Shown here: positions 1 to 64,000 of the stretch, one piece after another
Numbering within the stretch: position 1 is the first letter of the stretch
How the letters are laid out: every line of letters starts with the position of its first letter
Assembly: GCF_900116515.1 (NCBI RefSeq)
Contig: NZ_FPBA01000001.1
Coordinates: forward strand, 1 to 64,000
Reading direction: 5' to 3'
DNA length: 64,000 nt
Source: Geodermatophilus amargosae
GTDB taxonomy: Bacteria; Actinomycetota; Actinomycetes; Mycobacteriales; Geodermatophilaceae
Notes under the pieces: generated by a model
Seen by the model: only the letters and a program-made list of their open reading frames with translations
What the model was told of the DNA's origin: nothing
Database searches by the model: none
Translations under genes and position numbers: made by a program

Positions 1-121
1 TGAGGTCTCTCACCGGGTCAACCGGGTAAGGCCCCCGCCCAGACCAGCGGGTTGATAGGCCGGAAGTGGAAGCACCGCAAGGTGTGGAGCTGACCGGTAC
101 TAACAGGCCGAGGGCTTGACC
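1..121 (+). rRNA. rrl: 23S ribosomal RNA, 3' end (partial)
   Basis: The window begins inside the large-subunit rRNA gene. The bases at about 80-118 include the highly conserved 3' terminal stretch with CTGACCGGTACTAACAGG followed by CCGAGGGCTTGAC, typical of actinobacterial 23S ends. The 3' boundary is approximate. A 5S gene follows about 100 bp later, as expected for the end of an rrn operon; the 5' part and the 16S gene lie outside the window. Confidence 0.95.
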
Positions 122-222
122 ACACACCTCCAGCCTGCAGGTTGGTGTCTCGCGTCCACTGTGCGGTTCTGAACGCACCAACCCCCCCGCCATTGCGGGG
201 CCCGGGGTTGTTCCGTTCACAG

Positions 223-341
223 TGTTACGGCGGCCATGGCGAGAGGGAAACGCCCGGACCCATTCCGAACCCGGAAGCTAAGCCTCTCAGCGCCGATGGT
301 ACTGCCCTGGAGACGGGGTGGGAGAGTAGGACGCCGCCGGA
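223..341 (+). rRNA. rrf: 5S ribosomal RNA
   Basis: The segment contains the conserved 5S core, including GGGAAACGCCCGG, CCCATTCCGAACCCGGAAG and CTAAGCC, and ends with GGGAGAGTAGGACGCCGCC. Its first and last bases pair (ACGGCGGC with GCCGCCGG) to form helix I. Ends are accurate to a few bases. It is the last gene of the rrn operon and is followed at once by a strong hairpin. Confidence 0.95.
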
Positions 342-352
342 CAACCATTGAC

Positions 353-386
353 AGAAGGGCCCCCACCACCCGGTGGGGGCCCTTCT
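353..386 (+). terminator. rRNA operon terminator hairpin
   Basis: A perfect 15-bp inverted repeat (arms 353-367 and 372-386) with a 4-base loop lies 12 bases after the 5S gene. The arm reads AGAAGGGCCCCCACC. The position and the very stable GC-rich stem make this the likely intrinsic terminator of the rrn operon. There is no long T-run, as is usual in high-GC actinobacteria. Confidence 0.85.
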
Positions 387-419
387 GCATTCCTGGTGGC
401 ACTGCACGCACAGACGAGC

Positions 420-453
420 CGGCCCCGGTCCCGTCAGTGCGGAACCGGGGCCG
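420..453 (-). terminator. Hairpin after the GntR-ABC operon
   Basis: A 10-bp perfect inverted repeat, CGGCCCCGGT at 420-429 and its complement at 444-453, lies about 20 bases beyond the stop codon of the leftward ABC permease gene. It is the likely terminator for that operon, which converges on the rrn terminator. Confidence 0.6.
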
Positions 454-474
454 ACGTCGTCGTGCGGGAAGTGG

Positions 475-1173
475 TCAGGGGACGACCCGGCGGAGGCCGG
501 CGTAGGACAGCCCCGCGGTGGCGAGTGCCAGGACCAGCGGGATGGCGACCGCGAGCGTCAACATCGACTGGTCCACCAGCCAGGTGCCGACGTCGCCCCA
601 GGCGCGCCGCCAGGACACCAGGATCGCCAGGCCGCCGAGCACGACGATCGAGGCAACGACCAGGCTCCACAGGCCGGTCGGACCCCACCGCTTCATCACC
701 ACGCCGATGGCCACGCCCACGAAGGCCGCGGCGAGCATCGGCGCTCCTGACACGACGACCTGCAGTGCGGCGTTACCGACGTCGAAGGAGCCGGGCGCCC
801 AGAAGTTGAGGCGTACGCCCCATCCTCCCGTGGCGTTCTCGACGGCCGTCAGGGCCGACAGGACGACGCCGTAGAGGAGGGACAGCGCGAGCGCTGCCAG
901 CGCCGTTCCCAGGTAGAAGGTGCGCCGGCTGAGGCTCATCCCCATCGCGAACGGCAGCAGCTGCGTCGCCGACTGCACGAAGACGACCAGCACGGTGATG
1001 TAGAGGGAGACCACGCCGCCGGTGATGCCGCCGCCGGGCTGGTCACTCGCGCCGGTCAGCGCCCAGATCGGCAGGTTGATGGCGAAGCTGAGCAGGGCGA
1101 TGCCCCACGGGATCCCGATCGTCAGCAGCGGGTTCATCGTGTGCAGGCGGGCCGCCGCCAGGACGCGGTTCAT
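475..1173 (-). CDS. ABC transporter permease-like membrane protein
   Basis: The 232-residue protein has about six hydrophobic segments, near residues 13-35, 50-75, 83-108, 135-157, 165-186 and 200-224, and no catalytic motif. It is the third gene of a leftward operon behind a GntR regulator and an ABC ATPase, and its ATG overlaps the ATPase stop codon (ATGA). Small six-span proteins in this position are usually the membrane half of an ABC-2-like exporter. The substrate cannot be read from the sequence; YtrA-type operons in other bacteria often respond to cell-wall-active compounds, so export or envelope-stress defence is an inference. Confidence 0.75.
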   Translation of the reverse strand: MNRVLAAARLHTMNPLLTIGIPWGIALLSFAINLPIWALTGASDQPGGGITGGVVSLYITVLVVFVQSATQLLPFAMGMSLSRRTFYLGTALAALALSLLYGVVLSALTAVENATGGWGVRLNFWAPGSFDVGNAALQVVVSGAPMLAAAFVGVAIGVVMKRWGPTGLWSLVVASIVVLGGLAILVSWRRAWGDVGTWLVDQSMLTLAVAIPLVLALATAGLSYAGLRRVVP

Positions 1174-2114
1174 CGGGTGACCTCCTCGAAGTCGGCGGAG
1201 CGGGGGTCCGGGGCCCGGTCAGGCGCCGGGGCGGCCGCGGTGTGCCTGCTGAGGGTGATCACGAGCTGCTGCAGGGGTGTCGGCTCTCCGGTCAGCCCCC
1301 TCGCCTCCAGGTCGCCGTCGTCGAGTGGACGGGAGAGCCGCACCACCGCCCTGCTGGAGCCGGCGAGCGTCTCGGTGCTGAGCATCTCGTGCTCGCGCCC
1401 CAGGGCGGCCACCCGGTCGGCCCGGCCGGTGACGGTCATCGCCGACGCGCGCAGGTCCTCGGCGTCGGAGTCGAGCAGCACCCGGCCGGCGTCGATGAGC
1501 AGGACGTGCTCGAGCAGGCCGCTGATCTCCTCGATGAGGTGCGTCGAGAGGACGATGGTCCGCGGGTTCTCGGCGTAGTCGGCGATCAGCCGGTCGTAGA
1601 ACAGTTGCCGGGCCACGGCGTCCAGGCCCAGGTAGGGCTCGTCGAACAGCGTCACCGGCGCCCGCGAGGCCAGCCCGATGGTGATGCCGACGGCGGAGAC
1701 CATGCCCCGCGAGAGCTTGTTGACCTGACGCCGCGCCGGGAGCTCGAAGTCGGCCACGAGCGAGCGGGCCAGCTCCTCGTCCCACGAGGGGAAGAGCGTG
1801 GCCGCCGCCGAGAGTGCGTCGCGCACCCGGAAGTGGTCGGGGTAGCGCTGGCCCTCCTTGACGAAGCAGATCCGCTGCAGGACGGCGTCGTTCTCGTACG
1901 GGTCGGCACCGAGCACCTGCACGCGGCCGCGGGTCGGGACCCGGTGGCCGGTGAGCAGTTGCATGAGGGTCGTCTTGCCGGCGCCGTTGCGGCCGAGCAG
2001 GCCGGTGATGCCGTCGGTCGCGAAGGAGGTGGTCACCCCGTCCAGGGCGGTGTGCTCCCGGTAGCGCATCGTCACGTCGGTGACGGTGGCCGCGGCGTCG
2101 GGGATGGCGTTCAT
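1170..2114 (-). CDS. ABC transporter ATP-binding protein
   Basis: This 314-residue cytoplasmic ATPase powers the adjacent membrane protein. It shows Walker A GRNGAGKT (about 41-48), an ABC signature LSRGM (134-138), Walker B VTLFDEP (154-160) and an H-loop histidine near 192. The signature is LSRGM rather than LSGGQ, a variant common in ABC-2 exporters controlled by GntR/YtrA regulators. I chose the ATG at 2114 because it overlaps the regulator stop codon by 4 bases. The reading frame is open further upstream, but that stretch is only the regulator gene read in another frame. A C-terminal extension of about 90 residues follows the nucleotide-binding domain. Confidence 0.9.
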   Translation of the reverse strand: MNAIPDAAATVTDVTMRYREHTALDGVTTSFATDGITGLLGRNGAGKTTLMQLLTGHRVPTRGRVQVLGADPYENDAVLQRICFVKEGQRYPDHFRVRDALSAAATLFPSWDEELARSLVADFELPARRQVNKLSRGMVSAVGITIGLASRAPVTLFDEPYLGLDAVARQLFYDRLIADYAENPRTIVLSTHLIEEISGLLEHVLLIDAGRVLLDSDAEDLRASAMTVTGRADRVAALGREHEMLSTETLAGSSRAVVRLSRPLDDGDLEARGLTGEPTPLQQLVITLSRHTAAAPAPDRAPDPRSADFEEVTR

Positions 2115-2473
2115 CGCTCGTCCTCCCAGCGGTCGATCATCGTGGCCAGCTCGCGGGTGGAGATGCCGAGCTTCTGGGCCTCGGTCATCAGGGGACGGAC
2201 GTACTGGTCGGCGAACTCGCTGCGACGACGTTTGAGCAGCTGCTCGCGGGCGCCCGTGGTGACGAACATCCCGACTCCTCGTCTCTTGTAGAGGACCCCG
2301 TCGGCCACCAGCTGGTTGAGCCCCTTGGCTGCGGTGGCGGGGTTGATGCGGTGGAAGGCGCTGAGCTCGTTGGACGAGGGCGCCTGGCTCTCCTCGTCGA
2401 GGGAGCCGTCGACGATCGCGTTCTCGATCTGCGCGGCGATCTGCCGAAAGATCGGGCCCGAGTCCTCGTTCAC
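2111..2473 (-). CDS. GntR family (YtrA-type) transcriptional regulator
   Basis: The 120-residue protein has an N-terminal GntR winged helix-turn-helix (about residues 5-75, with the typical IFRQIAAQIENAI start and ATAAKGLNQLVADGV recognition region). The C-terminal part is short and helical rather than a large ligand domain. That architecture is the YtrA subfamily, which represses its own ABC-transporter operon. It is the first gene of the operon. A perfect 10-bp-arm inverted repeat 40 bases upstream of its start is the likely operator. The effector is unknown. Confidence 0.88.
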   Translation of the reverse strand: MNEDSGPIFRQIAAQIENAIVDGSLDEESQAPSSNELSAFHRINPATAAKGLNQLVADGVLYKRRGVGMFVTTGAREQLLKRRRSEFADQYVRPLMTEAQKLGISTRELATMIDRWEDER

Positions 2474-2512
2474 GGGAGGCGCCGGCCGCCGCCAGGGTCG
2501 TCGCGGTCCCTG

Positions 2513-2536
2513 GGTTCATTACTCATGTAATGAACC
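2513..2536. promoter_or_regulatory. Candidate operator of the GntR/YtrA regulator
   Basis: Arms GGTTCATTAC (2513-2522) and GTAATGAACC (2527-2536) form a perfect inverted repeat with a 4-base spacer. It is strikingly AT-rich for this genome and sits in the divergent space between the GntR gene (start 2473) and the epoxide hydrolase gene (start about 2583). The symmetry and position fit autoregulation, and it could also affect the divergent gene. Binding is inferred, not shown. Confidence 0.7.
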
Positions 2537-2582
2537 GTAGAACCGGCTCGTGCGAGACGTCAAGCGCCGATACGGTCGGGCC

Positions 2583-3713
2583 GTGGACGACGTCGTCAGC
2601 CCCTTCACCGTCGACGTGCCGCCGGCCGCGGTCACCGACCTGCGCCGCCGGCTGCACGACACCCGCTGGTCGGACCCGCCCACGGTGGACGACTGGTCGC
2701 AGGGAGTGCCGCCCGGCGTGCTGCAGGAGGTCTGCCGCTACTGGGCCGACGAGTACGACTGGCCGGCGCGGCAGGCGCGGGTCAACGCCTTCCCGCAGGT
2801 GGTCACGGAGATCGACGGGCTGCCGGTGCACGCCCTGCACGTCCGCTCGCCGCACGAGGGTGCACTGCCGCTGGTGCTCACCCACGGCTGGCCCGGCTCG
2901 GTGCTGGAGTTCCTCGAGGTCGTCGGCCCGCTCACCGACCCGGAGGACCCGCGGGACGCCTTCCACCTCGTCGTCCCCTCCCTGCCCGGCTACGGGTGGA
3001 GTGGCAGGCCGACCGTGCCCGGCTGGGGGCCAGGTCGGACCGCGGACGCCTGGGTGGAGCTCGTGCGCCGGCTCGGGTACGGGCGCTTCGGCGCGCAGGG
3101 CGGGGACATCGGGTCGTTCGTCTCGGCCAACCTCGGCGCGCGGCACCCCGACCGGGTGGTCGGCGTGCACCTCAACATGGTCGTCACCGAGCCGCCCGAG
3201 GGACAGACGGACTTCGACGAGCGCGAGCAGCGCGCCCTCGACCGGATGCGGGCGTTCCGGACCGACGGCTCGGCCTACAGCCACCAGCACCGCACCCGGC
3301 CGCAGACCCTCGGCTACGGACTCACCGACTCCCCGGCCGGGCAGTGCGCGTGGATCCTCGAGAAGTTCCACGCCTGGACCGACAGCGGCGGCGACCCGGT
3401 CGGCACGCTCGGCATCGACCGGCTGCTCGACCACGTCTCGGTTTACTGGTTCACGGGGACGGCGACGTCGTCGGCCCGGATGTACTGGGAGATGGCGCGG
3501 GCGCCGGAGGAGCGGACGCCGCGGGTGGACGTGCCCACCGGCGTCTCGATGTTCCCCGGGGAGATCTTCGTGCCCCCGCGCGCCTGGGCGGAGCGGCAGC
3601 TGACCGACATCCGCCTGTGGCACGAGCACGAGAGCGGCGGCCACTTCGCGGCGATGGAGCGGCCGCAGGAGCTGCTGGCCGACGTCCGGGAGTTCTTCCG
3701 CCCGCTCAGGTAA
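2583..3713 (+). CDS. Epoxide hydrolase, alpha/beta-hydrolase fold with EHN domain
   Basis: The 376-residue protein opens epoxides by adding water. The N-terminal epoxide-hydrolase domain covers about residues 8-110. The oxyanion motif HGWPGS is at 101-106, the nucleophile aspartate lies in GGDIGS (Asp about 175), and the catalytic histidine is in [10 protein letters not shown] (about 354). I chose the GTG at 2583 because the EHN homology begins just after it; a GTG at 2550 would add 11 residues. No strong ribosome site precedes either, so the mRNA may be nearly leaderless. It is divergent from the GntR operon. The natural substrate is not evident. Confidence 0.85.
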
Positions 3714-3772
3714 CGGCCGCGACACATGCGGCGGTTAGCGTCCGGGCTCGGCCGACCCCCGGAGGACCCCGC

Positions 3773-4075
3773 GTGCACCTCACCCCGCACGAGCAGGAGC
3801 GCCTGCTGCTCTCCTACGCCGCAGAGCTCGCCCGCCGGCGGCGCGCGCGGGGGCTGCGGCTGAACCTGCCGGAGGCGACGGCGATCGTCACCGACCACGT
3901 GCTGGAGGGCGCCCGCGACGGCGTCCTGGTGGCCGAGCTCATGCAGTCCGGGCGCACGGTCCTCACCCGCGACGACGTCATGGACGGTGTCCCCGAGCTG
4001 CTGGAGGAGGTGCAGGTGGAGGCGACCTTCCCGGACGGGACCAAGCTGGTGACCGTCCACCACCCCATCCCGTGA
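3773..4075 (+). CDS. ureA: Urease subunit gamma
   Basis: The 100-residue small structural subunit of nickel urease, which hydrolyses urea to ammonia and carbamate. It begins [22 protein letters not shown] and ends with the conserved segment [15 protein letters not shown], matching the usual gamma length of about 100. The GTG start has a GGAGGA ribosome site six bases upstream. It is the first gene of ureABCFGD, and its stop codon overlaps the ureB start (GTGA). Confidence 0.97.
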
Positions 4076-4454
4076 TCCCCGGGGAGGTCTTCCCGGCCGA
4101 CGGTGTCGTCGAGACCCTCGAGGGCGCGCCGCGGATCGAGCTCGAGGTGACCAACACCGGAGACCGCCCGGTCCAGGTCGGCTCGCACTTCCACTTCGCC
4201 CAGACCAACCGGGCGCTCGCCTTCGACCGGGGTGCGGCGCACGGGCACCGGCTCGACATCGCCGCCGGCACCGCCGTCCGCTTCGAGCCGGGCATCACCC
4301 GCACCGTGACCCTCGTGCCGCTGGGCGGCGCGCGCGTCGTCCCCGGCCTGACGACAGCCCCGGGAGCATCGCAGCGAGGAACGAGCGAGGAGCGGACCGG
4401 GGCGCGCCGTCAGGCCCGTGGAGAGAGCTCGACCGCAGAGGGAGGGCTCGGCTG

Positions 4455-4455
<1 letters not shown>
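4072..4455 (+). CDS. ureB: Urease subunit beta with unusual C-terminal tail
   Basis: Residues 1-93 are a normal urease beta subunit: [10 protein letters not shown] at the start, then [17 protein letters not shown] and [17 protein letters not shown]. The family normally ends near residue 100. Here about 34 extra residues follow, rich in Gly, Ser, Arg and Glu and without recognisable homology. They are encoded by DNA that holds a 9-bp inverted repeat (4345-4353 with 4408-4416). The tail looks like an in-frame insertion of repeat-type DNA. The stop codon overlaps the ureC ATG (TGATG). Confidence 0.95.
4345..4416. repeat. Inverted repeat inside the 3' end of ureB
   Basis: GGCCTGACG at 4345-4353 is matched by its exact complement at 4408-4416. 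The inner sequence holds a purine-rich direct repetition (GCGAGGA then GCGAGGAGCGG) and a CCCCGG/CCGGGG pair. It encodes the non-conserved tail of UreB. It may be a repeat-element insertion tolerated in frame. Confidence 0.5.
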
Positions 4456-6175
<1,720 letters not shown>

Positions 6176-6176
<1 letters not shown>

Positions 6177-6826
6177 TGACGGCGGCGCTGCTGACGCTGG
6201 CCGACTCGCGGCTGCCGGCCGGGGGGCACACGCACTCCGGCGGGGTGGAGCAGGCGATCGCGGCCGGGCTGGTGCACGACCCGTCGTCGCTGGCGGGGTT
6301 CCTGCTGCGCCGGCTCACGACCTCCGGGGCGGTCGCTGCCGGCCTGGCGGCCGCCGCGTGCGGAGGTGGTGACCCGGCCGGTCTGGACGACGAGGCGGAC
6401 GCCCGGACGCCGTCACCGGCCGTGCGGGCGGCCTCCCGGCAGCAGGGGCGCGGGCTGGTGCGGGTGGGCCGCCGGGCCTGGGCCTCGCCGCTGTGGGACG
6501 CGCTGCCGCGCGCGCCGCACCACCCGGTCGCGCTGGGCGTCGCCGCGGCCGCCGGCGGCCTGACGCCCCGGGACGCCGCCGCGGCCGCCGCCTACCTGTC
6601 GGTCAGCGGCCCGGCGACGGCGGCCCAGCGGCTGCTGGCCATGGACCCGCTCACCGTCGCCGCCGTCACCGCACGCCTGGCCCCCGAGATCGACGCCGTC
6701 GCGGATGCCGCGAGTGGCAGAAATGGCCATGTCTGCCACCGGGACCTGCCGGCCGACAGCGACCCGCTCCTCGACCTCCTCGCCGAGGTGCACGCCGCAC
6801 GCAGAGACCGCTTCTTCGCCTCATGA
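6176..6826 (+). CDS. ureF: Urease accessory protein UreF
   Basis: The 216-residue chaperone works with UreG and UreD to load nickel into urease. It has the family start LTLADSRLPAGGHTHSGGVEQAI and the typical end HAARRDRFFAS. Between them, at about residues 180-188, is a short non-conserved stretch, SGRNGHVCH, encoded by a 26-bp palindrome (6714-6739). The same palindrome family occurs between genes at 10760-10787. The insertion keeps the frame, so the protein is probably still functional. The ATG overlaps the ureC stop codon. Confidence 0.93.
6714..6739. repeat. Palindromic element inserted in ureF
   Basis: The 26 bases have arms GTGGCAGA and TCTGCCAC around a palindromic centre, ATGGCCAT. 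Twenty-one of 26 positions match the intergenic element at 10760-10787. Several differences keep the base pairing (T-A replaced by C-G), which suggests selection on, or common descent of, the hairpin. It lies in frame in the C-terminal third of ureF. Confidence 0.65.
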
Positions 6827-6844
6827 CCGTCACCGGGAGTCCCC

Positions 6845-7522
6845 ATGCCGCCTGACCACAACCTCGACGACTACGTGGACCCGTACGAGCACGGGCACCG
6901 GCACGGCGGGCCGCTGCGCGTGGGCCTCGGCGGTCCCGTCGGCTCGGGTAAGACCGCCCTGGCCGCGGCGCTGTGCCGCACGCTCGGCAGCGAGTACGAC
7001 CTCGCGGTCGTCACCAACGACATCTACACGACCGAGGACGCCGACTTCCTGCGCCGCAACGCCGTCCTCCCCGACGACCGGATCGAGGCGGTGCAGACCG
7101 GCTGCTGCCCGCACACCGCCATCCGCGACGACATCACCGCCAACCTCGACGCCGTCGAGCTGCTCGAGACGCGCCACCCCGGCCTGGAGCTGGTGTTCGT
7201 CGAGTCCGGCGGGGACAACCTGACGGCGAGCTTCAGCTACGGGCTGGTCGACGTCCAGGTGTTCGTCGTCGACGTCGCCGGCGGGGACAAGGTGCCGCGC
7301 AAGGGCGGCCCCGGCGTCACCACGTCGGACCTGCTGGTGGTGAACAAGATCGACCTCGCCCCGCTGGTCGGCGCCGACCTCGACGTCATGCGGCGCGACT
7401 CGGCGGCGGTCCGCGGGGAGAAGCCGACGCTGCTCATCTCGCTGCGGGAGGACCCGGCCGCCACTGCAGTGGCCGCGTGGGTGCGGGAGCAGGTGCGCGC
7501 CCGCGCGCTGCAGCAGGCGTGA
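6845..7522 (+). CDS. ureG: Urease accessory GTPase UreG
   Basis: The 225-residue GTPase drives nickel insertion. The P-loop GPVGSGKT is at about 30-37. The family motifs [27 protein letters not shown] and ESGGDNL and the nucleotide-base motif NKIDL are all present. The N-terminus is moderately His-rich ([18 protein letters not shown]). That might help hold nickel, as no ureE metallochaperone gene is found here. A GGGAG site lies upstream of the ATG. The stop overlaps the ureD GTG by 4 bases. Confidence 0.97.
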
Positions 7523-8202
7523 TCACCCGGGTCGAGGTCGTCGCGCGGCGGGGCCCCGGCGGGCGCACGGTGCTGCCGGTGGTCCGCGCGAGCGGGCAGC
7601 TGGCGGTGCGGCGCACCGGCCCGGCGTCGGTGCACCTGGTCGCGACGGCGTTCGGCCCGCTGGGCGGCGACGACGCGGAGATCCGGCTGGTGGTCGAGGA
7701 GGGCGCCACGCTGGCGGTGCGCACCGTGGCCGCCGCCGTGGCGCTGCCCGCCCGCGACGGCGACCGGCCGTCGGTGCAGCGGGTCGCCGCCGAGGTGGCC
7801 GGCGCGCTGGACCTGCGGGCGGAGCCCACCGTCGTCGCGCGAGGCGCGCACCACCGGGCGGAGCTCTCGGCGACGCTCGCGCCCGGCGCCGTCCTCACCG
7901 CGCGCGAGCAGGTGCTGCTCGGCCGCACCGGCGAGGAGCCCGGGCGCTGGACCGGCACGACGCGGGTGGTCGTCGACGGACGTCCGCTGCTGCACACGAC
8001 CGTCGGCCTCGGCCCCGGGGCGCCGGCCTGGCTGCCGCCGGTGGCGCCGCGTGCCTACGCGTCCACCGTGCACGTCGGGCAGGCTGCGGGGGTGCTGACC
8101 GGGGACGACGCCGTCCGCCTGCCGCTGGAGGACGGGTGGGTGGCCACTGCGTGGGGCGCCGAGCTGCACCGGGTCGTGCGGGCGGCGGAGGCGGTGGCGT
8201 GA
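7519..8202 (+). CDS. ureD: Urease accessory protein UreD
   Basis: The 227-residue protein is the urease-docking chaperone of the UreDFG complex. It is poorly conserved, as UreD proteins are. The block structure ([19 protein letters not shown], followed by the [17 protein letters not shown] region) and its position directly after ureG support the call. It is somewhat shorter than the usual 260-280 residues. The GTG start overlaps the ureG stop and its own stop overlaps the GTG of the allantoinase gene, so the urease and allantoin genes are translationally coupled. Confidence 0.9.
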
Positions 8203-9512
8203 GCCTCGTCGTCCGCGCCCGGCGGGTGGTGCTGCCCGACGGCGAGCGCGCGGCCGCCGTGCACACCGCAGGCGGCGTGGTCACCGCGGTCACCGGCTTC
8301 GACGACGTCCCCGCCGGCGCGGTCACCCTCGCCGACGACGAGGTGCTGCTGCCCGGCCTGGTCGACAGCCACGTGCACGTCAACGAGCCCGGCCGCACCG
8401 AGTGGGAGGGCTTCGCCACCGCCACCCGCGCCGCGGCCGCCGGGGGCGTCACCACGATCGTGGACATGCCGCTGAACTCGGTGCCGGCGACCACCACGGT
8501 CGAGGCGCTGCGGGTGAAGCGGGAGGTCGCCGCCGGGCAGATCGCCGTCGACGTGGCGTTCTGGGGCGGCGCCGTGCCGGGGAACGCCGGCGAGCTGCGG
8601 GCGATGCACGAGGCCGGCGTCGTCGGGTTCAAGTGCTTCCTGCTCGACTCCGGCGTCCCGGAGTTCCCGCCGCTGGACGACGCCGGGCTGCGCGCGGCGC
8701 TGGCCGAGTTGGCGACGTTCGACGGGCTGCTCATCGCGCACGCCGAGGACGAGGCGGTGATCGCGGCGGCGCCGGAGCCCGCGGGCGCGAGCTACGCGGC
8801 GTTCCTCACCTCCCGGCCCCCCGCGGCCGAGGAGACGGCGATCGGCCGGCTGGTGGCCGCCACCCGGGACACCGGTGCGCGCAGCCACGTCGTCCACCTG
8901 GCCGACGGCGACGCGCTGCCGCTGCTGCGGGCCGCGCGGGCGTCCGGCGTGCGGGTCACCGTGGAGACCTGCCCGCACTACCTGACCTTCGCCGCCGAGG
9001 ACGTCCCCGACGGCGACACCGCGTACAAGTGCTGTCCGCCGATCCGGGAGTCGTCTCACCGGGAGGCGCTGTGGGGCGCGCTGACGGCCGGGGACGTCGA
9101 CCTGGTCGTCAGCGACCACTCGCCGTGCACGCCGGAGCTCAAGCGGCTCGACGTCGGCGACTTCGGGCTGGCGTGGGGCGGGATCGCCGGGCTGCAGGTG
9201 GCGCTCCCGGCGGTGTGGACCGGCGCGCGCGCCCGCGGGGTGCCGTTGTCGCAGGTGGTGTGCTGGATGTCGGCGGCGCCGGCGCGGCTCGCCGGGCTGC
9301 CGGGGAAGGGCGCGATCGTCGTGGGGAGGGACGCCGACCTGGTGGCCTTCGCGCCCGACGAGCCGTTCACCGTGGGCCGGCTCGAGCACCGCAACCCGGT
9401 GACGCCCTACGCCGGACGCGAGCTCACCGGCGTCGTCCGCCGGACCTGGCTGCGCGGGCGGGAGGCCGACGGCAGCCCCCTCGGCAGGCTGCTCGACCGA
9501 GGGGACCGCTGA
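8199..9512 (+). CDS. allB: Allantoinase
   Basis: The 437-residue cyclic amidohydrolase converts allantoin to allantoate. The metal-binding HxH is His58/His60 in [10 protein letters not shown], the probable carbamylated lysine is Lys145 in VGFKCFL, and later metal ligands lie in HAEDE, CPHYL and VSDHSPC. The [11 protein letters not shown] and PPIRE motifs fit allantoinase rather than dihydroorotase or hydantoinase. The GTG start overlaps the ureD stop (GTGA), making it the seventh gene of the urease operon. The urea released later from allantoate feeds the linked urease. Confidence 0.93.
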
Positions 9513-9514
9513 CG

Positions 9515-9676
9515 TCAGCTGCGCTGCTCGCCCTCTTCGCGGGCGGCCTCGTCCATGATCTTGGGGTCGTCGGTGGAGCCCCCGGCGGGGTCGGCGTTGC
9601 CCAGCGCGGTCTCGGCGGGCATCTGCCGGACGTGCTCGCGGGCGCGCTCGCGCAGGTCGTCGGTCGGTTCGGACAC
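9515..9676 (-). CDS. Small acidic hypothetical protein (53 aa)
   Basis: A short leftward gene sits between allB and the allantoicase gene. The GTG at 9676 has an excellent GGAGGA site five bases upstream, and the 53 residues are hydrophilic and charged (MSEPTDDLRERAREHVRQMP at the start, KIMDEAAREEGEQRS near the end). No domain is recognised. The predicted protein is mostly disordered or helical, like many small actinobacterial proteins of unknown role. It is opposite in strand to both neighbours and may share control with the divergent allantoicase gene. Confidence 0.6.
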   Translation of the reverse strand: MSEPTDDLRERAREHVRQMPAETALGNADPAGGSTDDPKIMDEAAREEGEQRS

Positions 9677-9759
9677 GGGTCCTCCTCGGGTTCTGGCGGT
9701 ACGCGGGCCCCCTACCCCCGCCGTGCGAGAGTGACCCCCGCCGATCCGCGGAGGAAGCC

Positions 9760-10749
9760 GTGACCGACCCGTTCGACCTGCCCGACCTCGCCGTGCGCAC
9801 CCAGGGCGGTGCCGTGGTCGCCGCCGACGACGAGTTCTTCGCCGGCAAGGAGAACCTGGTCCTGCCCGGGCCCGCGCGGGCGCGGGACGACTTCGGTGCC
9901 CGCGGCAAGGAGTACGACGGCTGGGAGACCCGCCGCCGGCGCGAGCCGGGCACCGACCGGGCGGTCGTGCGGCTCGGGATGCCGGGGATCGTGCACGCCG
10001 TCGTCGTCGACACCGCGTTCTTCCTCGGCAACTACCCGCCGCACGCCTCCCTCGAGGGGGCCGCGGTGGAGGGGCACCCGCCCCCGTCCGCGCTGGCCGA
10101 CGCCGACTGGGTGCCGCTGCTGCCGCTGTCGGACCTCGCCGGCGGCACGGCGAACCGCTTCGTCGTCGAGCCGGGACCGCGGGTCACGCACGTGCGGCTG
10201 TCGATCCACCCCGACGGCGGCGTGGCCCGGCTGCGGGTGCACGGGGAGGTCGTGCCCGACCCGCGGCTGCTCGACGCCGGCCCCTGCGACCTCGCGGCGC
10301 TGGAGAACGGCGGGCGCATCACCGGCGTGAGCAACGCCTTCTACGGCAGCCCGCACCAGCTCATCGGCCGCGGCGAGGCCCGCTCGATGGGCGAGGGTTG
10401 GGAGAACGCCCGCCGGCGCGACGACGGCAACGACTGGGTCGACGTGGCCCTGGCCTGCGAGGGCACCGTGACCCTCGCCGAGCTCGACACCTCGTGGTTC
10501 CTCGGCAACGCGCCGGGCTCGGCGGCGCTCACCGGCACCACCGCCGACGGGCGAGAGGTGGCGCTGCTGCCGCGCACGCCGCTGCAGCCCGACACCCGTC
10601 ACCGCTTCGTGCTCCCCGGCGACACCGGCGTCGCCCGTGTGCGCATGGACGTCTTCCCCGACGGCGGCATGGCCCGGCTGCGGCTGTGGGGCCGCCCCAC
10701 CGACGCCGGGCGCGCCGCCCTGTACCGCCGCTGGTCCGGGGCGCTCTGA
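9760..10749 (+). CDS. alc: Allantoicase
   Basis: The 329-residue enzyme splits allantoate into ureidoglycolate and urea. It consists of two similar beta-sandwich halves. Each has the pattern G(x)GWE(T/N)xRRR (about residues 47-55 and 210-220), a T(A/S)(F/W)FLGN motif and a later conserved (H/A)VR(L/M)xxxPDGGxARLR motif. The GTG start has a GGAGGA site upstream. Together with allantoinase and urease it completes allantoin-to-ammonia salvage; no ureidoglycolate lyase gene is visible nearby. Confidence 0.93.
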   Translation: MTDPFDLPDLAVRTQGGAVVAADDEFFAGKENLVLPGPARARDDFGARGKEYDGWETRRRREPGTDRAVVRLGMPGIVHAVVVDTAFFLGNYPPHASLEGAAVEGHPPPSALADADWVPLLPLSDLAGGTANRFVVEPGPRVTHVRLSIHPDGGVARLRVHGEVVPDPRLLDAGPCDLAALENGGRITGVSNAFYGSPHQLIGRGEARSMGEGWENARRRDDGNDWVDVALACEGTVTLAELDTSWFLGNAPGSAALTGTTADGREVALLPRTPLQPDTRHRFVLPGDTGVARVRMDVFPDGGMARLRLWGRPTDAGRAALYRRWSGAL

Positions 10750-10759
10750 GCCTCCCCGT

Positions 10760-10787
10760 GGCGGCAGAAACGGCCATTCCTGCCGCC
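10760..10787. repeat. Intergenic palindrome, same family as in ureF
   Basis: The 28 bases have arms GGCGGCAG and CTGCCGCC around a centre containing CGGCCATT. They lie 10 bases after the allantoicase stop. The hairpin could end the allantoicase transcript. It shares 21 of 26 aligned positions with the element inside ureF. Confidence 0.6.
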
Positions 10788-10843
10788 CAGGCGCTCGGAT
10801 TCGGGGGGCGTCTGGCCCTGCGGGCAGCGGGTAGGTGCCGTCC

Positions 10844-11605
10844 ATGGCGACGATCGCGATCACCGGCTCCACCGACGGCATCGGCCGCGCGGCCGCGCGG
10901 CGGCTGCTGGCCGGCGGGCACACCGTCGTCCTGCACGCCCGCAGCGAGGCCCGCGGCGCGCCGGTCGCCGAGGAGCTCGGCCGGCTCGGCGACGTCCGGC
11001 TGGTCACCGGCGACCTCGCCGACCTCGACGAGGTGCGCGCGCTGGGCGAGCAGCTCGCCGGCCTGGGGGACCTCGACGCGCTCGTGCACAACGCCGGCGT
11101 GTGGCCGCCCGACGGCGCCCCGCCGAGCCGGCAGGGCCACGAGCTGGCGTTCGCCGTCAACGCGCTCGCCCCGCACCTGCTCACCGCGCTCCTGCAGGAG
11201 CGGGTGCGCGAGCGCCTGGTCTTCCTCGGCAGCGGCATGGTCGGCTCGGGCCGGGTCGACCCCGACGACCTCGGCAGCCCGCGCCCGCCGCGGCGCGCGT
11301 ACGCCGACTCCAAGGCGCTCGACGTCGTCCTGGCGCTGGCCTGGGCCCGCTCCCTGCCGCACCTGCGCGTGGGTGCGGTCGACCCGGGCTGGGTGCGCAC
11401 CAAGCTGGCCTCGCCGGGCGCGCCGGGGGACGTCGAGGACGGCGCCGAGCGGGTGGCGCGGGCGGCGGCCGGCGAGTGGGCCGGCGGCTACACCGCCGGG
11501 AGCTCCCGGGCGCGCACGCCGCGCGCGCTGGAGGACCCGGTGCTGCAGGACCGGGTGCTGGCCGCGATGGACCGCCTGGCGGGTGTCGGGACCGCACCGA
11601 GCTGA
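10844..11605 (+). CDS. Short-chain dehydrogenase/reductase family protein
   Basis: The 253-residue NAD(P)-binding protein has the cofactor motif TGSTDGIG (7-14), NAG (83-85), and the catalytic pair Tyr153-Lys157 in YADSK with a serine near 130-135. The ATG at 10844 was chosen; an in-frame GTG nine bases upstream is possible. The C-terminal half resembles retinol-dehydrogenase or WW-domain oxidoreductase-like SDRs. The substrate is not evident. It lies between the purine-catabolic genes, but a role in that pathway is not required by the sequence. Confidence 0.85.
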   Translation: MATIAITGSTDGIGRAAARRLLAGGHTVVLHARSEARGAPVAEELGRLGDVRLVTGDLADLDEVRALGEQLAGLGDLDALVHNAGVWPPDGAPPSRQGHELAFAVNALAPHLLTALLQERVRERLVFLGSGMVGSGRVDPDDLGSPRPPRRAYADSKALDVVLALAWARSLPHLRVGAVDPGWVRTKLASPGAPGDVEDGAERVARAAAGEWAGGYTAGSSRARTPRALEDPVLQDRVLAAMDRLAGVGTAPS

Positions 11606-11606
11606 G

Positions 11607-11659
11607 GGTGTGCGCCGACGCCGCATCCGGGGACCGGGAGTGCGGCGTCGGCGCACACC
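11607..11659. terminator. Bidirectional terminator hairpin
   Basis: Perfect 19-bp arms (11607-11625 and 11641-11659) flank a 15-base loop. The hairpin occupies the whole gap between the stop of the rightward SDR gene and the stop of the leftward molybdenum hydroxylase gene. It can serve both transcripts. Confidence 0.75.
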
Positions 11660-11660
11660 G

Positions 11661-14026
<2,366 letters not shown>

Positions 14027-14030
<4 letters not shown>

Positions 14031-14542
14031 CGCGCGGCCTCCGCCGTCGGGTCGGCGGCCATGCGGTCGGCCGCGAGCCGGACGGCGTCCAGGATCTTCT
14101 CGTAGCCGGTGCAGCGGCAGAGGTTGCCGGCCAGCGCCTCGCGGATCTCGGCGTCGGCGGGCTTCCGTCCCTCCGCGAGGGACCGGTGGACCAGGTCGTC
14201 GGTGGCGACCAGCAGCCCGGGCGTGCAGAAGCCGCACTGGACGGCGCCGGCCTCGAGGAACGCCTGCTGGACCGGGTGCAGCTCGCCGGGCGCGGCGCCG
14301 GCGGGGGTCAGCCCCTCGACGGTGCCCACCTCGCGGCCCTGCGCCTGCCCGGCGGCGACCAGGCAGGCGCAGACCGGCAGCCCGTCGAGGTAGACGGTGC
14401 ACGACCCGCACTCGCCCTGCTCGCAGGCGTTCTTCGAGCCGGGCAGGCCCATCCGCTCACGCAGGACGTAGAGCAGGCTCTCGCCCTCCCACACGTCGTC
14501 GACCTGCTGCGGCGTGCCGTTGACGGTGCAGCTCAGGCGCAC
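14027..14542 (-). CDS. xdhC: Xanthine dehydrogenase-type 2Fe-2S subunit
   Basis: The 171-residue electron-transfer subunit has the plant-type ferredoxin cluster cysteines 40, 45, 48 and 60 (CEQGECGSC and later CAC) and the second cluster cysteines 103, 106, 142 and 144 (CGFC and CRC). It carries electrons from the molybdenum subunit to FAD. The GTG start at 14542 lies 10 bases inside the FAD subunit gene, and the stop overlaps the large-subunit ATG. The gene order FAD, FeS, Mo is common in this family. Confidence 0.93.
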
Positions 14543-15408
14543 GTCGGGTCTCCCTTCCGGTAGTCGGCCCAGGCCCAGGTCAGCGCACGCCGCGCCATGA
14601 CCGAGAGCGCGTGGACGCGGTAGCGGGCGGTGCCGCGGACGTCGTCGATGGGCGCCGACGCCTCGGCGACCAGCTCGCCGAAGCGGGTGGCGGTGGCGGC
14701 GGGGAGCTCGGCGCGCGAGTCCCAGAGGCCGTCGAGCTCGCCGGCGAGGTACTCCTCGGCGGCGGGGGCGCGGCGCGGCGTCGGCGCGGCCGACCCGATG
14801 CCGGTGCCCACGGCGCGGCGGTCGGGGTGCAGCGCCAGCCCGAACGCGGCGACGGCGATGACCATCGCGTTGCGGGTGCCGATCTTGCTGTACTGCTGCG
14901 GGCCGCGCGGCGGCACGATGCGGACCGCGGCGATCAGCTCGTCGTCGGCCAGCGCGGAGCGCTTGACCCCCCGGTAGAACTCGGTCACCGGGATCCGGCG
15001 GGTGCCGCGGGTCGAGGCCACCTCGACCTCCGCGTCGGCGGCCAGCAAGGCGGGGTGCGCGTCGCCCGCGGGGGAGGCGGTGGCCAGGTTGCCGCCGACG
15101 GTGCCGCGGTTGCGGATCTGCGGTGAGCCGATCGTGCGCGCGGCCATCGCCAGGCCCGGCAGCCGGTCGCCCAGCTCGGAGATGACCCGGGCGTAGGGAA
15201 CGCCCGCGCCGAGGCGGACCGCGCCGTCGTCGTCGGCCCACTGCTGCAGCTCGGGGACCCGGGTGAGGTCGAGCAGCAGCGAGGGGCGCAGCCGGCCGAA
15301 GTTGATCCCCACCATGACGTCGGTGCCCCCGGCGATGGGGACGGCGTCGCGGTGGGCGGCCTTCGCCTCCAGCGCCTCCTCCCACGTCGCGGGCTGCAGG
15401 AAGTCCAT
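14533..15408 (-). CDS. xdhB: Xanthine dehydrogenase-type FAD-binding subunit
   Basis: The 291-residue flavoprotein subunit accepts electrons from the 2Fe-2S subunit and passes them to NAD+ or another acceptor. It shows the two FAD motifs PIAGGTDVMVG (about 23-33) and TIGSPQIRNRGTVGGN (about 95-110). I chose the ATG at 15408, which has an AGGAG site seven bases upstream and starts MDFLQPATWEEAL as the family does. The frame is open further upstream without similarity. It is the first gene of the three-gene operon and diverges from the deaminase gene. Confidence 0.92.
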   Translation of the reverse strand: MDFLQPATWEEALEAKAAHRDAVPIAGGTDVMVGINFGRLRPSLLLDLTRVPELQQWADDDGAVRLGAGVPYARVISELGDRLPGLAMAARTIGSPQIRNRGTVGGNLATASPAGDAHPALLAADAEVEVASTRGTRRIPVTEFYRGVKRSALADDELIAAVRIVPPRGPQQYSKIGTRNAMVIAVAAFGLALHPDRRAVGTGIGSAAPTPRRAPAAEEYLAGELDGLWDSRAELPAATATRFGELVAEASAPIDDVRGTARYRVHALSVMARRALTWAWADYRKGDPTCA

Positions 15409-15518
15409 CGTCGCTCCTCGTCGGATGTGCGGGGGACGGTCACGGTAGTCCGGGTTCGTTCCGGTCGGGTTGCGCGACGTCCCGTGGCGACTCGCCGTGT
15501 TCACACGGGCTGGGCAGG

Positions 15519-16910
15519 ATGCGGCGGGTGGAGACGACCGCCGACCTGCTCGTGCACGACGCCGACCTGCTGGCCACCGTCGACGACGATCGGCGGGAGG
15601 TCGCCGGCGGGTGGGTCGCCGTGACCGGGGGCGTGGTGAGCGGCATCGGCGGGCCGGGCGACCCGCGGCCGGCCGCCGCCCGCACGGTCGACGCGCGCGG
15701 CTGCCTGGTGACGCCCGGGCTGGTCAACACCCACCACCACCTGTACCAGAACCTCACCCGCGCTTTCGCGCCCGCGCTGACCGGCGGGCTGTTCGACTGG
15801 CTGGTCACCCTCTATCCGCTGTGGGCGCGGCTGGACGAGGAGGCGGCGTACGTGTCGGCCTACGTGGGGCTCACCGAGCTCGCGCTGGCCGGCTGCACCA
15901 CCTCGACCGACCACCTCTACGTGCACCCGCGCGGCGCCGGCGACCTGATCGGCGCGGAGGTGCGCGCGGCGCAGGACCTGGGGATGCGCTCGCACTTCAC
16001 CCGCGGCTCGATGTCGCTGTCGGTCAAGGACGGCGGGCTGCCCCCGGACTCGGTCGTGCAGGACGACGACGAGATCCTGGCGGAGTCGCAGCGGCTGGTG
16101 GAGGCCCACCACGACCGCTCGCCGACGGCGCTCACCCGGCTGGCGCTGGCGCCGTGCTCCCCGTTCAGCGTGTCCACCGAGCTCATGACGCGCACCGCCG
16201 AGCTGGCCGGGCGGCTCGACGTGCGGCTGCACACCCACCTCGCCGAGACGCAGGACGAGGACGCGTTCTGCCTCGAGCGCTTCGGCCGCCGCCCGGTCGA
16301 CTACCTCGCCGACGTCGGGTGGATGAGCGACCGGGTGTGGCTGGCGCACGTCGTGTGGCCGTCGGCCGACGAGGTCACGCGCCTGGGCGCCGCGCGGGTG
16401 GGGGCGGCGCACTGCCCGTCGTCGAACATGATCCTGGGCAGCGGGCTGTCGCCGGTGGCCGAGCTGCGGGCCGCCGGGGCGCCGGTGGGGCTGGGCGTGG
16501 ACGGGTCGGCGTCGGCCGACGCGGCGTCGCTGTGGCTGGAGGCCCGGACGGCGATGCTGCAGGGCAAGCTCCGCCACGGCGCGGGCTCCTTCAGCGCCCG
16601 CGACGCCCTGGAGGTCGCCACCCGCGGCGGCGCGGCGTGCCTCGGGCGCACCGGCGAGATCGGGCAGCTGTCGGTGGGTGCCTGCGGCGACCTCGCCGTC
16701 TGGCCGCTGACCGGGCCCGCGTTCGCCGGTGCGCTGTCGGACCCGGTGGAGGCGTGGCTGCGCTGCGGGCCGGTGGCGGCGCGGCACACCGTCGTCGGCG
16801 GGCGGTTCGTGGTGGAGGACGGCGTCCCCGTGCACCCCGGCCTCGACGAACAGCTCGCCGTCCACCGCCGGGTGTCCGAGCGCCTGCAGGCGCCCCTGGA
16901 CCAGGCATAG
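15519..16910 (+). CDS. 8-oxoguanine/guanine deaminase-like amidohydrolase
   Basis: The 463-residue metal-dependent deaminase belongs to the ATZ/TRZ-like branch of the amidohydrolase superfamily. Metal ligands are His72/His74 in NTHHHLYQNL, a histidine in HTHLAET, HVVW, and the aspartate in GVDGSASAD. The pattern NTHHHxYQNLTRA with SASADAAS is typical of 8-oxoguanine deaminases; hydroxyatrazine ethylaminohydrolase is a close relative. Its place opposite xanthine dehydrogenase suggests it supplies a hydroxylated purine to that enzyme. The start is ATG 15519, with GTG 15528 possible. The stop codon lies inside a 26-bp hairpin arm. Confidence 0.85.
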   Translation: MRRVETTADLLVHDADLLATVDDDRREVAGGWVAVTGGVVSGIGGPGDPRPAAARTVDARGCLVTPGLVNTHHHLYQNLTRAFAPALTGGLFDWLVTLYPLWARLDEEAAYVSAYVGLTELALAGCTTSTDHLYVHPRGAGDLIGAEVRAAQDLGMRSHFTRGSMSLSVKDGGLPPDSVVQDDDEILAESQRLVEAHHDRSPTALTRLALAPCSPFSVSTELMTRTAELAGRLDVRLHTHLAETQDEDAFCLERFGRRPVDYLADVGWMSDRVWLAHVVWPSADEVTRLGAARVGAAHCPSSNMILGSGLSPVAELRAAGAPVGLGVDGSASADAASLWLEARTAMLQGKLRHGAGSFSARDALEVATRGGAACLGRTGEIGQLSVGACGDLAVWPLTGPAFAGALSDPVEAWLRCGPVAARHTVVGGRFVVEDGVPVHPGLDEQLAVHRRVSERLQAPLDQA

Positions 16911-16963
16911 GAAGCTCTCCGCACGTATCCGGTGCGAATACGTGCGGAGAGCTTCCTATGCCT
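16903..16963. terminator. 26-bp perfect inverted repeat at convergent junction
   Basis: The arms 16903-16928 and 16938-16963 are perfect complements with a 9-base loop. They contain GCTCTCCGCACGTAT and its complement. The left arm includes the TAG stop of the deaminase gene and the right arm ends just before the stop of the leftward EgtE-like gene. It is an evident two-way terminator, but it is longer and less GC-rich than needed, so it may also be a repeat-family member. Confidence 0.8.
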
Positions 16964-16965
16964 CG

Positions 16966-18096
16966 TCAGAGGGCGGCGGCGAGGGCCTCGAGGTCGTCGA
17001 CGGTGCCGTCCACGTGCGGCGACACCCGCAGCACCGGGCCGGTCATCTCCTCCGGCGCGCGCTCGGGCCCCGCCGCCGTGGTGACGATGCCGTGCTCGGT
17101 GAGCAGCCGCGCCCGCGTGGCGACGACGTCGACCCCGTCCGGCGGGCGCAGCGTCGTGGTGGCGGTCGGCTCGTCGAGCGGCTCCACGACTCGCCAGCCC
17201 GCGGCGCCGTCGAGGACCTGCCGCCCCGCCCGGCCCAGCGCCGCCAGCCGCTCGCGCACCCGCACCGGTCCTGCCGCCAGGTGCTCCCCGACCGCGAGCA
17301 CCAGCCCGACCCGGCCGGCCACGTGCGCCTCGCCGCTCTCCAGCCCGCGCACCGGCGGCAGGTCGGCCGCGGCGGGCAGCACCGGCTGCAGCTGCGCGGC
17401 GACCGCCGGCCGGACGCACAGGAAGCCGACGCCGCGCGGGCCGGCCAGCCACTTGCGCGAGGTCGAGTAGACGACGTCGGCGCCGAGGTCGACGTCGACG
17501 TGGCCCAGCGACTGGGCGGCGTCGAGCACCAGCGGCACCCCGTGCTCCCGGCACAGCGCCGCGACCTCGGCCGCCGGCTGGACGACGCCGCGGTGGCTGG
17601 CCACGTGGGTGAGGTGCACGAACCGCGGCGGGTCGGTGGCCAGCAGCCGCTCGAGCGACGCGACGTCGGCCCGCCCGTCGCCGTCGACCGCCAGCGGCAC
17701 GGCCTCCAGCCCGGCGGCGCGCAGCATCGCGACGTTCGGCGCGTACTCCCCGGGCAGCCGGGCCACCCGCGTGCCGGCGGGCAGCCGCCACGCGGCCAGC
17801 AGCCCGGCGAGCGCGGCCTGCGCGGACTCGACGAAGGCCACGTCGGCCGCAGCCATGCCGGCCAGCCCGCCGATCACGCTGCGCCCCTGCTGGAGCAGGT
17901 CGCCGGCGGTCGCCTCGGCCACGTAGCCGCCCAGCTCGGCCTCGTGCCGGGCGTGGTGTGCCACCGCCTCCAGCACCCGGTTGCTCTGCCGGCTGCAGGC
18001 GGCGGTGTCGAGGTGCCGGCCGGCCGGGCGGGGCCGGGCGGTGCGCCAGGCGTCGGCGAGGTCGTCGTGCGGCAGGCGGAGGTCGAGCGCGGTCAC
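16966..18096 (-). CDS. egtE: Ergothioneine biosynthesis PLP-dependent C-S lyase EgtE-like
   Basis: The 376-residue class V aminotransferase-fold enzyme has the PLP lysine Lys215 in STSRKWLAGPRG, Asp192 in DAAQSLGH, and the HLDTAACSRQS segment near 28-38 that I recall from mycobacterial EgtE. EgtE cleaves hercynylcysteine sulfoxide, the last step of ergothioneine synthesis. The other egt genes lie 3 kb downstream in the same orientation but are separated by a sigma-factor/sortase block. A cysteine-desulfurase-like role is the main alternative; the egt context favours EgtE. Confidence 0.78.
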   Translation of the reverse strand: MTALDLRLPHDDLADAWRTARPRPAGRHLDTAACSRQSNRVLEAVAHHARHEAELGGYVAEATAGDLLQQGRSVIGGLAGMAAADVAFVESAQAALAGLLAAWRLPAGTRVARLPGEYAPNVAMLRAAGLEAVPLAVDGDGRADVASLERLLATDPPRFVHLTHVASHRGVVQPAAEVAALCREHGVPLVLDAAQSLGHVDVDLGADVVYSTSRKWLAGPRGVGFLCVRPAVAAQLQPVLPAAADLPPVRGLESGEAHVAGRVGLVLAVGEHLAAGPVRVRERLAALGRAGRQVLDGAAGWRVVEPLDEPTATTTLRPPDGVDVVATRARLLTEHGIVTTAAGPERAPEEMTGPVLRVSPHVDGTVDDLEALAAAL

Positions 18097-18144
18097 CTGC
18101 CCGACGGTAGGCGAGCCGCGCGTGACGCCGCCCGACGCCGTCCG

Positions 18145-18930
18145 TCAGGTGTCGAGCAGGCCGCGGGCCACCGAGACGCCGGAGTGGGCGGGGTCCCCGT
18201 CGAGCGGCTCCACGGAGACGTCGACCACCGGGTACTCACCGAGGTCGAGGCCGGCGGGCAGCTCGAACTCCTCGGTGCCCGCGCGGACGACGCCGAGCGG
18301 GATGAGCCCGGACACCGACTCGTCGAGCAGCCACGCCTCGTAGTACCCCTCGGACGGGGCGCCCGCGGTGAGCTCCACCTGCAGCACCCGGGTGCCGTCG
18401 GCCCGCTCGACCACCTCGGCGCGGCCCGAGGCGTCGCTGCCGTCGAGCGGGTCGAGCACGGTCGCGGCCACGGGGACGCCGTCGTCGTCCCGGTTCGCGA
18501 GCGCCACCGCACCCGCGCCCACGCCGAGCCCGACGACGAGCGCCGCCGCGGCGGCGAGCAGCAGCCGCGACCGGCGCGGCCGCAGCGGGACCACCGGCGC
18601 CAGCGGTGCGGCCGGTGGAGGTGCGGGCGTCGTCTCCGGGACGACGTCGGGGACCGGGCCGGCGGCCGGCGCGGACGCCGCGACGACGTCCGCCCGCGGA
18701 GCCGCGGCGACCCCGGTGGCCGCCGCGATGCCGGCCCACAGCCCCGGCGGCGGTGCCACCGGTGGTCCGGGCGCGGCGAGCTCCGGCACGGCCAGCGCCT
18801 CGACGGCCCGGCGCAGCCGCGCCACCTCGCGGCGGCAGCTCTCGCAGCCCTCCAGGTGCGCGGCCTCGTCGTCGGCCAGCGGCTCGCGCAGCGCCGCGAG
18901 GCCGAGGTCCTCAGGCGTGCAGTGCGGCAC
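18145..18930 (-). CDS. Anti-sigma factor, RskA/zinc-anti-sigma type
   Basis: The 261-residue membrane protein has an N-terminal zinc-type anti-sigma motif, HLEGCESC (His25, Cys29, Cys32), a Pro/Ala-rich linker (about 51-120), one transmembrane segment (about 123-145) and an extracytoplasmic RskA-like domain (about 150-261) with the typical YEAWLLD core. It should hold the sigma factor encoded just upstream, whose gene overlaps it by 20 bases. Release probably needs proteolysis or a redox change at the zinc site. Confidence 0.87.
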   Translation of the reverse strand: MPHCTPEDLGLAALREPLADDEAAHLEGCESCRREVARLRRAVEALAVPELAAPGPPVAPPPGLWAGIAAATGVAAAPRADVVAASAPAAGPVPDVVPETTPAPPPAAPLAPVVPLRPRRSRLLLAAAAALVVGLGVGAGAVALANRDDDGVPVAATVLDPLDGSDASGRAEVVERADGTRVLQVELTAGAPSEGYYEAWLLDESVSGLIPLGVVRAGTEEFELPAGLDLGEYPVVDVSVEPLDGDPAHSGVSVARGLLDT

Positions 18931-19510
18931 CGTCCACCTCCAACCGGTCGCGAAGGCGCTCCAGGGTGCGCCGGATGTGGCTCTTGACCGTCCCCAGCGG
19001 CAGACCGGTGCGCTCGGCGATCTGCGTGTGCGTGAGGTCGGCGAAGAAGGCGAGCTCGATGATGCCGCGCTGGGGCTGACCGAGGCGGTCCAGCTCGCCG
19101 AGCAGCAGCACGCGGTCGGCGACGGTGCTGTCGACCGGGGCGGGACCGCGGGCGGGCGCGGCGTTCAGCTCGGCGACGGCGGCCTCGGTGACGCGACGCT
19201 GCCGGTCGCGCCGGGCCCACGTGTCGGCGATCTTGTGCCGGCAGACGCCGGTCAGCCACGCGGGGAGGGGACCCTGCTCGGGCCGGTAGCCGGCGCGGCC
19301 GGTCCAGGCGGAGACGAACACCTGCTGCGTGACGTCCTCCGCGTCGGGGCCGGGGCCGAAGGCGCGGACCGCCATGCCGTGCACCTGCGCCGCCCACCGC
19401 TCGTAGGCCCAGGCCAGCGCCTGCTCCTCGCCCGCGGCGAAGCGGCGGCCGACCTCGGCGTCGTCGGGCCCGCCTGCGCCGGCGGGCGCACGCTCGGCCT
19501 CGGTGGTCAC
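18911..19510 (-). CDS. ECF RNA polymerase sigma factor (SigK-like)
   Basis: The 199-residue protein has sigma-70 region 2 (LAWAYERWAAQVHGMAVRAF through AEDVTQQVFVSAWTG, about residues 28-75) and region 4 (FFADLTHTQIAERTGLPLGT then VKSHIRRTLERLR, about 150-185). I chose the GTG at 19510 as start; the long open frame upstream overlaps the sortase gene and lacks similarity. Its partner is the overlapping anti-sigma gene. The pairing with an RskA-type anti-sigma factor resembles the mycobacterial SigK/RskA group. Target promoters are not identified. Confidence 0.88.
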   Translation of the reverse strand: MTTEAERAPAGAGGPDDAEVGRRFAAGEEQALAWAYERWAAQVHGMAVRAFGPGPDAEDVTQQVFVSAWTGRAGYRPEQGPLPAWLTGVCRHKIADTWARRDRQRRVTEAAVAELNAAPARGPAPVDSTVADRVLLLGELDRLGQPQRGIIELAFFADLTHTQIAERTGLPLGTVKSHIRRTLERLRDRLEVDGAALHA

Positions 19511-19545
19511 CCGCTCGACCCTATGCCGTCGGGAGTCCGTCCGTC

Positions 19546-19603
19546 GGCCTTCCTGCAGGGTCCCGCCGCGAGCCTGCGAGTGGTGGGGGGCAGGGAGGTC
19601 CTT
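19546..19603 (-). repeat. Dispersed 3' element, copy 1
   Basis: Read on the minus strand, this 58-base element begins AAGGACC two bases after the TGA of the sortase gene and ends with GGCC. It contains the core GCGGCGGGACCCTGCAG. It matches the elements at 40196-40253 and 60945-61000, with the same orientation relative to the upstream gene. It may be a conserved terminator or RNA-stability element, or a mobile repeat; the sequence alone does not decide. Confidence 0.7.
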
Positions 19604-19605
19604 GA

Positions 19606-20247
19606 TCATGGGGCCGGCTCCGCGACGACCACGACGTTGTCGCGGTAGCCGCCGACGTCGGGGAGGAACGGTCCGCCACAGGTGACCAGCGTCAGCCGCG
19701 GCGGCCCCTCGCGCCCGAACAGCAGGTCCACCGGCAGCGCCTGCTTGTCCAGCAGCTCGCGCGAGACGACCCGCCAGCGGGTCGTCGCGCCCGCGGCGTC
19801 GGTGACCAGCACCTCCTGGCCCGGCGCGGCCTCCCGCAGCGGGGCGAGCGCGCCGAGGCCCTGCTCGGCGTCGTCGACGTGGCCGGCGAGGACCGCCGAC
19901 CCGGGGGCGCCCGGCGCGGGCCCGAAGCGGTACCAGCCGGCCCTCCCGACGTCGTCCGGCAGCTCCATCTGGCCGTCGGGGCGGACGCCGGCCCGCTCCA
20001 GCGGCGCGTCGACGCCCAGCGCCGGGACCTCCAGCCGCACCGGGGGGACGACGTCGGGCAACGGCGGCGGGGCGGCGTCGCGGACGGGCACGCCCGGAGC
20101 GGGAGGAGCGCTCGACGGGGCGGGCGCGCTGAGCACCTGCTCGACCGGCGCGCCCGCCGCTGCCGGCGGCCGGGTCAGCGCCCACGTCGTGGGCACGCCC
20201 ACGGCGAGGGCGAGGCCCAGGGCCACGCCGGCAACGGCGGGTCGCAC
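19606..20247 (-). CDS. Class F sortase
   Basis: The 213-residue membrane-anchored transpeptidase has an N-terminal hydrophobic anchor (about 4-24), a Pro/Ala-rich linker (about 26-68) and a sortase beta-barrel. The catalytic residues are His123 (VLAGHVDD), Cys190 (TLVTCGG) and Arg202 (YRDNVVV). The TLVTC signature and size fit class F. The GTG at 20247 was chosen so that the hydrophobic anchor starts at the N-terminus. It lies 14 bases after the DUF4397 gene, probably its substrate, and is followed by dispersed element copy 1. Confidence 0.88.
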   Translation of the reverse strand: MRPAVAGVALGLALAVGVPTTWALTRPPAAAGAPVEQVLSAPAPSSAPPAPGVPVRDAAPPPLPDVVPPVRLEVPALGVDAPLERAGVRPDGQMELPDDVGRAGWYRFGPAPGAPGSAVLAGHVDDAEQGLGALAPLREAAPGQEVLVTDAAGATTRWRVVSRELLDKQALPVDLLFGREGPPRLTLVTCGGPFLPDVGGYRDNVVVVAEPAP

Positions 20248-20261
20248 GTCCGGTCCTCCGG

Positions 20262-21086
20262 TCAGCCGCGGGTGGTGGCCAGCCGGCGCGCGGCCACGCC
20301 CGCACCGAGCAGCCCCAGCGCGGTCAGACCGAGCAGCGGCAGCGGCAGGTCGTCGTCGGCAGCGGAGTCGGCGAGGCCGGCGCTGCCGCCGGGGACCCCG
20401 GACGGCGCCGAGTGCCCGCCGCTGATCGTCTGCACGGCCAGCTCGTAGCCCGAGTCCTCCGAGCCCCACGCGTAGACGATCGTCGTGGCACCCTCGGTCA
20501 CGGCCAGGTCGGCCGGGCCGATCGCGACCGTGGAGGTACCGGCGACGACGACGTCGGCGCTGACCGTGCCGGCCGGCACCTCCAGCGCCGCCTCGTCCGG
20601 GTTGGTCAGACCGGGCACGACGACCTGGCCGCCGGCGCGGACGTCGACGGCCGGGGCCGCCGCGGTGTGGCGCACCACGACCCGGCCCTGGCCCGCGGGG
20701 ACCGCGGAGGTGTCGTTCACGAACGGCGTGAGCGCGGGCCGGCCGTCGGCGGTGAGGTGGGCGACCACCGTGGCGTCGGCGCCCGCGGGCACCGCGACGC
20801 CGTTGGCCGACAGCAGCGGCGCGCCGGAGCCGTCGGGGGCGTCGGCGGGGAACACCGCCAGGTCGTAGGAGCCGGCCGGCAGCGACAGCGGGTCGGTGAG
20901 CGTGCCGGGCTGGAAGTCGTCGATCAGCCGCTCGCCGTTGGCGTACACGTCGACCGGGGTGTCCGGGACGGCGTGCAGCACGGAGACGGTGGCGGTGTCG
21001 GCGGCCGAGGCCGGTGCGACGCCGAGCGCGAGCAGCGCGCCGGTGCCGGCGACGGTGGCGATGCCGAGAGTGCGGGTCCGGGTCAC
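20262..21086 (-). CDS. DUF4397 domain surface protein, probable sortase substrate
   Basis: The 274-residue exported protein has a signal peptide (about 1-28, cleavage near ASA-AD), two DUF4397 beta-rich repeats (about 30-220; VSVLHAVPDTPVDVYANG and VVRHTAAAPAVDVRAGG begin the two halves) and a C-terminal sorting-type end. That end is a linker with APSGVPGG (227-234), a hydrophobic span (about 247-266) and a short basic tail, RRLATTRG. No LPxTG is present. The gene directly precedes a class F sortase, which suggests non-canonical anchoring to the wall. Its function is unknown. Confidence 0.85.
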   Translation of the reverse strand: MTRTRTLGIATVAGTGALLALGVAPASAADTATVSVLHAVPDTPVDVYANGERLIDDFQPGTLTDPLSLPAGSYDLAVFPADAPDGSGAPLLSANGVAVPAGADATVVAHLTADGRPALTPFVNDTSAVPAGQGRVVVRHTAAAPAVDVRAGGQVVVPGLTNPDEAALEVPAGTVSADVVVAGTSTVAIGPADLAVTEGATTIVYAWGSEDSGYELAVQTISGGHSAPSGVPGGSAGLADSAADDDLPLPLLGLTALGLLGAGVAARRLATTRG

Positions 21087-21172
21087 GGAGACCTCCGGGT
21101 CTTGGGGGTGCTGACACCACCTCTTCCGGCGTCCCCACGGGTCCGGATGCAGTCCCGGTGGATCCCTCGTCG

Positions 21173-22150
21173 CTACGAGGGCCGAGCCGGCGCGGACAGG
21201 GAGACGGCGAAGTCACCGTCGGGGTCGGTCCACCAGTGCGTCATCCGCAGCCCGGCCGCGGCGAGCTCGGCCTCCACGCCCGCCCGGCGGAACTTGGCCG
21301 ACACCTCGGTGCGCAGCTCCTCACCCGCGGCGAAGCGCACGGTCAGGTCCAGCGCCGGCACGGTGACCACCTGGTCGGACCGCGACCGCAGCCGCATCTC
21401 GATCCACTCGCGCTCGGCGTCCCACAGCGCGACGTGGTCGAACGCGTCCGGGTCGAAGTCCGCGCCGAGCTCGCGGTCGAGCACGGCGAGCACGTTGCGG
21501 TTGAACGCCGCGGTCACCCCGGCGGCGTCGTCGTAGGCACGCACCAGCCGGTCCGGGTCCTTGACCAGGTCGGTGCCGAGCAGGAAGGAGTCGCCGGGCG
21601 CGAGCGTGCCGGCCAGCTCGGCGAGGAACGCCGCCCGCGGGCCGGGCTCGAGGTTGCCGATGGTGGAGCCGAGGAAGGCCACCAGCCGCCGTCCGGAGCG
21701 GGGCAGCAGGGCCAGGTGCTCGGTGAAGTCCCCGACGACGGCGTCGACGGCGATGCCCGGGTACTCCGCGCCGATCGACGCGCCGGCCGACTCCAGCACG
21801 GTCGGGTCGACGTCGAAGGGCACGAACCGCCGCAGCGTGCCGGCCCGGGTGAGCGCGTCGAGCAGCAGCCGGGTCTTCTCGGAGGTGCCGCTGCCGAGCT
21901 CGACGAGCACCTCCGCACCGGAGGCCCGCGCCATCTCGTCCGCGTGAGCCTCCAGGACCGCGCGCTCGGCCCGCGTCGGGTAGTACTCGGGCAGCCGGGT
22001 GATCTCGTCGAACAGCTCGCTGCCGCGCGCGTCGTAGAACCAGCGGGGCGGCAGCGACCTCGGCGTCGCGGTGAGCCCGGTCAGGGCGTCGGCGCGCAGG
22101 GCCGCCCGGGCGGCGTCGGGGGCGAGGTGACTGGTCAGCGTGTCGGTCAC
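21173..22150 (-). CDS. egtD: L-histidine N-alpha-methyltransferase EgtD
   Basis: The 325-residue SAM-dependent enzyme trimethylates histidine to hercynine, the first step of ergothioneine synthesis. The SAM motif [12 protein letters not shown] is near 83-94. The family segments [21 protein letters not shown] and [11 protein letters not shown] and the histidine-binding [14 protein letters not shown] are all present. It is the last gene of the leftward egtABCD operon, 25 bases after egtC. Confidence 0.96.
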
Positions 22151-22175
22151 GGGTCTCCTCTGCTCGGAGTGGGCA

Positions 22176-22865
22176 TCAGGTCAGCGCGGTGACGGTCAGG
22201 CCGTCGGGGGTCACCTCGACCAGGGAGCGGTCGGGGACGTCGCTCCACGCGGGGTCGTCGTCCCACGGCTCGCTGGCCAGCGCGGTCCCCTCGTCGGTGA
22301 CCAGGGCGGACAGCGTGTCGCCCCACGTGGTGGCCAGCAGCCGGGTGCCGTCGGCGGCGAGCAGGTTGAGCCGGGCGGCGGGGTCGGCGGCGCCCACCTC
22401 CCGGACGACGTCGCCCAGCGCCCCGGCGCCGCGGGAGAACACCAGCGCGGCGAGCAGCGCGCTGTCCACCGTGGACTCGGCGTCGCGCACCGGCGGCAGC
22501 ACGGCGCGGTCCACCCGGCCGTTGTGCGACAGCAGCCAGCGGCCGTCGGTGAACGGCGCGACGGCGCTCTCCTCCAGCGGCATGCCGACCGTCGCCGAGC
22601 GGACGGCGGCCACCACGCACCCGGACACCAGCACCGGCGCCACCGAGGCGAACGACGGGTCGCCCCACAGCGGCCGCGCCGAGCGCCACCGAGCCGGGCC
22701 CTCGCGGCCCTCGGTCCAGAACCCCACGCCCCAGCCGTCGGCGTTCACGGTGCCGTACCGCTGCCGCCGCGGCGCCCACGACTGCACCAGCAGCGACGAC
22801 GGCGGCTCGAGCACCAGCGAGGACACCGACCGCGGCCGGCCCAGCCAGGCGAGGTGGCGGCACAC
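22176..22865 (-). CDS. egtC: Gamma-glutamyl hercynylcysteine sulfoxide hydrolase EgtC
   Basis: The 229-residue class II glutamine-amidotransferase-fold hydrolase removes the glutamate from gamma-glutamyl-hercynylcysteine sulfoxide. The GTG at 22865 places Cys2 at the new N-terminus (V/M-CRHLAW), as required for the nucleophile. Other family motifs are [10 protein letters not shown] and LLSHNGRVD. It starts 2 bases after the egtB stop, consistent with coupled translation. Confidence 0.95.
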
Positions 22866-22867
22866 GG

Positions 22868-24151
22868 TCAGTCCACCGTCCAGGCCAGCCGGAACCCGCT
22901 GAAGACCTGCCGGCGGATCGGGTGGTCCCAGTTGCGGAAGCTCGGCCGCAGGATCGAGGGCTCCACCGACCACGCGCCGCCGCGCAGCACCCGGTGGTCG
23001 CCGCCGAAGAACGGCGCGGAGTAGTCGGCGTAGAGCATCGGCGTGAACCCGGGCCAGGCCTCGAAGCCCGACGACGTCCACTCCCAGACGTCGCCGACCA
23101 TCTGCTCGGCGCCGTACGCCGACGCGCCGCCGGGGTAGGCGCCCACGGGCGCGGGCCGCAGCGCGGAGCCGCCCAGGTTGGCCAGCGCCGGCGTCGGCGC
23201 GGCGTCGCCCCACGGCCAGCGTCGTCGGCGGCCGGTGGCCGGGTCCCACACCGCGGCCTTCTCCCACTCGGCCTCGGTGGGCAGCCGGGCGCCGGCCCAG
23301 GCGGCGTAGGCCTCGGCCTCGAACCACGTGACGTGCTGGACCGGCTCGTCGGGCGGGATCTCCTCGAGGACGCCGAAGCGGGTGCGCACCGTGCCCCCCG
23401 GGCTCCAGTACTGCGGCCGCTCCAGCCCGTCCTCCTGCCGGTGCGCCCAGCCGCGCCCGGACCACCAGCGCGGGGTGTCGTAGCCGCCGTCGGCGACGAA
23501 GGCCGCGTACTCGCCGTTGGTCACCGGCACCCGGCCGATGCGGAAGGCGGGGACGTCGACGACGTGCGCGGGCCGCTCGTTGTCCAGCGAGAACGGCTCG
23601 TCGGCGGCGTCGACCCCGAGCACGAACGGGCCGCCCGGCACGAGCACCGACGTGCCGGCCACGCCCGGCCGCCCGGGCGGCAGCGGGGTGCCCTCGCCCA
23701 GCAGCGGCGGGCCGGTGCGGACGGCCAGCGCCTGCAGCATCGTCTCGTCGTGCTGCTGCTCGTGGCTGACGACCATCGCGACGTCGAAGGGGTCGTCGTC
23801 CGGGCCGAACCGCTCGAGCCGGTCGAGCACCCGCCCGCGCACCTCCCGGCCGAGGGCGCGCGCCTCGACCGGCGGCAGCAGCGGCAGCCGGGCGCGCACC
23901 GCCCGCGGCTGGGAGAAGGCGTCGTAGAGCGCCTCGACCGCGGGCGGCAGCAGGCCCGGGCGGCGGGCGTCGCCGCCGCGCAGCAGCCACAGGTCCTCCT
24001 GCTGCGCGACGTGCGCGAGGTCCCAGACCAGCGGGCTGAGCAGCGGGGTGTGCTGGCGCAGCAGTTCCGGGTCGTCGTGGTCGGTGAGCAGGAGCGTCCG
24101 CTGCCGGGCGGTCTCCAGGTCGCGGGCGAGCTGGTCGCGCAGGGCGGTCAC
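22868..24151 (-). CDS. egtB: Hercynylcysteine sulfoxide synthase EgtB
   Basis: The 427-residue non-haem iron enzyme couples hercynine with gamma-glutamylcysteine using oxygen. The N-terminal DinB-like domain carries the iron ligands His47, His130 and His134 (LAHVAQ and [11 protein letters not shown]), matching the spacing of the known family. The C-terminal formylglycine-generating-enzyme/sulfatase-modifying domain (about 165-425) has VTNGEYAAF and [11 protein letters not shown]. The GTG start overlaps the egtA stop by 4 bases. Confidence 0.96.
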
Positions 24152-25404
24152 GGGTGCACCTCCGGGGTCTCTGTGGCGGTCAGGAGGGCCGCGGCCGGGT
24201 CGCGGGGCAGCGCGTCGCCGGGGCAGCGGCCGGCCTCGGCGAGCGCGGCCAGCGCCTCGACCTCCGGCCGCAGGGACGGGTCGACGACGGCCAGCGCGGC
24301 CGACAGGCACCGCACCGCGGCGGTGCGCAGGTCGCGGTCGGCCAGTCCGTCGCGGGCGGCGCGGTCCCAGGCGCCGGCCACGGGCGCGCTGGCCTCGGCC
24401 GCGGCGTCGGCGGCGCCGGCGTCGTCGAGCAGCGCGGTGGTGACCGCGGCCAGCGCGGGCCACCACGGCTCGGGCGCGGCGTCGAGGTAGCGGATCTCCA
24501 GGTAGCCGCGCAGCCGCACCGGCGGGAAGAGCGTGGACAGGTGGTAGTCGAGGTCGGCCGCGGTGGGGCGGCGACCGCCCAGCGGGACCGCGCCGGTCAC
24601 CCAGTCGGCGAAGCGGGTGCGGGTCAGCACCGGTTCGGCGGCGCCGGTGTCGGCGTCGCGGACGAGCATCACCGGGGCGGCCAGCGCGTAGTGCGCCCAC
24701 TCGCCGGCCGGGTCGTCCCCGCCGAGCAGCGGACCGCAGCGCGCCTGGTCCAGCGCGCCCCACACCCGCTGCCGCGACGAGCGCCACCCGGTCGCCCGGC
24801 CGCCGAGCAGCGGCGAGCACGCGGAGACGGCGACCAGCACCGGGCCGAGCTGGTGGGCCAGCGCCACCCGCCCGCTCCACCCGTCCCGCGGTCCGGCGTC
24901 CAGGTTGACCTGCAGCGACGCGGTCGCGGTCATCATCGCCGTCCCCGCGGAGCCGCAGCCGACGGCGGTGAAGTGCCGCTCCATCGCGCGGTAGCGCGGC
25001 CCGGGGCTGACCCGGGCCGGCCGGCGCAGCGGGTCGGCTCCCACCGGTGCCAGGCCCAGCCGGGCGGCCGCCAGCGCGGTGGCGAGGACGGCGCGGTCGG
25101 CCCGCAGCGCCGCGACCGCGGCGGCGGCGCCGGGCAGCGGCGGCCCGGACAGCTCGACCTGGCCGCCGGGTTCCAGGGTCACCCGGCTGCCGCCCGGGAG
25201 GGGGGGCAGGGCCGCCACTGCGGCGGTCACCCGGTCCCAGGGCACGCGGCAGGCCGGGGCGTCCAGGTCGACCAGGTGCGCCTCGAGCTCCAGGCCTACC
25301 GAGCCGCCCGGCCCCGGCCGCAGCGCTCCGGCGGTGACGGCGGTGACGGCGGTCTCGAGGTCGAGCGCGGTGCGCTCCTCCACGGCAGGGGCCACGGGGC
25401 CCAC
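24148..25404 (-). CDS. egtA: Glutamate-cysteine ligase EgtA
   Basis: The 418-residue ATP-dependent ligase makes gamma-glutamylcysteine for EgtB. It has the GCS2-type core: [10 protein letters not shown] near 37-46, the RYRAMERHF region, [13 protein letters not shown] near 158-170, and [10 protein letters not shown]. It is the first gene of egtABCD. The GTG start at 25404 is uncertain by a few codons. The 167-bp space to the divergent DUF309 gene must hold the operon promoter. Confidence 0.92.
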
Positions 25405-25571
25405 CCCCTCCAGGTCCGGACCGGTCGCCGGGGCGACCGCGGGTCGGTGCGGGGGCGGCTCCGCGCGGGGGGCCGTCCTCGTCTGTCATCCAGTCACCCG
25501 ACGGCGGCGGTGGCAAGCCCTCCGCGGACGCGCACCGCGCCGTCGTCCGGTGTTCGCGGGAGGATCCCCCG

Positions 25572-26069
25572 GTGGTTTCCCCCCGCGACCGCGACGCCGG
25601 GGGGCGGGCCCGCAACGCCCGTCCCCGCGACGCCCTCGGCCGACCGCTGCCGCACGGCGCCGCCGGGGAGGAGCGGGCACCGGAGGGGGTGCCGCGCACG
25701 CCGGACGAGGCGCTCACCGAGGCGCAGCGGCTGCTCGACGCCGGCCGCCCGTTCCACGCCCACGAGGTGCTCGAGGACGCCTGGAAGGCCGCGCCCGAGG
25801 AGGAGCGGCAGCTGTGGCGGGGGCTGGCGCAGCTCGCCGTCGGCCTGACCCACGCCGCTCGGGGCAACGACCGCGGCGCCGCCCGGCTGGTCGAGCGGGG
25901 CGCGGGCAACGTGGCGCCCTACGCGGCGGCACCGCCGCACGGGGTCGACGTCGCCGGGCTGGTGGAGTGGGCGCGCCGGCCGGTCGCCGCCGACCGGCCG
26001 TTCCTGCTGCGCGCGCGCCTGGCCCGGCCAGCTGACCCCGGGCAGACTCGGCACGGGAGGTCCCCATGA
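25572..26069 (+). CDS. DUF309 domain-containing protein
   Basis: The 165-residue cytoplasmic protein contains the DUF309 core ([20 protein letters not shown] then [20 protein letters not shown], about residues 50-90), a small helical bundle of unknown function. A GGGAGGA site precedes the GTG at 25572. The N-terminal 40 residues are Arg/Gly-rich and likely disordered. The stop overlaps the ATG of the next gene by 4 bases. Confidence 0.83.
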
Positions 26070-26503
26070 GGAGCTACGAGGCGACGGTCCGGATCGACGC
26101 GAGCCCGGAGGAGGTCTGGCGCGACCTCGTCGACGTCGGCTCCTGGCGCGACTGGGACTCCGGCGTCGACCGGGTCGAGGGCCGCGTCGCGCTGGGGGAG
26201 CGGCTGACGCTCTACGCCACGATGATCCGCAGCCGCCCGTTCGTCGTGACCGTCACCGAGCTCCGGCCTCGGGAGGCGATGCGCTGGCGCGGCGGGCTGC
26301 CGCTCGGACTGGCGGTCATCGAGCGCACCTACCAGCTCGACGCGCAGGACGACGGCGGCACGGTGCTCACCGTCCGCGAGGACCAGACCGGCCCGCTGGC
26401 CTGGGTGACCGAGCGCTCGACGCCGGACCTCAACCCGTCGTTCCGCCAGTTCTGCGCCGGGGTCAAGGCCCGCGCCGAGGGCCGGTCCCGCGCGTCGGGC
26501 TGA
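26066..26503 (+). CDS. SRPBCC/polyketide-cyclase-fold family protein
   Basis: The 145-residue protein has the START/SRPBCC ligand-binding fold pattern. It starts [20 protein letters not shown], continues VGSWRDWDSGVDRVEG, has ERTYQLDAQDDGGTVLTVRE in the middle, and a C-terminal amphipathic helix. Such proteins bind small hydrophobic ligands. The ATGA overlap with the DUF309 gene shows coupling. It ends one base before the convergent regulator gene, so there is no room for a separate terminator. Confidence 0.82.
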   Translation: MRSYEATVRIDASPEEVWRDLVDVGSWRDWDSGVDRVEGRVALGERLTLYATMIRSRPFVVTVTELRPREAMRWRGGLPLGLAVIERTYQLDAQDDGGTVLTVREDQTGPLAWVTERSTPDLNPSFRQFCAGVKARAEGRSRASG

Positions 26504-26504
26504 G

Positions 26505-29500
26505 TCAGCGGTAGCGGCCGAGCAGGGCGCGGGCCCGGTCGGCGAAGGGCGCGAAGCCGAAGGCGTCGCACACCTCCAGCGCACGCCGCAGCTCCGCCTC
26601 CGCACCGGGCCGGCCGAGCAGCCCGAGCACGCCGCCGCGGTAGAGGGCGGTCGGCCCGAGGACCGTCGTGCCGGCCCACAGCACCACCACGGTGTCCCCG
26701 TAGCCCTCCAGGGCCGGCAGCAGCGGCGCGGCCAGGTCGCGGTCGCCGAGCTCCAGGGCGGTGTCGGCGAGCAGCACGGTCTGCACCGGCTCCCGCGCAC
26801 CGTGCGCCGGGAGGGTGAGCCACCGCTCGACGACGGCCTGCGCCTGCTCGCGCCGGCCGGCCTGGGCGTGCGCCAGGGCCAGGATCGCCAGCCAGCTGGC
26901 GTCGACGGTCGCGGCGAGGTCGACGATCTCGGGCACCAGGGAGCCCATCCGCCGCTCGTGCCAGGCGGCGATGCCCTCGATCGTCTGCCGGGACATCCGG
27001 GTGACGTCGGCGGCGGCCGGGGAGGTGGTCGGGGCCTCGCGGACGGCGGCGTCGGCCAGCCAGCGCGCCTCGACGGCGTCCCCGCGGGCCAGCGCCATCC
27101 CCGCGGACCACCAGGCGTCCAGCTGCAGCAGGTCGCCGTCGCCGCGGCGGGTGGCCAGCTCGGTGAACCGGCGGGAGACCGCCGCCGCCTCGTCGGCCTG
27201 CACCGTCTCGGTGAGCGCGCAGCGCAGCAGGTGCAGCGCGGTGGCCTCGGCGGCGGGGTCGCCGGCCGACTCGCGCAGCAGCGCCCGGGCCAGCTCCACC
27301 CGGCGGGCGGCGTGCGTGGGCGTCCAGTCGGCCACGAACCGGGCGACCCGGGCCCGCGGCCGCGCGGCCGGGACGCTCCCCGCCGCGGCCAGCGCGCGGT
27401 CGGCGAGCTCGCGGCGCCCGCCTCGCCCGCGGAGGCGCGCTGCACCGCCAGCGCGGCCAGCACCGCGGACGCCAGCTCGGGCGGCAGCGCGTCGGCGCCC
27501 GCGGCGGCCTCCTCCAGCAGCGCGACGTCGGTGGCCGCCGGCGCGCCGACCGAGGCCCAGTAGCCGCCGAGCCCGCCGCCGGCCGAGGCGACGGCGGCCC
27601 GGGCCAGCCGGGCGGGGTCGCCGAGGTCGCGGGCCAGGTCCGCCGACGCGCGCAGCGCCGCGCCGCTCTCCTCGAGCAGGCCCAGCCTCCGCAGCGCCCG
27701 GCCGCGTACCAGGTGCAGGTCGGCGGCCAGCGCCTCCTCCCCGGGCGGCACGTGCCCCAGCCCGCGGTCGGCGAGCGCGCCGGCCTCGTCGACACCGGCC
27801 CGGTCGAGCGCCTCGCGGGCGGCCCGCAGGCAGGCCCGCGCGGCCGCCGGGTCGGGCCCGCCAGCCGCGGCCTCGCTGCGGTGCACGGCGATGGCGCCGG
27901 CCGCGGTCGCCGCCGCCGGGCCGGCCGCCAGGACGTCGGCCACCCGGCCGTGCACGCGCGCCCGCTCGACCGGGCCCAGGTCGGCCAGCAGCACCTCGCG
28001 GACCAGGTCGTGCGCCACCCGCACCCGGCCCGGGGACGTCTCGACCAGCAGCCCCGCGCCCAGCGCCGTCGTCACCCCGCCGTCGTCGCCGGGCGCGACG
28101 GCGGCCAGCAGGCCGACCGGCACGTCCCGGCCGGCGACCGCGGCCGCGGCGAGCACGTCCCGCGCGGACGCGGGCAGGCCCGCCAGACGCAGCCGGACGA
28201 CGTCGCGGACCCCGGCCGGCACTCCCTCCCCGGCCGACGGCGGCAGCGCGGCCAGCTCGGTGACGAAGAACGGGTTGCCGCCGGTGCGCTCGGCCAGCGT
28301 GGCGGCGACCGCGCCGCTGCGCGGGCCGCTGCGCAGCTCCGCGACCAGGTCGGCGACCTCGCCGGCCGCCAGCCCGGCCAGCCGCAGCCGGCGCGCGCCC
28401 GGCAGCCGGGCGGCCAGCCCGAGCACCCGGGTGAGCGCCGGGTCGCCGGTGGCCTCCTCGCGGCAGGTCGCCGCCAGCAGCAGCCGGCTGCCGTCCAGCT
28501 GGGAGAGGACCACCTCGAGCACGTGCAGCGAGTCGCCGTCGGCCCACTGCAGGTCGTCGAGGACGACGAGCAGCGGCCGCTCGGCGGCGAGGGCGTGCAG
28601 CCGGCGGGCGGTGTCCAGGCCGAGGGCGAACCGGGCGCCGGTGTCGGCGCCGAGCGCCGCCTCGGGCAGCCCGCCGAGCACCTGCTGCCACGGCCAGTAC
28701 GGCGGCGCGCCGCCGATCTCGGCGCAGCGGCCCCAGCGGACGGCGGCCCCGGCGCGGGCGGCGAACGCCTCGACCAGCCGGGTCTTGCCGATGCCCGGCT
28801 CCCCGGTGACGACGACCGCGGTGCCGCGGCCGGCGCCCGCCGCCGCCCAGGCGCCCGCCAGCGCGGCCAGCTCCTCCGGCCGGCCCACGAAGCCGTCGCC
28901 GGCCGGTGCGGGGACGGGTGCCGACGCGGGCGCCGGGGTGCGTGCCGGGGTGGCCAGCGCGGCGTCCTGGCGCAGCACGGCGGCCTCGAGGTCGCGCAGC
29001 TCGGCCGAGGGGTCCAGGCCCAGCTCGTCGGCGACCCGCTCGCGGGTGCGGCGCAGCACGTCGAGCGCGTCGGCCTGGCGGCCGGCCCGGTACAGCGCCC
29101 GTGCCAGCAGCGCGGCGGTGTGCTCGCGCAGCGGGGCGACGGCGGCGGCCGCGGTGAGGTCGGGGACGAGCTCGGCGCCGGCCCCCAGCGCCAGCCGCGC
29201 CCCGGCCAGCCGCTCGACGGCGACCAGCCGCAGCTCCTCCAGCCGCGCGACCACCGGGACGACGTCCCCAACGTCGGCGACGTCGGCGTAGGGCCGGTCC
29301 TGCCAGCGGGCCAGCGCCTCGGTCAGCAGCCGGGCGGCCGCGCCGTCGTCCGCGGCCGCGCCGGCGGTGACCAGGTCGGCGAAGGCGTGCGCGTCGACGG
29401 CGGTGCGCGGCAGGACCAGGGCGTAGCCGTCGCCGCGGGTCACCAGGACGGCGGCGTCGCGGGCCCCGCGGCCCGGGTCGAGGAGCCGGCGCAGGCGGCT

Positions 29501-29704
29501 GACGTGGCCCTGCAGCGTCGTCGTCGCCGTGGCCGGCGGGGCGCCGCGCCAGAGGCGGTCGGCCAGCGCGGCGGCCGGCACCGGACGGCCCTCGGCGGCG
29601 GCCAGCAACGCCAGGACCTCGGCGGGCCGGCGCCCGCCGAGGTCCAGGTCGACGCCGTCGCGCAGCAACCGCGTCGGCCCGAGCACGTCCAGCCGCAGGT
29701 CCAC
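26505..29704 (-). pseudogene. BTAD/AfsR-type ATPase regulator, frameshifted
   Basis: The first frame (29704 to about 27420) encodes an OmpR-like winged helix (LRLDVLGPTRLLRDGVDLDL), a bacterial transcriptional activation domain, and a STAND-type ATPase with Walker A TGEPGIGKTRLVEAF and Walker B LLVVLDDLQWAD. The C-terminal helical repeats continue in a second frame from about 27420 to 26505 (RRELADRALAAAGS onwards to ALLGRYR). The change lies in a C-run at 27417-27419 of the plus strand, where one missing base would restore a single reading frame of about 1066 residues. It is either a real one-base deletion or a sequencing error. A full-length paralogue lies at 55734-59159. Confidence 0.8.
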
Positions 29705-29741
29705 GGCGACGGAGGGTAGGTGCTCGGCACGCCCCCGGGGG

Positions 29742-30632
29742 TCAGCCGACCACCGTGCCGCCATCGGGTGACCGGCGCAGGGGTGCGATCCGCCACCAGG
29801 CGAGCGCGGTGAGCAGCAGCGTCCCGGCGCCCATGACGCCGGTCTCCGTGGAGAACCACTCGGTGGGCCCGCTGTCGGCGGTCAGCGGCGCGAGCACGTG
29901 GTAGAGCAGCGCGTTGAGCACCGCGTGCGCCAGCACGCCCGGCCAGATCCCCCAGCGCAGCTGCATCGAGGCGAGCACGGCGCCCAGCGAGGTGGTGCCC
30001 ACGGTGAGGAACAGCAGCGCGAAGGGCACCGGGACGCCGGCGGGCGAGCCGCCGAGGAAGAGCACCAGCGGCCAGTGGAACAGCGACCAGGCCAGCCCGC
30101 TGACCAGGACGACGGTGCGCGGGCCGGCGACCTCGGCGAGGCGCTGCACCAGGAGGCCGCGCCAGCCGACGTCCTCGGCGAGCGCGAGGGCGACGTAGGG
30201 CAGGACCAGCACGGTGAGCCCCAGCGCGACCGTCGGCGTGAGCCCGTCGGAGGCGAAGCCGGCCAGCCCGGTGGCCCACAGCAGCCCCCCGGCGGCCAGG
30301 GTCGGCAGCAGGCCCCAGAGCCAGGCGGTCCCGAGGCTGCGCCACGACGTCCGGCGGAAGCCCCAGCCGGGCCGGCGCAGGGTCCCCGCGGTGACCAGCC
30401 GGGCCAGGACCGCGGCCAGCAGCGGGATCAGCGCCTGGCCGAACAGCAGCGCCTGCTCCAGCGGCGGCGCCTGGTCGACGTGCGCGACGTCGGCGTCGGC
30501 CGCGGCCGCGAGCGAGGTGGTGACGGTGAGCAGGCCGGCGGTCGTACCGAGGAAGACGGCGACCTCCCGCCACGGCGACGGGCGGACCGCGGGTGCGGCC
30601 GGCGGGGCGGACAGGGACGGGGTGGCGGTCAT
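29742..30632 (-). CDS. CPBP family intramembrane protease-like protein
   Basis: The 296-residue membrane protein has about eight hydrophobic spans. Its CPBP/Abi motifs are EDVGWRG (about 153-159; the usual EExxxR glutamate pair is here Glu-Asp), FHWP (about 184-187) and HAVLNAL (about 236-242). CPBP proteins are glutamic-type intramembrane proteases or scaffolds involved in prenyl-protein processing or bacteriocin self-immunity. A large imperfect palindrome lies upstream. No partner gene is apparent. Confidence 0.85.
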   Translation of the reverse strand: MTATPSLSAPPAAPAVRPSPWREVAVFLGTTAGLLTVTTSLAAAADADVAHVDQAPPLEQALLFGQALIPLLAAVLARLVTAGTLRRPGWGFRRTSWRSLGTAWLWGLLPTLAAGGLLWATGLAGFASDGLTPTVALGLTVLVLPYVALALAEDVGWRGLLVQRLAEVAGPRTVVLVSGLAWSLFHWPLVLFLGGSPAGVPVPFALLFLTVGTTSLGAVLASMQLRWGIWPGVLAHAVLNALLYHVLAPLTADSGPTEWFSTETGVMGAGTLLLTALAWWRIAPLRRSPDGGTVVG

Positions 30633-30695
30633 GGCGGGCGGCTCCTGGCGGGATGCGGTCTCGGACGGCGCCCACCGTCGGGGCCGGGCCTGGTC

Positions 30696-30735
30696 GGCCG
30701 CTGGTCGACCACTGGCGCGGCGGCGACCAGCGGCC
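30696..30735. promoter_or_regulatory. Inverted repeat in divergent promoter region
   Basis: GGCCGCTGGTCG at 30696-30707 is matched exactly by its complement at 30724-30735. Outside one mismatch the pairing extends by CTGGT/ACCAG. It is centred between the leftward CPBP gene (start 30632) and the rightward gene at 30765. Its symmetry and place suggest an operator; no regulator gene is adjacent. Confidence 0.5.
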
Positions 30736-30764
30736 CACCAGCGCGCGGGCGCACGGTGCGGGAC

Positions 30765-31151
30765 ATGGAGCCGCTGGACCCCGTCCCCCCGCCCGGCCGC
30801 CCCGCCGCCGAGGCGGTGACGGTCCCGCCGGGCACCCCGGCGCGCCGCCTGGTCGCCCGCGGTGCCGACGTCGTGCTGGTGGTGGTGGCCGGCTGCCCGC
30901 TCGTGGCGCTCGGTGCCGCGCCCGCGCAGCCGCGGCCGCCGGGCTCGTCGGTCGTCTGCCCCCGGGGCGTGCCGTGGTCGGTGGCCGGGGCCGACGCCGA
31001 GGCGCGGCTGGTCGTCGTCGCCGTGCCGGCCGGGCCGCAGTCGACACTGGCCACGCTGCTGGGGCTGCCCCCGCTCGACGGCGCCGCGCTCGTGGCGGCG
31101 GCGGCCGACGGCGGGCTGGAGGTCGTGCTGGAGCCGATCGCCGGCACCTGA
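30765..31151 (+). CDS. Hypothetical protein (128 aa)
   Basis: The 128-residue protein starts at an ATG without a strong ribosome site. It is rich in Ala, Pro and Val, with alternating hydrophobic strands (DVVLVVVAGCPLVALG; EARLVVVAVPAG) and no clear signal peptide or transmembrane span. It contains two cysteines about 32 residues apart. I recognise no family. The codon pattern is strongly GC-rich at third positions, which supports it being real. It is 35 bases upstream of the malic enzyme gene and may be cotranscribed with it. Confidence 0.55.
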   Translation: MEPLDPVPPPGRPAAEAVTVPPGTPARRLVARGADVVLVVVAGCPLVALGAAPAQPRPPGSSVVCPRGVPWSVAGADAEARLVVVAVPAGPQSTLATLLGLPPLDGAALVAAAADGGLEVVLEPIAGT

Positions 31152-31186
31152 GCGCGGCGCGGGCCCGGCGGTGACACGATCGTCGT

Positions 31187-32677
<1,491 letters not shown>

Positions 32678-32680
32678 ATC

Positions 32681-32718
32681 CCGGGGTGGGCGTGGGTAGG
32701 CTCCCGTGCCCACCCCGG
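32681..32718. terminator. Terminator between convergent genes
   Basis: The arms CCGGGGTGGGC (32681-32691) and its complement (32708-32718) form an 11-bp stem. It lies in the 45-bp gap between the malic enzyme stop and the stop of the leftward protease gene, and serves both. Confidence 0.75.
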
Positions 32719-32722
32719 ACGG

Positions 32723-33433
32723 TCAGTCCAGGGAGCAGTCGTACGGCCCGGGCCCGGGAGGTGCCGGGGCGGTCCCAGCGAGCGCCCAGGCGAAGAGGTA
32801 CGCCAGCGCGTCGACGTCGCAGTCGGACAGGACCGGGTCGCCGAGGTCGGGCCAGCCGTACCCCATGAGGTCGGTGCTCTCCAGCAGGTTGGTGGCATGG
32901 CCCAGACCCAGGGCGTGGCCGAGCTCGTGCAGGGTCACCCAGCCCAGGTACTCGGGGTCGTAGGGGTCGATGCCCAGGCTCGGCGGGAGGTCCGAGCGGA
33001 CGATGATGTTGGGGCACCGGCCGGCGCCGCAGATCGCGTAGCCGCCGAACACGACGCCGCCCGCGGTCGGCACGTAGTGGACGAGGATGTCCACGCCGCG
33101 GCGCCCGGGCTGCGTGCCGGTCACGTCCGTGAGCGTGATCAGCCCGTCGAAGCAGTCCTCGAGCACCGCGCTCCAGGTGCCGATCGCGTCGTGGATGGCA
33201 GTCAGCTGCTCGTCGGTGGCCCGCGGGTGCGCCTGGACGGCGACGGTGAGGTCCGTGTGGTCCCACCAGTAGCGGGTCGGCCAGAAGTCGTTGAGGACCA
33301 CGAGGCCCTCGGCGTCCGACTCCGGCAGGGTGCAATCGAGGTGCGACCGTGCCGACGCGGTGGGTGCCACGACCAGCGACAGCAGGAGCACGAGCAGGGT
33401 GAGCGGCACGGCTGCGAGGTGTCGTCGGGACAT
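32723..33433 (-). CDS. Secreted matrixin-like zinc metalloprotease
   Basis: The 236-residue exported protein has a Sec signal peptide (about 1-28, ending PTASA). The zinc-binding site HELGHALGLGH (His169, Glu170, His173, His179) matches HExxHxxGxxH, and the Met-turn is DLMGYG (Met190), so it belongs to the metzincin clan, peptidase M10-like. Five or more cysteines (34, 94, 135, 140 and others) suggest disulfides. It ends in a Pro-rich linker and PYDCSLD. It is an isolated gene, probably a secreted peptidase. Confidence 0.88.
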   Translation of the reverse strand: MSRRHLAAVPLTLLVLLLSLVVAPTASARSHLDCTLPESDAEGLVVLNDFWPTRYWWDHTDLTVAVQAHPRATDEQLTAIHDAIGTWSAVLEDCFDGLITLTDVTGTQPGRRGVDILVHYVPTAGGVVFGGYAICGAGRCPNIIVRSDLPPSLGIDPYDPEYLGWVTLHELGHALGLGHATNLLESTDLMGYGWPDLGDPVLSDCDVDALAYLFAWALAGTAPAPPGPGPYDCSLD

Positions 33434-33619
33434 CGGGTCCTCCCCGGGTGGGACGTGTCCGGATCGCCGGGTGGACCGCGTTCGGACCTGGCGGCCCCTC
33501 GGTGCGACGACGATAGGTGACCCGGGTCACATCGGGGCGGTCTGTCGTCGCGCCCCTCGATCGGATGGCGGGGCACGCCGGGGACGACGGCGGGCGGCTG
33601 CGGCGGGGATCATGGCCGC

Positions 33620-34492
33620 GTGCCCGAGTTGCCCGAGGTGGAGGCGCTGGCGGCGTTCCTCCGGGAGAACGCCGTCGGCCGGGTGGTCGCGCGCGCCGAC
33701 CTGACCGCCCTGCAGGCGATCAAGACCTTCGACCCGCCGCTGTCGGCGCTGGCTGGCCTCGAGGTCACCGGCACCGCGCGGCACGGCAAGTTCCTCGACC
33801 TCGACGTCTCGGGCCTGCACCTCGTCGTCCACCTGGCCCGCGCCGGGTGGCTGCACTGGCGCACCGGCCTGCCCGCCGCCCCGCCCAAGCCGGGCAAGGG
33901 CCCGCTGGCACTGCGCGTGCACCTCGACCCCCTCGACACCGACCCGCCCGCCCCGGGCTTCGACCTCACCGAGCAGGGGACCCGCAAGAGCCTGGCCGTC
34001 TACCTGGTGCACTCGCCGTCGGAGGTGCCCGGCATCGGCCGGCTCGGCCCCGACGCGCTGGTCGTCGACCGCGAGCAGTTCGCCGCGCTGCTGGCCGGCC
34101 GGCACGGGCAGGTCAAGGGCGCGCTGACCGACCAGACGGTGCTCGCCGGCATCGGCAACGCCTACTCCGACGAGATCCTGCACACCGCGCGGCTGTCGCC
34201 GTTCAAGATGGCCGACAAGCTCACCGACGACGAGCTCGTCCGCCTCTACGACGCGATGCGGGCCACGCTCACCGACGCGCTCGACCGTCAGGTGGGGCAG
34301 AAGGCGGCGACGCTCAAGGGCGAGAAGCGGTCGGGCCTGCAGGTGCACGCCCGCACCGGCCTGCCGTGCCCGGTGTGCGGCGACACGGTGCGCGAGGTCA
34401 GCTTCGCCGACACCTCCCTGCAGTACTGCCCGACCTGCCAGACCGGCGGCAAGCCGCTGGCCGACCGGCGGATGAGCAAGCTGCTGCGCTGA
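33620..34492 (+). CDS. Fpg/Nei family DNA glycosylase
   Basis: The 290-residue base-excision-repair enzyme has the catalytic N-terminus MPELPEVEAL (Pro2, Glu3), the H2TH motif region LTDQTVLAGIGNAYSDEILH (about 169-188) and a C-terminal zinc finger with Cys250, Cys253, Cys270 and Cys273. The sequence between residues 70 and 130 differs from classical MutM. It resembles the actinobacterial Fpg/Nei paralogues, so oxidised purine versus pyrimidine preference is not predicted. The start is GTG 33620, as Pro must follow the initiator. Confidence 0.9.
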   Translation: MPELPEVEALAAFLRENAVGRVVARADLTALQAIKTFDPPLSALAGLEVTGTARHGKFLDLDVSGLHLVVHLARAGWLHWRTGLPAAPPKPGKGPLALRVHLDPLDTDPPAPGFDLTEQGTRKSLAVYLVHSPSEVPGIGRLGPDALVVDREQFAALLAGRHGQVKGALTDQTVLAGIGNAYSDEILHTARLSPFKMADKLTDDELVRLYDAMRATLTDALDRQVGQKAATLKGEKRSGLQVHARTGLPCPVCGDTVREVSFADTSLQYCPTCQTGGKPLADRRMSKLLR

Positions 34493-34551
34493 GAGCGGTC
34501 CCAGCCCGCCGAGGGGGTCCGCCGGCGCGGATGCCGTGGTACGACGGCTCC

Positions 34552-35104
34552 GTGGCCGAGCGTCCGTCCCGGTCGGTGACCCTGGAGCACGTGGCCCTGG
34601 CCGCGGGCGTCTCCCGGGCCACGGTGGCCGGGGCGGCGGCCACCGTCGCGCACCTGCTGCGCCCGGGACGCCGCCGGATCGCGATGGTCGCCGGTCCGCC
34701 GTGGCTGCCGTGCGCCGAGCGCCCCGTCGCGGCCTTCCGCGCGGCCGTCGCGGCCGGCGGGGCTGCCGGTGCGGACGGTGGCCGGGGACGTCGACGCGCG
34801 GGCGGGGGAGGCCGGTGCGGAGGAGGTCCTCACGCGCTGGCCCGACACCGACGCGATCGTGGCGAGCTGCGACGACGTCGCCCTCGGCGCCCTGGCGGTC
34901 CTGCGCCGGCACGGCCGGCAGGTCCCCGGCGACGTCGCGGTCGCCGGCTTCGACGACGTCCCCGTCACCGAGGTCACGGAGCTGACCACGGCGACGCACC
35001 CGGTGGAGCAGATCGCCGCGGCGGCGGTCCGCGCCGCCCTCGATCCCGCTCCGGTGGAGGAGACGGTCTTCCCCTCCGAGCTGGTGGTCCGCCCCAGCGC
35101 CTGA
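34552..35104 (+). pseudogene. Degraded LacI-family regulator
   Basis: The start encodes a LacI helix-turn-helix, VTLEHVALAAGVSRATV. The sequence then jumps directly to a late LacI core segment, VAHLLRPGRRRIAMVAGP, so about 120 residues of hinge and N-terminal core are missing. A frame change near 34756-34762 follows (an extra G in GGCGGGG), after which EEVLTRWPDTDAIVASCDDV and the C-terminal LacI segment VPGDVAVAGFDDVPVTEVT continue in the new frame. Both lesions make a working regulator unlikely. Confidence 0.8.
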
Positions 35105-35107
35105 CCG

Positions 35108-36322
35108 TCAGTCGGGCAGCAGGTACCCCAGCCGGGACAGCAGCCGCGTGAGCACGGCGCTGCCCACGCCGGCGTCGTCGTCGGGCTGCGGGGTGTCGGC
35201 AGCCGACCCGACGACGCTCCACCAGTCCTCCAGGGGCGGCGGTGCCAGGACGTCGACCCGCTGGCCCGGCCGCGGCACCAGGACCTCCACCCCGGAGCGC
35301 CCGGCGGCGGCCAGCAGCCGCTGCACCGGCTCGGCCCAGCGGTGGAACGCCAGGTTGAACGTGGCCCAGTGCACCGGCAGCAGCGCCCGGCCGCCGAGGT
35401 CGCCGTGCGCGCGGACCGCCTCCTCGGGGTCCATGTGGATGTGCTTCCACGCCTCGTTGTAGGCGCCGATCGGCATGAGCGTGAGGTCGAAGGGACCCAG
35501 TCGGGCACCGATGCCGGCGAACGCCGGGGTGTAGCCGGTGTCGCCGCCGAAGAAGACGCGGTGCCGGGGACCGGCCACCACCCACGAGGACCACAGCGTG
35601 GTGTCGCGGGTCAGGTAGCGCCCGGAGAAGTGCCGCGCCTCGGTGCAGGTGATCATCAGCTCGCCGACCGTCGTCGCGCCGTCCCAGTCCAGCTCGACGA
35701 CCCGCTCCTCCGGCACGCCCCAGTGGCGCAGGTGCACGCCCACACCCAGCGGGACCACGAACGGCGCATCCTGCTGCTCCACCAGCGCCCGCACGGTGGG
35801 CAGGTCGAGGTGGTCGTAGTGGTCGTGCGAGATCAGGATCGCGTCGACCCGCGGCAGCGACTCGACCGGCGCGGGGGGCTCGTGCAGCCGGGTCGGCCCG
35901 AAGACCGGCGACGGCGAGACGCGGAACCCCCACACCGGGTCGACCAGCACGCGGGCGCCGTCGACCTCGAGCAGCGCGCTGGAGTGCCCGAACCAGGTGA
36001 CGGCGAGCTCGCCGGCCTCGGCCGGGACCTCGGGGCGGACCAGCGGCACCGGACGGGCCGGGAGCCCGACGTGCCGGTCGTCGTGCCACTGCCGCAGCAG
36101 GCCGCGGCGGGCGTTGGGCGGCGGCAGCGACGGCGTCGCGAGGGTGTTGCGGAACCGCCCCTCCGACCACTGCGGCGAGCCGGCCACGGTCGGGCGGATC
36201 TCCCGCCGTCCGGCGCCGATGGCCGTGGGCAGCCCCCAGGCGGCGCGGGCGAGGAAGCCCACGGGCAGGGTGAGGGCGGCAGCGGTCAGGGCGGTGCGAC
36301 GGCGGGACGGCACGACGTCCAT
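35108..36322 (-). CDS. Metallo-beta-lactamase-fold hydrolase (NAPE-PLD/UlaG-like)
   Basis: The 404-residue protein has an N-terminal hydrophobic segment (about 10-30) that may be a signal or anchor. The MBL fold follows, with the metal motif SHDHYDHLD (His166, His168, Asp170, His171) and later ligands in GGDTGYTPAF and LPVHWATF. The WFGHSSALLEVDGARVLVDP block (about 110-129) is typical of NAPE-hydrolysing phospholipase D-like and UlaG-like enzymes. I chose the ATG at 36322. It ends 3 bases from the convergent LacI remnant. The substrate is unknown. Confidence 0.87.
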   Translation of the reverse strand: MDVVPSRRRTALTAAALTLPVGFLARAAWGLPTAIGAGRREIRPTVAGSPQWSEGRFRNTLATPSLPPPNARRGLLRQWHDDRHVGLPARPVPLVRPEVPAEAGELAVTWFGHSSALLEVDGARVLVDPVWGFRVSPSPVFGPTRLHEPPAPVESLPRVDAILISHDHYDHLDLPTVRALVEQQDAPFVVPLGVGVHLRHWGVPEERVVELDWDGATTVGELMITCTEARHFSGRYLTRDTTLWSSWVVAGPRHRVFFGGDTGYTPAFAGIGARLGPFDLTLMPIGAYNEAWKHIHMDPEEAVRAHGDLGGRALLPVHWATFNLAFHRWAEPVQRLLAAAGRSGVEVLVPRPGQRVDVLAPPPLEDWWSVVGSAADTPQPDDDAGVGSAVLTRLLSRLGYLLPD

Positions 36323-36437
36323 GCTCCCAGCCCGGCGCGGGCGGGCGCCGCGACCCGCGTCACCCACCGCGGCCTGGCACCGTCCTGTACCGGGGCGTAC
36401 GTCGCCGGGCGGTGCGCCCGGACCACGAGGAGGCGCG

Positions 36438-36611
36438 ATGTCGCAGGAGCGCGGGCCGGTCCCGAAGCCGGCCGGCGGGACCGGGCCGGACGACGAGGGC
36501 GGGGACCCGGCGTGCTGGCTGGCGCGGGTGTGCCCGGCGTGCGGCCGGCTCGCGGACGAGGACCCGACGACCCGCTGCGCCGCGTGCGGCGAGGAGCTGC
36601 CCGCCGGCTGA
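36438..36611 (+). CDS. Small zinc-ribbon protein (57 aa)
   Basis: The ATG at 36438 has a GAGGAGG site five bases upstream. The 57 residues have a disordered acidic N-terminal half. The C-terminal half is a zinc ribbon with two CxxC knuckles, VCPACG and RCAACG (cysteines near 32, 35, 47 and 50). Such small ribbons may bind nucleic acid or a partner protein; the function is unknown. It diverges from the MBL-fold gene. Confidence 0.7.
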   Translation: MSQERGPVPKPAGGTGPDDEGGDPACWLARVCPACGRLADEDPTTRCAACGEELPAG

Positions 36612-36636
36612 CGACGGTGGTGGGCGGGCCTCGGCC

Positions 36637-36680
36637 CGCGGTGCCCGTCCTCACCCCGTGCGGCGAGGACGGGCACCGCG
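36637..36680. terminator. 16-bp stem hairpin between convergent genes
   Basis: The arms 36637-36652 and 36665-36680 pair perfectly (core GGTGCCCGTCCTC) around a 12-base loop. A direct repeat, TGACGACGGTGG, flanks the hairpin on both sides (about 36609-36620 and 36684-36695). It lies between the zinc-ribbon gene and the leftward Rieske gene. The flanking direct repeats raise the option of an inserted element. Confidence 0.7.
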
Positions 36681-36706
36681 AGGTGACGACGGTGGCGGCG
36701 CGCCCC

Positions 36707-38008
36707 TCAGCCGGCCGCGGTGAAGTCGGCGAGCGCGCGGCGCAGGGCCACGCCGAGGCGGTCGGAGCGCACGTGCAGCTCGTCGCGCATCGACAGCGGC
36801 AGTCCCGTGCTGGCCAGCCGTGCCTGCAGCTCGAGGTCCTCGGCGAGCACCCGCTCCTCGACGGCCACCTCGGCGGCGACCACCTCCGGCCCGGGCAGCG
36901 GCTCGCCGGGAGGCGCCGCCAGCAGCAGGCAGGTGTAGATCCGCGTCGAGTCGGCGTCCTCGGGCTGCAGCAGGAACAGGATCGTCGTCGCCGCGCCCGT
37001 GTCGAGGGAGTCCAGCCGCAGCCGGAGCTGGAACGGCGCCCGGTAGACGTAGGTAGCCCGGCGCCGCCGACGCAGGGGCCGCTCCCCGGCGCCCGGGTCC
37101 GTCGGGTCGTCGGACCACTGCTCCTGCACGCCGGTGAACCCGCCGGGGTCCGGCGCCACGTCGTAGGCGGGCACCTCGACCTCGTCGGCCGCGCCGGACG
37201 TGGCCGCGTGCACGAACGGGGAGTGCGCGACGTCGAGGAAGGCATCGGCCAGCGGCCCGGCCGGCCCGGCCGAGCGGGCCGGCGGCAGCCAGCCGCGGAC
37301 GAAGCGCCGGTCGCCGTCCTCGGGCAGCTCCAGGGCGACGTCGCGCGGCTGCGCCGGTGCCAGCCAGAGGACGCCGAACCGCTCGCGCACGCCCCAGGCC
37401 GGCGGGTCGGCCACCAGGCCGTCGGGGCCGCGGGACAGCGACCACGTCCGGCCCAGCAGCCGTACCTGCAGCCACCCGCCGGGACGCAGCTCGCGGGAGA
37501 GGGCGACCGGGTGCCAGGCGTGCTCCAGCGACGGGTCGAGGTTGCCGAACACCGGACCCGGGGGCGGCCCGGGAGCGGGCGCCGGCTCGGGCACCGGCTC
37601 GGCCGCGGGAGCCGGCGGCGCGACGACGTCGGTGCGCTCGGGCGCCAGCCAGATCCAGCCGTGCCGCTCCTCGACGGCCCACGGCACCGGCAGGTCCGCG
37701 CGCGGCGGCGCGCTGCCGCCGGGACCGAGCGAGGGGACGTCCACGCAGCGGCCCTCGGCGTCGAACCGCCACCCGTGGTACGGGCACTGCAGCCGGCCCT
37801 GCACCACACGGGCCGCTGCCAGCGGGACCAGCCGGTGCGGGCAGCGGGCCGGGAAGGCGCTGATCTCGCCGCCGGGACGCAGCCGGACGACGACGTACGC
37901 CTGCCCTCCGGCGCCCACCGGCACCGGCGTCGTCCCGACCTCGGCGGCGCGCGCCACCGGGAACCAACCCGTCGACCGAGCGGTCGACGTCCGTGCCGTC
38001 GCGGTCAT
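36707..38008 (-). CDS. Two-module Rieske-type oxygenase-like protein
   Basis: The 433-residue protein begins with a complete Rieske [2Fe-2S] domain, Cys56-x-His58 and Cys75-xx-His78 (CPHR and CPYHGW). After a Pro-rich linker (130-152), a second Rieske-like stretch appears (AWHPVALSRELRPGGWLQVR, then LGRTWSLSRGPDG and FGVLWLAP, about 164-217) but without any Cys/His ligands. The C-terminal part has the mononuclear-iron motif DVAHSPFVH (Asp259, His262, His267), as in Rieske oxygenases. It could be a ring-hydroxylating or demethylating monooxygenase. The reductase partner is not nearby and the substrate is unknown. Confidence 0.82.
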   Translation of the reverse strand: MTATARTSTARSTGWFPVARAAEVGTTPVPVGAGGQAYVVVRLRPGGEISAFPARCPHRLVPLAAARVVQGRLQCPYHGWRFDAEGRCVDVPSLGPGGSAPPRADLPVPWAVEERHGWIWLAPERTDVVAPPAPAAEPVPEPAPAPGPPPGPVFGNLDPSLEHAWHPVALSRELRPGGWLQVRLLGRTWSLSRGPDGLVADPPAWGVRERFGVLWLAPAQPRDVALELPEDGDRRFVRGWLPPARSAGPAGPLADAFLDVAHSPFVHAATSGAADEVEVPAYDVAPDPGGFTGVQEQWSDDPTDPGAGERPLRRRRRATYVYRAPFQLRLRLDSLDTGAATTILFLLQPEDADSTRIYTCLLLAAPPGEPLPGPEVVAAEVAVEERVLAEDLELQARLASTGLPLSMRDELHVRSDRLGVALRRALADFTAAG

Positions 38009-38116
38009 GCCCCATTGCAGCGTTCCCGCGCTACCGCGGCGTTACGGCCGCCAGAAGCTCAGGTCACGGCTCGGCACCGAAAACTTCGGTGGTTTCCGAC
38101 TCAACGGTCCCCGACC

Positions 38117-38135
38117 TACAGTGAGCGCGCTCACA
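38117..38135 (+). promoter_or_regulatory. Candidate -10 box overlapping Crp-like palindrome
   Basis: A perfect 14-bp palindrome, GTGAGCGCGCTCAC (38121-38134), is flanked to give AGTGAGCGCGCTCACA. That is one mismatch from the Crp/GlxR consensus TGTGA-N6-TCACA. A TACAGT box (38117-38122) overlaps its left end, and the DUF485-ActP operon starts at 38159. The layout suggests cAMP-receptor-protein control of acetate uptake. Confidence 0.55.
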
Positions 38136-38158
38136 GCCCAGTCGACGAGGGAGACACC

Positions 38159-38557
38159 GTGACCGAACCCGCCGAACGGCGGTTGCTGACGCCGGAGGAG
38201 TACCGGCAGGCACAGGACTCGCCGGAGTTCACCGAGCTGCGCAGGCGCTTCCGGCGCTTCGCCTTCCCGATGACCGTGGCCTTCCTGGCCTGGTACCTGC
38301 TCTACGTCCTGCTCTCGACGTACGCGCCGGACTTCATGTCCACCCGGGTCTTCGGCAACGTCAACCTCGGCATCCTGCTGGGGCTGGCCCAGTTCGTGTC
38401 GACGTTCGTGATCACGCACCTGTACGTCTCGCACGCGAACCGCAGGACCGACCCGATCGCCGACGAGATGCGCGAGCGGCTCGAGAGCCACCAGTACGCC
38501 CACGGCACCGGCCAGAGCGGTCCCGACCTCGGCAAGAAGGGGGCCACGCGTGCCTGA
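38159..38557 (+). CDS. DUF485 domain membrane protein
   Basis: The 132-residue protein has two transmembrane spans (about 40-62 and 75-97) and the DUF485 pattern RRRFRRFAFPMTVAFLAWYL, with THLYVSHANR at the end of the second span. DUF485 proteins are almost always encoded with an ActP-type solute:sodium symporter and probably act as its small subunit. The GTG start has a GAGGGAG site upstream. The stop overlaps the start of the symporter gene by 8 bases. Confidence 0.92.
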   Translation: MTEPAERRLLTPEEYRQAQDSPEFTELRRRFRRFAFPMTVAFLAWYLLYVLLSTYAPDFMSTRVFGNVNLGILLGLAQFVSTFVITHLYVSHANRRTDPIADEMRERLESHQYAHGTGQSGPDLGKKGATRA

Positions 38558-40193
38558 GAACGTGCTCGCTGCCGATGCCACCATCGGCAGCCCGGCCGTC
38601 AACATCTCGATCTTCGGTGCGTTCGTGCTGGTCACCCTGGTGATCACCTTCCGGGCCAGCCGCAACAACAAGAGCGCCGCCGACTACTACGCGGCCGGCC
38701 GCAACATCAGCGGCACCCAGAACGGCCTGGCCATCGCCGGCGACTACCTGTCGGCGGCCTCGTTCCTCGGCATCGCCGGGGCGATCGCCGTCTACGGCTA
38801 CGACGGCTTCCTGTACTCGATCGGCTTCCTCGTGGCCTGGCTCGTGGCGCTGCTGCTGGTGGCCGAGCTGATGCGCAACACCGCGCGGTACACGATGGCC
38901 GACGTCCTCGCGTTCCGGATGCGGCAGGGCCCGGTGCGCACCGCGGCCGCCATCTCCACGCTCGCGGTCTCGCTGTTCTACCTGCTGGCCCAGATGGCCG
39001 GCGCCGGCGGCCTGGTCACCCTGCTGCTCGGGGTCACCGGTGAGGCCGCGCAGGCGCTCGTCGTGGTCCTGGTCGGCGCGCTGATGATCATCTACGTGCT
39101 GGTCGGCGGCATGCGCGGCACCACGTACGTGCAGATCATCAAGGCCACGCTGCTCATCGCCGGCGCGCTGGTGATGACCCTGTGGGTGCTGACCAAGTTC
39201 GGCTTCAACCTGTCCTCGCTGCTCGGTGACGCGCAGGCGCTGGCGGTCGAGGGTCGCGACGTCACCGCACCCGGTGCGCAGTACGGCGCCTCGAGCACCT
39301 CGAAGCTCGACTTCGTGTCGCTGGGCCTGGCGCTGGTGCTCGGGACGGCGGGCCTGCCGCACGTGCTCATGCGCTTCTACACGGTGCCGACGGCGAAGGA
39401 CGCCCGTCGCTCCGTGGTCTGGGCGATCTGGCTGATCGGCATCTTCTACCTGTTCAGCCTGGTCATCGGCTACGGCGCCGGTGCGCTCGTCGGCCCGGAG
39501 CGGATCCTCGGTGCACCCGGGGCGGTCAACTCCGCCGCGCCGCTGCTGGCCTTCGAGCTGGGCGGGACCATCCTGCTGGGCATCATCGCCGGCGTCGCGT
39601 TCGCGACGATCCTCGCGGTGGTGGCGGGCCTGACGATCACCGCGTCGGCGTCCTTCGCCCACGACGTCTACGCATCGGTGATCAAGAAGGGCCAGGTGTC
39701 GCCGAACGGTGAGGTGCGGGTCGCCCGCATCACCGCCGTGGTCATCGGCGCCATCTCGATCGGCCTCGGCATCCTGGCGCTGCAGGCCGGCCTGAACATC
39801 GCCTTCCTGGTGGCGCTGGCCTTCGCCGTCGCGGCGTCGGCCAACCTGCCGACCATCCTCTACACGCTGTTCTGGAAGCGGTTCACCACCCAGGGCGCGC
39901 TGTGGTCGATGTACGGCGGGCTGATCACCTGCCTGGTGCTGATCGTCTTCTCGCCGGTCGTGTCGGGTGCGCCGGTCAACCCGGCCACCGGGCTGTCCCC
40001 GTCGTTGTTCCAGGACGTGGACTTCTCCTGGTTCCCGCTGAACAACCCGGGGATCATCTCCATCCCGCTGTCGTTCTTCCTCGGCTGGCTGGGCACGATC
40101 CTGTCCAAGGAGAAGCCGGACCTCGACAAGAACGCCGAGCTCGAGGTGCGGTCGCTCACCGGGATCGGTGCGGAGAAGGCCGTCCAGCACTGA
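38550..40193 (+). CDS. actP: Cation/acetate symporter, solute:sodium symporter family
   Basis: The 547-residue integral membrane protein has 13 or so spans. It shows the SSS-family signatures AADYYAAGRNISGTQNGLAI near the first loop and GTAGLPHVLMRFYTVPTAKD in the middle. It takes up acetate and related short carboxylates with sodium or another cation. It is coupled to the upstream DUF485 gene and lies behind a Crp-like palindrome. Dispersed element copy 2 begins 2 bases after the stop. Confidence 0.93.
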   Translation: MPENVLAADATIGSPAVNISIFGAFVLVTLVITFRASRNNKSAADYYAAGRNISGTQNGLAIAGDYLSAASFLGIAGAIAVYGYDGFLYSIGFLVAWLVALLLVAELMRNTARYTMADVLAFRMRQGPVRTAAAISTLAVSLFYLLAQMAGAGGLVTLLLGVTGEAAQALVVVLVGALMIIYVLVGGMRGTTYVQIIKATLLIAGALVMTLWVLTKFGFNLSSLLGDAQALAVEGRDVTAPGAQYGASSTSKLDFVSLGLALVLGTAGLPHVLMRFYTVPTAKDARRSVVWAIWLIGIFYLFSLVIGYGAGALVGPERILGAPGAVNSAAPLLAFELGGTILLGIIAGVAFATILAVVAGLTITASASFAHDVYASVIKKGQVSPNGEVRVARITAVVIGAISIGLGILALQAGLNIAFLVALAFAVAASANLPTILYTLFWKRFTTQGALWSMYGGLITCLVLIVFSPVVSGAPVNPATGLSPSLFQDVDFSWFPLNNPGIISIPLSFFLGWLGTILSKEKPDLDKNAELEVRSLTGIGAEKAVQH

Positions 40194-40195
40194 CG

Positions 40196-40253
40196 AAGGA
40201 CCCCCTGGCCCCCACGCCCCGCTCCGCTCGGCGCGGGACCCTGCCAGAGGGCC
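40196..40253 (+). repeat. Dispersed 3' element, copy 2
   Basis: The 58 bases begin AAGGACCCCCT two bases after the actP stop and contain GCTCGGCGCGGGACCCTGC near the end. Orientation, length and distance from the stop match copy 1 after the sortase gene. No simple long hairpin is formed, so it is conserved at the sequence level rather than as a perfect stem. Confidence 0.7.
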
Positions 40254-40308
40254 GGTCAGCACGTCACCAGAGGCGCGCGTCCCCGTCGGGGGCGCGCGCC
40301 TCGCGCGT

Positions 40309-40566
40309 TCAGGCGGCCCGGACGGCGGGCGCGGCCTCGGGGAGGACGGTGTCGGGCAGGACGGCGTCGACGGTCACGACGGCGGCCGCGGTCGAGGGGA
40401 CGGTGCGGCGGGATCGGCGGACCGCCCAGCGGGTGAACAGGGCGGCGAGGACGACCAGGCCGGCCAGCGCCTCGCGGGTCGAGCCGGTGGCGGCACTGGC
40501 GACGGCGACGGCGAGCGCCGCGGCGTAGACCACCGTCACGGCGACGGCGGGGGTGGGCAGGTGCAC
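40309..40566 (-). CDS. Small hypothetical membrane protein (85 aa)
   Basis: The GTG at 40566 has a GGAGG site six bases upstream. The 85 residues include one or two hydrophobic spans (about 8-28 and 33-48), a basic patch, RWAVRRSRR, and an Ala/Val-rich tail. No family is recognised. It is the gene after manganese catalase on the same strand, 113 bases away, and could be cotranscribed. Confidence 0.55.
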   Translation of the reverse strand: MHLPTPAVAVTVVYAAALAVAVASAATGSTREALAGLVVLAALFTRWAVRRSRRTVPSTAAAVVTVDAVLPDTVLPEAAPAVRAA

Positions 40567-40679
40567 GGGGACCTCCGGGGACTGCCGGTCGTTCGGGGTG
40601 CGCCCGCCGGGCCGGCGGCCGGGCTGCGAGGGCTCGGCCACCGGCACGGCGACGGCGCGGGGAGCAGTGGGTCAGCGAC

Positions 40680-41540
40680 TCACTTGAGCAGGTCCTTGGC
40701 CTTCTGCAGCATCGTGTGGGCCTCGGTCTGCGGGGTGCTGTAGAGCCGCGGGTCGCCCGGGGGCAGCGTCGGGGCGTCGGCGGTGGCCTCGATCGCCGCG
40801 GCGCGGAACTCGCTGCGACCGTCGATCGAGGGACCGGAGGCCCAGCGGCCGTTGGCGGCCTCGGGACCGTCGGAGGCCTGGATGAAGGTGTAGCCCAGGT
40901 CGCCGACCTCCTCGTCGAGCGGGAAGGCCTCGGGCACGGGCAGCCCCTCCAGGCCGTCCTCCTTGAGCTGCTCGATCGCGGCCAGCCACTGCTGCTGGTG
41001 CATGTGGTCACGGGTGATCAGGAACCGCAGCATGTCCTTGACGCCCGGGTCGTCGGTCATGTTGTAGATGCGGGCGACCTGCAGCCGGCCCTGCATCTCG
41101 GCCGTGGCGTTGTAGTGGAAGTCGGCCATGAGGTTGCCGGAGGCCGTCACGTACGCGCCGGTCCACGGGTTGCCCATGGCGTCCATGTACGAGGCGCCCT
41201 GGCCGTTGGCGATGAGGTGCTGGGGGTTGTGCTGCCCGTAGCCGGCGGCGGCCTCCTTGCTGCGGTCGGCGGCGTCGGGCTTGAGCGGCGCGTGGTCGAG
41301 CAGCCGGTCGATCATCGTGATGATCATCTCGACGTGGGCCAGCTCCTCGGTGCCGATCGAGAGGAGCATGTCCTTGTACTTGCCGGGCAGCCGGCAGTTC
41401 CAGCCCTGCAGCAGGTACTGGGTGGCGACGGTCATCTCGCCCCACTGACCGCCGAGGATCTCCTGCATCTTGCGGGCGAAGTCCGGGTCGGGACCGTCGG
41501 GCTTGGCCTCGTACTGCAGGGCGTGGGTGTGCGTGAACAC
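40680..41540 (-). CDS. Manganese catalase
   Basis: The 286-residue dimanganese enzyme decomposes hydrogen peroxide. With the GTG at 41540 as start, the five metal ligands fall at Glu35, Glu66, His69, Glu148 and His181, the same numbers as in the Lactobacillus plantarum enzyme as I recall it, which strongly supports this start. A GGGAG site precedes it. The tail after residue 190 is longer than the core. It is probably part of the oxidative-stress equipment together with ergothioneine. Confidence 0.94.
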   Translation of the reverse strand: MFTHTHALQYEAKPDGPDPDFARKMQEILGGQWGEMTVATQYLLQGWNCRLPGKYKDMLLSIGTEELAHVEMIITMIDRLLDHAPLKPDAADRSKEAAAGYGQHNPQHLIANGQGASYMDAMGNPWTGAYVTASGNLMADFHYNATAEMQGRLQVARIYNMTDDPGVKDMLRFLITRDHMHQQQWLAAIEQLKEDGLEGLPVPEAFPLDEEVGDLGYTFIQASDGPEAANGRWASGPSIDGRSEFRAAAIEATADAPTLPPGDPRLYSTPQTEAHTMLQKAKDLLK

Positions 41541-41889
41541 GGGTTCTCCCTCGATGGCGCTTGCGTCGTCGTGTCGCCGCCGCTGCGGTGACACAGGAGA
41601 TCTGCCCGCGCCGGGTGGCCCGCCCGTGCCGTCCCGTGGCCCCCCGGTGCCATGTCATCCGTCGGCCTACCGGCCGACACCGCGGCCAGGTGCCCTCCCG
41701 CACCTGCGCTGAGCCGCTCCCGGTCCTCGTCGCGGAGGCCTCCGGCCCCCACTCCTCGACCCGCCCCGCAGGGCGACTCACCCCAGCGGCCAGGTGCCCT
41801 CTTGCACCTGCGCTGAGCCCACGCCGGCCACCGTCGCGGCGGCCCCGCTCCTCGACCCGCCCCGCCGGGCGGCTCACCCCAGGCTGTCC
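41541..41889. other. 350-bp intergenic region with tandem repeat
   Basis: No gene is visible in this stretch, which is upstream of manganese catalase and downstream of the histidine kinase gene. It contains a two-unit tandem repeat (41682-41880) made of small hairpins. The 140 bases next to the catalase start are free of repeats and must hold its promoter. No clear operator or riboswitch is seen. Confidence 0.5.
41682..41880. repeat. Two tandem ~100-bp repeat units with hairpins
   Basis: The units 41682-41784 and 41786-41880 share a first block, GCGGCCAGGTGCCCTC, followed by GCACCTGCGCTGAGCC, and a last block, CTCCTCGACCCGCCCCGC, ending CTCACCCC. Their middles differ. Each first block folds as CAGGTGC/GCACCTG, and each last block has a small GGGCG/CGCCC stem. 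They may act as terminators for the kinase gene or be a decaying duplication. Confidence 0.6.
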
Positions 41890-42636
41890 TCACCGGTCCG
41901 GGAGCTGGACGCAGAGGGTGAGGCCGGCCGCGGAGGTGGCCCACACGACCGTGCCGCCGAGGTCCCGGGCGTGCCGCTGCACCGACCACAGGCCCAGGCC
42001 GGTGAGGTCGACCGGCGGCGCGTCGTGGCGGAGGTACTGCACGACCCGCTCAGGGTGGGCCACGTCCTGCGTCAGCGCGAGCCGGACGCAGTCCCCCCGG
42101 CAGGTCACGGTGAGCAGCACGGGAGCGCCGTCGCCGTGCCGGTGCGCGTTCTCCAGCAGGTTGGTGAGGATCCGCTGCACGCGGGCGTCGCCGACGGTCA
42201 CGTCGGCGGCGCAGTCCTGCACGCCGACGGTCAGCTGGCGCGGCGGCAGCCCGGAGGCGGCCACCGAGGCACGGACGACGTCGTCGAGCAGCCGGCCGCC
42301 GGGTGCCCGCCGCGTGGCCCCGCCGGAGGCGTCGGCGGTGCGCAGCATCGAGGACAGGTGGGCGGTCTGCGCGCGGGCGAGGTCCAGCAGCTCGTCGTGC
42401 TGGGCGGGCGCCCGGTCCAGCGAGCGCAGCAGCGCCTCCAGGGAGGCCAGCGGGCTCTTCATGTCGTGGCACATCGCCCGCAGCAGCGCGCTGTCGGGTG
42501 TGGGCGGGACCTCGGGTTCGGGAGCGGGGCGGCGGACCGCGCGGGTCACGTGGTCGCGCACCACGCGGGCGAGGTCGGGGAGCAGCCAGCCGGAACCGGA
42601 CCGGGCGGTACGGGGTGTGTCGGGGGCCAGGGTCAC
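41890..42636 (-). CDS. Soluble sensor histidine kinase
   Basis: The 248-residue kinase has an H-box AMCHDMKSPLASLEALL (His57), an N-box ILTNLLENAHRHGDG (Asn163) and a G-box GLGLWSVQRHARDLGGTV (about 213-230). No membrane span or recognisable sensor domain precedes the H-box; the first 45 residues are Pro/Arg-rich. I chose the GTG at 42636 because it has a GGAGG site six bases upstream. The divergent response regulator 62 bases away is the likely partner. Confidence 0.87.
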   Translation of the reverse strand: MTLAPDTPRTARSGSGWLLPDLARVVRDHVTRAVRRPAPEPEVPPTPDSALLRAMCHDMKSPLASLEALLRSLDRAPAQHDELLDLARAQTAHLSSMLRTADASGGATRRAPGGRLLDDVVRASVAASGLPPRQLTVGVQDCAADVTVGDARVQRILTNLLENAHRHGDGAPVLLTVTCRGDCVRLALTQDVAHPERVVQYLRHDAPPVDLTGLGLWSVQRHARDLGGTVVWATSAAGLTLCVQLPDR

Positions 42637-42698
42637 GGGCACCTCCGGGGTGCGTCGGGCCTGTTCCGCCGGGCGCAACGGGCCGGGTGAGGAGGGTC

Positions 42699-43391
42699 GT
42701 GGGGTCGACCGACGCCGGGGCTGAGCGTCAGACGCACGTGGACGTGGTCGTCGTCGACGACCACCCGTTGTTCAGCCGGGGGCTGTCGCTGCTGCTCCCG
42801 GGGGTCAGCGAGGGACGGGTGCGCGTGGTCGCCACCACCGACGATGCCTCCGCGGCGGCCGCGCTGGTGCGCCGGCACCACGCCGACGTCGCCGTCGTGG
42901 ACCTGCACATGCCGCCGCCGGGCGGCGTGCGGGCGATCGCGGCGATCCGCCGGGCCGACCCGGTGGTCCGCGTGGTCGCGCTGTCCGGGCTCGCCGAGGC
43001 CGACGCGGCGCTGGAGGCGCTGCGGGCCGGGGCGGCCGGCTTCCTGCCCAAGACCGCCGACCCCGAGTCGCTGGTCCGCCCGCTGCTGGCGGTGCTCGAC
43101 GGCTGGTCGGTGGTCCCCGAGGCGCTGCTGCGCCAGCTGCTCGACGACGCCGCGCCGACCGGTGAGCAGACGATCGCCGACCGGCTGACCAGCGACGAGC
43201 GCCGGCTGTGGCGGCTGGTGGCCGACGGCACGAGCACCGTCGACATCGCCACCACGCTGCACGTGTCCGAGCGGACGGCGAAGCGGCTGGTGGCCTCGCT
43301 GCTGCGCAGCCTCGGGGTGAGCACCCGCGTCGAGGCGGCCGCGCTCGCCGGCCGCGCCGGGCTCCGCAAGGGGACCGGCGGACTGAGCTGA
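42699..43391 (+). CDS. LuxR-type (NarL-like) response regulator
   Basis: The 230-residue protein has a receiver domain with Asp20/Asp21, the phosphorylatable Asp68 (VAVVDLHMPPPGG), Ser96 and Lys118 (FLPKTA). The C-terminal HTH (about 165-225) has LVADGTSTVDIATTLHVSER then TAKRLVASLLRSLGV. The HTH is somewhat divergent from typical LuxR, with a Trp-rich start (RRLWRLVAD). The start is GTG 42699, five bases after GGAGG. It is divergent from the histidine kinase gene. Confidence 0.88.
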   Translation: MGSTDAGAERQTHVDVVVVDDHPLFSRGLSLLLPGVSEGRVRVVATTDDASAAAALVRRHHADVAVVDLHMPPPGGVRAIAAIRRADPVVRVVALSGLAEADAALEALRAGAAGFLPKTADPESLVRPLLAVLDGWSVVPEALLRQLLDDAAPTGEQTIADRLTSDERRLWRLVADGTSTVDIATTLHVSERTAKRLVASLLRSLGVSTRVEAAALAGRAGLRKGTGGLS

Positions 43392-43550
43392 GCGGGTCTC
43401 CCGCGGAGCAGCCGTCATCGAACCGCGGGCTACCCGGGCCCGTGATCGACACGCGCCGGTATCGGTGAACTGGCCCCGACGGGCCACCGACCGGCCGGGG
43501 ACGCGGCGCGGCCCGCCCGGGCCGGGCCGTCGGGCCTCAGCCGCCGTGCC

Positions 43551-45065
43551 TCAGCCGGGGAGGTCGGTCGGCGGGGCGGTGGCCCACGGCCCGGAGGCCG
43601 CTCCGGTGAACGCCGCGACGTCGCCGGCGGCCATGTCGACCGCCGCGTAACCGCCGTTGCCCGCGCCGACGCAGGCGACGACGGTGGCCAGGCCCGCGCG
43701 CCGCTGGAAGAACGTCTGCCGCACCTGCCAGCCGACGACGGCGCGACGCTGCAGCACCGCCTGCTCGCGCACCAGCAGCCCGCTGCGCACGCTGAACGAC
43801 CGCGGCCCGGTGGCGTGGCCGAGCGCGGCGTAGCGGCCCAGGCCGAGCGGGACGCCGAGCACGGTGAGCACGATCCCGGTGGCCAGCAGGCCCCAGAACC
43901 CGGTGAGGCCGGTCAGCACCGCGCCGGCCGCGATGACCAGCAGCCCGCTGCCGACCGCGCGCACCAGCGCCCGCCGCCGCGCGGCCGGCGGGTGCGGTGC
44001 CAGGGGGCCCGGGTCGTCGACGAGCACGCCGAGCAGCCGCACCGCCTCGGTCCGGGGGCCGAGCGGGAACAGCTGGCCGCGCCGGTTGGCCGCGCCCAGG
44101 CCGGTGACCAGCGCGTTGACCCGGGCGGCGCGCACCAGCCGCATGCCCAGCCCCTCGGCGAGGGTGCCGCCGCGGACCCGGTCGACCTCGAGCTCGGTGT
44201 GCCGCCGGGTCAGCAGCCCGCGGACGGCGACCAGCGAGCCCCCGCGCCGCACCAGCCGGAACCCCCAGTTGACGACCGCGGCCCCGGTCACGGCGCCGAG
44301 GACGAGCAGCAGCAGCGCCGCGACCGCGGTGACGACCAGCACGCGGACGTCGGTGAGGTCGGGGCCGTCGAGGTCGGGCCGCAGGTCCCGGGGCAGCTCC
44401 TGCAGCAGCCGTGACAGCGCGCCGACCGCTGCGAGCGGCACCGCGAGGTAGCTGCCCACCAGCGGCGCGTACAGCAGCCAGCGGCGGTCGAAGCGTGCCA
44501 GTTCCTCCTCGCCCGGCTCCTCCGGCGGCGGGGCGGACGGGTCCGTCCCGGCGGGCACGGGCGCGGTGCGGCGGTGGGTGAGCACCGAGGCGCGCAGCCG
44601 GTCGCCCTCGGCCCGCGGGACGCCGTCGACGACGACCTCCTCGTCCCCGCCGGTCAGAGTCCCGGCCGCGGCGTCGATGCGGACCCGGACCAGGCCGAAC
44701 AGCCGGTGCAGCGCGGGCGCCTCCACCTCGACGCCGCGGATGCGGTCGTTGGGCACGGTGCGCACCGAGCGGGCCAGCAGGCCGCGGGTGAGGACCACCG
44801 ACGAGGCGGTGTCGAGGTAGGTGGACCGCCACCACGACAGCGCGGCGAACAGCAGTGACAGCGCCGTCACCGCGGCCACCAGCGCGACGACGACGCCCAC
44901 GCCGTCGACACCCACCGCGGCGACGACGGGGATCGCGGCGGGCACGACCTGCCGGGCCTGCCGGAAGGTGACCGTGTGCACCACCACGACGAGGGGCGAG
45001 GTGCGGCGGGCCGCGGTCAGCTCCGGCGTCTCCTGGCCCGCCTCCGTCACCTCACCCCCCGTCAC
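43551..45065 (-). CDS. PH domain-containing membrane protein (YdbT-like)
   Basis: The 504-residue protein has several transmembrane spans arranged in pairs, each followed by a bacterial PH/DUF304 domain: VVLTRGLLARSVRTVPNDRI, SLVAVRGLLTRRHTELEVDR and FSVRSGLLVREQAVLQRRAV mark three domains. The family includes B. subtilis YdbT, linked to defence against membrane-active peptides. The GTG start overlaps the stop of the smaller PH gene (GTGA), so the two proteins are probably partners. Confidence 0.88.
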   Translation of the reverse strand: MTGGEVTEAGQETPELTAARRTSPLVVVVHTVTFRQARQVVPAAIPVVAAVGVDGVGVVVALVAAVTALSLLFAALSWWRSTYLDTASSVVLTRGLLARSVRTVPNDRIRGVEVEAPALHRLFGLVRVRIDAAAGTLTGGDEEVVVDGVPRAEGDRLRASVLTHRRTAPVPAGTDPSAPPPEEPGEEELARFDRRWLLYAPLVGSYLAVPLAAVGALSRLLQELPRDLRPDLDGPDLTDVRVLVVTAVAALLLLVLGAVTGAAVVNWGFRLVRRGGSLVAVRGLLTRRHTELEVDRVRGGTLAEGLGMRLVRAARVNALVTGLGAANRRGQLFPLGPRTEAVRLLGVLVDDPGPLAPHPPAARRRALVRAVGSGLLVIAAGAVLTGLTGFWGLLATGIVLTVLGVPLGLGRYAALGHATGPRSFSVRSGLLVREQAVLQRRAVVGWQVRQTFFQRRAGLATVVACVGAGNGGYAAVDMAAGDVAAFTGAASGPWATAPPTDLPG

Positions 45066-45577
45066 GTGGCCTCGTCCCGGACCTGCTCCGCGCGGCGGGC
45101 GAGGTCGTCGGCCACCCGCTCCGCGACGCCGAGCTCCAGGTGCGGCACCCGGACGGTGCCCTGCGACGACGCGGTCAGCACCGCGACGCTGGCCAGCCCG
45201 TAGAGCTGCTGCAGCACGCCGCGGGTGACGTCGACGGTCTGGATCCGCGCGACCGGCACCAGCGTCCAGGTGCGGGTCAGCCAGCCGGTGAGGGCGTGCA
45301 CGGTGTCCGCGGTGACCTCCCAGCGGTGCACCCGGTAGCGGATCCACGGGCGGATGCCGATCGCCACGACCGCGTAGACGACGACCAGCGCCGGCAGCAG
45401 CCACCGCAGCACCGGGACCGGGCCGCCCGTCGACGCGGGCATCGCGATCACGAACACCGCCACCAGGACGCCGTAGACCAGCGTGCCGAGGACCCCCTGG
45501 GTGACCCACAGCCAGATGGCCGAGCGCGACAGCGGCCAGGCCGGCTCGCGGACCGGGGGTGCGGGAGGAGCGGACAT
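45062..45577 (-). CDS. PH domain-containing membrane protein (YdbS-like)
   Basis: The 171-residue protein has two transmembrane spans (about 22-44 and 57-78) and one PH/DUF304 domain (VHRWEVTADTVHALTGWLTR then VPVARIQTVDVTRGVLQQLY). I chose the ATG at 45577; a GGGAGGAG site lies 6 bases upstream. It forms a YdbS/YdbT-type pair with the overlapping downstream gene. The end, LARRAEQVRDEAT, is helical and charged. Confidence 0.87.
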   Translation of the reverse strand: MSAPPAPPVREPAWPLSRSAIWLWVTQGVLGTLVYGVLVAVFVIAMPASTGGPVPVLRWLLPALVVVYAVVAIGIRPWIRYRVHRWEVTADTVHALTGWLTRTWTLVPVARIQTVDVTRGVLQQLYGLASVAVLTASSQGTVRVPHLELGVAERVADDLARRAEQVRDEAT

Positions 45578-45661
45578 CACGGCCCATCCTCCCAGCCCGT
45601 CGGGGACCTGCCCCCGGTGCGCTGCTACGGCTCGGGCCCGCCTGGGAGGATGGGGTGCGTG

Positions 45662-45991
45662 ATGCCGCAGCAGGTCCCGACCGTGTCCGCCGTCGAGGTC
45701 CCCGAGGACGCCGCGCTCCTCGACGTCCGGGAGGACGGCGAGTGGGTGGCCGGCCACGCGGAGGGCGCCACGCACATCCCGATGGGCGACGTGCCGGCCC
45801 GGCTCGACGAGGTCCCCGACGGCGACCCGGTGTACGTCGTCTGCCGCAGCGGCGGGCGCTCGGCGCGGGTGGCCGCCTGGCTCAACCTGAACGGCTACGA
45901 CGCGGTGAACGTCGGCGGCGGCATGGGCGAGTGGGAGGCGGCCGGCCGGCCCCTGGTGAGCGAGACCGGCCAGCCGCCCTTCATCCGCTAG
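45662..45991 (+). CDS. Rhodanese-like domain protein
   Basis: This 109-residue single-domain sulfurtransferase has the active-site loop VCRSGGRS (Cys61) and the entry motif ALLDVREDGEWVAGHAEGAT followed by HIPMG. It transfers sulfane sulfur or senses it. A GGGAGGA site precedes; an in-frame GTG at 45659 is an equally good start. It lies between the PH pair (divergent) and the convergent acyl-CoA ligase gene. Confidence 0.9.
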   Translation: MPQQVPTVSAVEVPEDAALLDVREDGEWVAGHAEGATHIPMGDVPARLDEVPDGDPVYVVCRSGGRSARVAAWLNLNGYDAVNVGGGMGEWEAAGRPLVSETGQPPFIR

Positions 45992-46012
45992 GGCCCCTGG
46001 CGGGGGCCGGCC

Positions 46013-47629
46013 TCAGGACTTCGGCGCGTACTCCGCGAAGCGCGACCGCAGGTCCTTCTTGGAGAACTTGCCGACGCTGGTCTTGGGGACCTCGTCGATG
46101 AACTCGACGGCGTCGGGCATCCACCACTTGGCGATCAGCGGCTTGAGGTACTCCAGGATCTCCTCCTCGGTGGCGGTCTCGCCCTCCCGGAGGACGACGC
46201 AGGCCAGCGGCCGCTCGTCCCACTTCGGGTGCGGGATGCCGACGACCGCGGCCTCCTTGACCTTCGGGTGGCTCATGATCGCGTTCTCGAGGTCGACCGA
46301 GCTGATCCACTCACCGCCGGACTTGATGAGGTCCTTGGTGCGGTCGGCGATGCGGATGGAGCCGAAGGAGTCCATCGCCGCGACGTCGCCGGTGCGCATC
46401 CAGCCGTCCTCGGTGGTCAGCTCGACGCCCGCGTCGGGGTTGTAGTAGTCCTTCGCGCACCACGGGCCGCGGACCTGCAGCTCACCGGTGGCCTGGTCGT
46501 CCCAGGGCTGCGGCTCGAGGGTCTCGGAGTCGACGATGCGCGCCTCCACGCCGAGGAACGGGATGCCGGCGCGGGCACGCTGCGCGGCCTTGCCCTCGTC
46601 GTCGAGGTCGTCGAAGCGGGGCGGCAGGATGCCCGACGAGGCGACCGGGTGGGTCTCGGTCATGCCCCAGGCCTGCAGGATCGGCAGGCCGACCTGCTCG
46701 CGGTAGGCCTCCGACAGTGCCTTGGGCACCGCCGAGCCGCCGCAGCCGATGTCGCGCAGCTTGTGCGGCTTGCCGGCCAGGTGGGGCAGCACGCCCTGCC
46801 AGATGGTCGGGACGCCGGCGGTGAAGGTGACGCCCTCGTCGAGGATGAGCCTGGCCAGCGCCTCGGGCTGCATCATCGGGCCGGGCATGACCAGCGAGGC
46901 GCCGGCGGCCGGGGCGGCCTGCGCGATGCCCCAGGCGTTGGCGTGGAACATCGGCACGACCGGCATGGCGACGTCGCGGATGCTGAGCCCGAAGGCGTTG
47001 GGCATCAGCACGCCCATGGTGTGCAGGAACGTCGAGCGGTGCGAGTAGACGACGCCCTTGGGGTTGCCGGTGGTGCCGGACGTGTAGCACATCGAGGCAG
47101 CGGAGTTCTCGTCCTCGACGTGGAACTCGACCGGCGAGGCCTCGGCCAGCAGCGCCTCGTAGTCGGAGATGCGCGGGTCGTCGGGGATCTCGTTGTCGCT
47201 GCCGTCGTCCATGATCACGACGTGCTGCACGGTCTTCATCGTGTCCACGAGCGGCCAGAACAGCGGCAGCACGGAGCGGTCGACGAAGACGACCTCGTCC
47301 TCGGCGTGGTTGGCGATGTAGGTCAGCTGCTCCGGGAAGAGCCGGATGTTCAGCGTGTGCAGGATGCGGCCGCTGGACGGCGCGGCGAAGTAGAGCTCGA
47401 GGTGCCGCTGGCTGTTCCAGCCGAAGGTGCCCACCCGGCCCTCGGCGCTGATCCCCAGCGTGTCGAGGACGCCGCCCAGCTTGCGGGTGCGCTCGGCCCA
47501 CTCGGCGTAGGTCACCTTGGTGACGCCCGTGGGGCTGTTGGTCGCGATCGTCCCGTCGCCGTAGTGCTGCTCGACGTGCCGGAAGATCGCGTCGATGGTG
47601 AGGGGGAAGTCCTGCATGAGCCCGCGCAT
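46013..47629 (-). CDS. Fatty acid--CoA ligase
   Basis: The 538-residue ANL-superfamily enzyme activates a fatty acid with ATP and CoA. The AMP-binding motif YTSGTTGNPKG is at 182-192. GWMRTGDVA, DRTKDLIKSGGEWISSVDLE and the C-terminal catalytic lysine region PKTSVGKFSKKDLR are all intact. The sequence QAWGMTETHPVAS and the length fit medium- or long-chain acyl-CoA synthetases. The ATG at 47629 was chosen. It lies 32 bases beyond the DNA-repair gene. Confidence 0.92.
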   Translation of the reverse strand: MRGLMQDFPLTIDAIFRHVEQHYGDGTIATNSPTGVTKVTYAEWAERTRKLGGVLDTLGISAEGRVGTFGWNSQRHLELYFAAPSSGRILHTLNIRLFPEQLTYIANHAEDEVVFVDRSVLPLFWPLVDTMKTVQHVVIMDDGSDNEIPDDPRISDYEALLAEASPVEFHVEDENSAASMCYTSGTTGNPKGVVYSHRSTFLHTMGVLMPNAFGLSIRDVAMPVVPMFHANAWGIAQAAPAAGASLVMPGPMMQPEALARLILDEGVTFTAGVPTIWQGVLPHLAGKPHKLRDIGCGGSAVPKALSEAYREQVGLPILQAWGMTETHPVASSGILPPRFDDLDDEGKAAQRARAGIPFLGVEARIVDSETLEPQPWDDQATGELQVRGPWCAKDYYNPDAGVELTTEDGWMRTGDVAAMDSFGSIRIADRTKDLIKSGGEWISSVDLENAIMSHPKVKEAAVVGIPHPKWDERPLACVVLREGETATEEEILEYLKPLIAKWWMPDAVEFIDEVPKTSVGKFSKKDLRSRFAEYAPKS

Positions 47630-47661
47630 GGCCGCATCGTGCCAGTGACGGGGCTCACCCT

Positions 47662-48324
47662 CTACCGGGGAGCGCGCCGCTCCAGCTCCCGGAGGGCGTC
47701 GGTTGCGACCCAGCGGGCGCCGCGGCCCCCCGACCTCAGCTCCTGCGCGGTCGCGACGGCGCGGGCGTGCAGACCGGGGCTGCGCTTGCCGATCTGCCGC
47801 AGCGCCCAGCTCGCGCCCTTCCGGACCAGCGGCCGGTCGTCGTCGGCCTGCTCGGCGACCGCCCGCAGGAACGGCTCGAACCGGTCGTCGTCCGACCGCC
47901 TGTCGGCGACCGCGAGACCGGCCATGACGGTGAACCCGGCCCGCTTGACGAACGTCTCCGGCCGCCCGCTCCACTCCAGCGCCCTCGCCCGGGCGAACGG
48001 GGTGTGCCGGACCAGGTTCTGGCAGACCTGGTCGCACACGTCCCACGAGTCGAACGCGGCAGCCCACTCGTCGAGCTGCCGCTCGTCGACCGCCGCCGGT
48101 TCCTCGACCAGGCTGGCCAGGATGCGGGCCTCGTGGACGCCGGAGCTCCAGAGCCCCGCCGCCAGCTCGTGCGAGCGGCCCAGCTCCCTCGCCAGCGCGC
48201 GCAGCTCGGCCACGGTGACACCGAGGGTCTGCGCGCCGCCGATGCCGTAGCGGGCCATGCCCTCCAGTCGGGCGGGGTCGGCCAGCCCGCGCAGCCGGGC
48301 GAGCACGTCGGCGGTGTCGGCCAC
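47662..48324 (-). CDS. DNA alkylation repair protein (AlkD-like HEAT repeats)
   Basis: The 220-residue all-helical protein is a HEAT-like-repeat DNA glycosylase family member. It has the AlkD-type segments YGIGGAQTLGVTVAELRALA, SGVHEARILASLVEEP, WDVCDQVCQNLV and KGASWALRQIGKRSPGLH. It probably removes alkylated bases. The GTG start shares one base with the P450 stop codon (TAGTG), so the two are coupled although functionally unlike. Confidence 0.88.
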   Translation of the reverse strand: MADTADVLARLRGLADPARLEGMARYGIGGAQTLGVTVAELRALARELGRSHELAAGLWSSGVHEARILASLVEEPAAVDERQLDEWAAAFDSWDVCDQVCQNLVRHTPFARARALEWSGRPETFVKRAGFTVMAGLAVADRRSDDDRFEPFLRAVAEQADDDRPLVRKGASWALRQIGKRSPGLHARAVATAQELRSGGRGARWVATDALRELERRAPR

Positions 48325-49532
48325 TACCGGGTCAGGACGACGGGCAGCTCGGCCAGGCCGCGGATGACGAACTCGGGACGGCGCCGCGCCGGGTGGGCCA
48401 GCTCCAGCCGAGAGGTCCGCTCGAGCAGCGCGCCGAAGGAGGCCTGGAGCTCCACGCGGGCCAGCGGTGCCCCGATGCAGAAGTGCACGCCCGCGCCGAA
48501 GGAGATGTGCGGGTTGTCGGTGCGGCCGACGTCCAGGGTGTCGGGGGCGGCGAAGACGGCGGGGTCGCGGTTGGCGGCGCCGAGCAGCGCGGCCACCTTC
48601 TGCCCCTCGCGCACGGTCGCGCCGCCGATGTCGACGTCGGCCGTGGCGGTGCGCTCGAACAGCTGCAGCGGCGAGTCGAAGCGCATGAGCTCCTCGATCG
48701 CCGTCGGCAGGAGGCCCGGGTCCGCCCGCAGCCGCGCCAGCTGGCCGGGGTGCTCGAGCAGCGCGAGCAGCCCGTTGCCGCTGACGTTGACCGTGGCCTC
48801 GTGGCCGGCGTTGAGCAGCAGGATGCAGGTGGTGACCAGCTCGTCCTCGGTCAGCCGGTCGCCCTCGGAGTCGCGGACGGTGACCAGGTGCGAGAGCAGG
48901 TCCTCGCCCGGGGCGCGGCGGCGCTGCGCGGCGAGCTCGCGCAGGTAGGCGACGAACTCCGCGGCGGCCTGTTCGGCGGCGTCCTCGATCGCCGTCGCCC
49001 GGCCGTACTCGTACATCTTCACGATGGCGTTCGACCACGGCCGCAGCAGCGGCCGGTCGGCCGCCGGAACGCCGAGCAGCTCGGCGATGACGGCCACCGG
49101 CAGCTCCTCGGCCATCCCCGACAGGACGTCGACGGGCTCGCGGCCGCCCGAGCGCTCGGCCAGGCCGTCGACCAGCTCGCCGGCCAGGTCCTGCACCCAC
49201 GGGCGCAGCCGCTCGACGTGGCCCCGCGCGAAGGCGGCGCTGATCAGCCGGCGCAGGCGGGTGTGGTCGGGCGGCTCCATCTCGAGGATGGCGTTGCGGT
49301 GGATCAGGTTGAACGAGCCGAACCGCTCGGCCGGCTCCCTGTCCCGCCAGATGCGGCCCAGCCGCCGGTCGCGCAGGACGGCGTTGCTCTCCGCGTGGGT
49401 GAACGCCAGCCACAGGCCCAGCCCCTCGTGCCACTGGACCGGCGCGACGGCGCGGGCGGCGGCGAACGCCGGGTAGGGATCGACGACGACGGCGGGGTCG
49501 GTGAGGTCGAGCGGTGCCGTCACGGAGGTCAC
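48324..49532 (-). CDS. Cytochrome P450
   Basis: The 402-residue monooxygenase has the haem-binding loop FGAGVHFCIGAPLAR (Cys352), the oxygen-activating I-helix motif LNAGHEAT and the ExxR motif EELMR. I chose the GTG at 49532; upstream codons do not resemble the family. The substrate is not predictable, and no ferredoxin or reductase gene is adjacent. The gene diverges from the SEC-C protein gene. Confidence 0.92.
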   Translation of the reverse strand: MTSVTAPLDLTDPAVVVDPYPAFAAARAVAPVQWHEGLGLWLAFTHAESNAVLRDRRLGRIWRDREPAERFGSFNLIHRNAILEMEPPDHTRLRRLISAAFARGHVERLRPWVQDLAGELVDGLAERSGGREPVDVLSGMAEELPVAVIAELLGVPAADRPLLRPWSNAIVKMYEYGRATAIEDAAEQAAAEFVAYLRELAAQRRRAPGEDLLSHLVTVRDSEGDRLTEDELVTTCILLLNAGHEATVNVSGNGLLALLEHPGQLARLRADPGLLPTAIEELMRFDSPLQLFERTATADVDIGGATVREGQKVAALLGAANRDPAVFAAPDTLDVGRTDNPHISFGAGVHFCIGAPLARVELQASFGALLERTSRLELAHPARRRPEFVIRGLAELPVVLTR

Positions 49533-49588
49533 GGCTGCCGACCCTATGCGGCGCGGGTGGCGCCGCGACCCCACATACGCTGGGCTGC

Positions 49589-50524
49589 ATGGCCCGTTCC
49601 TCGACCCGCCGCCGTCCCGCGCCCGCACCCGCCGCAGGCGAGGTCAACCCCAAGGCCCCGTGTCCCTGCGGGTCGGGCCGCCGGTACAAGCACTGCCACG
49701 GCTCGGGCTACGCGCCGCCGGTCACCCGCCCCTTCGAGGGCCTGCCCGGCGAGCCGGACTGGGTGGCGCTGCGCGAGCTGGTGCCCGCCGCCACCGCACC
49801 CCTGACGACCACGGACGGGCGCGCGGTCACCCTCGCGAGCGTGCTGCCCGGCGGGGCGCCGGCGCTGGTCCGGAGCAACGGCGAGATCCTGCTGGGCGTC
49901 CAGCTGGCAGCCTCCTCCGACGACGTCAGCCGCGACCTCGGCACCGCGCTCGTTGCCGCGCTGGAGTCCCCGGCCGGGGCGCCGGTGGACCCGGGTCCCA
50001 TCGGCGCGGCCGGCTCGTCCGGGCCCCGGCTTCAGGAGGTGCTGGACCTCACCGCGCCGCTCGAGGTCACGGTGCACCCCGACTTCGGCTTCTGGCTGGA
50101 GGGGACCGACGCCAACGCCGCGGCCCGTGCCGGCCTGGAGCGGGCCAACGAGGCCGTGCTGCCGACCGAGCGCCTGGAGGGGCTCGAGGCGGCCTACTGG
50201 GTGCGGCCGGGCGACGAGCGGGCCCACCTGCGCTGGGTGCGGCCCGAGGCCGAGGAGCCGCTGCTCGACGCGCTGGCCCGGCTCTCGGCCTCCGAGCAGC
50301 TGCTGCTGGGCGAGGGCACCCGCTACGCCGGCGCCTTCCGCGCCCACGGGCTGGTCGTCCCGGTGTGGGACCTGCCCGCCGACACCCCCGCGCAGGAGTG
50401 GGCCGGCCCGGCGGCGGAGTTCGCCACCCGCCTCGAGCAGGCCCTGGCGCAGACCGGCCCGCTGACCGCCGACGAGCGCCGCGCCCGCGCGGGCCTGCTC
50501 TCCCGCCAGGTCACCCTCCGCTAG
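49589..50524 (+). CDS. SEC-C motif, DUF5926-type protein
   Basis: The 311-residue protein has an N-terminal SEC-C zinc motif, APCPCGSGRRYKHCHG (Cys25, Cys27, Cys36, His37), followed by a long domain typical of actinobacterial DUF5926 proteins (FEGLPGEPDWVALRELVPA near the start, EQLLLGEGTRYAGAFRAHGL near the end). The function of the large domain is unknown; SEC-C modules often bind ribosomes or SecB-type partners. I chose the ATG at 49589. Two tandem hairpins follow the stop. Confidence 0.88.
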   Translation: MARSSTRRRPAPAPAAGEVNPKAPCPCGSGRRYKHCHGSGYAPPVTRPFEGLPGEPDWVALRELVPAATAPLTTTDGRAVTLASVLPGGAPALVRSNGEILLGVQLAASSDDVSRDLGTALVAALESPAGAPVDPGPIGAAGSSGPRLQEVLDLTAPLEVTVHPDFGFWLEGTDANAAARAGLERANEAVLPTERLEGLEAAYWVRPGDERAHLRWVRPEAEEPLLDALARLSASEQLLLGEGTRYAGAFRAHGLVVPVWDLPADTPAQEWAGPAAEFATRLEQALAQTGPLTADERRARAGLLSRQVTLR

Positions 50525-50536
50525 GGATCCCGCCGT

Positions 50537-50576
50537 CTGTCGTGCTCTGCCCACAGTCGTGTGCAGAGCACGACAG
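50537..50576. terminator. Tandem hairpin 1
   Basis: Perfect 14-bp arms (50537-50550 and 50563-50576) have core CGTGCTCTGC around a 12-base loop containing CCACAGTCGTG. It lies 12 bases after the SEC-C gene stop. It is nearly identical to hairpin 2, 28 bases away. Together they separate two convergent genes. Confidence 0.8.
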
Positions 50577-50604
50577 CGCGCAGGACACCTGTGCCGCCGG
50601 CCTT

Positions 50605-50636
50605 CGTGCTCTGCCCACAGTCGTGGGCAGAGCACG
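50605..50636. terminator. Tandem hairpin 2
   Basis: Perfect 14-bp arms (50605-50618 and 50623-50636) surround the loop AGTC. Thirty-one of 32 bases match hairpin 1; only one base in the loop-proximal stem differs. The duplication suggests a repeat family used as a terminator for the convergent SEC-C and M20 peptidase genes. Confidence 0.8.
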
Positions 50637-50672
50637 AGCGTTCACGGAGGAGTGCAGCCCGGCCGGCGGGCC

Positions 50673-52109
50673 TCAGAGGTGCCGGATGAGGTGCCGGAAG
50701 AAGACGGCGCCCCGGTGCAGGGCGGCGACGCTGATCCGCTCGTCGGCCGCGTGTAGGGAGTCGAGCTCGCCGCGGGACAGGTCGAAGGGCATGAACCGGT
50801 AGACGCTGTCGCTGATCTGCGCGAAGTGCCGGGCGTCGCTGGCCTGCACCATCAGGTACGGCGCCACGGCGGCCTCCGGGTACACCGCCCGCACCGCCGC
50901 GCCGAGCGCCGCGTAGGCCTCGGTGTCGGTGCGCGAGACCGGTGAGGGGTCGTTGCCCGAGAGCACCCGGACCTCGACCGACGGGTCGCCGACCACCCGG
51001 CGCAGCCGCTCGACCGTCGACTGCACCGTCTCGCCGAGAGCGATGCGGATGTTCAGGTGCGCCCGGGCCCGCGTGGCCAGCACGTTGCGCGCGCTGCTGC
51101 CCTCGAGCTCGGTGACCGCCACCGTCGTCCGCACCAGGGCGTTCGCCTCCCGGCTGGCCCGCGCCAGCGCCGTCGCGAGCAGCGGCCGCAGGACGCGGGC
51201 GTGCGCGAACAGCGCCCGGTACGCCCCGGAGGCGTGCCGGCCGGCGGCGTCGACCATCCCCAGCAGGACCTCGTCGAGCCGGGCCGGGAACGGGGCGGCG
51301 TCCAGCCGCAGGATCGCGCGCGCCAGCCGGGCCGGGGCGCCGTCCGCCAGGGGCGAGGACGCGTGCCCGCCGGGGTCGGAGGTCACCAGGTCGACGCCGA
51401 GCACGCCCTTCTCGGCCAACCCCACGACAGCGATCTGCCCCGGCACGCCCGGGAAGACGCCGGTCACCACGGCGCCGCCCTCGTCGAGCACCGCCCACGG
51501 CGTGATGCCCCGGTCGCGGAAGACCTGCACGGCCTGCTGGGCGCCGACACCGAGGACCTCCTCGTCGTTGCTGGAGGAGACGTAGACGTCGCGCGCCGGC
51601 GTGTGCCCGGCCGCGGCCAGCGACTCGACCGCCTCGAGGACCGCCACCAGCGAGCCCTTGTCGTCGATGGCGCCGCGGCCGTGCACCCAGCCGTCCTCGA
51701 CCGCCCCGGAGAACGGGCCGCGGGTCCAGGCCTGGCCGGTGACCGGGACGACGTCGTGGTGGGCCATGAGCACCAGCGGCGGGCGGTCCGTGCCGCTGCG
51801 CCAGCGGTAGAGCAGCGCCCCGCCGTCGAGGACCTCCCGCTCCAGCACCCGGTGGGTGTGGGGGTACAGCTCGGCCAGGCGGTCGCGGAACCGCGAGAAC
51901 GCCGCGCTGTCGACCTGGCCGGGGTCGGGTGAGGAGACGGTCGGGATGCGGATGAGCTCGGCCAGCCGGGCAGCGGCGGCGTCGGCGTCCAGGCCGGCGG
52001 CGTCCGCGGGCGGGACGGGGGCCTCGACCGGCCGGAAGCGGGCGACCCGGCGTGCCACCGCGGCGGCTCCCGCGGCCGCCGAGCCGAGGAGGAGCGGCAC
52101 GGTCCTCAC
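50673..52109 (-). CDS. M20 family metallopeptidase
   Basis: The 478-residue protein has an N-terminal hydrophobic stretch (about 1-20) and the M20 dinuclear-zinc motifs LMAHHDVVPV, GRGAIDDKGSL and SSSNDEEVLG. The pattern with IRIPTVSSPDP at the start of the catalytic domain fits carboxypeptidase PM20D1-like or CPS1-like M20 enzymes, which hydrolyse or form N-acyl amino acids. The GTG start overlaps the MFS stop (GTGA), so import and hydrolysis of a peptide or amide could be linked. Confidence 0.9.
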   Translation of the reverse strand: MRTVPLLLGSAAAGAAAVARRVARFRPVEAPVPPADAAGLDADAAAARLAELIRIPTVSSPDPGQVDSAAFSRFRDRLAELYPHTHRVLEREVLDGGALLYRWRSGTDRPPLVLMAHHDVVPVTGQAWTRGPFSGAVEDGWVHGRGAIDDKGSLVAVLEAVESLAAAGHTPARDVYVSSSNDEEVLGVGAQQAVQVFRDRGITPWAVLDEGGAVVTGVFPGVPGQIAVVGLAEKGVLGVDLVTSDPGGHASSPLADGAPARLARAILRLDAAPFPARLDEVLLGMVDAAGRHASGAYRALFAHARVLRPLLATALARASREANALVRTTVAVTELEGSSARNVLATRARAHLNIRIALGETVQSTVERLRRVVGDPSVEVRVLSGNDPSPVSRTDTEAYAALGAAVRAVYPEAAVAPYLMVQASDARHFAQISDSVYRFMPFDLSRGELDSLHAADERISVAALHRGAVFFRHLIRHL

Positions 52110-53590
52110 GCGACCTCCCGCACGCCCACGGCCTCCGGCCGGTCGGAGAACGCCAGCCGCGGCACGAAGACCAACGACAGCGCGGCCAGCCACGCCGTCG
52201 CCCCGCAGACCACCCAGACCGTGACGTAGCCCGACAGCGACCCGGCCGTGCCCTCGGACCCGTCGGCGGCCGCCGGTGCGCCGGCCGCCAGGGCGACGGC
52301 GAAGACGGCCGAGGCGAAGCTCCCGCCGAGCACCTTGGTCGTGTTGGTCAGCCCGGTGGCCACGCCGGTGCGGCCGGCCGGTGCTGCCGCGGCCGCGGCA
52401 GCCGGCAGCGCCGCCACCAGCGCCCCGGAGCCGAGGCCGGCGACCACCATCGCCCCGAGGACCTGCGGCAGGGTGTCGTGCAGCGGGACGAGCAGGAGGT
52501 ACCCGAGGCCGGTGAGCGTCGCGGCACCGATGAGCGTCACGCGCGGGGTGGTGGCCTGCGAGACCCGGGAGAACTGGCTCGCGCCGGCCAGCATCGACAC
52601 GACGTAGCCGCCGATGACGATCGACACCTCGCTCGTGGACAGGCCCAGGCCGTAGCCGTAGACCGCCGGGTCGGTGCGGGCGTAGGTCGACAGCGGGCCC
52701 TGGGCGCCGAGCACGCTCACCCCGAACAGCCCGGCGGTCAGCTGCACCGGCCACATGCTGGGGGAGCGCAGCACCCGGAAGTCCACCAGCGGGTCCTCCC
52801 GGCGCAGCTCGTAGCGGACGAACGGCACGACCAGCAGCACGCCGAGCGCGGTGACCAGCCAGGGCCACGGCTCGCTCGCGCCGTTGATGCGCACGAAGGT
52901 GAGGCCGCCGGTGATCACCAGCAGGACGACGCTCAGCAGCGCGACACCGGTGACGTCGACGTCCCCGTCCCGGCGGTCCGTGCTCTCCGGCACCCGGGTC
53001 AGCACGACGACGCAGACGCCGACGACGAGCAGGCCCGGGAGCAGCAGCACCAGCCAGAACTGCCCGGCGAGCGCGGCGCCGACCTGCCCGCCACCGAGTG
53101 CGCCCACGATCGCGCCGGCCTGCAGCGCGGCGACGATCAGGCCGGTCGCCCGGCGGGTGCTCGCCGCCGCGTCGGCCCGGCCGCGGGACCGCGAGTGGAT
53201 CAGCGCGACCTGCAGCGGCAGCCAGGCGGCGTAGGCGCCCTGCACCGCCCAGGCCACGAGGAAGACGCCGAAGTCCTGGGCGGTCGCCAGCACCACCGTG
53301 GCCGCCGCGACCACCGCCGCCGAGGTCAGCAGCATCCGGCGGTGGCCGTAGAGGTCACCGAGCTTGGCGAGGACCGGCACGGCGATCGCCGAGAGCATCA
53401 GCTGAGCGGCCTCGAGCCAGTTGACGTCGGCGTCGTGGATGCCGAGGTGCCGGGCCACGTCGGTCAGCAGCGGGACGTAGTAGCCCTGGAGCACGCCGCT
53501 GGTGAACTCGACGAAGACGAGCCAGCCGACCAGTCCCCCGCCGAGCCCCGCGATCCGGCCGGTCCGCCGGGCCGTCCCCGTACCTATCAC
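52106..53590 (-). CDS. MFS transporter, DHA2-like (14 spans)
   Basis: The 494-residue integral membrane protein has about 14 hydrophobic segments and the MFS loop motif KLGDLYGHRRMLL (about 76-88). The protein resembles drug:proton antiporters of the DHA2 family. It is coupled to the M20 peptidase gene by a 4-base overlap. The GTG start at 53590 has no strong ribosome site. Confidence 0.88.
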   Translation of the reverse strand: MIGTGTARRTGRIAGLGGGLVGWLVFVEFTSGVLQGYYVPLLTDVARHLGIHDADVNWLEAAQLMLSAIAVPVLAKLGDLYGHRRMLLTSAAVVAAATVVLATAQDFGVFLVAWAVQGAYAAWLPLQVALIHSRSRGRADAAASTRRATGLIVAALQAGAIVGALGGGQVGAALAGQFWLVLLLPGLLVVGVCVVVLTRVPESTDRRDGDVDVTGVALLSVVLLVITGGLTFVRINGASEPWPWLVTALGVLLVVPFVRYELRREDPLVDFRVLRSPSMWPVQLTAGLFGVSVLGAQGPLSTYARTDPAVYGYGLGLSTSEVSIVIGGYVVSMLAGASQFSRVSQATTPRVTLIGAATLTGLGYLLLVPLHDTLPQVLGAMVVAGLGSGALVAALPAAAAAAAPAGRTGVATGLTNTTKVLGGSFASAVFAVALAAGAPAAADGSEGTAGSLSGYVTVWVVCGATAWLAALSLVFVPRLAFSDRPEAVGVREVA

Positions 53591-53644
53591 GCCTCGCGTC
53601 CTCTCCCCGAGGCCTCCCCGGGACGGGAGGGGTACGGCAGCGTA

Positions 53645-53675
53645 CTGAGCGGCAGTGTCGTGCCGGGAGGCTCAG
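53645..53675 (-). terminator. Weak hairpin at the end of arcA
   Basis: CTGAGC (53645-53650) pairs with GCTCAG (53670-53675), with an inner GGCA/TGCC stem. It includes the arcA stop codon. It is a possible terminator or attenuator between arcA and the MFS gene, weaker than the other hairpins. Confidence 0.35.
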
Positions 53676-54898
53676 AGCGGGTCGCGCCACACCGGGCAGG
53701 ACATGCACCGGGGCCCGCCGCGGCCGCTGCCGAGCTCGGAGCCCGCGATGGGCACCACCTCGATGCCGGCCGCCTCCAGCGCGGCGTTGGTGACGGTGTT
53801 GCGCTCGTAGGCCACGGCCAGTCGCGGGGCCAGCGCGAGGGTGTTGTTGCCGTCGTCCCACTGCTCGCGCTCGGCGGTGACCGGGTCCAGGCCGGTGTCG
53901 ATCACCCGCAGCCGCTCGATGCCCATGGCCTCGGCCGCGGCGACGACGAACGGCGCCGGCCCGCGGACGACGAGGTCGGTGGTGTCGTCGTCGTCCGGGA
54001 CCGTGTCCGCCGTGACCGTCCAGGCCACCAGCGTGTCGGCGACCGCGGGGTACATGACCATCGCGTCGACGTCGACCATCGTCGCGATGGTGTCCAGGTG
54101 CATGGTCGCCCGCTCCTGGGCGATCGGGACGACGAGCACCGTCTGCGCCAGCCCCCGCGCGAACACCCGGCGGGCCAGCCGCTCGGCGCCGCCCGGCGTC
54201 GTCCGCTCACCGACCCCCACCGCCACCACCCCGGGGGCGAGCAGCAGGACGTCGCCGCCCTCGAGGTGCTCCAGCGAGGAGTCGTAGAGCTGCTCGGCGC
54301 CGGCGAAGCGCGGGTGGTGCGTGGCGACCGCGTGGGTGATCGTGCTCTCCCGGTGCCGCGCGGGCATGGCCAGCGAGGTGATCGCCACCTGGTCGCCCAC
54401 CCACACCGAGGAGTCGCGGGTGAACAGCAGGTTGGGCAGCGGCGGGACGACGAAGTCGTGCCGGTCCATGACCTCGTAGGCCAGGCCCCGCCCGCCGCGC
54501 AGCTCGTGGTGCGCCAGCCCGGCCATCAGCGCGGTGGCCAGGTCCTCCGGCGCCAGGTCCGCCAGGTGGGCGGCCGCGGCCCGGGTGAGCGTGGCCCCCA
54601 GGCGCGGGTCGTCGACGGCGGCGGCCACCAGCTCCTCGCGGGCTTCCGGCGAGGTCAGCACCTCGGCGAGCAGCCGGTCCAGGTACAGGACCTCGACACC
54701 GCGGTCGGTGAGCGCGGCGGCGAACGCGTCGTGCTCCTCCTGCGCGCGGGCCACCCACGGCACGCCGTCGAAGAGCAGCTGGTCGTTGTTCCGGGGGGTC
54801 AGCCGGCGCAGCTCGGCGCCCGGCCGGTGCAGGACCACCGTCCGCAGCGGGCCGACCTCGCTGGTCACGCCCAGGGGGCGGGGGGCCGCGGTCGTCAC
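53672..54898 (-). CDS. arcA: Arginine deiminase
   Basis: The 408-residue enzyme hydrolyses arginine to citrulline and ammonia. The family motifs are all present: [53 protein letters not shown] and the catalytic-cysteine end [11 protein letters not shown] (Cys398). I chose the GTG at 54898, which leaves 71 bases for the divergent promoters; a GTG at 54940 would add 14 residues. No arcB or arcC is adjacent, so it may serve nitrogen salvage or acid resistance alone. Confidence 0.94.
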
Positions 54899-54969
54899 GG
54901 GGACCGAGGCTGGCACAGTGACCGGGCCGTCGCACGACACTGCCGTCCCGACGCCCCAGGAGGCACCGC

Positions 54970-55733
54970 GTGGACCTGTTCGACCTGACCGGGAAGGTCG
55001 CCGTGGTCACCGGCGGCACCCGCGGCATCGGCCTGATGATGGCCCGCGGCCTGCTGCGGGCCGGGGCGTCGGTCTACGTCTCCTCGCGCAAGCCGGAGGC
55101 CGGCGAGCAGGCCGCCGCCGAGCTCGCCGAGTACGGCCGGGTCGAGTCGATCCCCGCCGACGTCAGCACCGAGGCCGAGTGCCTCCGGCTGGCCGAGGAG
55201 GTCGGCCGGCGCGAGGAGCGCGTGCACGTGCTGGTCAACAACGCCGGCGCCACCTGGGGCGAGCCGTTCGAGACCTTCCCCGCCTCGGCCTGGGACAAGG
55301 TCCTCGACCTCAACCTCAAGGCGCCGTTCTTCCTCACCCGGGCGATGCTGCCGCTGCTCGAGGCCGCCGCCACCGACGACGACCCCGCCCGCGTGGTCAA
55401 CGTCGGCAGCATCGACGGCCTGCACGTGCCGGTGCTGCCGACCTACTCGTACTCGTCGAGCAAGGCCGCGGTGCACCAGCTCACCCGGCACCTGGCCAAG
55501 GAGCTCGGGCCCCGGCGGATCACCGTCAACGCCGTCGCCCCGGGGCCGTTCGAGTCGAAGATGATGGCCGCCACCCTGGCCGCCCGCGGCGACGAGATCG
55601 CCGCCAGCGCGCCGCTGGGCCGCATCGGCCGCCCCGACGACATGGCCGGCGTCGTCGTCTACCTGTCCAGCCGGGCCGGCGCGTACGTGACCGGCGCGGT
55701 GATCCCGGTCGACGGCGGCCGGGCGACGACCCT

Positions 55734-55737
<4 letters not shown>
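54970..55737 (+). CDS. SDR family oxidoreductase (FabG-like)
   Basis: The 255-residue classical short-chain dehydrogenase has the cofactor motif TGGTRGIG (14-21), NNAG (90-93) and catalytic Ser147, Tyr161 and Lys165 (YSSSK). It ends with the usual ASYVTG-like [11 protein letters not shown]. The Arg residues at 18 and 40 hint at NADP use. The substrate is unknown. It converges with the large regulator gene and overlaps its stop region by 4 bases. Confidence 0.9.
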
Positions 55738-59159
<3,422 letters not shown>

Positions 59160-59304
59160 GACCGCGCATCCTCGCAGGTCGCGGCGCCCGGCGGGAGGGG
59201 TCCGTGCGGCCCAAGTCGGGCGCAAGTGGCCGTCAAGACGGCGGGGCCACGGTCGGCCTCGACCTCCTCCCTGCCCCGCTTCTCCCTGACCCGAGGAACC
59301 GACC

Positions 59305-60750
59305 ATGAGCCTGACCCGGACCCCCGCTGCCCCGCGCCCCCGCACGCCGCTCGACGACGTCCCCGTCCTCCTCGACCCGGCGGCCGTCGCCGACCTGCGC
59401 GGCCGCGTCCACGGACCGGTCTACGTGGCCGGTGAGGACGGCCTGGCCGCCGAGGTCGCCGCGTGGAACCTCGCCGTCACCCACACGCCCGCCGTCGCGG
59501 TCGGTGCCACCTGTGCCGCCGACGTCGCTGCGGCCGTCGCCTTCGCCACCGCGCAGGGCCTGCCGGTCGCCGTCCAGGCCACCGGGCACGGCCCGGTCCG
59601 CAACGCCGACGGCGCGCTGATGGTCACCACTCGCCGCATGCAGGGCGTCAGCGTGGACCCGGTCCGGCGCACCGCGCGGGCCGAGGCGGGCGTCAAGTGG
59701 CAGAAGGTGATGGCGGCCGCCGCGGAGCACGGGCTCGCCGGGCTGTGCGGCTCCTCGTCCGACGTCGGGGTGGTCGGCTACACCCTCGGCGGGGGGCTGG
59801 GGTCGCTCGGCCGCCGGCACGGGTTCGCCGCCGACGCGGTCGTGAGCGTGGAGATGGTGACCGCAGACGGCGTGCTGCGCACCGTCTGCGCCGAGACCGA
59901 GCCGGAGCTGTTCTGGGCGGTGCGCGGCGGCAAGGGCAACTTCGGGGTGGTCACCGCGCTGGAGTTCGAGCTGTTCCCCGTGCCGGCGCTGGTGGCCGGC
60001 GGGCTGTTCTTCGCCGGCCGCGACGCCGCCGCCGTGCTGCACGCCTACCGCACCTGGGCGCCGACGCTGCCCGAGGAGGTCAGCACCTCGATCGCGGTGC
60101 TGCGGCTCCCGCCCCTGGAGGAGCTGCCGCCGCCGCTGCGCGGGCAGACCGTGGTGCACCTGCGCTACGTGTACGCCGGCGAGGACCCCGCGCTCGGGAC
60201 CGCGCTGGTGGCGCCGATGGAGTCCGCGGGCGAGGTGCTGCTCGGCGGCGTCGGGCCGATGCCGGCGACGGCCCTCGATGCGGTGCACATGGACCCGACC
60301 GACCCGATGCCCGGCTGGGAGAAGGGGGTGCTGCTCGCCGACCTCCCCGCGGAGGCGGTGGACGCGTTCCTCGCCGCGGCCGGGCCGGACGTCCAGGTGC
60401 CGCTGATCATGGCGGAGATCCGCCAGATGGGCGGCGCGCTGGCCCGCCCCGCGCGGGTGCCCGACGCCGTCCCGGGGCGCGACGCCGCCTGGTCGGTGTT
60501 CGTGGTCGGCCCGATGGTCCCGGAGCTGGGCGAGGTGGTGCCCGCGGTCGGCCGCGGCGTGCTGGCGGCGATGGAGCCGTGGGCCGCGTCGAGCCGGATG
60601 GTCAACTTCCTCGGCGACGTCTCCGGCCCGGACGAGGTGCTGGCGGCCTGGAGTCCCGAGGCGGCCGAACGGCTGCTCGCGGTCAAGCGCGCGGTCGACC
60701 CCGACGACGTCTTCTCCACCGGCTACGCGCTGCGGGCCCGCCGTGGCTGA
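59305..60750 (+). CDS. FAD-binding oxidoreductase, berberine-bridge-enzyme type
   Basis: The 481-residue flavoprotein has a PCMH-type FAD domain: VAVQATGHGPVRNADGALMV (His95 as likely 8-alpha FAD attachment) and GLCGSSSDVGVVGYTLGGGL (Cys148 as possible second covalent bond). The C-terminal BBE segment VDPDDVFSTGYAL is also present. It oxidises an unidentified sugar, alcohol or secondary metabolite. It begins 146 bases from the divergent BTAD regulator, which may control it. Confidence 0.88.
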   Translation: MSLTRTPAAPRPRTPLDDVPVLLDPAAVADLRGRVHGPVYVAGEDGLAAEVAAWNLAVTHTPAVAVGATCAADVAAAVAFATAQGLPVAVQATGHGPVRNADGALMVTTRRMQGVSVDPVRRTARAEAGVKWQKVMAAAAEHGLAGLCGSSSDVGVVGYTLGGGLGSLGRRHGFAADAVVSVEMVTADGVLRTVCAETEPELFWAVRGGKGNFGVVTALEFELFPVPALVAGGLFFAGRDAAAVLHAYRTWAPTLPEEVSTSIAVLRLPPLEELPPPLRGQTVVHLRYVYAGEDPALGTALVAPMESAGEVLLGGVGPMPATALDAVHMDPTDPMPGWEKGVLLADLPAEAVDAFLAAAGPDVQVPLIMAEIRQMGGALARPARVPDAVPGRDAAWSVFVVGPMVPELGEVVPAVGRGVLAAMEPWAASSRMVNFLGDVSGPDEVLAAWSPEAAERLLAVKRAVDPDDVFSTGYALRARRG

Positions 60751-60865
60751 GCCGCTGGTCGCCGTCCGTCCGCCCCGGCCGCCCGTCTGGCTGCGGCGGC
60801 GCATGGGCATCCCGCCGGCCCTGCCCCCGCCCGGCTGGACGCCCCGGCACGATCAGGTGAGCTGA
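60743..60865 (+). CDS. Possible 40-residue ORF overlapping the flavoprotein end
   Basis: A GTG at 60743 lies 8 bases inside the flavoprotein gene and opens a 40-codon frame rich in Pro, Arg and Trp (PPRPPVWLRRRMGIPPALPP). The coupled position resembles real downstream genes. However, no domain is recognised, and the last codons fall in a hairpin. It may be chance in GC-rich DNA. Confidence 0.3.
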   Translation: MAEPLVAVRPPRPPVWLRRRMGIPPALPPPGWTPRHDQVS

Positions 60866-60926
60866 TCGTGCTGCGTCCTGGCTCACCGCCGACGGTGAGC
60901 CTGGACGCGCGACGCCGAGCCAGGAC
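60851..60926. terminator. Cluster of hairpins after the flavoprotein gene
   Basis: Three stems occur close together: GATCAG/CTGATC (60851-60867), GGCTCACC/GGTGAGCC (60880-60901), and a longer-range GTCCTGGCTC with GAGCCAGGAC (60875-60884 and 60917-60926). The last two share bases, so they are alternative structures. They probably terminate the rightward transcript. Confidence 0.5.
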
Positions 60927-60944
60927 CTGTTCCGGTGGGCCTTC

Positions 60945-61000
60945 GGCCCGCTCCGGGGTCCCGCCCCGAGCGTGCGAGGGGTGGGGAGGAGGGGGTCCTT
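60945..61000 (-). repeat. Dispersed 3' element, copy 3
   Basis: Read on the minus strand, the 56 bases begin AAGGACCCCCT, 20 bases after the stop of the ADPS-like gene, and contain CTCGGGGCGGGACCCC near the end. The orientation relative to the upstream gene is the same as in copies 1 and 2. This copy can also form a GCTC..GAGC hairpin. Confidence 0.7.
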
Positions 61001-61020
61001 CGACCGGTCGTCCGCGGTCG

Positions 61021-62724
61021 TCAGTCCGGCAGCAGGACGCCGGGGTTGCAGATGCCCTGCGGGTCCAGCCGCTGCTTGACCGCGCGCAGCACCTCGACGC
61101 CGAGCAGGCCGACCTCGCGCGCCAGCCAGGGCCGGTGGTCGGCGCCGACGGCGTGGTGGTGGGTGAGCGTGCCGCCGGCGGCCAGCAGCGCCTCGGTCGC
61201 CGCCCGCTTCGCGCCGAGCCACTGCTGCAGCGGCAGGTCGTCGTCGCGGTCGGCGAGCACGGTGACGTAGAGGGACGCCCCGGTGGCGTAGCCGTGCGAC
61301 ACGTGCGTCATCAGCAGCGGCTGCCGTCCGGGCCGGCCGAGCGACGTCCGCAGCGCGGTGCGGACCGCGTCGTAGACCGCCGGCAGCGCCGTCCAGGTGG
61401 CCGCCGTCTCCAGCGTCTCGACCAGCAGGCCGGCGTCCATGAGCCGGTCGCGCAGGTGCGGGGCGGTGAACCGGTGCTCCCGCCAGGACTCGCCGACCCG
61501 GTGGCCCACCCGCCCCGCGCCGTGCTCGCGCAGCACCGGCACCGCGGCGCGGCGGCGGGCCCGGACCACGTGCGGCAGGCCCTCCCAGCCGACGACGAGC
61601 AGGCAGCCGTCGGCACGCCGGCGGGCGCGCAGCGCACCGCGCAGCAGGCGGGCGCCGGTACCGCCGGCGTTGAGCAGGTTGGTGCGGGTCTCCTCGGGGT
61701 CGGAGAGCCGGACGACGTCGGGCAGCAGGTCGTGCCGCGCCAGCCGCTGCAGGCCGGCCAGCCCGTCGGCCCACGTGCGGAACGACCAGCCCTCGTACAC
61801 CCGGGTCTGCGGCGCCGGGCGCACCCTCAGCCGCAGCTCGGTGATCACACCCAGCGCGCCCTCCGAGCCCAGCGCCAGGCCCAGCAGGTCCGGCCCTGAC
61901 GCCGACGCCGGCGGGTGCCCGAGCTCGAGCACCCCGGCCGGCGTCGCGAGCGTCAGCCCGGCCACCAGCTCGTCGAACCGCCCGACGCCGGTGGAGGACT
62001 GGCCGGCCGACCGGGTGGCCGCGTAGCCGCCGAGCGTGGCGTACTCCCAGCTCTGCGGCAGGTGCCCGAGCGTCAGCCCGCGCGCGCCGAGTACCTCCTC
62101 GAACGCCGGCCCGCGCATGCCCGGGCCCACGGTGACCAGCGACGACGCGACGTCGACGGAGGTCACCGACGCCATCCGCGAGACGTCGACCGACAGCGAG
62201 GGCCGGTCGTCGGGGTCCATCCCCGACAGACCGCCCACCACGCTGGTGCCGCCGCCGAACGGGACGACGACGACGCCGTGCTCGGCGCACAGCGCGAGCA
62301 GCGCGACGGTCTCCTCGGTGCTGCCGGGCAGGACGACGGCATCGGGGGCGTCGGAGGCGTCGCCCTCCCGCCGGCGCAGCAGGTCGAGGTAGCTCTTGCC
62401 ACCGGCCCGCCGCAGCCGTGCCTCGCGGTCGGTGCGCACGTGCTCCTCGCCGAGCAGCGCGACCAGCGCGTCGTGGGCCTCCGCGGGCAGCCGCGAGGGC
62501 GCCAGCCGGATCTCGCCGACGGCGACCGGCGGGGTCGGTCGCGGCTCCCAGCCCAGCTCCTTCTCCAGGTGGCGGCGGGCGGCCTTGGGCAGCGCGGTGG
62601 CCGGGTCGGGGTCGCGGTCGGGCTCGAGCCGGCCCTCGGGGACGCCCTCCGGCCCGGTCCCCGTGGCTCCGCGGGAGCCGCCGGGCCCCCATCCCTGGAT
62701 GGTCAGTTCCGGCTGCTCGGGCAC
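61021..62724 (-). CDS. FAD-binding oxidase, alkyl-dihydroxyacetonephosphate-synthase-like
   Basis: The 567-residue flavoprotein of the PCMH/vanillyl-alcohol-oxidase class has FAD motifs VVVPFGGGTSVVGGL (about 154-168) and LGHLPQSWEYATLGGYAATR. It ends with the VKQRLDPQGICNPGVLLPD tail. LGHxPxS and the TGVGRFDELV loop are typical of the alkyl-DHAP synthase branch, whose eukaryotic members make ether lipids. It is divergent by only 38 bases from glpD. The start is GTG 62724. A D-lactate or glycolate dehydrogenase-like role is the alternative. Confidence 0.87.
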   Translation of the reverse strand: MPEQPELTIQGWGPGGSRGATGTGPEGVPEGRLEPDRDPDPATALPKAARRHLEKELGWEPRPTPPVAVGEIRLAPSRLPAEAHDALVALLGEEHVRTDREARLRRAGGKSYLDLLRRREGDASDAPDAVVLPGSTEETVALLALCAEHGVVVVPFGGGTSVVGGLSGMDPDDRPSLSVDVSRMASVTSVDVASSLVTVGPGMRGPAFEEVLGARGLTLGHLPQSWEYATLGGYAATRSAGQSSTGVGRFDELVAGLTLATPAGVLELGHPPASASGPDLLGLALGSEGALGVITELRLRVRPAPQTRVYEGWSFRTWADGLAGLQRLARHDLLPDVVRLSDPEETRTNLLNAGGTGARLLRGALRARRRADGCLLVVGWEGLPHVVRARRRAAVPVLREHGAGRVGHRVGESWREHRFTAPHLRDRLMDAGLLVETLETAATWTALPAVYDAVRTALRTSLGRPGRQPLLMTHVSHGYATGASLYVTVLADRDDDLPLQQWLGAKRAATEALLAAGGTLTHHHAVGADHRPWLAREVGLLGVEVLRAVKQRLDPQGICNPGVLLPD

Positions 62725-62762
62725 GGCTACAGTCTGCCGGTGCTCCGACCGGGACCCCGCAC

Positions 62763-64000
62763 GTGACCGGCGACCCCGACCTCACGCCGGAGCGCCGCGC
62801 GGCCGACGTCGAGGCGCTGACCAGCGGCGACGTCGACGTCGTGGTGGTCGGCGGGGGAGTGACCGGCGCCGGTGTGGCACTGGACGCCGCCGCGCGCGGC
62901 CTGTCCGTGGCGCTGCTCGAGCGGACCGACCTCGCCGCCGGCACCAGCCGCTGGTCGAGCAAGCTCGTGCACGGCGGGCTGCGCTACCTGGCGCACGGCG
63001 GGATCGGCCTGGCGCGGGAGAGCGCCCGCGAGCGCGCCGTCCTGATGCGCAGCACGGCGCCGCACCTGGTCCGGGCGCTGCCGTTCCTGGTGCCCGACGC
63101 CGCGGGCCGCGACGTCAGTGCCGTCGGTGCGCTGGGCGGGCGGCTCGGCGACGCGGTGCGGACCTCCGTGCGCGGCGGTCGCGGCTCGCTGCCGGGCACC
63201 CGCCGCGTGGGCCCCGCCGAGGTCGCGCGGCTGACGCCCGCGGTGCGCCCCGGCCGCGGCGGCGCGGTCTTCTGGGACGGCCAGCTTGCCGACGACGCCC
63301 GGCTGGTGGTCGCGCTGGCCCGCACGGCCGCCGCGCACGGGGCGCGGGTGCTGACCGGGGCGCGGGTGGTCGCCGTCGACGGCGGCGAGGTGCACGCGGA
63401 CGTCGACGGCGCGGCGCTGACCCTGCGGGCCGGCGCGGTGGTCAACGCGACCGGCGTGTGGGCGCAGGCGCTGGCGCCCGGCATCCGGCTGGCGCCCTCG
63501 CGCGGCTCGCACGTCGTCGTCCGCGCGGAGCGGCTCGGCGACCCGCTCGCCGCGCTGACCGTGCCGCTGCCCGGCTCGCGGTCGCGATACGTCTTCGCGC
63601 TGCCGCAGCCCGACGGGCCGGTGTACCTGGGGCTCACCGACGAACCGGTGCCCGGGCCGGTGCCCGACGACGACCCGGTCCCGTCGGACGCCGAGGTGCG
63701 GCAGTTGCTCGACACGGTCAACCGGGTGCTGGCCGTGCCGCTGACCCACGACGACGTCGTCGGCGCCTACGCCGGGCTGCGGCCGCTGGTGCTGCCGGAG
63801 TCGGCGGGGACGGGGCCGGGGGGCGCCACCGCCGACCTGTCCCGCAGGCACCTGCTGCGGTGGGACGGACCGGTCCTCTCCGTCGTCGGCGGGAAGCTGA
63901 CCACCTACCGCGCCATGGCCGCCGAGGCCGTCGACGCCGTGGTCGCGCGGCTGGGCCGCGGTGCGCGGCGGTCGCCCACGGCCCGGCTGCCGCTGGTGGG
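62763..64000 (+). CDS. glpD: Glycerol-3-phosphate dehydrogenase, cut by window end
   Basis: The first 412 codons of a flavin-dependent GlpD/DAO-family enzyme that oxidises glycerol-3-phosphate to dihydroxyacetone phosphate. The FAD motif VVGGGVTGAGVALDAAARG begins near residue 29. LVHGGLRYLAHGGIGLARE, GRGGAVFWDGQLADDARLV and SVVGGKLTTYRAMA follow. I chose the GTG at 62763; no better start is seen. The C-terminal domain lies beyond the window. Confidence 0.92.
   Translation, partial: MTGDPDLTPERRAADVEALTSGDVDVVVVGGGVTGAGVALDAAARGLSVALLERTDLAAGTSRWSSKLVHGGLRYLAHGGIGLARESARERAVLMRSTAPHLVRALPFLVPDAAGRDVSAVGALGGRLGDAVRTSVRGGRGSLPGTRRVGPAEVARLTPAVRPGRGGAVFWDGQLADDARLVVALARTAAAHGARVLTGARVVAVDGGEVHADVDGAALTLRAGAVVNATGVWAQALAPGIRLAPSRGSHVVVRAERLGDPLAALTVPLPGSRSRYVFALPQPDGPVYLGLTDEPVPGPVPDDDPVPSDAEVRQLLDTVNRVLAVPLTHDDVVGAYAGLRPLVLPESAGTGPGGATADLSRRHLLRWDGPVLSVVGGKLTTYRAMAAEAVDAVVARLGRGARRSPTARLPLV

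What the first reader, a model, noticed from the sequence alone, without database searches (positions are those of the whole stretch)
40196..61000. A 56-58-bp element recurs three times just downstream of stop codons
Seen directly: the segments 19546-19603 (minus), 40196-40253 (plus) and 60945-61000 (minus) all start AAGGACC, continue with a C-rich stretch ending CCCCAC, then CTCG and GCGGGACCC, and end in GGCC. Copies 1 and 2 start exactly 2 bases after a stop codon and copy 3 starts 20 bases after. All point the same way as the gene they follow. The genes are unrelated (sortase, acetate symporter, flavoprotein). The element is not a simple long hairpin, so it is probably read as sequence or forms an unusual structure. 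A lineage-specific 3' processing, termination or mobile element is inferred.
Basis: partly seen in the sequence, partly recalled or inferred. Interest (0 to 1): 0.7.

Follow-up and report, generated by a model that had tools for sequence, protein, structure and literature searches.

The report
Mobile hairpin repeats behind stop codons
A 58-base hairpin repeat, present in more than a hundred copies in this soil bacterium and widespread in its family, comes and goes between sister species and sits almost exactly behind the stop codons of unrelated genes; what moves it is unknown.

Summary
The three copies are real and belong to a family of about 145 copies in the window's 5.87 Mb genome (Geodermatophilaceae). 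Placement is striking. 108 of 145 copies begin -3 to +4 nt from an in-frame sense stop codon, and 9 more abut a convergent stop with their 3' end; uniform intergenic placement predicts about 1.5% within 4 nt. The copies turn over: against a sister species (flanks about 94% identical), 3 of 11 comparable copies are present in both, 2 are remnants and 6 are absent. Copies also nest inside other copies, up to three deep. There is no consistent target duplication. PF01797 (Y1/RAYT transposase) is found in 0 of 96 family genomes, so this resembles REPs but is not a RAYT-driven REP family. Spacing depends on the stop triplet (TAG at 0, TGA at +2), so junction sequence matters; in-frame stops are still about 5-fold over-represented beyond that. 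Best reading: a new REP-like mobile hairpin family using stop codons as low-damage sites. A host 3'-end function is possible and untested.

The parts
19546..19603 (-). element copy 1 (58 nt hairpin), 2 nt behind the TGA (19606-19608) of a sortase gene
   Evidence: (80.6 bits)
19606..20226 (-). sortase-domain gene followed by copy 1 (start codon as chosen by my gene finder)
38550..40193 (+). sodium:solute symporter gene followed by copy 2
40196..40253 (+). element copy 2 (58 nt), 2 nt behind the TGA (40191-40193); orthologous copies in 20 other species of the genus
   Evidence: (54.7 bits)
40254..40268 (+). tail resembling GTTCCAGCACGTCACC, seen behind a minority of copies
40270..40302 (+). separate perfect GC-rich hairpin, conserved in 21 of 24 orthologous loci; terminator-like (inferred)
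60945..61000 (-). element copy 3 (56 nt class), 20 nt behind the TGA (61021-61023); absent in 15 of 17 orthologous loci read
   Evidence: (56 bits)
61021..62724 (-). FAD-linked oxidase gene followed by copy 3

Best explanation
A family of short, non-autonomous, REP-like mobile elements. Each unit is a 55-60-nt imperfect hairpin with a defined polarity: ARGG-A-CC foot with a bulged A, covarying outer stem, internal loop with conserved CCC, covarying inner stem, loop TCGCNNGCTC, GGCC foot. SHOWN: about 145 copies in this genome; in these searches confined to Geodermatophilaceae apart from a cousin repeat with the same core in one other actinobacterial genus; presence differs between sister species; no consistent target duplication; remnants left by deletion; copies inside other copies; about three quarters sit -3 to +4 nt from an in-frame stop codon; the spacing depends on the stop triplet. 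INFERRED: insertion or its resolution prefers a TGA/TAG-type triplet on the 5' side, and selection removes most insertions elsewhere in a gene-dense 76% GC genome, leaving the gene's own stop codon as the main tolerated site. The copy is then transcribed as the first segment of the 3' UTR, where the hairpin lies within the footprint of the terminating ribosome and may affect termination, mRNA stability or transcription end. OPEN: the enzyme that moves it; no PF01797 Y1/RAYT gene was found in the genomes searched.
For: Copy number and completeness. Hairpin with covariation. Lineage. Placement: 105 of 132 copies outside predicted genes within -3..+4 of a sense stop, plus 3 of 13 'inside' copies rescued by coding score, against 1.5% for uniform intergenic placement; 72 of 116 in named relatives. 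Triplet-dependent spacing: TAG 14 of 16 at 0, TGA 43 of 45 at 2. Turnover: of 12 copies in 464 kb, 11 have collinear flanks in sister G017; 3 present in both, 2 remnants, 6 absent; empty sites such as CTAG^TCGACGG and CCTCGG^TCA. Nesting: five species at the symporter, one of them three-level; 8 composite and 6 loop-type nests by my reading of 22 copies chosen for display. Oxidase site occupied in 2 of 17 species.
Against: No transposase: PF01797 in 0 of 1, 0 of 96 and 0 of 7 genomes. In-frame stops exceed other stop-like triplets within 100 nt 3' of genes about 5-fold (108:16 against 438:348), so triplet preference alone is not enough. The symporter copy is kept in 21 of 24 species with paired stems maintained, more than a pure passenger would predict. 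Convergent gene ends are mildly over-represented. In the nested copies the stop-like triplet seems to come with the element rather than the target, which fits a target-recognition model poorly. Gene ends rest on my own gene finder.
Confidence: 0.7

Rival explanations
1. A host-beneficial 3'-end module: a terminator, mRNA-end protector or termination-modulating hairpin that has to follow the stop codon directly, spread by copying but kept by selection for function.
For: Precise position behind stops in sense; 21 of 24 species keep it at the symporter; stems stay paired through double changes at that one site: 91.7% of cells paired, 33 double-change cells against shuffle mean 9.7, maximum 17, n=16; 56 of 116 at convergent ends against 36.6% expected.
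Against: 6 of 11 comparable copies are absent and 2 decayed in a sister species; 15 of 17 oxidase orthologues lack it; a separate hairpin follows the symporter in 21 of 24 species; 60 of 116 sense copies precede a co-directional gene; a mere 'stop then hairpin' need does not explain why TAG sits at 0 and TGA at +2.
Confidence: 0.17
2. Spread without a dedicated transposase: hairpins are copied from one site to another by replication template switching, gene conversion or repair at stalled hairpins, which would also explain replaced loops and divergent sequences at shared sites.
For: No PF01797 gene; no target duplication; nested copies that replace the loop rather than simply split it; at two shared sites the element sequence differs strongly while the flanks are about 94% identical.
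Against: Clean gains at sites without prior hairpin homology, such as CTAG^TCGACGG; strong junction rule. Other transposase classes were not searched.
Confidence: 0.1
3. Chance similarity of GC-rich hairpins.
For: The window is 76% GC, where hairpins are common.
Against: E-values down to 2e-17; 3 against 26 in the reversed-pattern control; covariation with 0 of 500 shuffles reaching it; 0 of 24 genomes of other families of the order; placement far from the null.
Confidence: 0.01

Closest known systems
GTAG REPs / REPINs with RAYT (IS200/IS605-like) transposases
   Same: Short high-copy extragenic hairpins behaving as miniature mobile elements; PMC3733652 says GTAG REP termini often provide the TAG stop to flanking ORFs (passage).
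   Different: No PF01797 gene in 96 family genomes; no GTAG end; units are mostly single, 55-60 nt, with two stems; loop nesting; much stronger stop-codon placement.
CGTC REPs
   Same: Palindromic repeats that apparently lack a dedicated transposase (PMC3733652, passages).
   Different: CGTC REPs have 8-9-bp stems and 4-5-nt loops and mostly form head-to-head dimers (same passages); this element has a two-part stem of up to 19 bp and a 10-nt loop, and no constant CGTC end. A CGTC occurs in the tail of a minority of copies.
E. coli REP/BIME near stop codons
   Same: Hairpins behind stop codons; REPs within 15 nt are reported to stall ribosomes or lower translation (PMC12306157 citing earlier work, passages).
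   Different: There 446 of 4,072 predicted REPs lie within 15 nt (about 11%, same passages); here 108 of 145 lie within -3..+4 nt.
MIRU of mycobacteria
   Same: Small actinobacterial mobile repeat whose insertion point is tied to the ends of reading frames, with little impact on the gene (PMC12548453, passage).
   Different: MIRUs insert at start codons and carry an ORF coupled to the gene (same passage); this element is a non-coding hairpin at stop codons.
YPAL/ERIC of enterobacteria
   Same: Intergenic palindromic repeat families that fold as RNA (PMC2267715 tables, passages). Overlap of YPAL with stop codons is recalled only.
   Different: Model lengths 69-168 there (same tables); not compared by sequence here.

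Membership tests
REP with RAYT transposase | High-copy short extragenic hairpin | tested here: met
   145 copies, hairpin with covariation, 132 of 145 outside predicted genes
REP with RAYT transposase | Y1 transposase (PF01797) in the genome | tested here: not met
   0 of 1, 0 of 96 family genomes, 0 of 7; the control search rings in 5 of 14 known genomes
REP with RAYT transposase | GTAG tetranucleotide at one foot | tested here: not met
   5' flank shows no fixed GTAG
CGTC REP | CGTC end, 8-9-bp stem, 4-5-nt loop | tested here: not met
   stem and loop differ; CGTC only in the tail of a minority
MITE of a DDE transposon | Target-site duplication | tested here: not met
   No consistent direct repeat at the flanks of 138 copies; a few k-mer offsets exceed shuffles at small counts, at most 8 of 138
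Rfam RNA family | Match above a gathering score at the element | tested here: not met
   none over the copies; lax search at copy 2 gives only sub-gathering matches
Intrinsic terminator | RNA 3' ends at the hairpin | not testable with these tools
   no transcript data
MIRU | Insertion at start codons with a coupled ORF | tested here: not met
   placement is at stop codons; a 58-nt hairpin, coding content not analysed

The most novel reading that the evidence does not exclude
A stop-codon-seeking mobile DNA hairpin. An uncharacterised enzyme (not PF01797) moves the hairpin as single-stranded DNA, joins it beside a TGA/TAG triplet, and can also enter the single-stranded loops of resident copies, giving Russian-doll nests. 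Each gene it enters acquires a hairpin 0-3 nt behind its stop codon, in the footprint of the terminating ribosome, so the element uses termination sites both as safe harbour and as a control point. The cousin repeat in another actinobacterial genus (loop TCGCAAGCTC, three copies seen as TAG|TCCCC) would belong to the same wider class.
Probability: 0.22. Interest if true: 0.8.

Novelty: new variant of a known kind. Interest (0 to 1): 0.55.

Why it matters
Small hairpin repeats are common in bacteria, but a family of which about three quarters sits within 4 nt of an in-frame stop codon, nests inside itself and has no recognised transposase offers a natural system for two questions: how REP-like repeats without a known transposase spread, and how mobile DNA settles at gene ends without damage. 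It is also a natural experiment on hairpins abutting terminating ribosomes, since orthologous genes exist with and without the element in closely related species.

Tried and rejected
Chance or composition: rejected. Known RNA family: none over the copies. PF01797 mobilisation: no gene found; other transposase classes were not searched. Target-site duplication: no consistent signal. Terminator as sole role: disfavoured. Phage or plasmid carriage: one copy each searched; 2 phage records at E 0.1 and 3 plasmid records at E 0.6, partial and not informative. Tail motif on its own: in 464 kb, at up to 3 mismatches, only scattered matches, and none of those printed lies behind an element; the tail of copy 2 itself was not picked up at that setting, so this test is weak. 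Enzyme or partner gene beside copies: not sought.

Limits. Gene ends come from my own codon-usage gene finder. The null counts spacings 0..4, while the observed range -3..+4 includes 23 copies whose stop overlaps the element; without these, 82 of 132 remain. Copies are related, so p-values are descriptive. The offsets 0/2/3 were chosen after seeing the in-frame copies. The overall share of stop-like triplets (16 of 37; 27 of 44) has no exact control, because the element's own first bases can complete a triplet; only offsets 0/2/3 (8 of 37, about 1.3 expected) compare cleanly, and two of those 8 have ambiguous coding scores. In one search, 17 of 18 oxidase loci were read. In one search, 12 of 13 G017 matches were compared (the weakest was left out). 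Seed A1 used 12 of 25 copies. One search used 16 of the 21 symporter copies (nested ones left out). Searches over 40 genomes use stricter filters, so absences are for that sensitivity, and copy counts there are capped by the first look.

Papers. Searches returned no paper; 22, 47, 51, 80 and 81 were seen as listings. Passages (term finds) were seen in PMC3733652, PMC12306157, PMC12548453, PMC2267715 and PMC9686282 (its only 'palindromic repeats' are CRISPR). No paper was read whole. That the family is undescribed rests on these eight searches of an open-licence library.
Full report
OBSERVATION. The pattern AAGGACC-N20-45-GGGACCC has 26 exact matches in the 5.87 Mb genome of which the window is contig C28:1-64000, against 3 for the reversed pattern. 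25 are the element and one lies in coding-like sequence and does not match beyond the ends. Twelve copies aligned without gaps (A1) gave model R1, which finds 145 copies at E<=1 (150 candidates scored). R1 over 464 contiguous kb gives 12 at E<0.01, all in that list, so the list is probably close to complete, about one copy per 40 kb.

ANATOMY. Reading 5'-3': ARGG-A-CC foot with a bulged A; outer stem columns 3-14 x 48-58 (11 bp); internal loop (CC versus ACCCT); inner stem columns 17-24 x 35-42 (8 positions, the fourth often an A/C mismatch); loop TCGCNNGCTC; GGCC foot. A class of about 56 nt has a shorter outer stem. In A1, 92.5% of cells pair, with 21 double-change cells against 6.4 in shuffles (0 of 500 reach it); slid structures pair 41-45%. 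A tail GTTCCAGCACGTCACC follows some copies: 16 of 138 match at 9 or more of 14 positions against 1 of 138 forty bases further on. No Rfam family covers the copies.

DISTRIBUTION. R1 hits 34 of 61 genomes: 26 of 26 of the genus (own included), 8 of 11 from other genera of the family, 0 of 24 from other families of the order. The window's genus itself was not established. Class-wide, R1 hits 2 of 296 genomes: this one and G401 of family f18. Repeats in G401 share the loop and two-stem plan; some of its 14 matches at E<=1 look like chance. A core-only model R2 hits 3 of 396 genomes phylum-wide: this one, G126 of the same f18 genus with 18 matches (the first-look limit), and one single match elsewhere. 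Three f18 copies read TAG|TCCCC (L362, L383, L393), two of them with a clear coding score upstream.

PLACEMENT. The flanks of all 145 copies (and earlier loci) were read with a codon-usage gene finder trained on 89 long ORFs. 116 follow a sense gene, 16 follow a divergent gene, 13 fall in predicted genes. Of the 116, 105 start -3 to +4 nt from the stop; coding score rescues three of the 13: 108 of 145. Spacing +1 is absent among the 105, though one orthologue shows it (L321). Uniform placement in intergenic gaps on either strand would put 1.5% within 4 nt of a stop on the 5' side and a sense gene upstream in 38.6%; observed 105 of 132 and 116 of 132. 19 of 132 have a convergent stop within 6 nt of the 3' end (null 2.1%), 10 of them besides a 5' stop. 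In named relatives 72 of 116 have an in-frame stop at -3..+4, 49 of these at spacing 2. In G017, by reading, 7 of 12.

WHAT SETS IT. Spacing depends on the triplet: TAG in 14 of 16 copies at 0, TGA in 43 of 45 at 2, while stops genome-wide in 464 kb are TGA 365, TAG 67, TAA 6. Of 37 copies without an in-frame sense stop, 16 still carry a stop-like triplet at the junction, 8 of them at spacings 0/2/3 where about 1.3 are expected; in the named set it is 27 of 44, several of them related nested copies. So junction sequence matters. Yet in-frame stops exceed other stop-like triplets within 100 nt 3' of genes about 5-fold (108:16 against 438:348), so selection or a translation-linked step also acts. 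Copies also lie at convergent gene ends somewhat more than expected (56 of 116 against 36.6%, p 0.007).

MOBILITY. Behind the symporter 21 of 24 congeners carry an element directly after the stop; one has a deletion remnant, one another hairpin, one nothing. A separate strong hairpin lies downstream in 21 of 24 (one further locus ends before it). In five species a second element occupies the loop of the first, and in one of these a third lies inside the second. In a sixth, a second copy sits in the tail and brings a TAG. Behind the oxidase 2 of 17 carry it, and one more shows a fragment. Against sister G017 (flank identities mostly 86-97%), of 12 copies in 464 kb 11 have collinear flanks: 3 present in both (two with strongly different element sequence), 2 remnants in G017, 6 absent. 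Clean junctions include CTAG^TCGACGG and CCTCGG^TCA. Two G017 copies lie just before the old stop and seem to be read through in frame (my reading). No consistent target duplication. Of 22 copies chosen for display from named relatives, I read 8 as one recurring composite and 6 as loop insertions.

MECHANISM. A REP-like, non-autonomous mobile hairpin fits best. The usual enzyme is missing: PF01797 in 0 of 96 family genomes while the control rings in 5 of 14, and in 0 of 7 including both f18 genomes (three of the seven were among the 96). Loop insertions without target duplication would suit a single-strand mechanism; that is inference, and template switching is a live rival. At the symporter site stems stay paired through double changes (16 of 21 copies used: 91.7% paired, 33 double-change cells, shuffle mean 9.7, maximum 17), so either pairing is selected there or copies are refreshed from elsewhere. 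Effects on termination, mRNA ends or transcription end are plausible and untested.

COMPARISON. [quoted passage not shown] PMC12306157 counts 446 of 4,072 E. coli REPs within 15 nt of a stop and cites ribosome stalling. PMC12548453 describes MIRUs as mobile repeats inserting at start codons with minimal impact. This family works like a REP but fails the RAYT, GTAG and CGTC tests, so I file it as a new variant of a known kind.

Noticed in passing
window 60851-60911: A GATCAG..CTGATC palindrome next to a TGGCTCAC..GTGAGCC dyad behind the oxidase gene; similar dyads recur behind orthologues and at the symporter in other species. Exact pattern: one other place in the genome; 1 per 464 kb here, 2-3 per 400 kb in G017.
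   Followed up: partly
window 4619-4911 (-): Rfam 5_ureB_sRNA match just above its gathering score (42.7 against 40), antisense within the predicted gene 4455-6176 (+).
   Followed up: no
window 1-342: 3' end of a 23S rRNA gene and a 5S rRNA gene.
   Followed up: no
L136 about 1660-1814, L177 about 4624-4783, L108 3326-3431: Tandem arrays in which further, partial copies (model positions 8-54 or 9-53) follow a full element directly.
   Followed up: partly
L168, L114, L139, L117, L122, L181, L166, L130: A recurring composite: an element with YTG before AAGG sits inside the arms of another, several with GTCAG after it and with nearly identical inner copies, as if the composite spreads as a unit.
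   Followed up: partly
L361, L362, L365-L370, L372, L375, L376, L378-L405 (G126 and G401 loci): Cousin hairpin repeat in a genus of another actinobacterial family, with loop TCGCAAGCTC and different feet.
   Followed up: partly
L341-L360 (G017), joined positions about 377529 and 381753: Two insertions just before the old stop codon appear to be read through in frame, giving the proteins a new element-encoded end (my reading).
   Followed up: no
window 40270-40302: Conserved GC-rich hairpin behind the symporter, independent of the element.
   Followed up: partly
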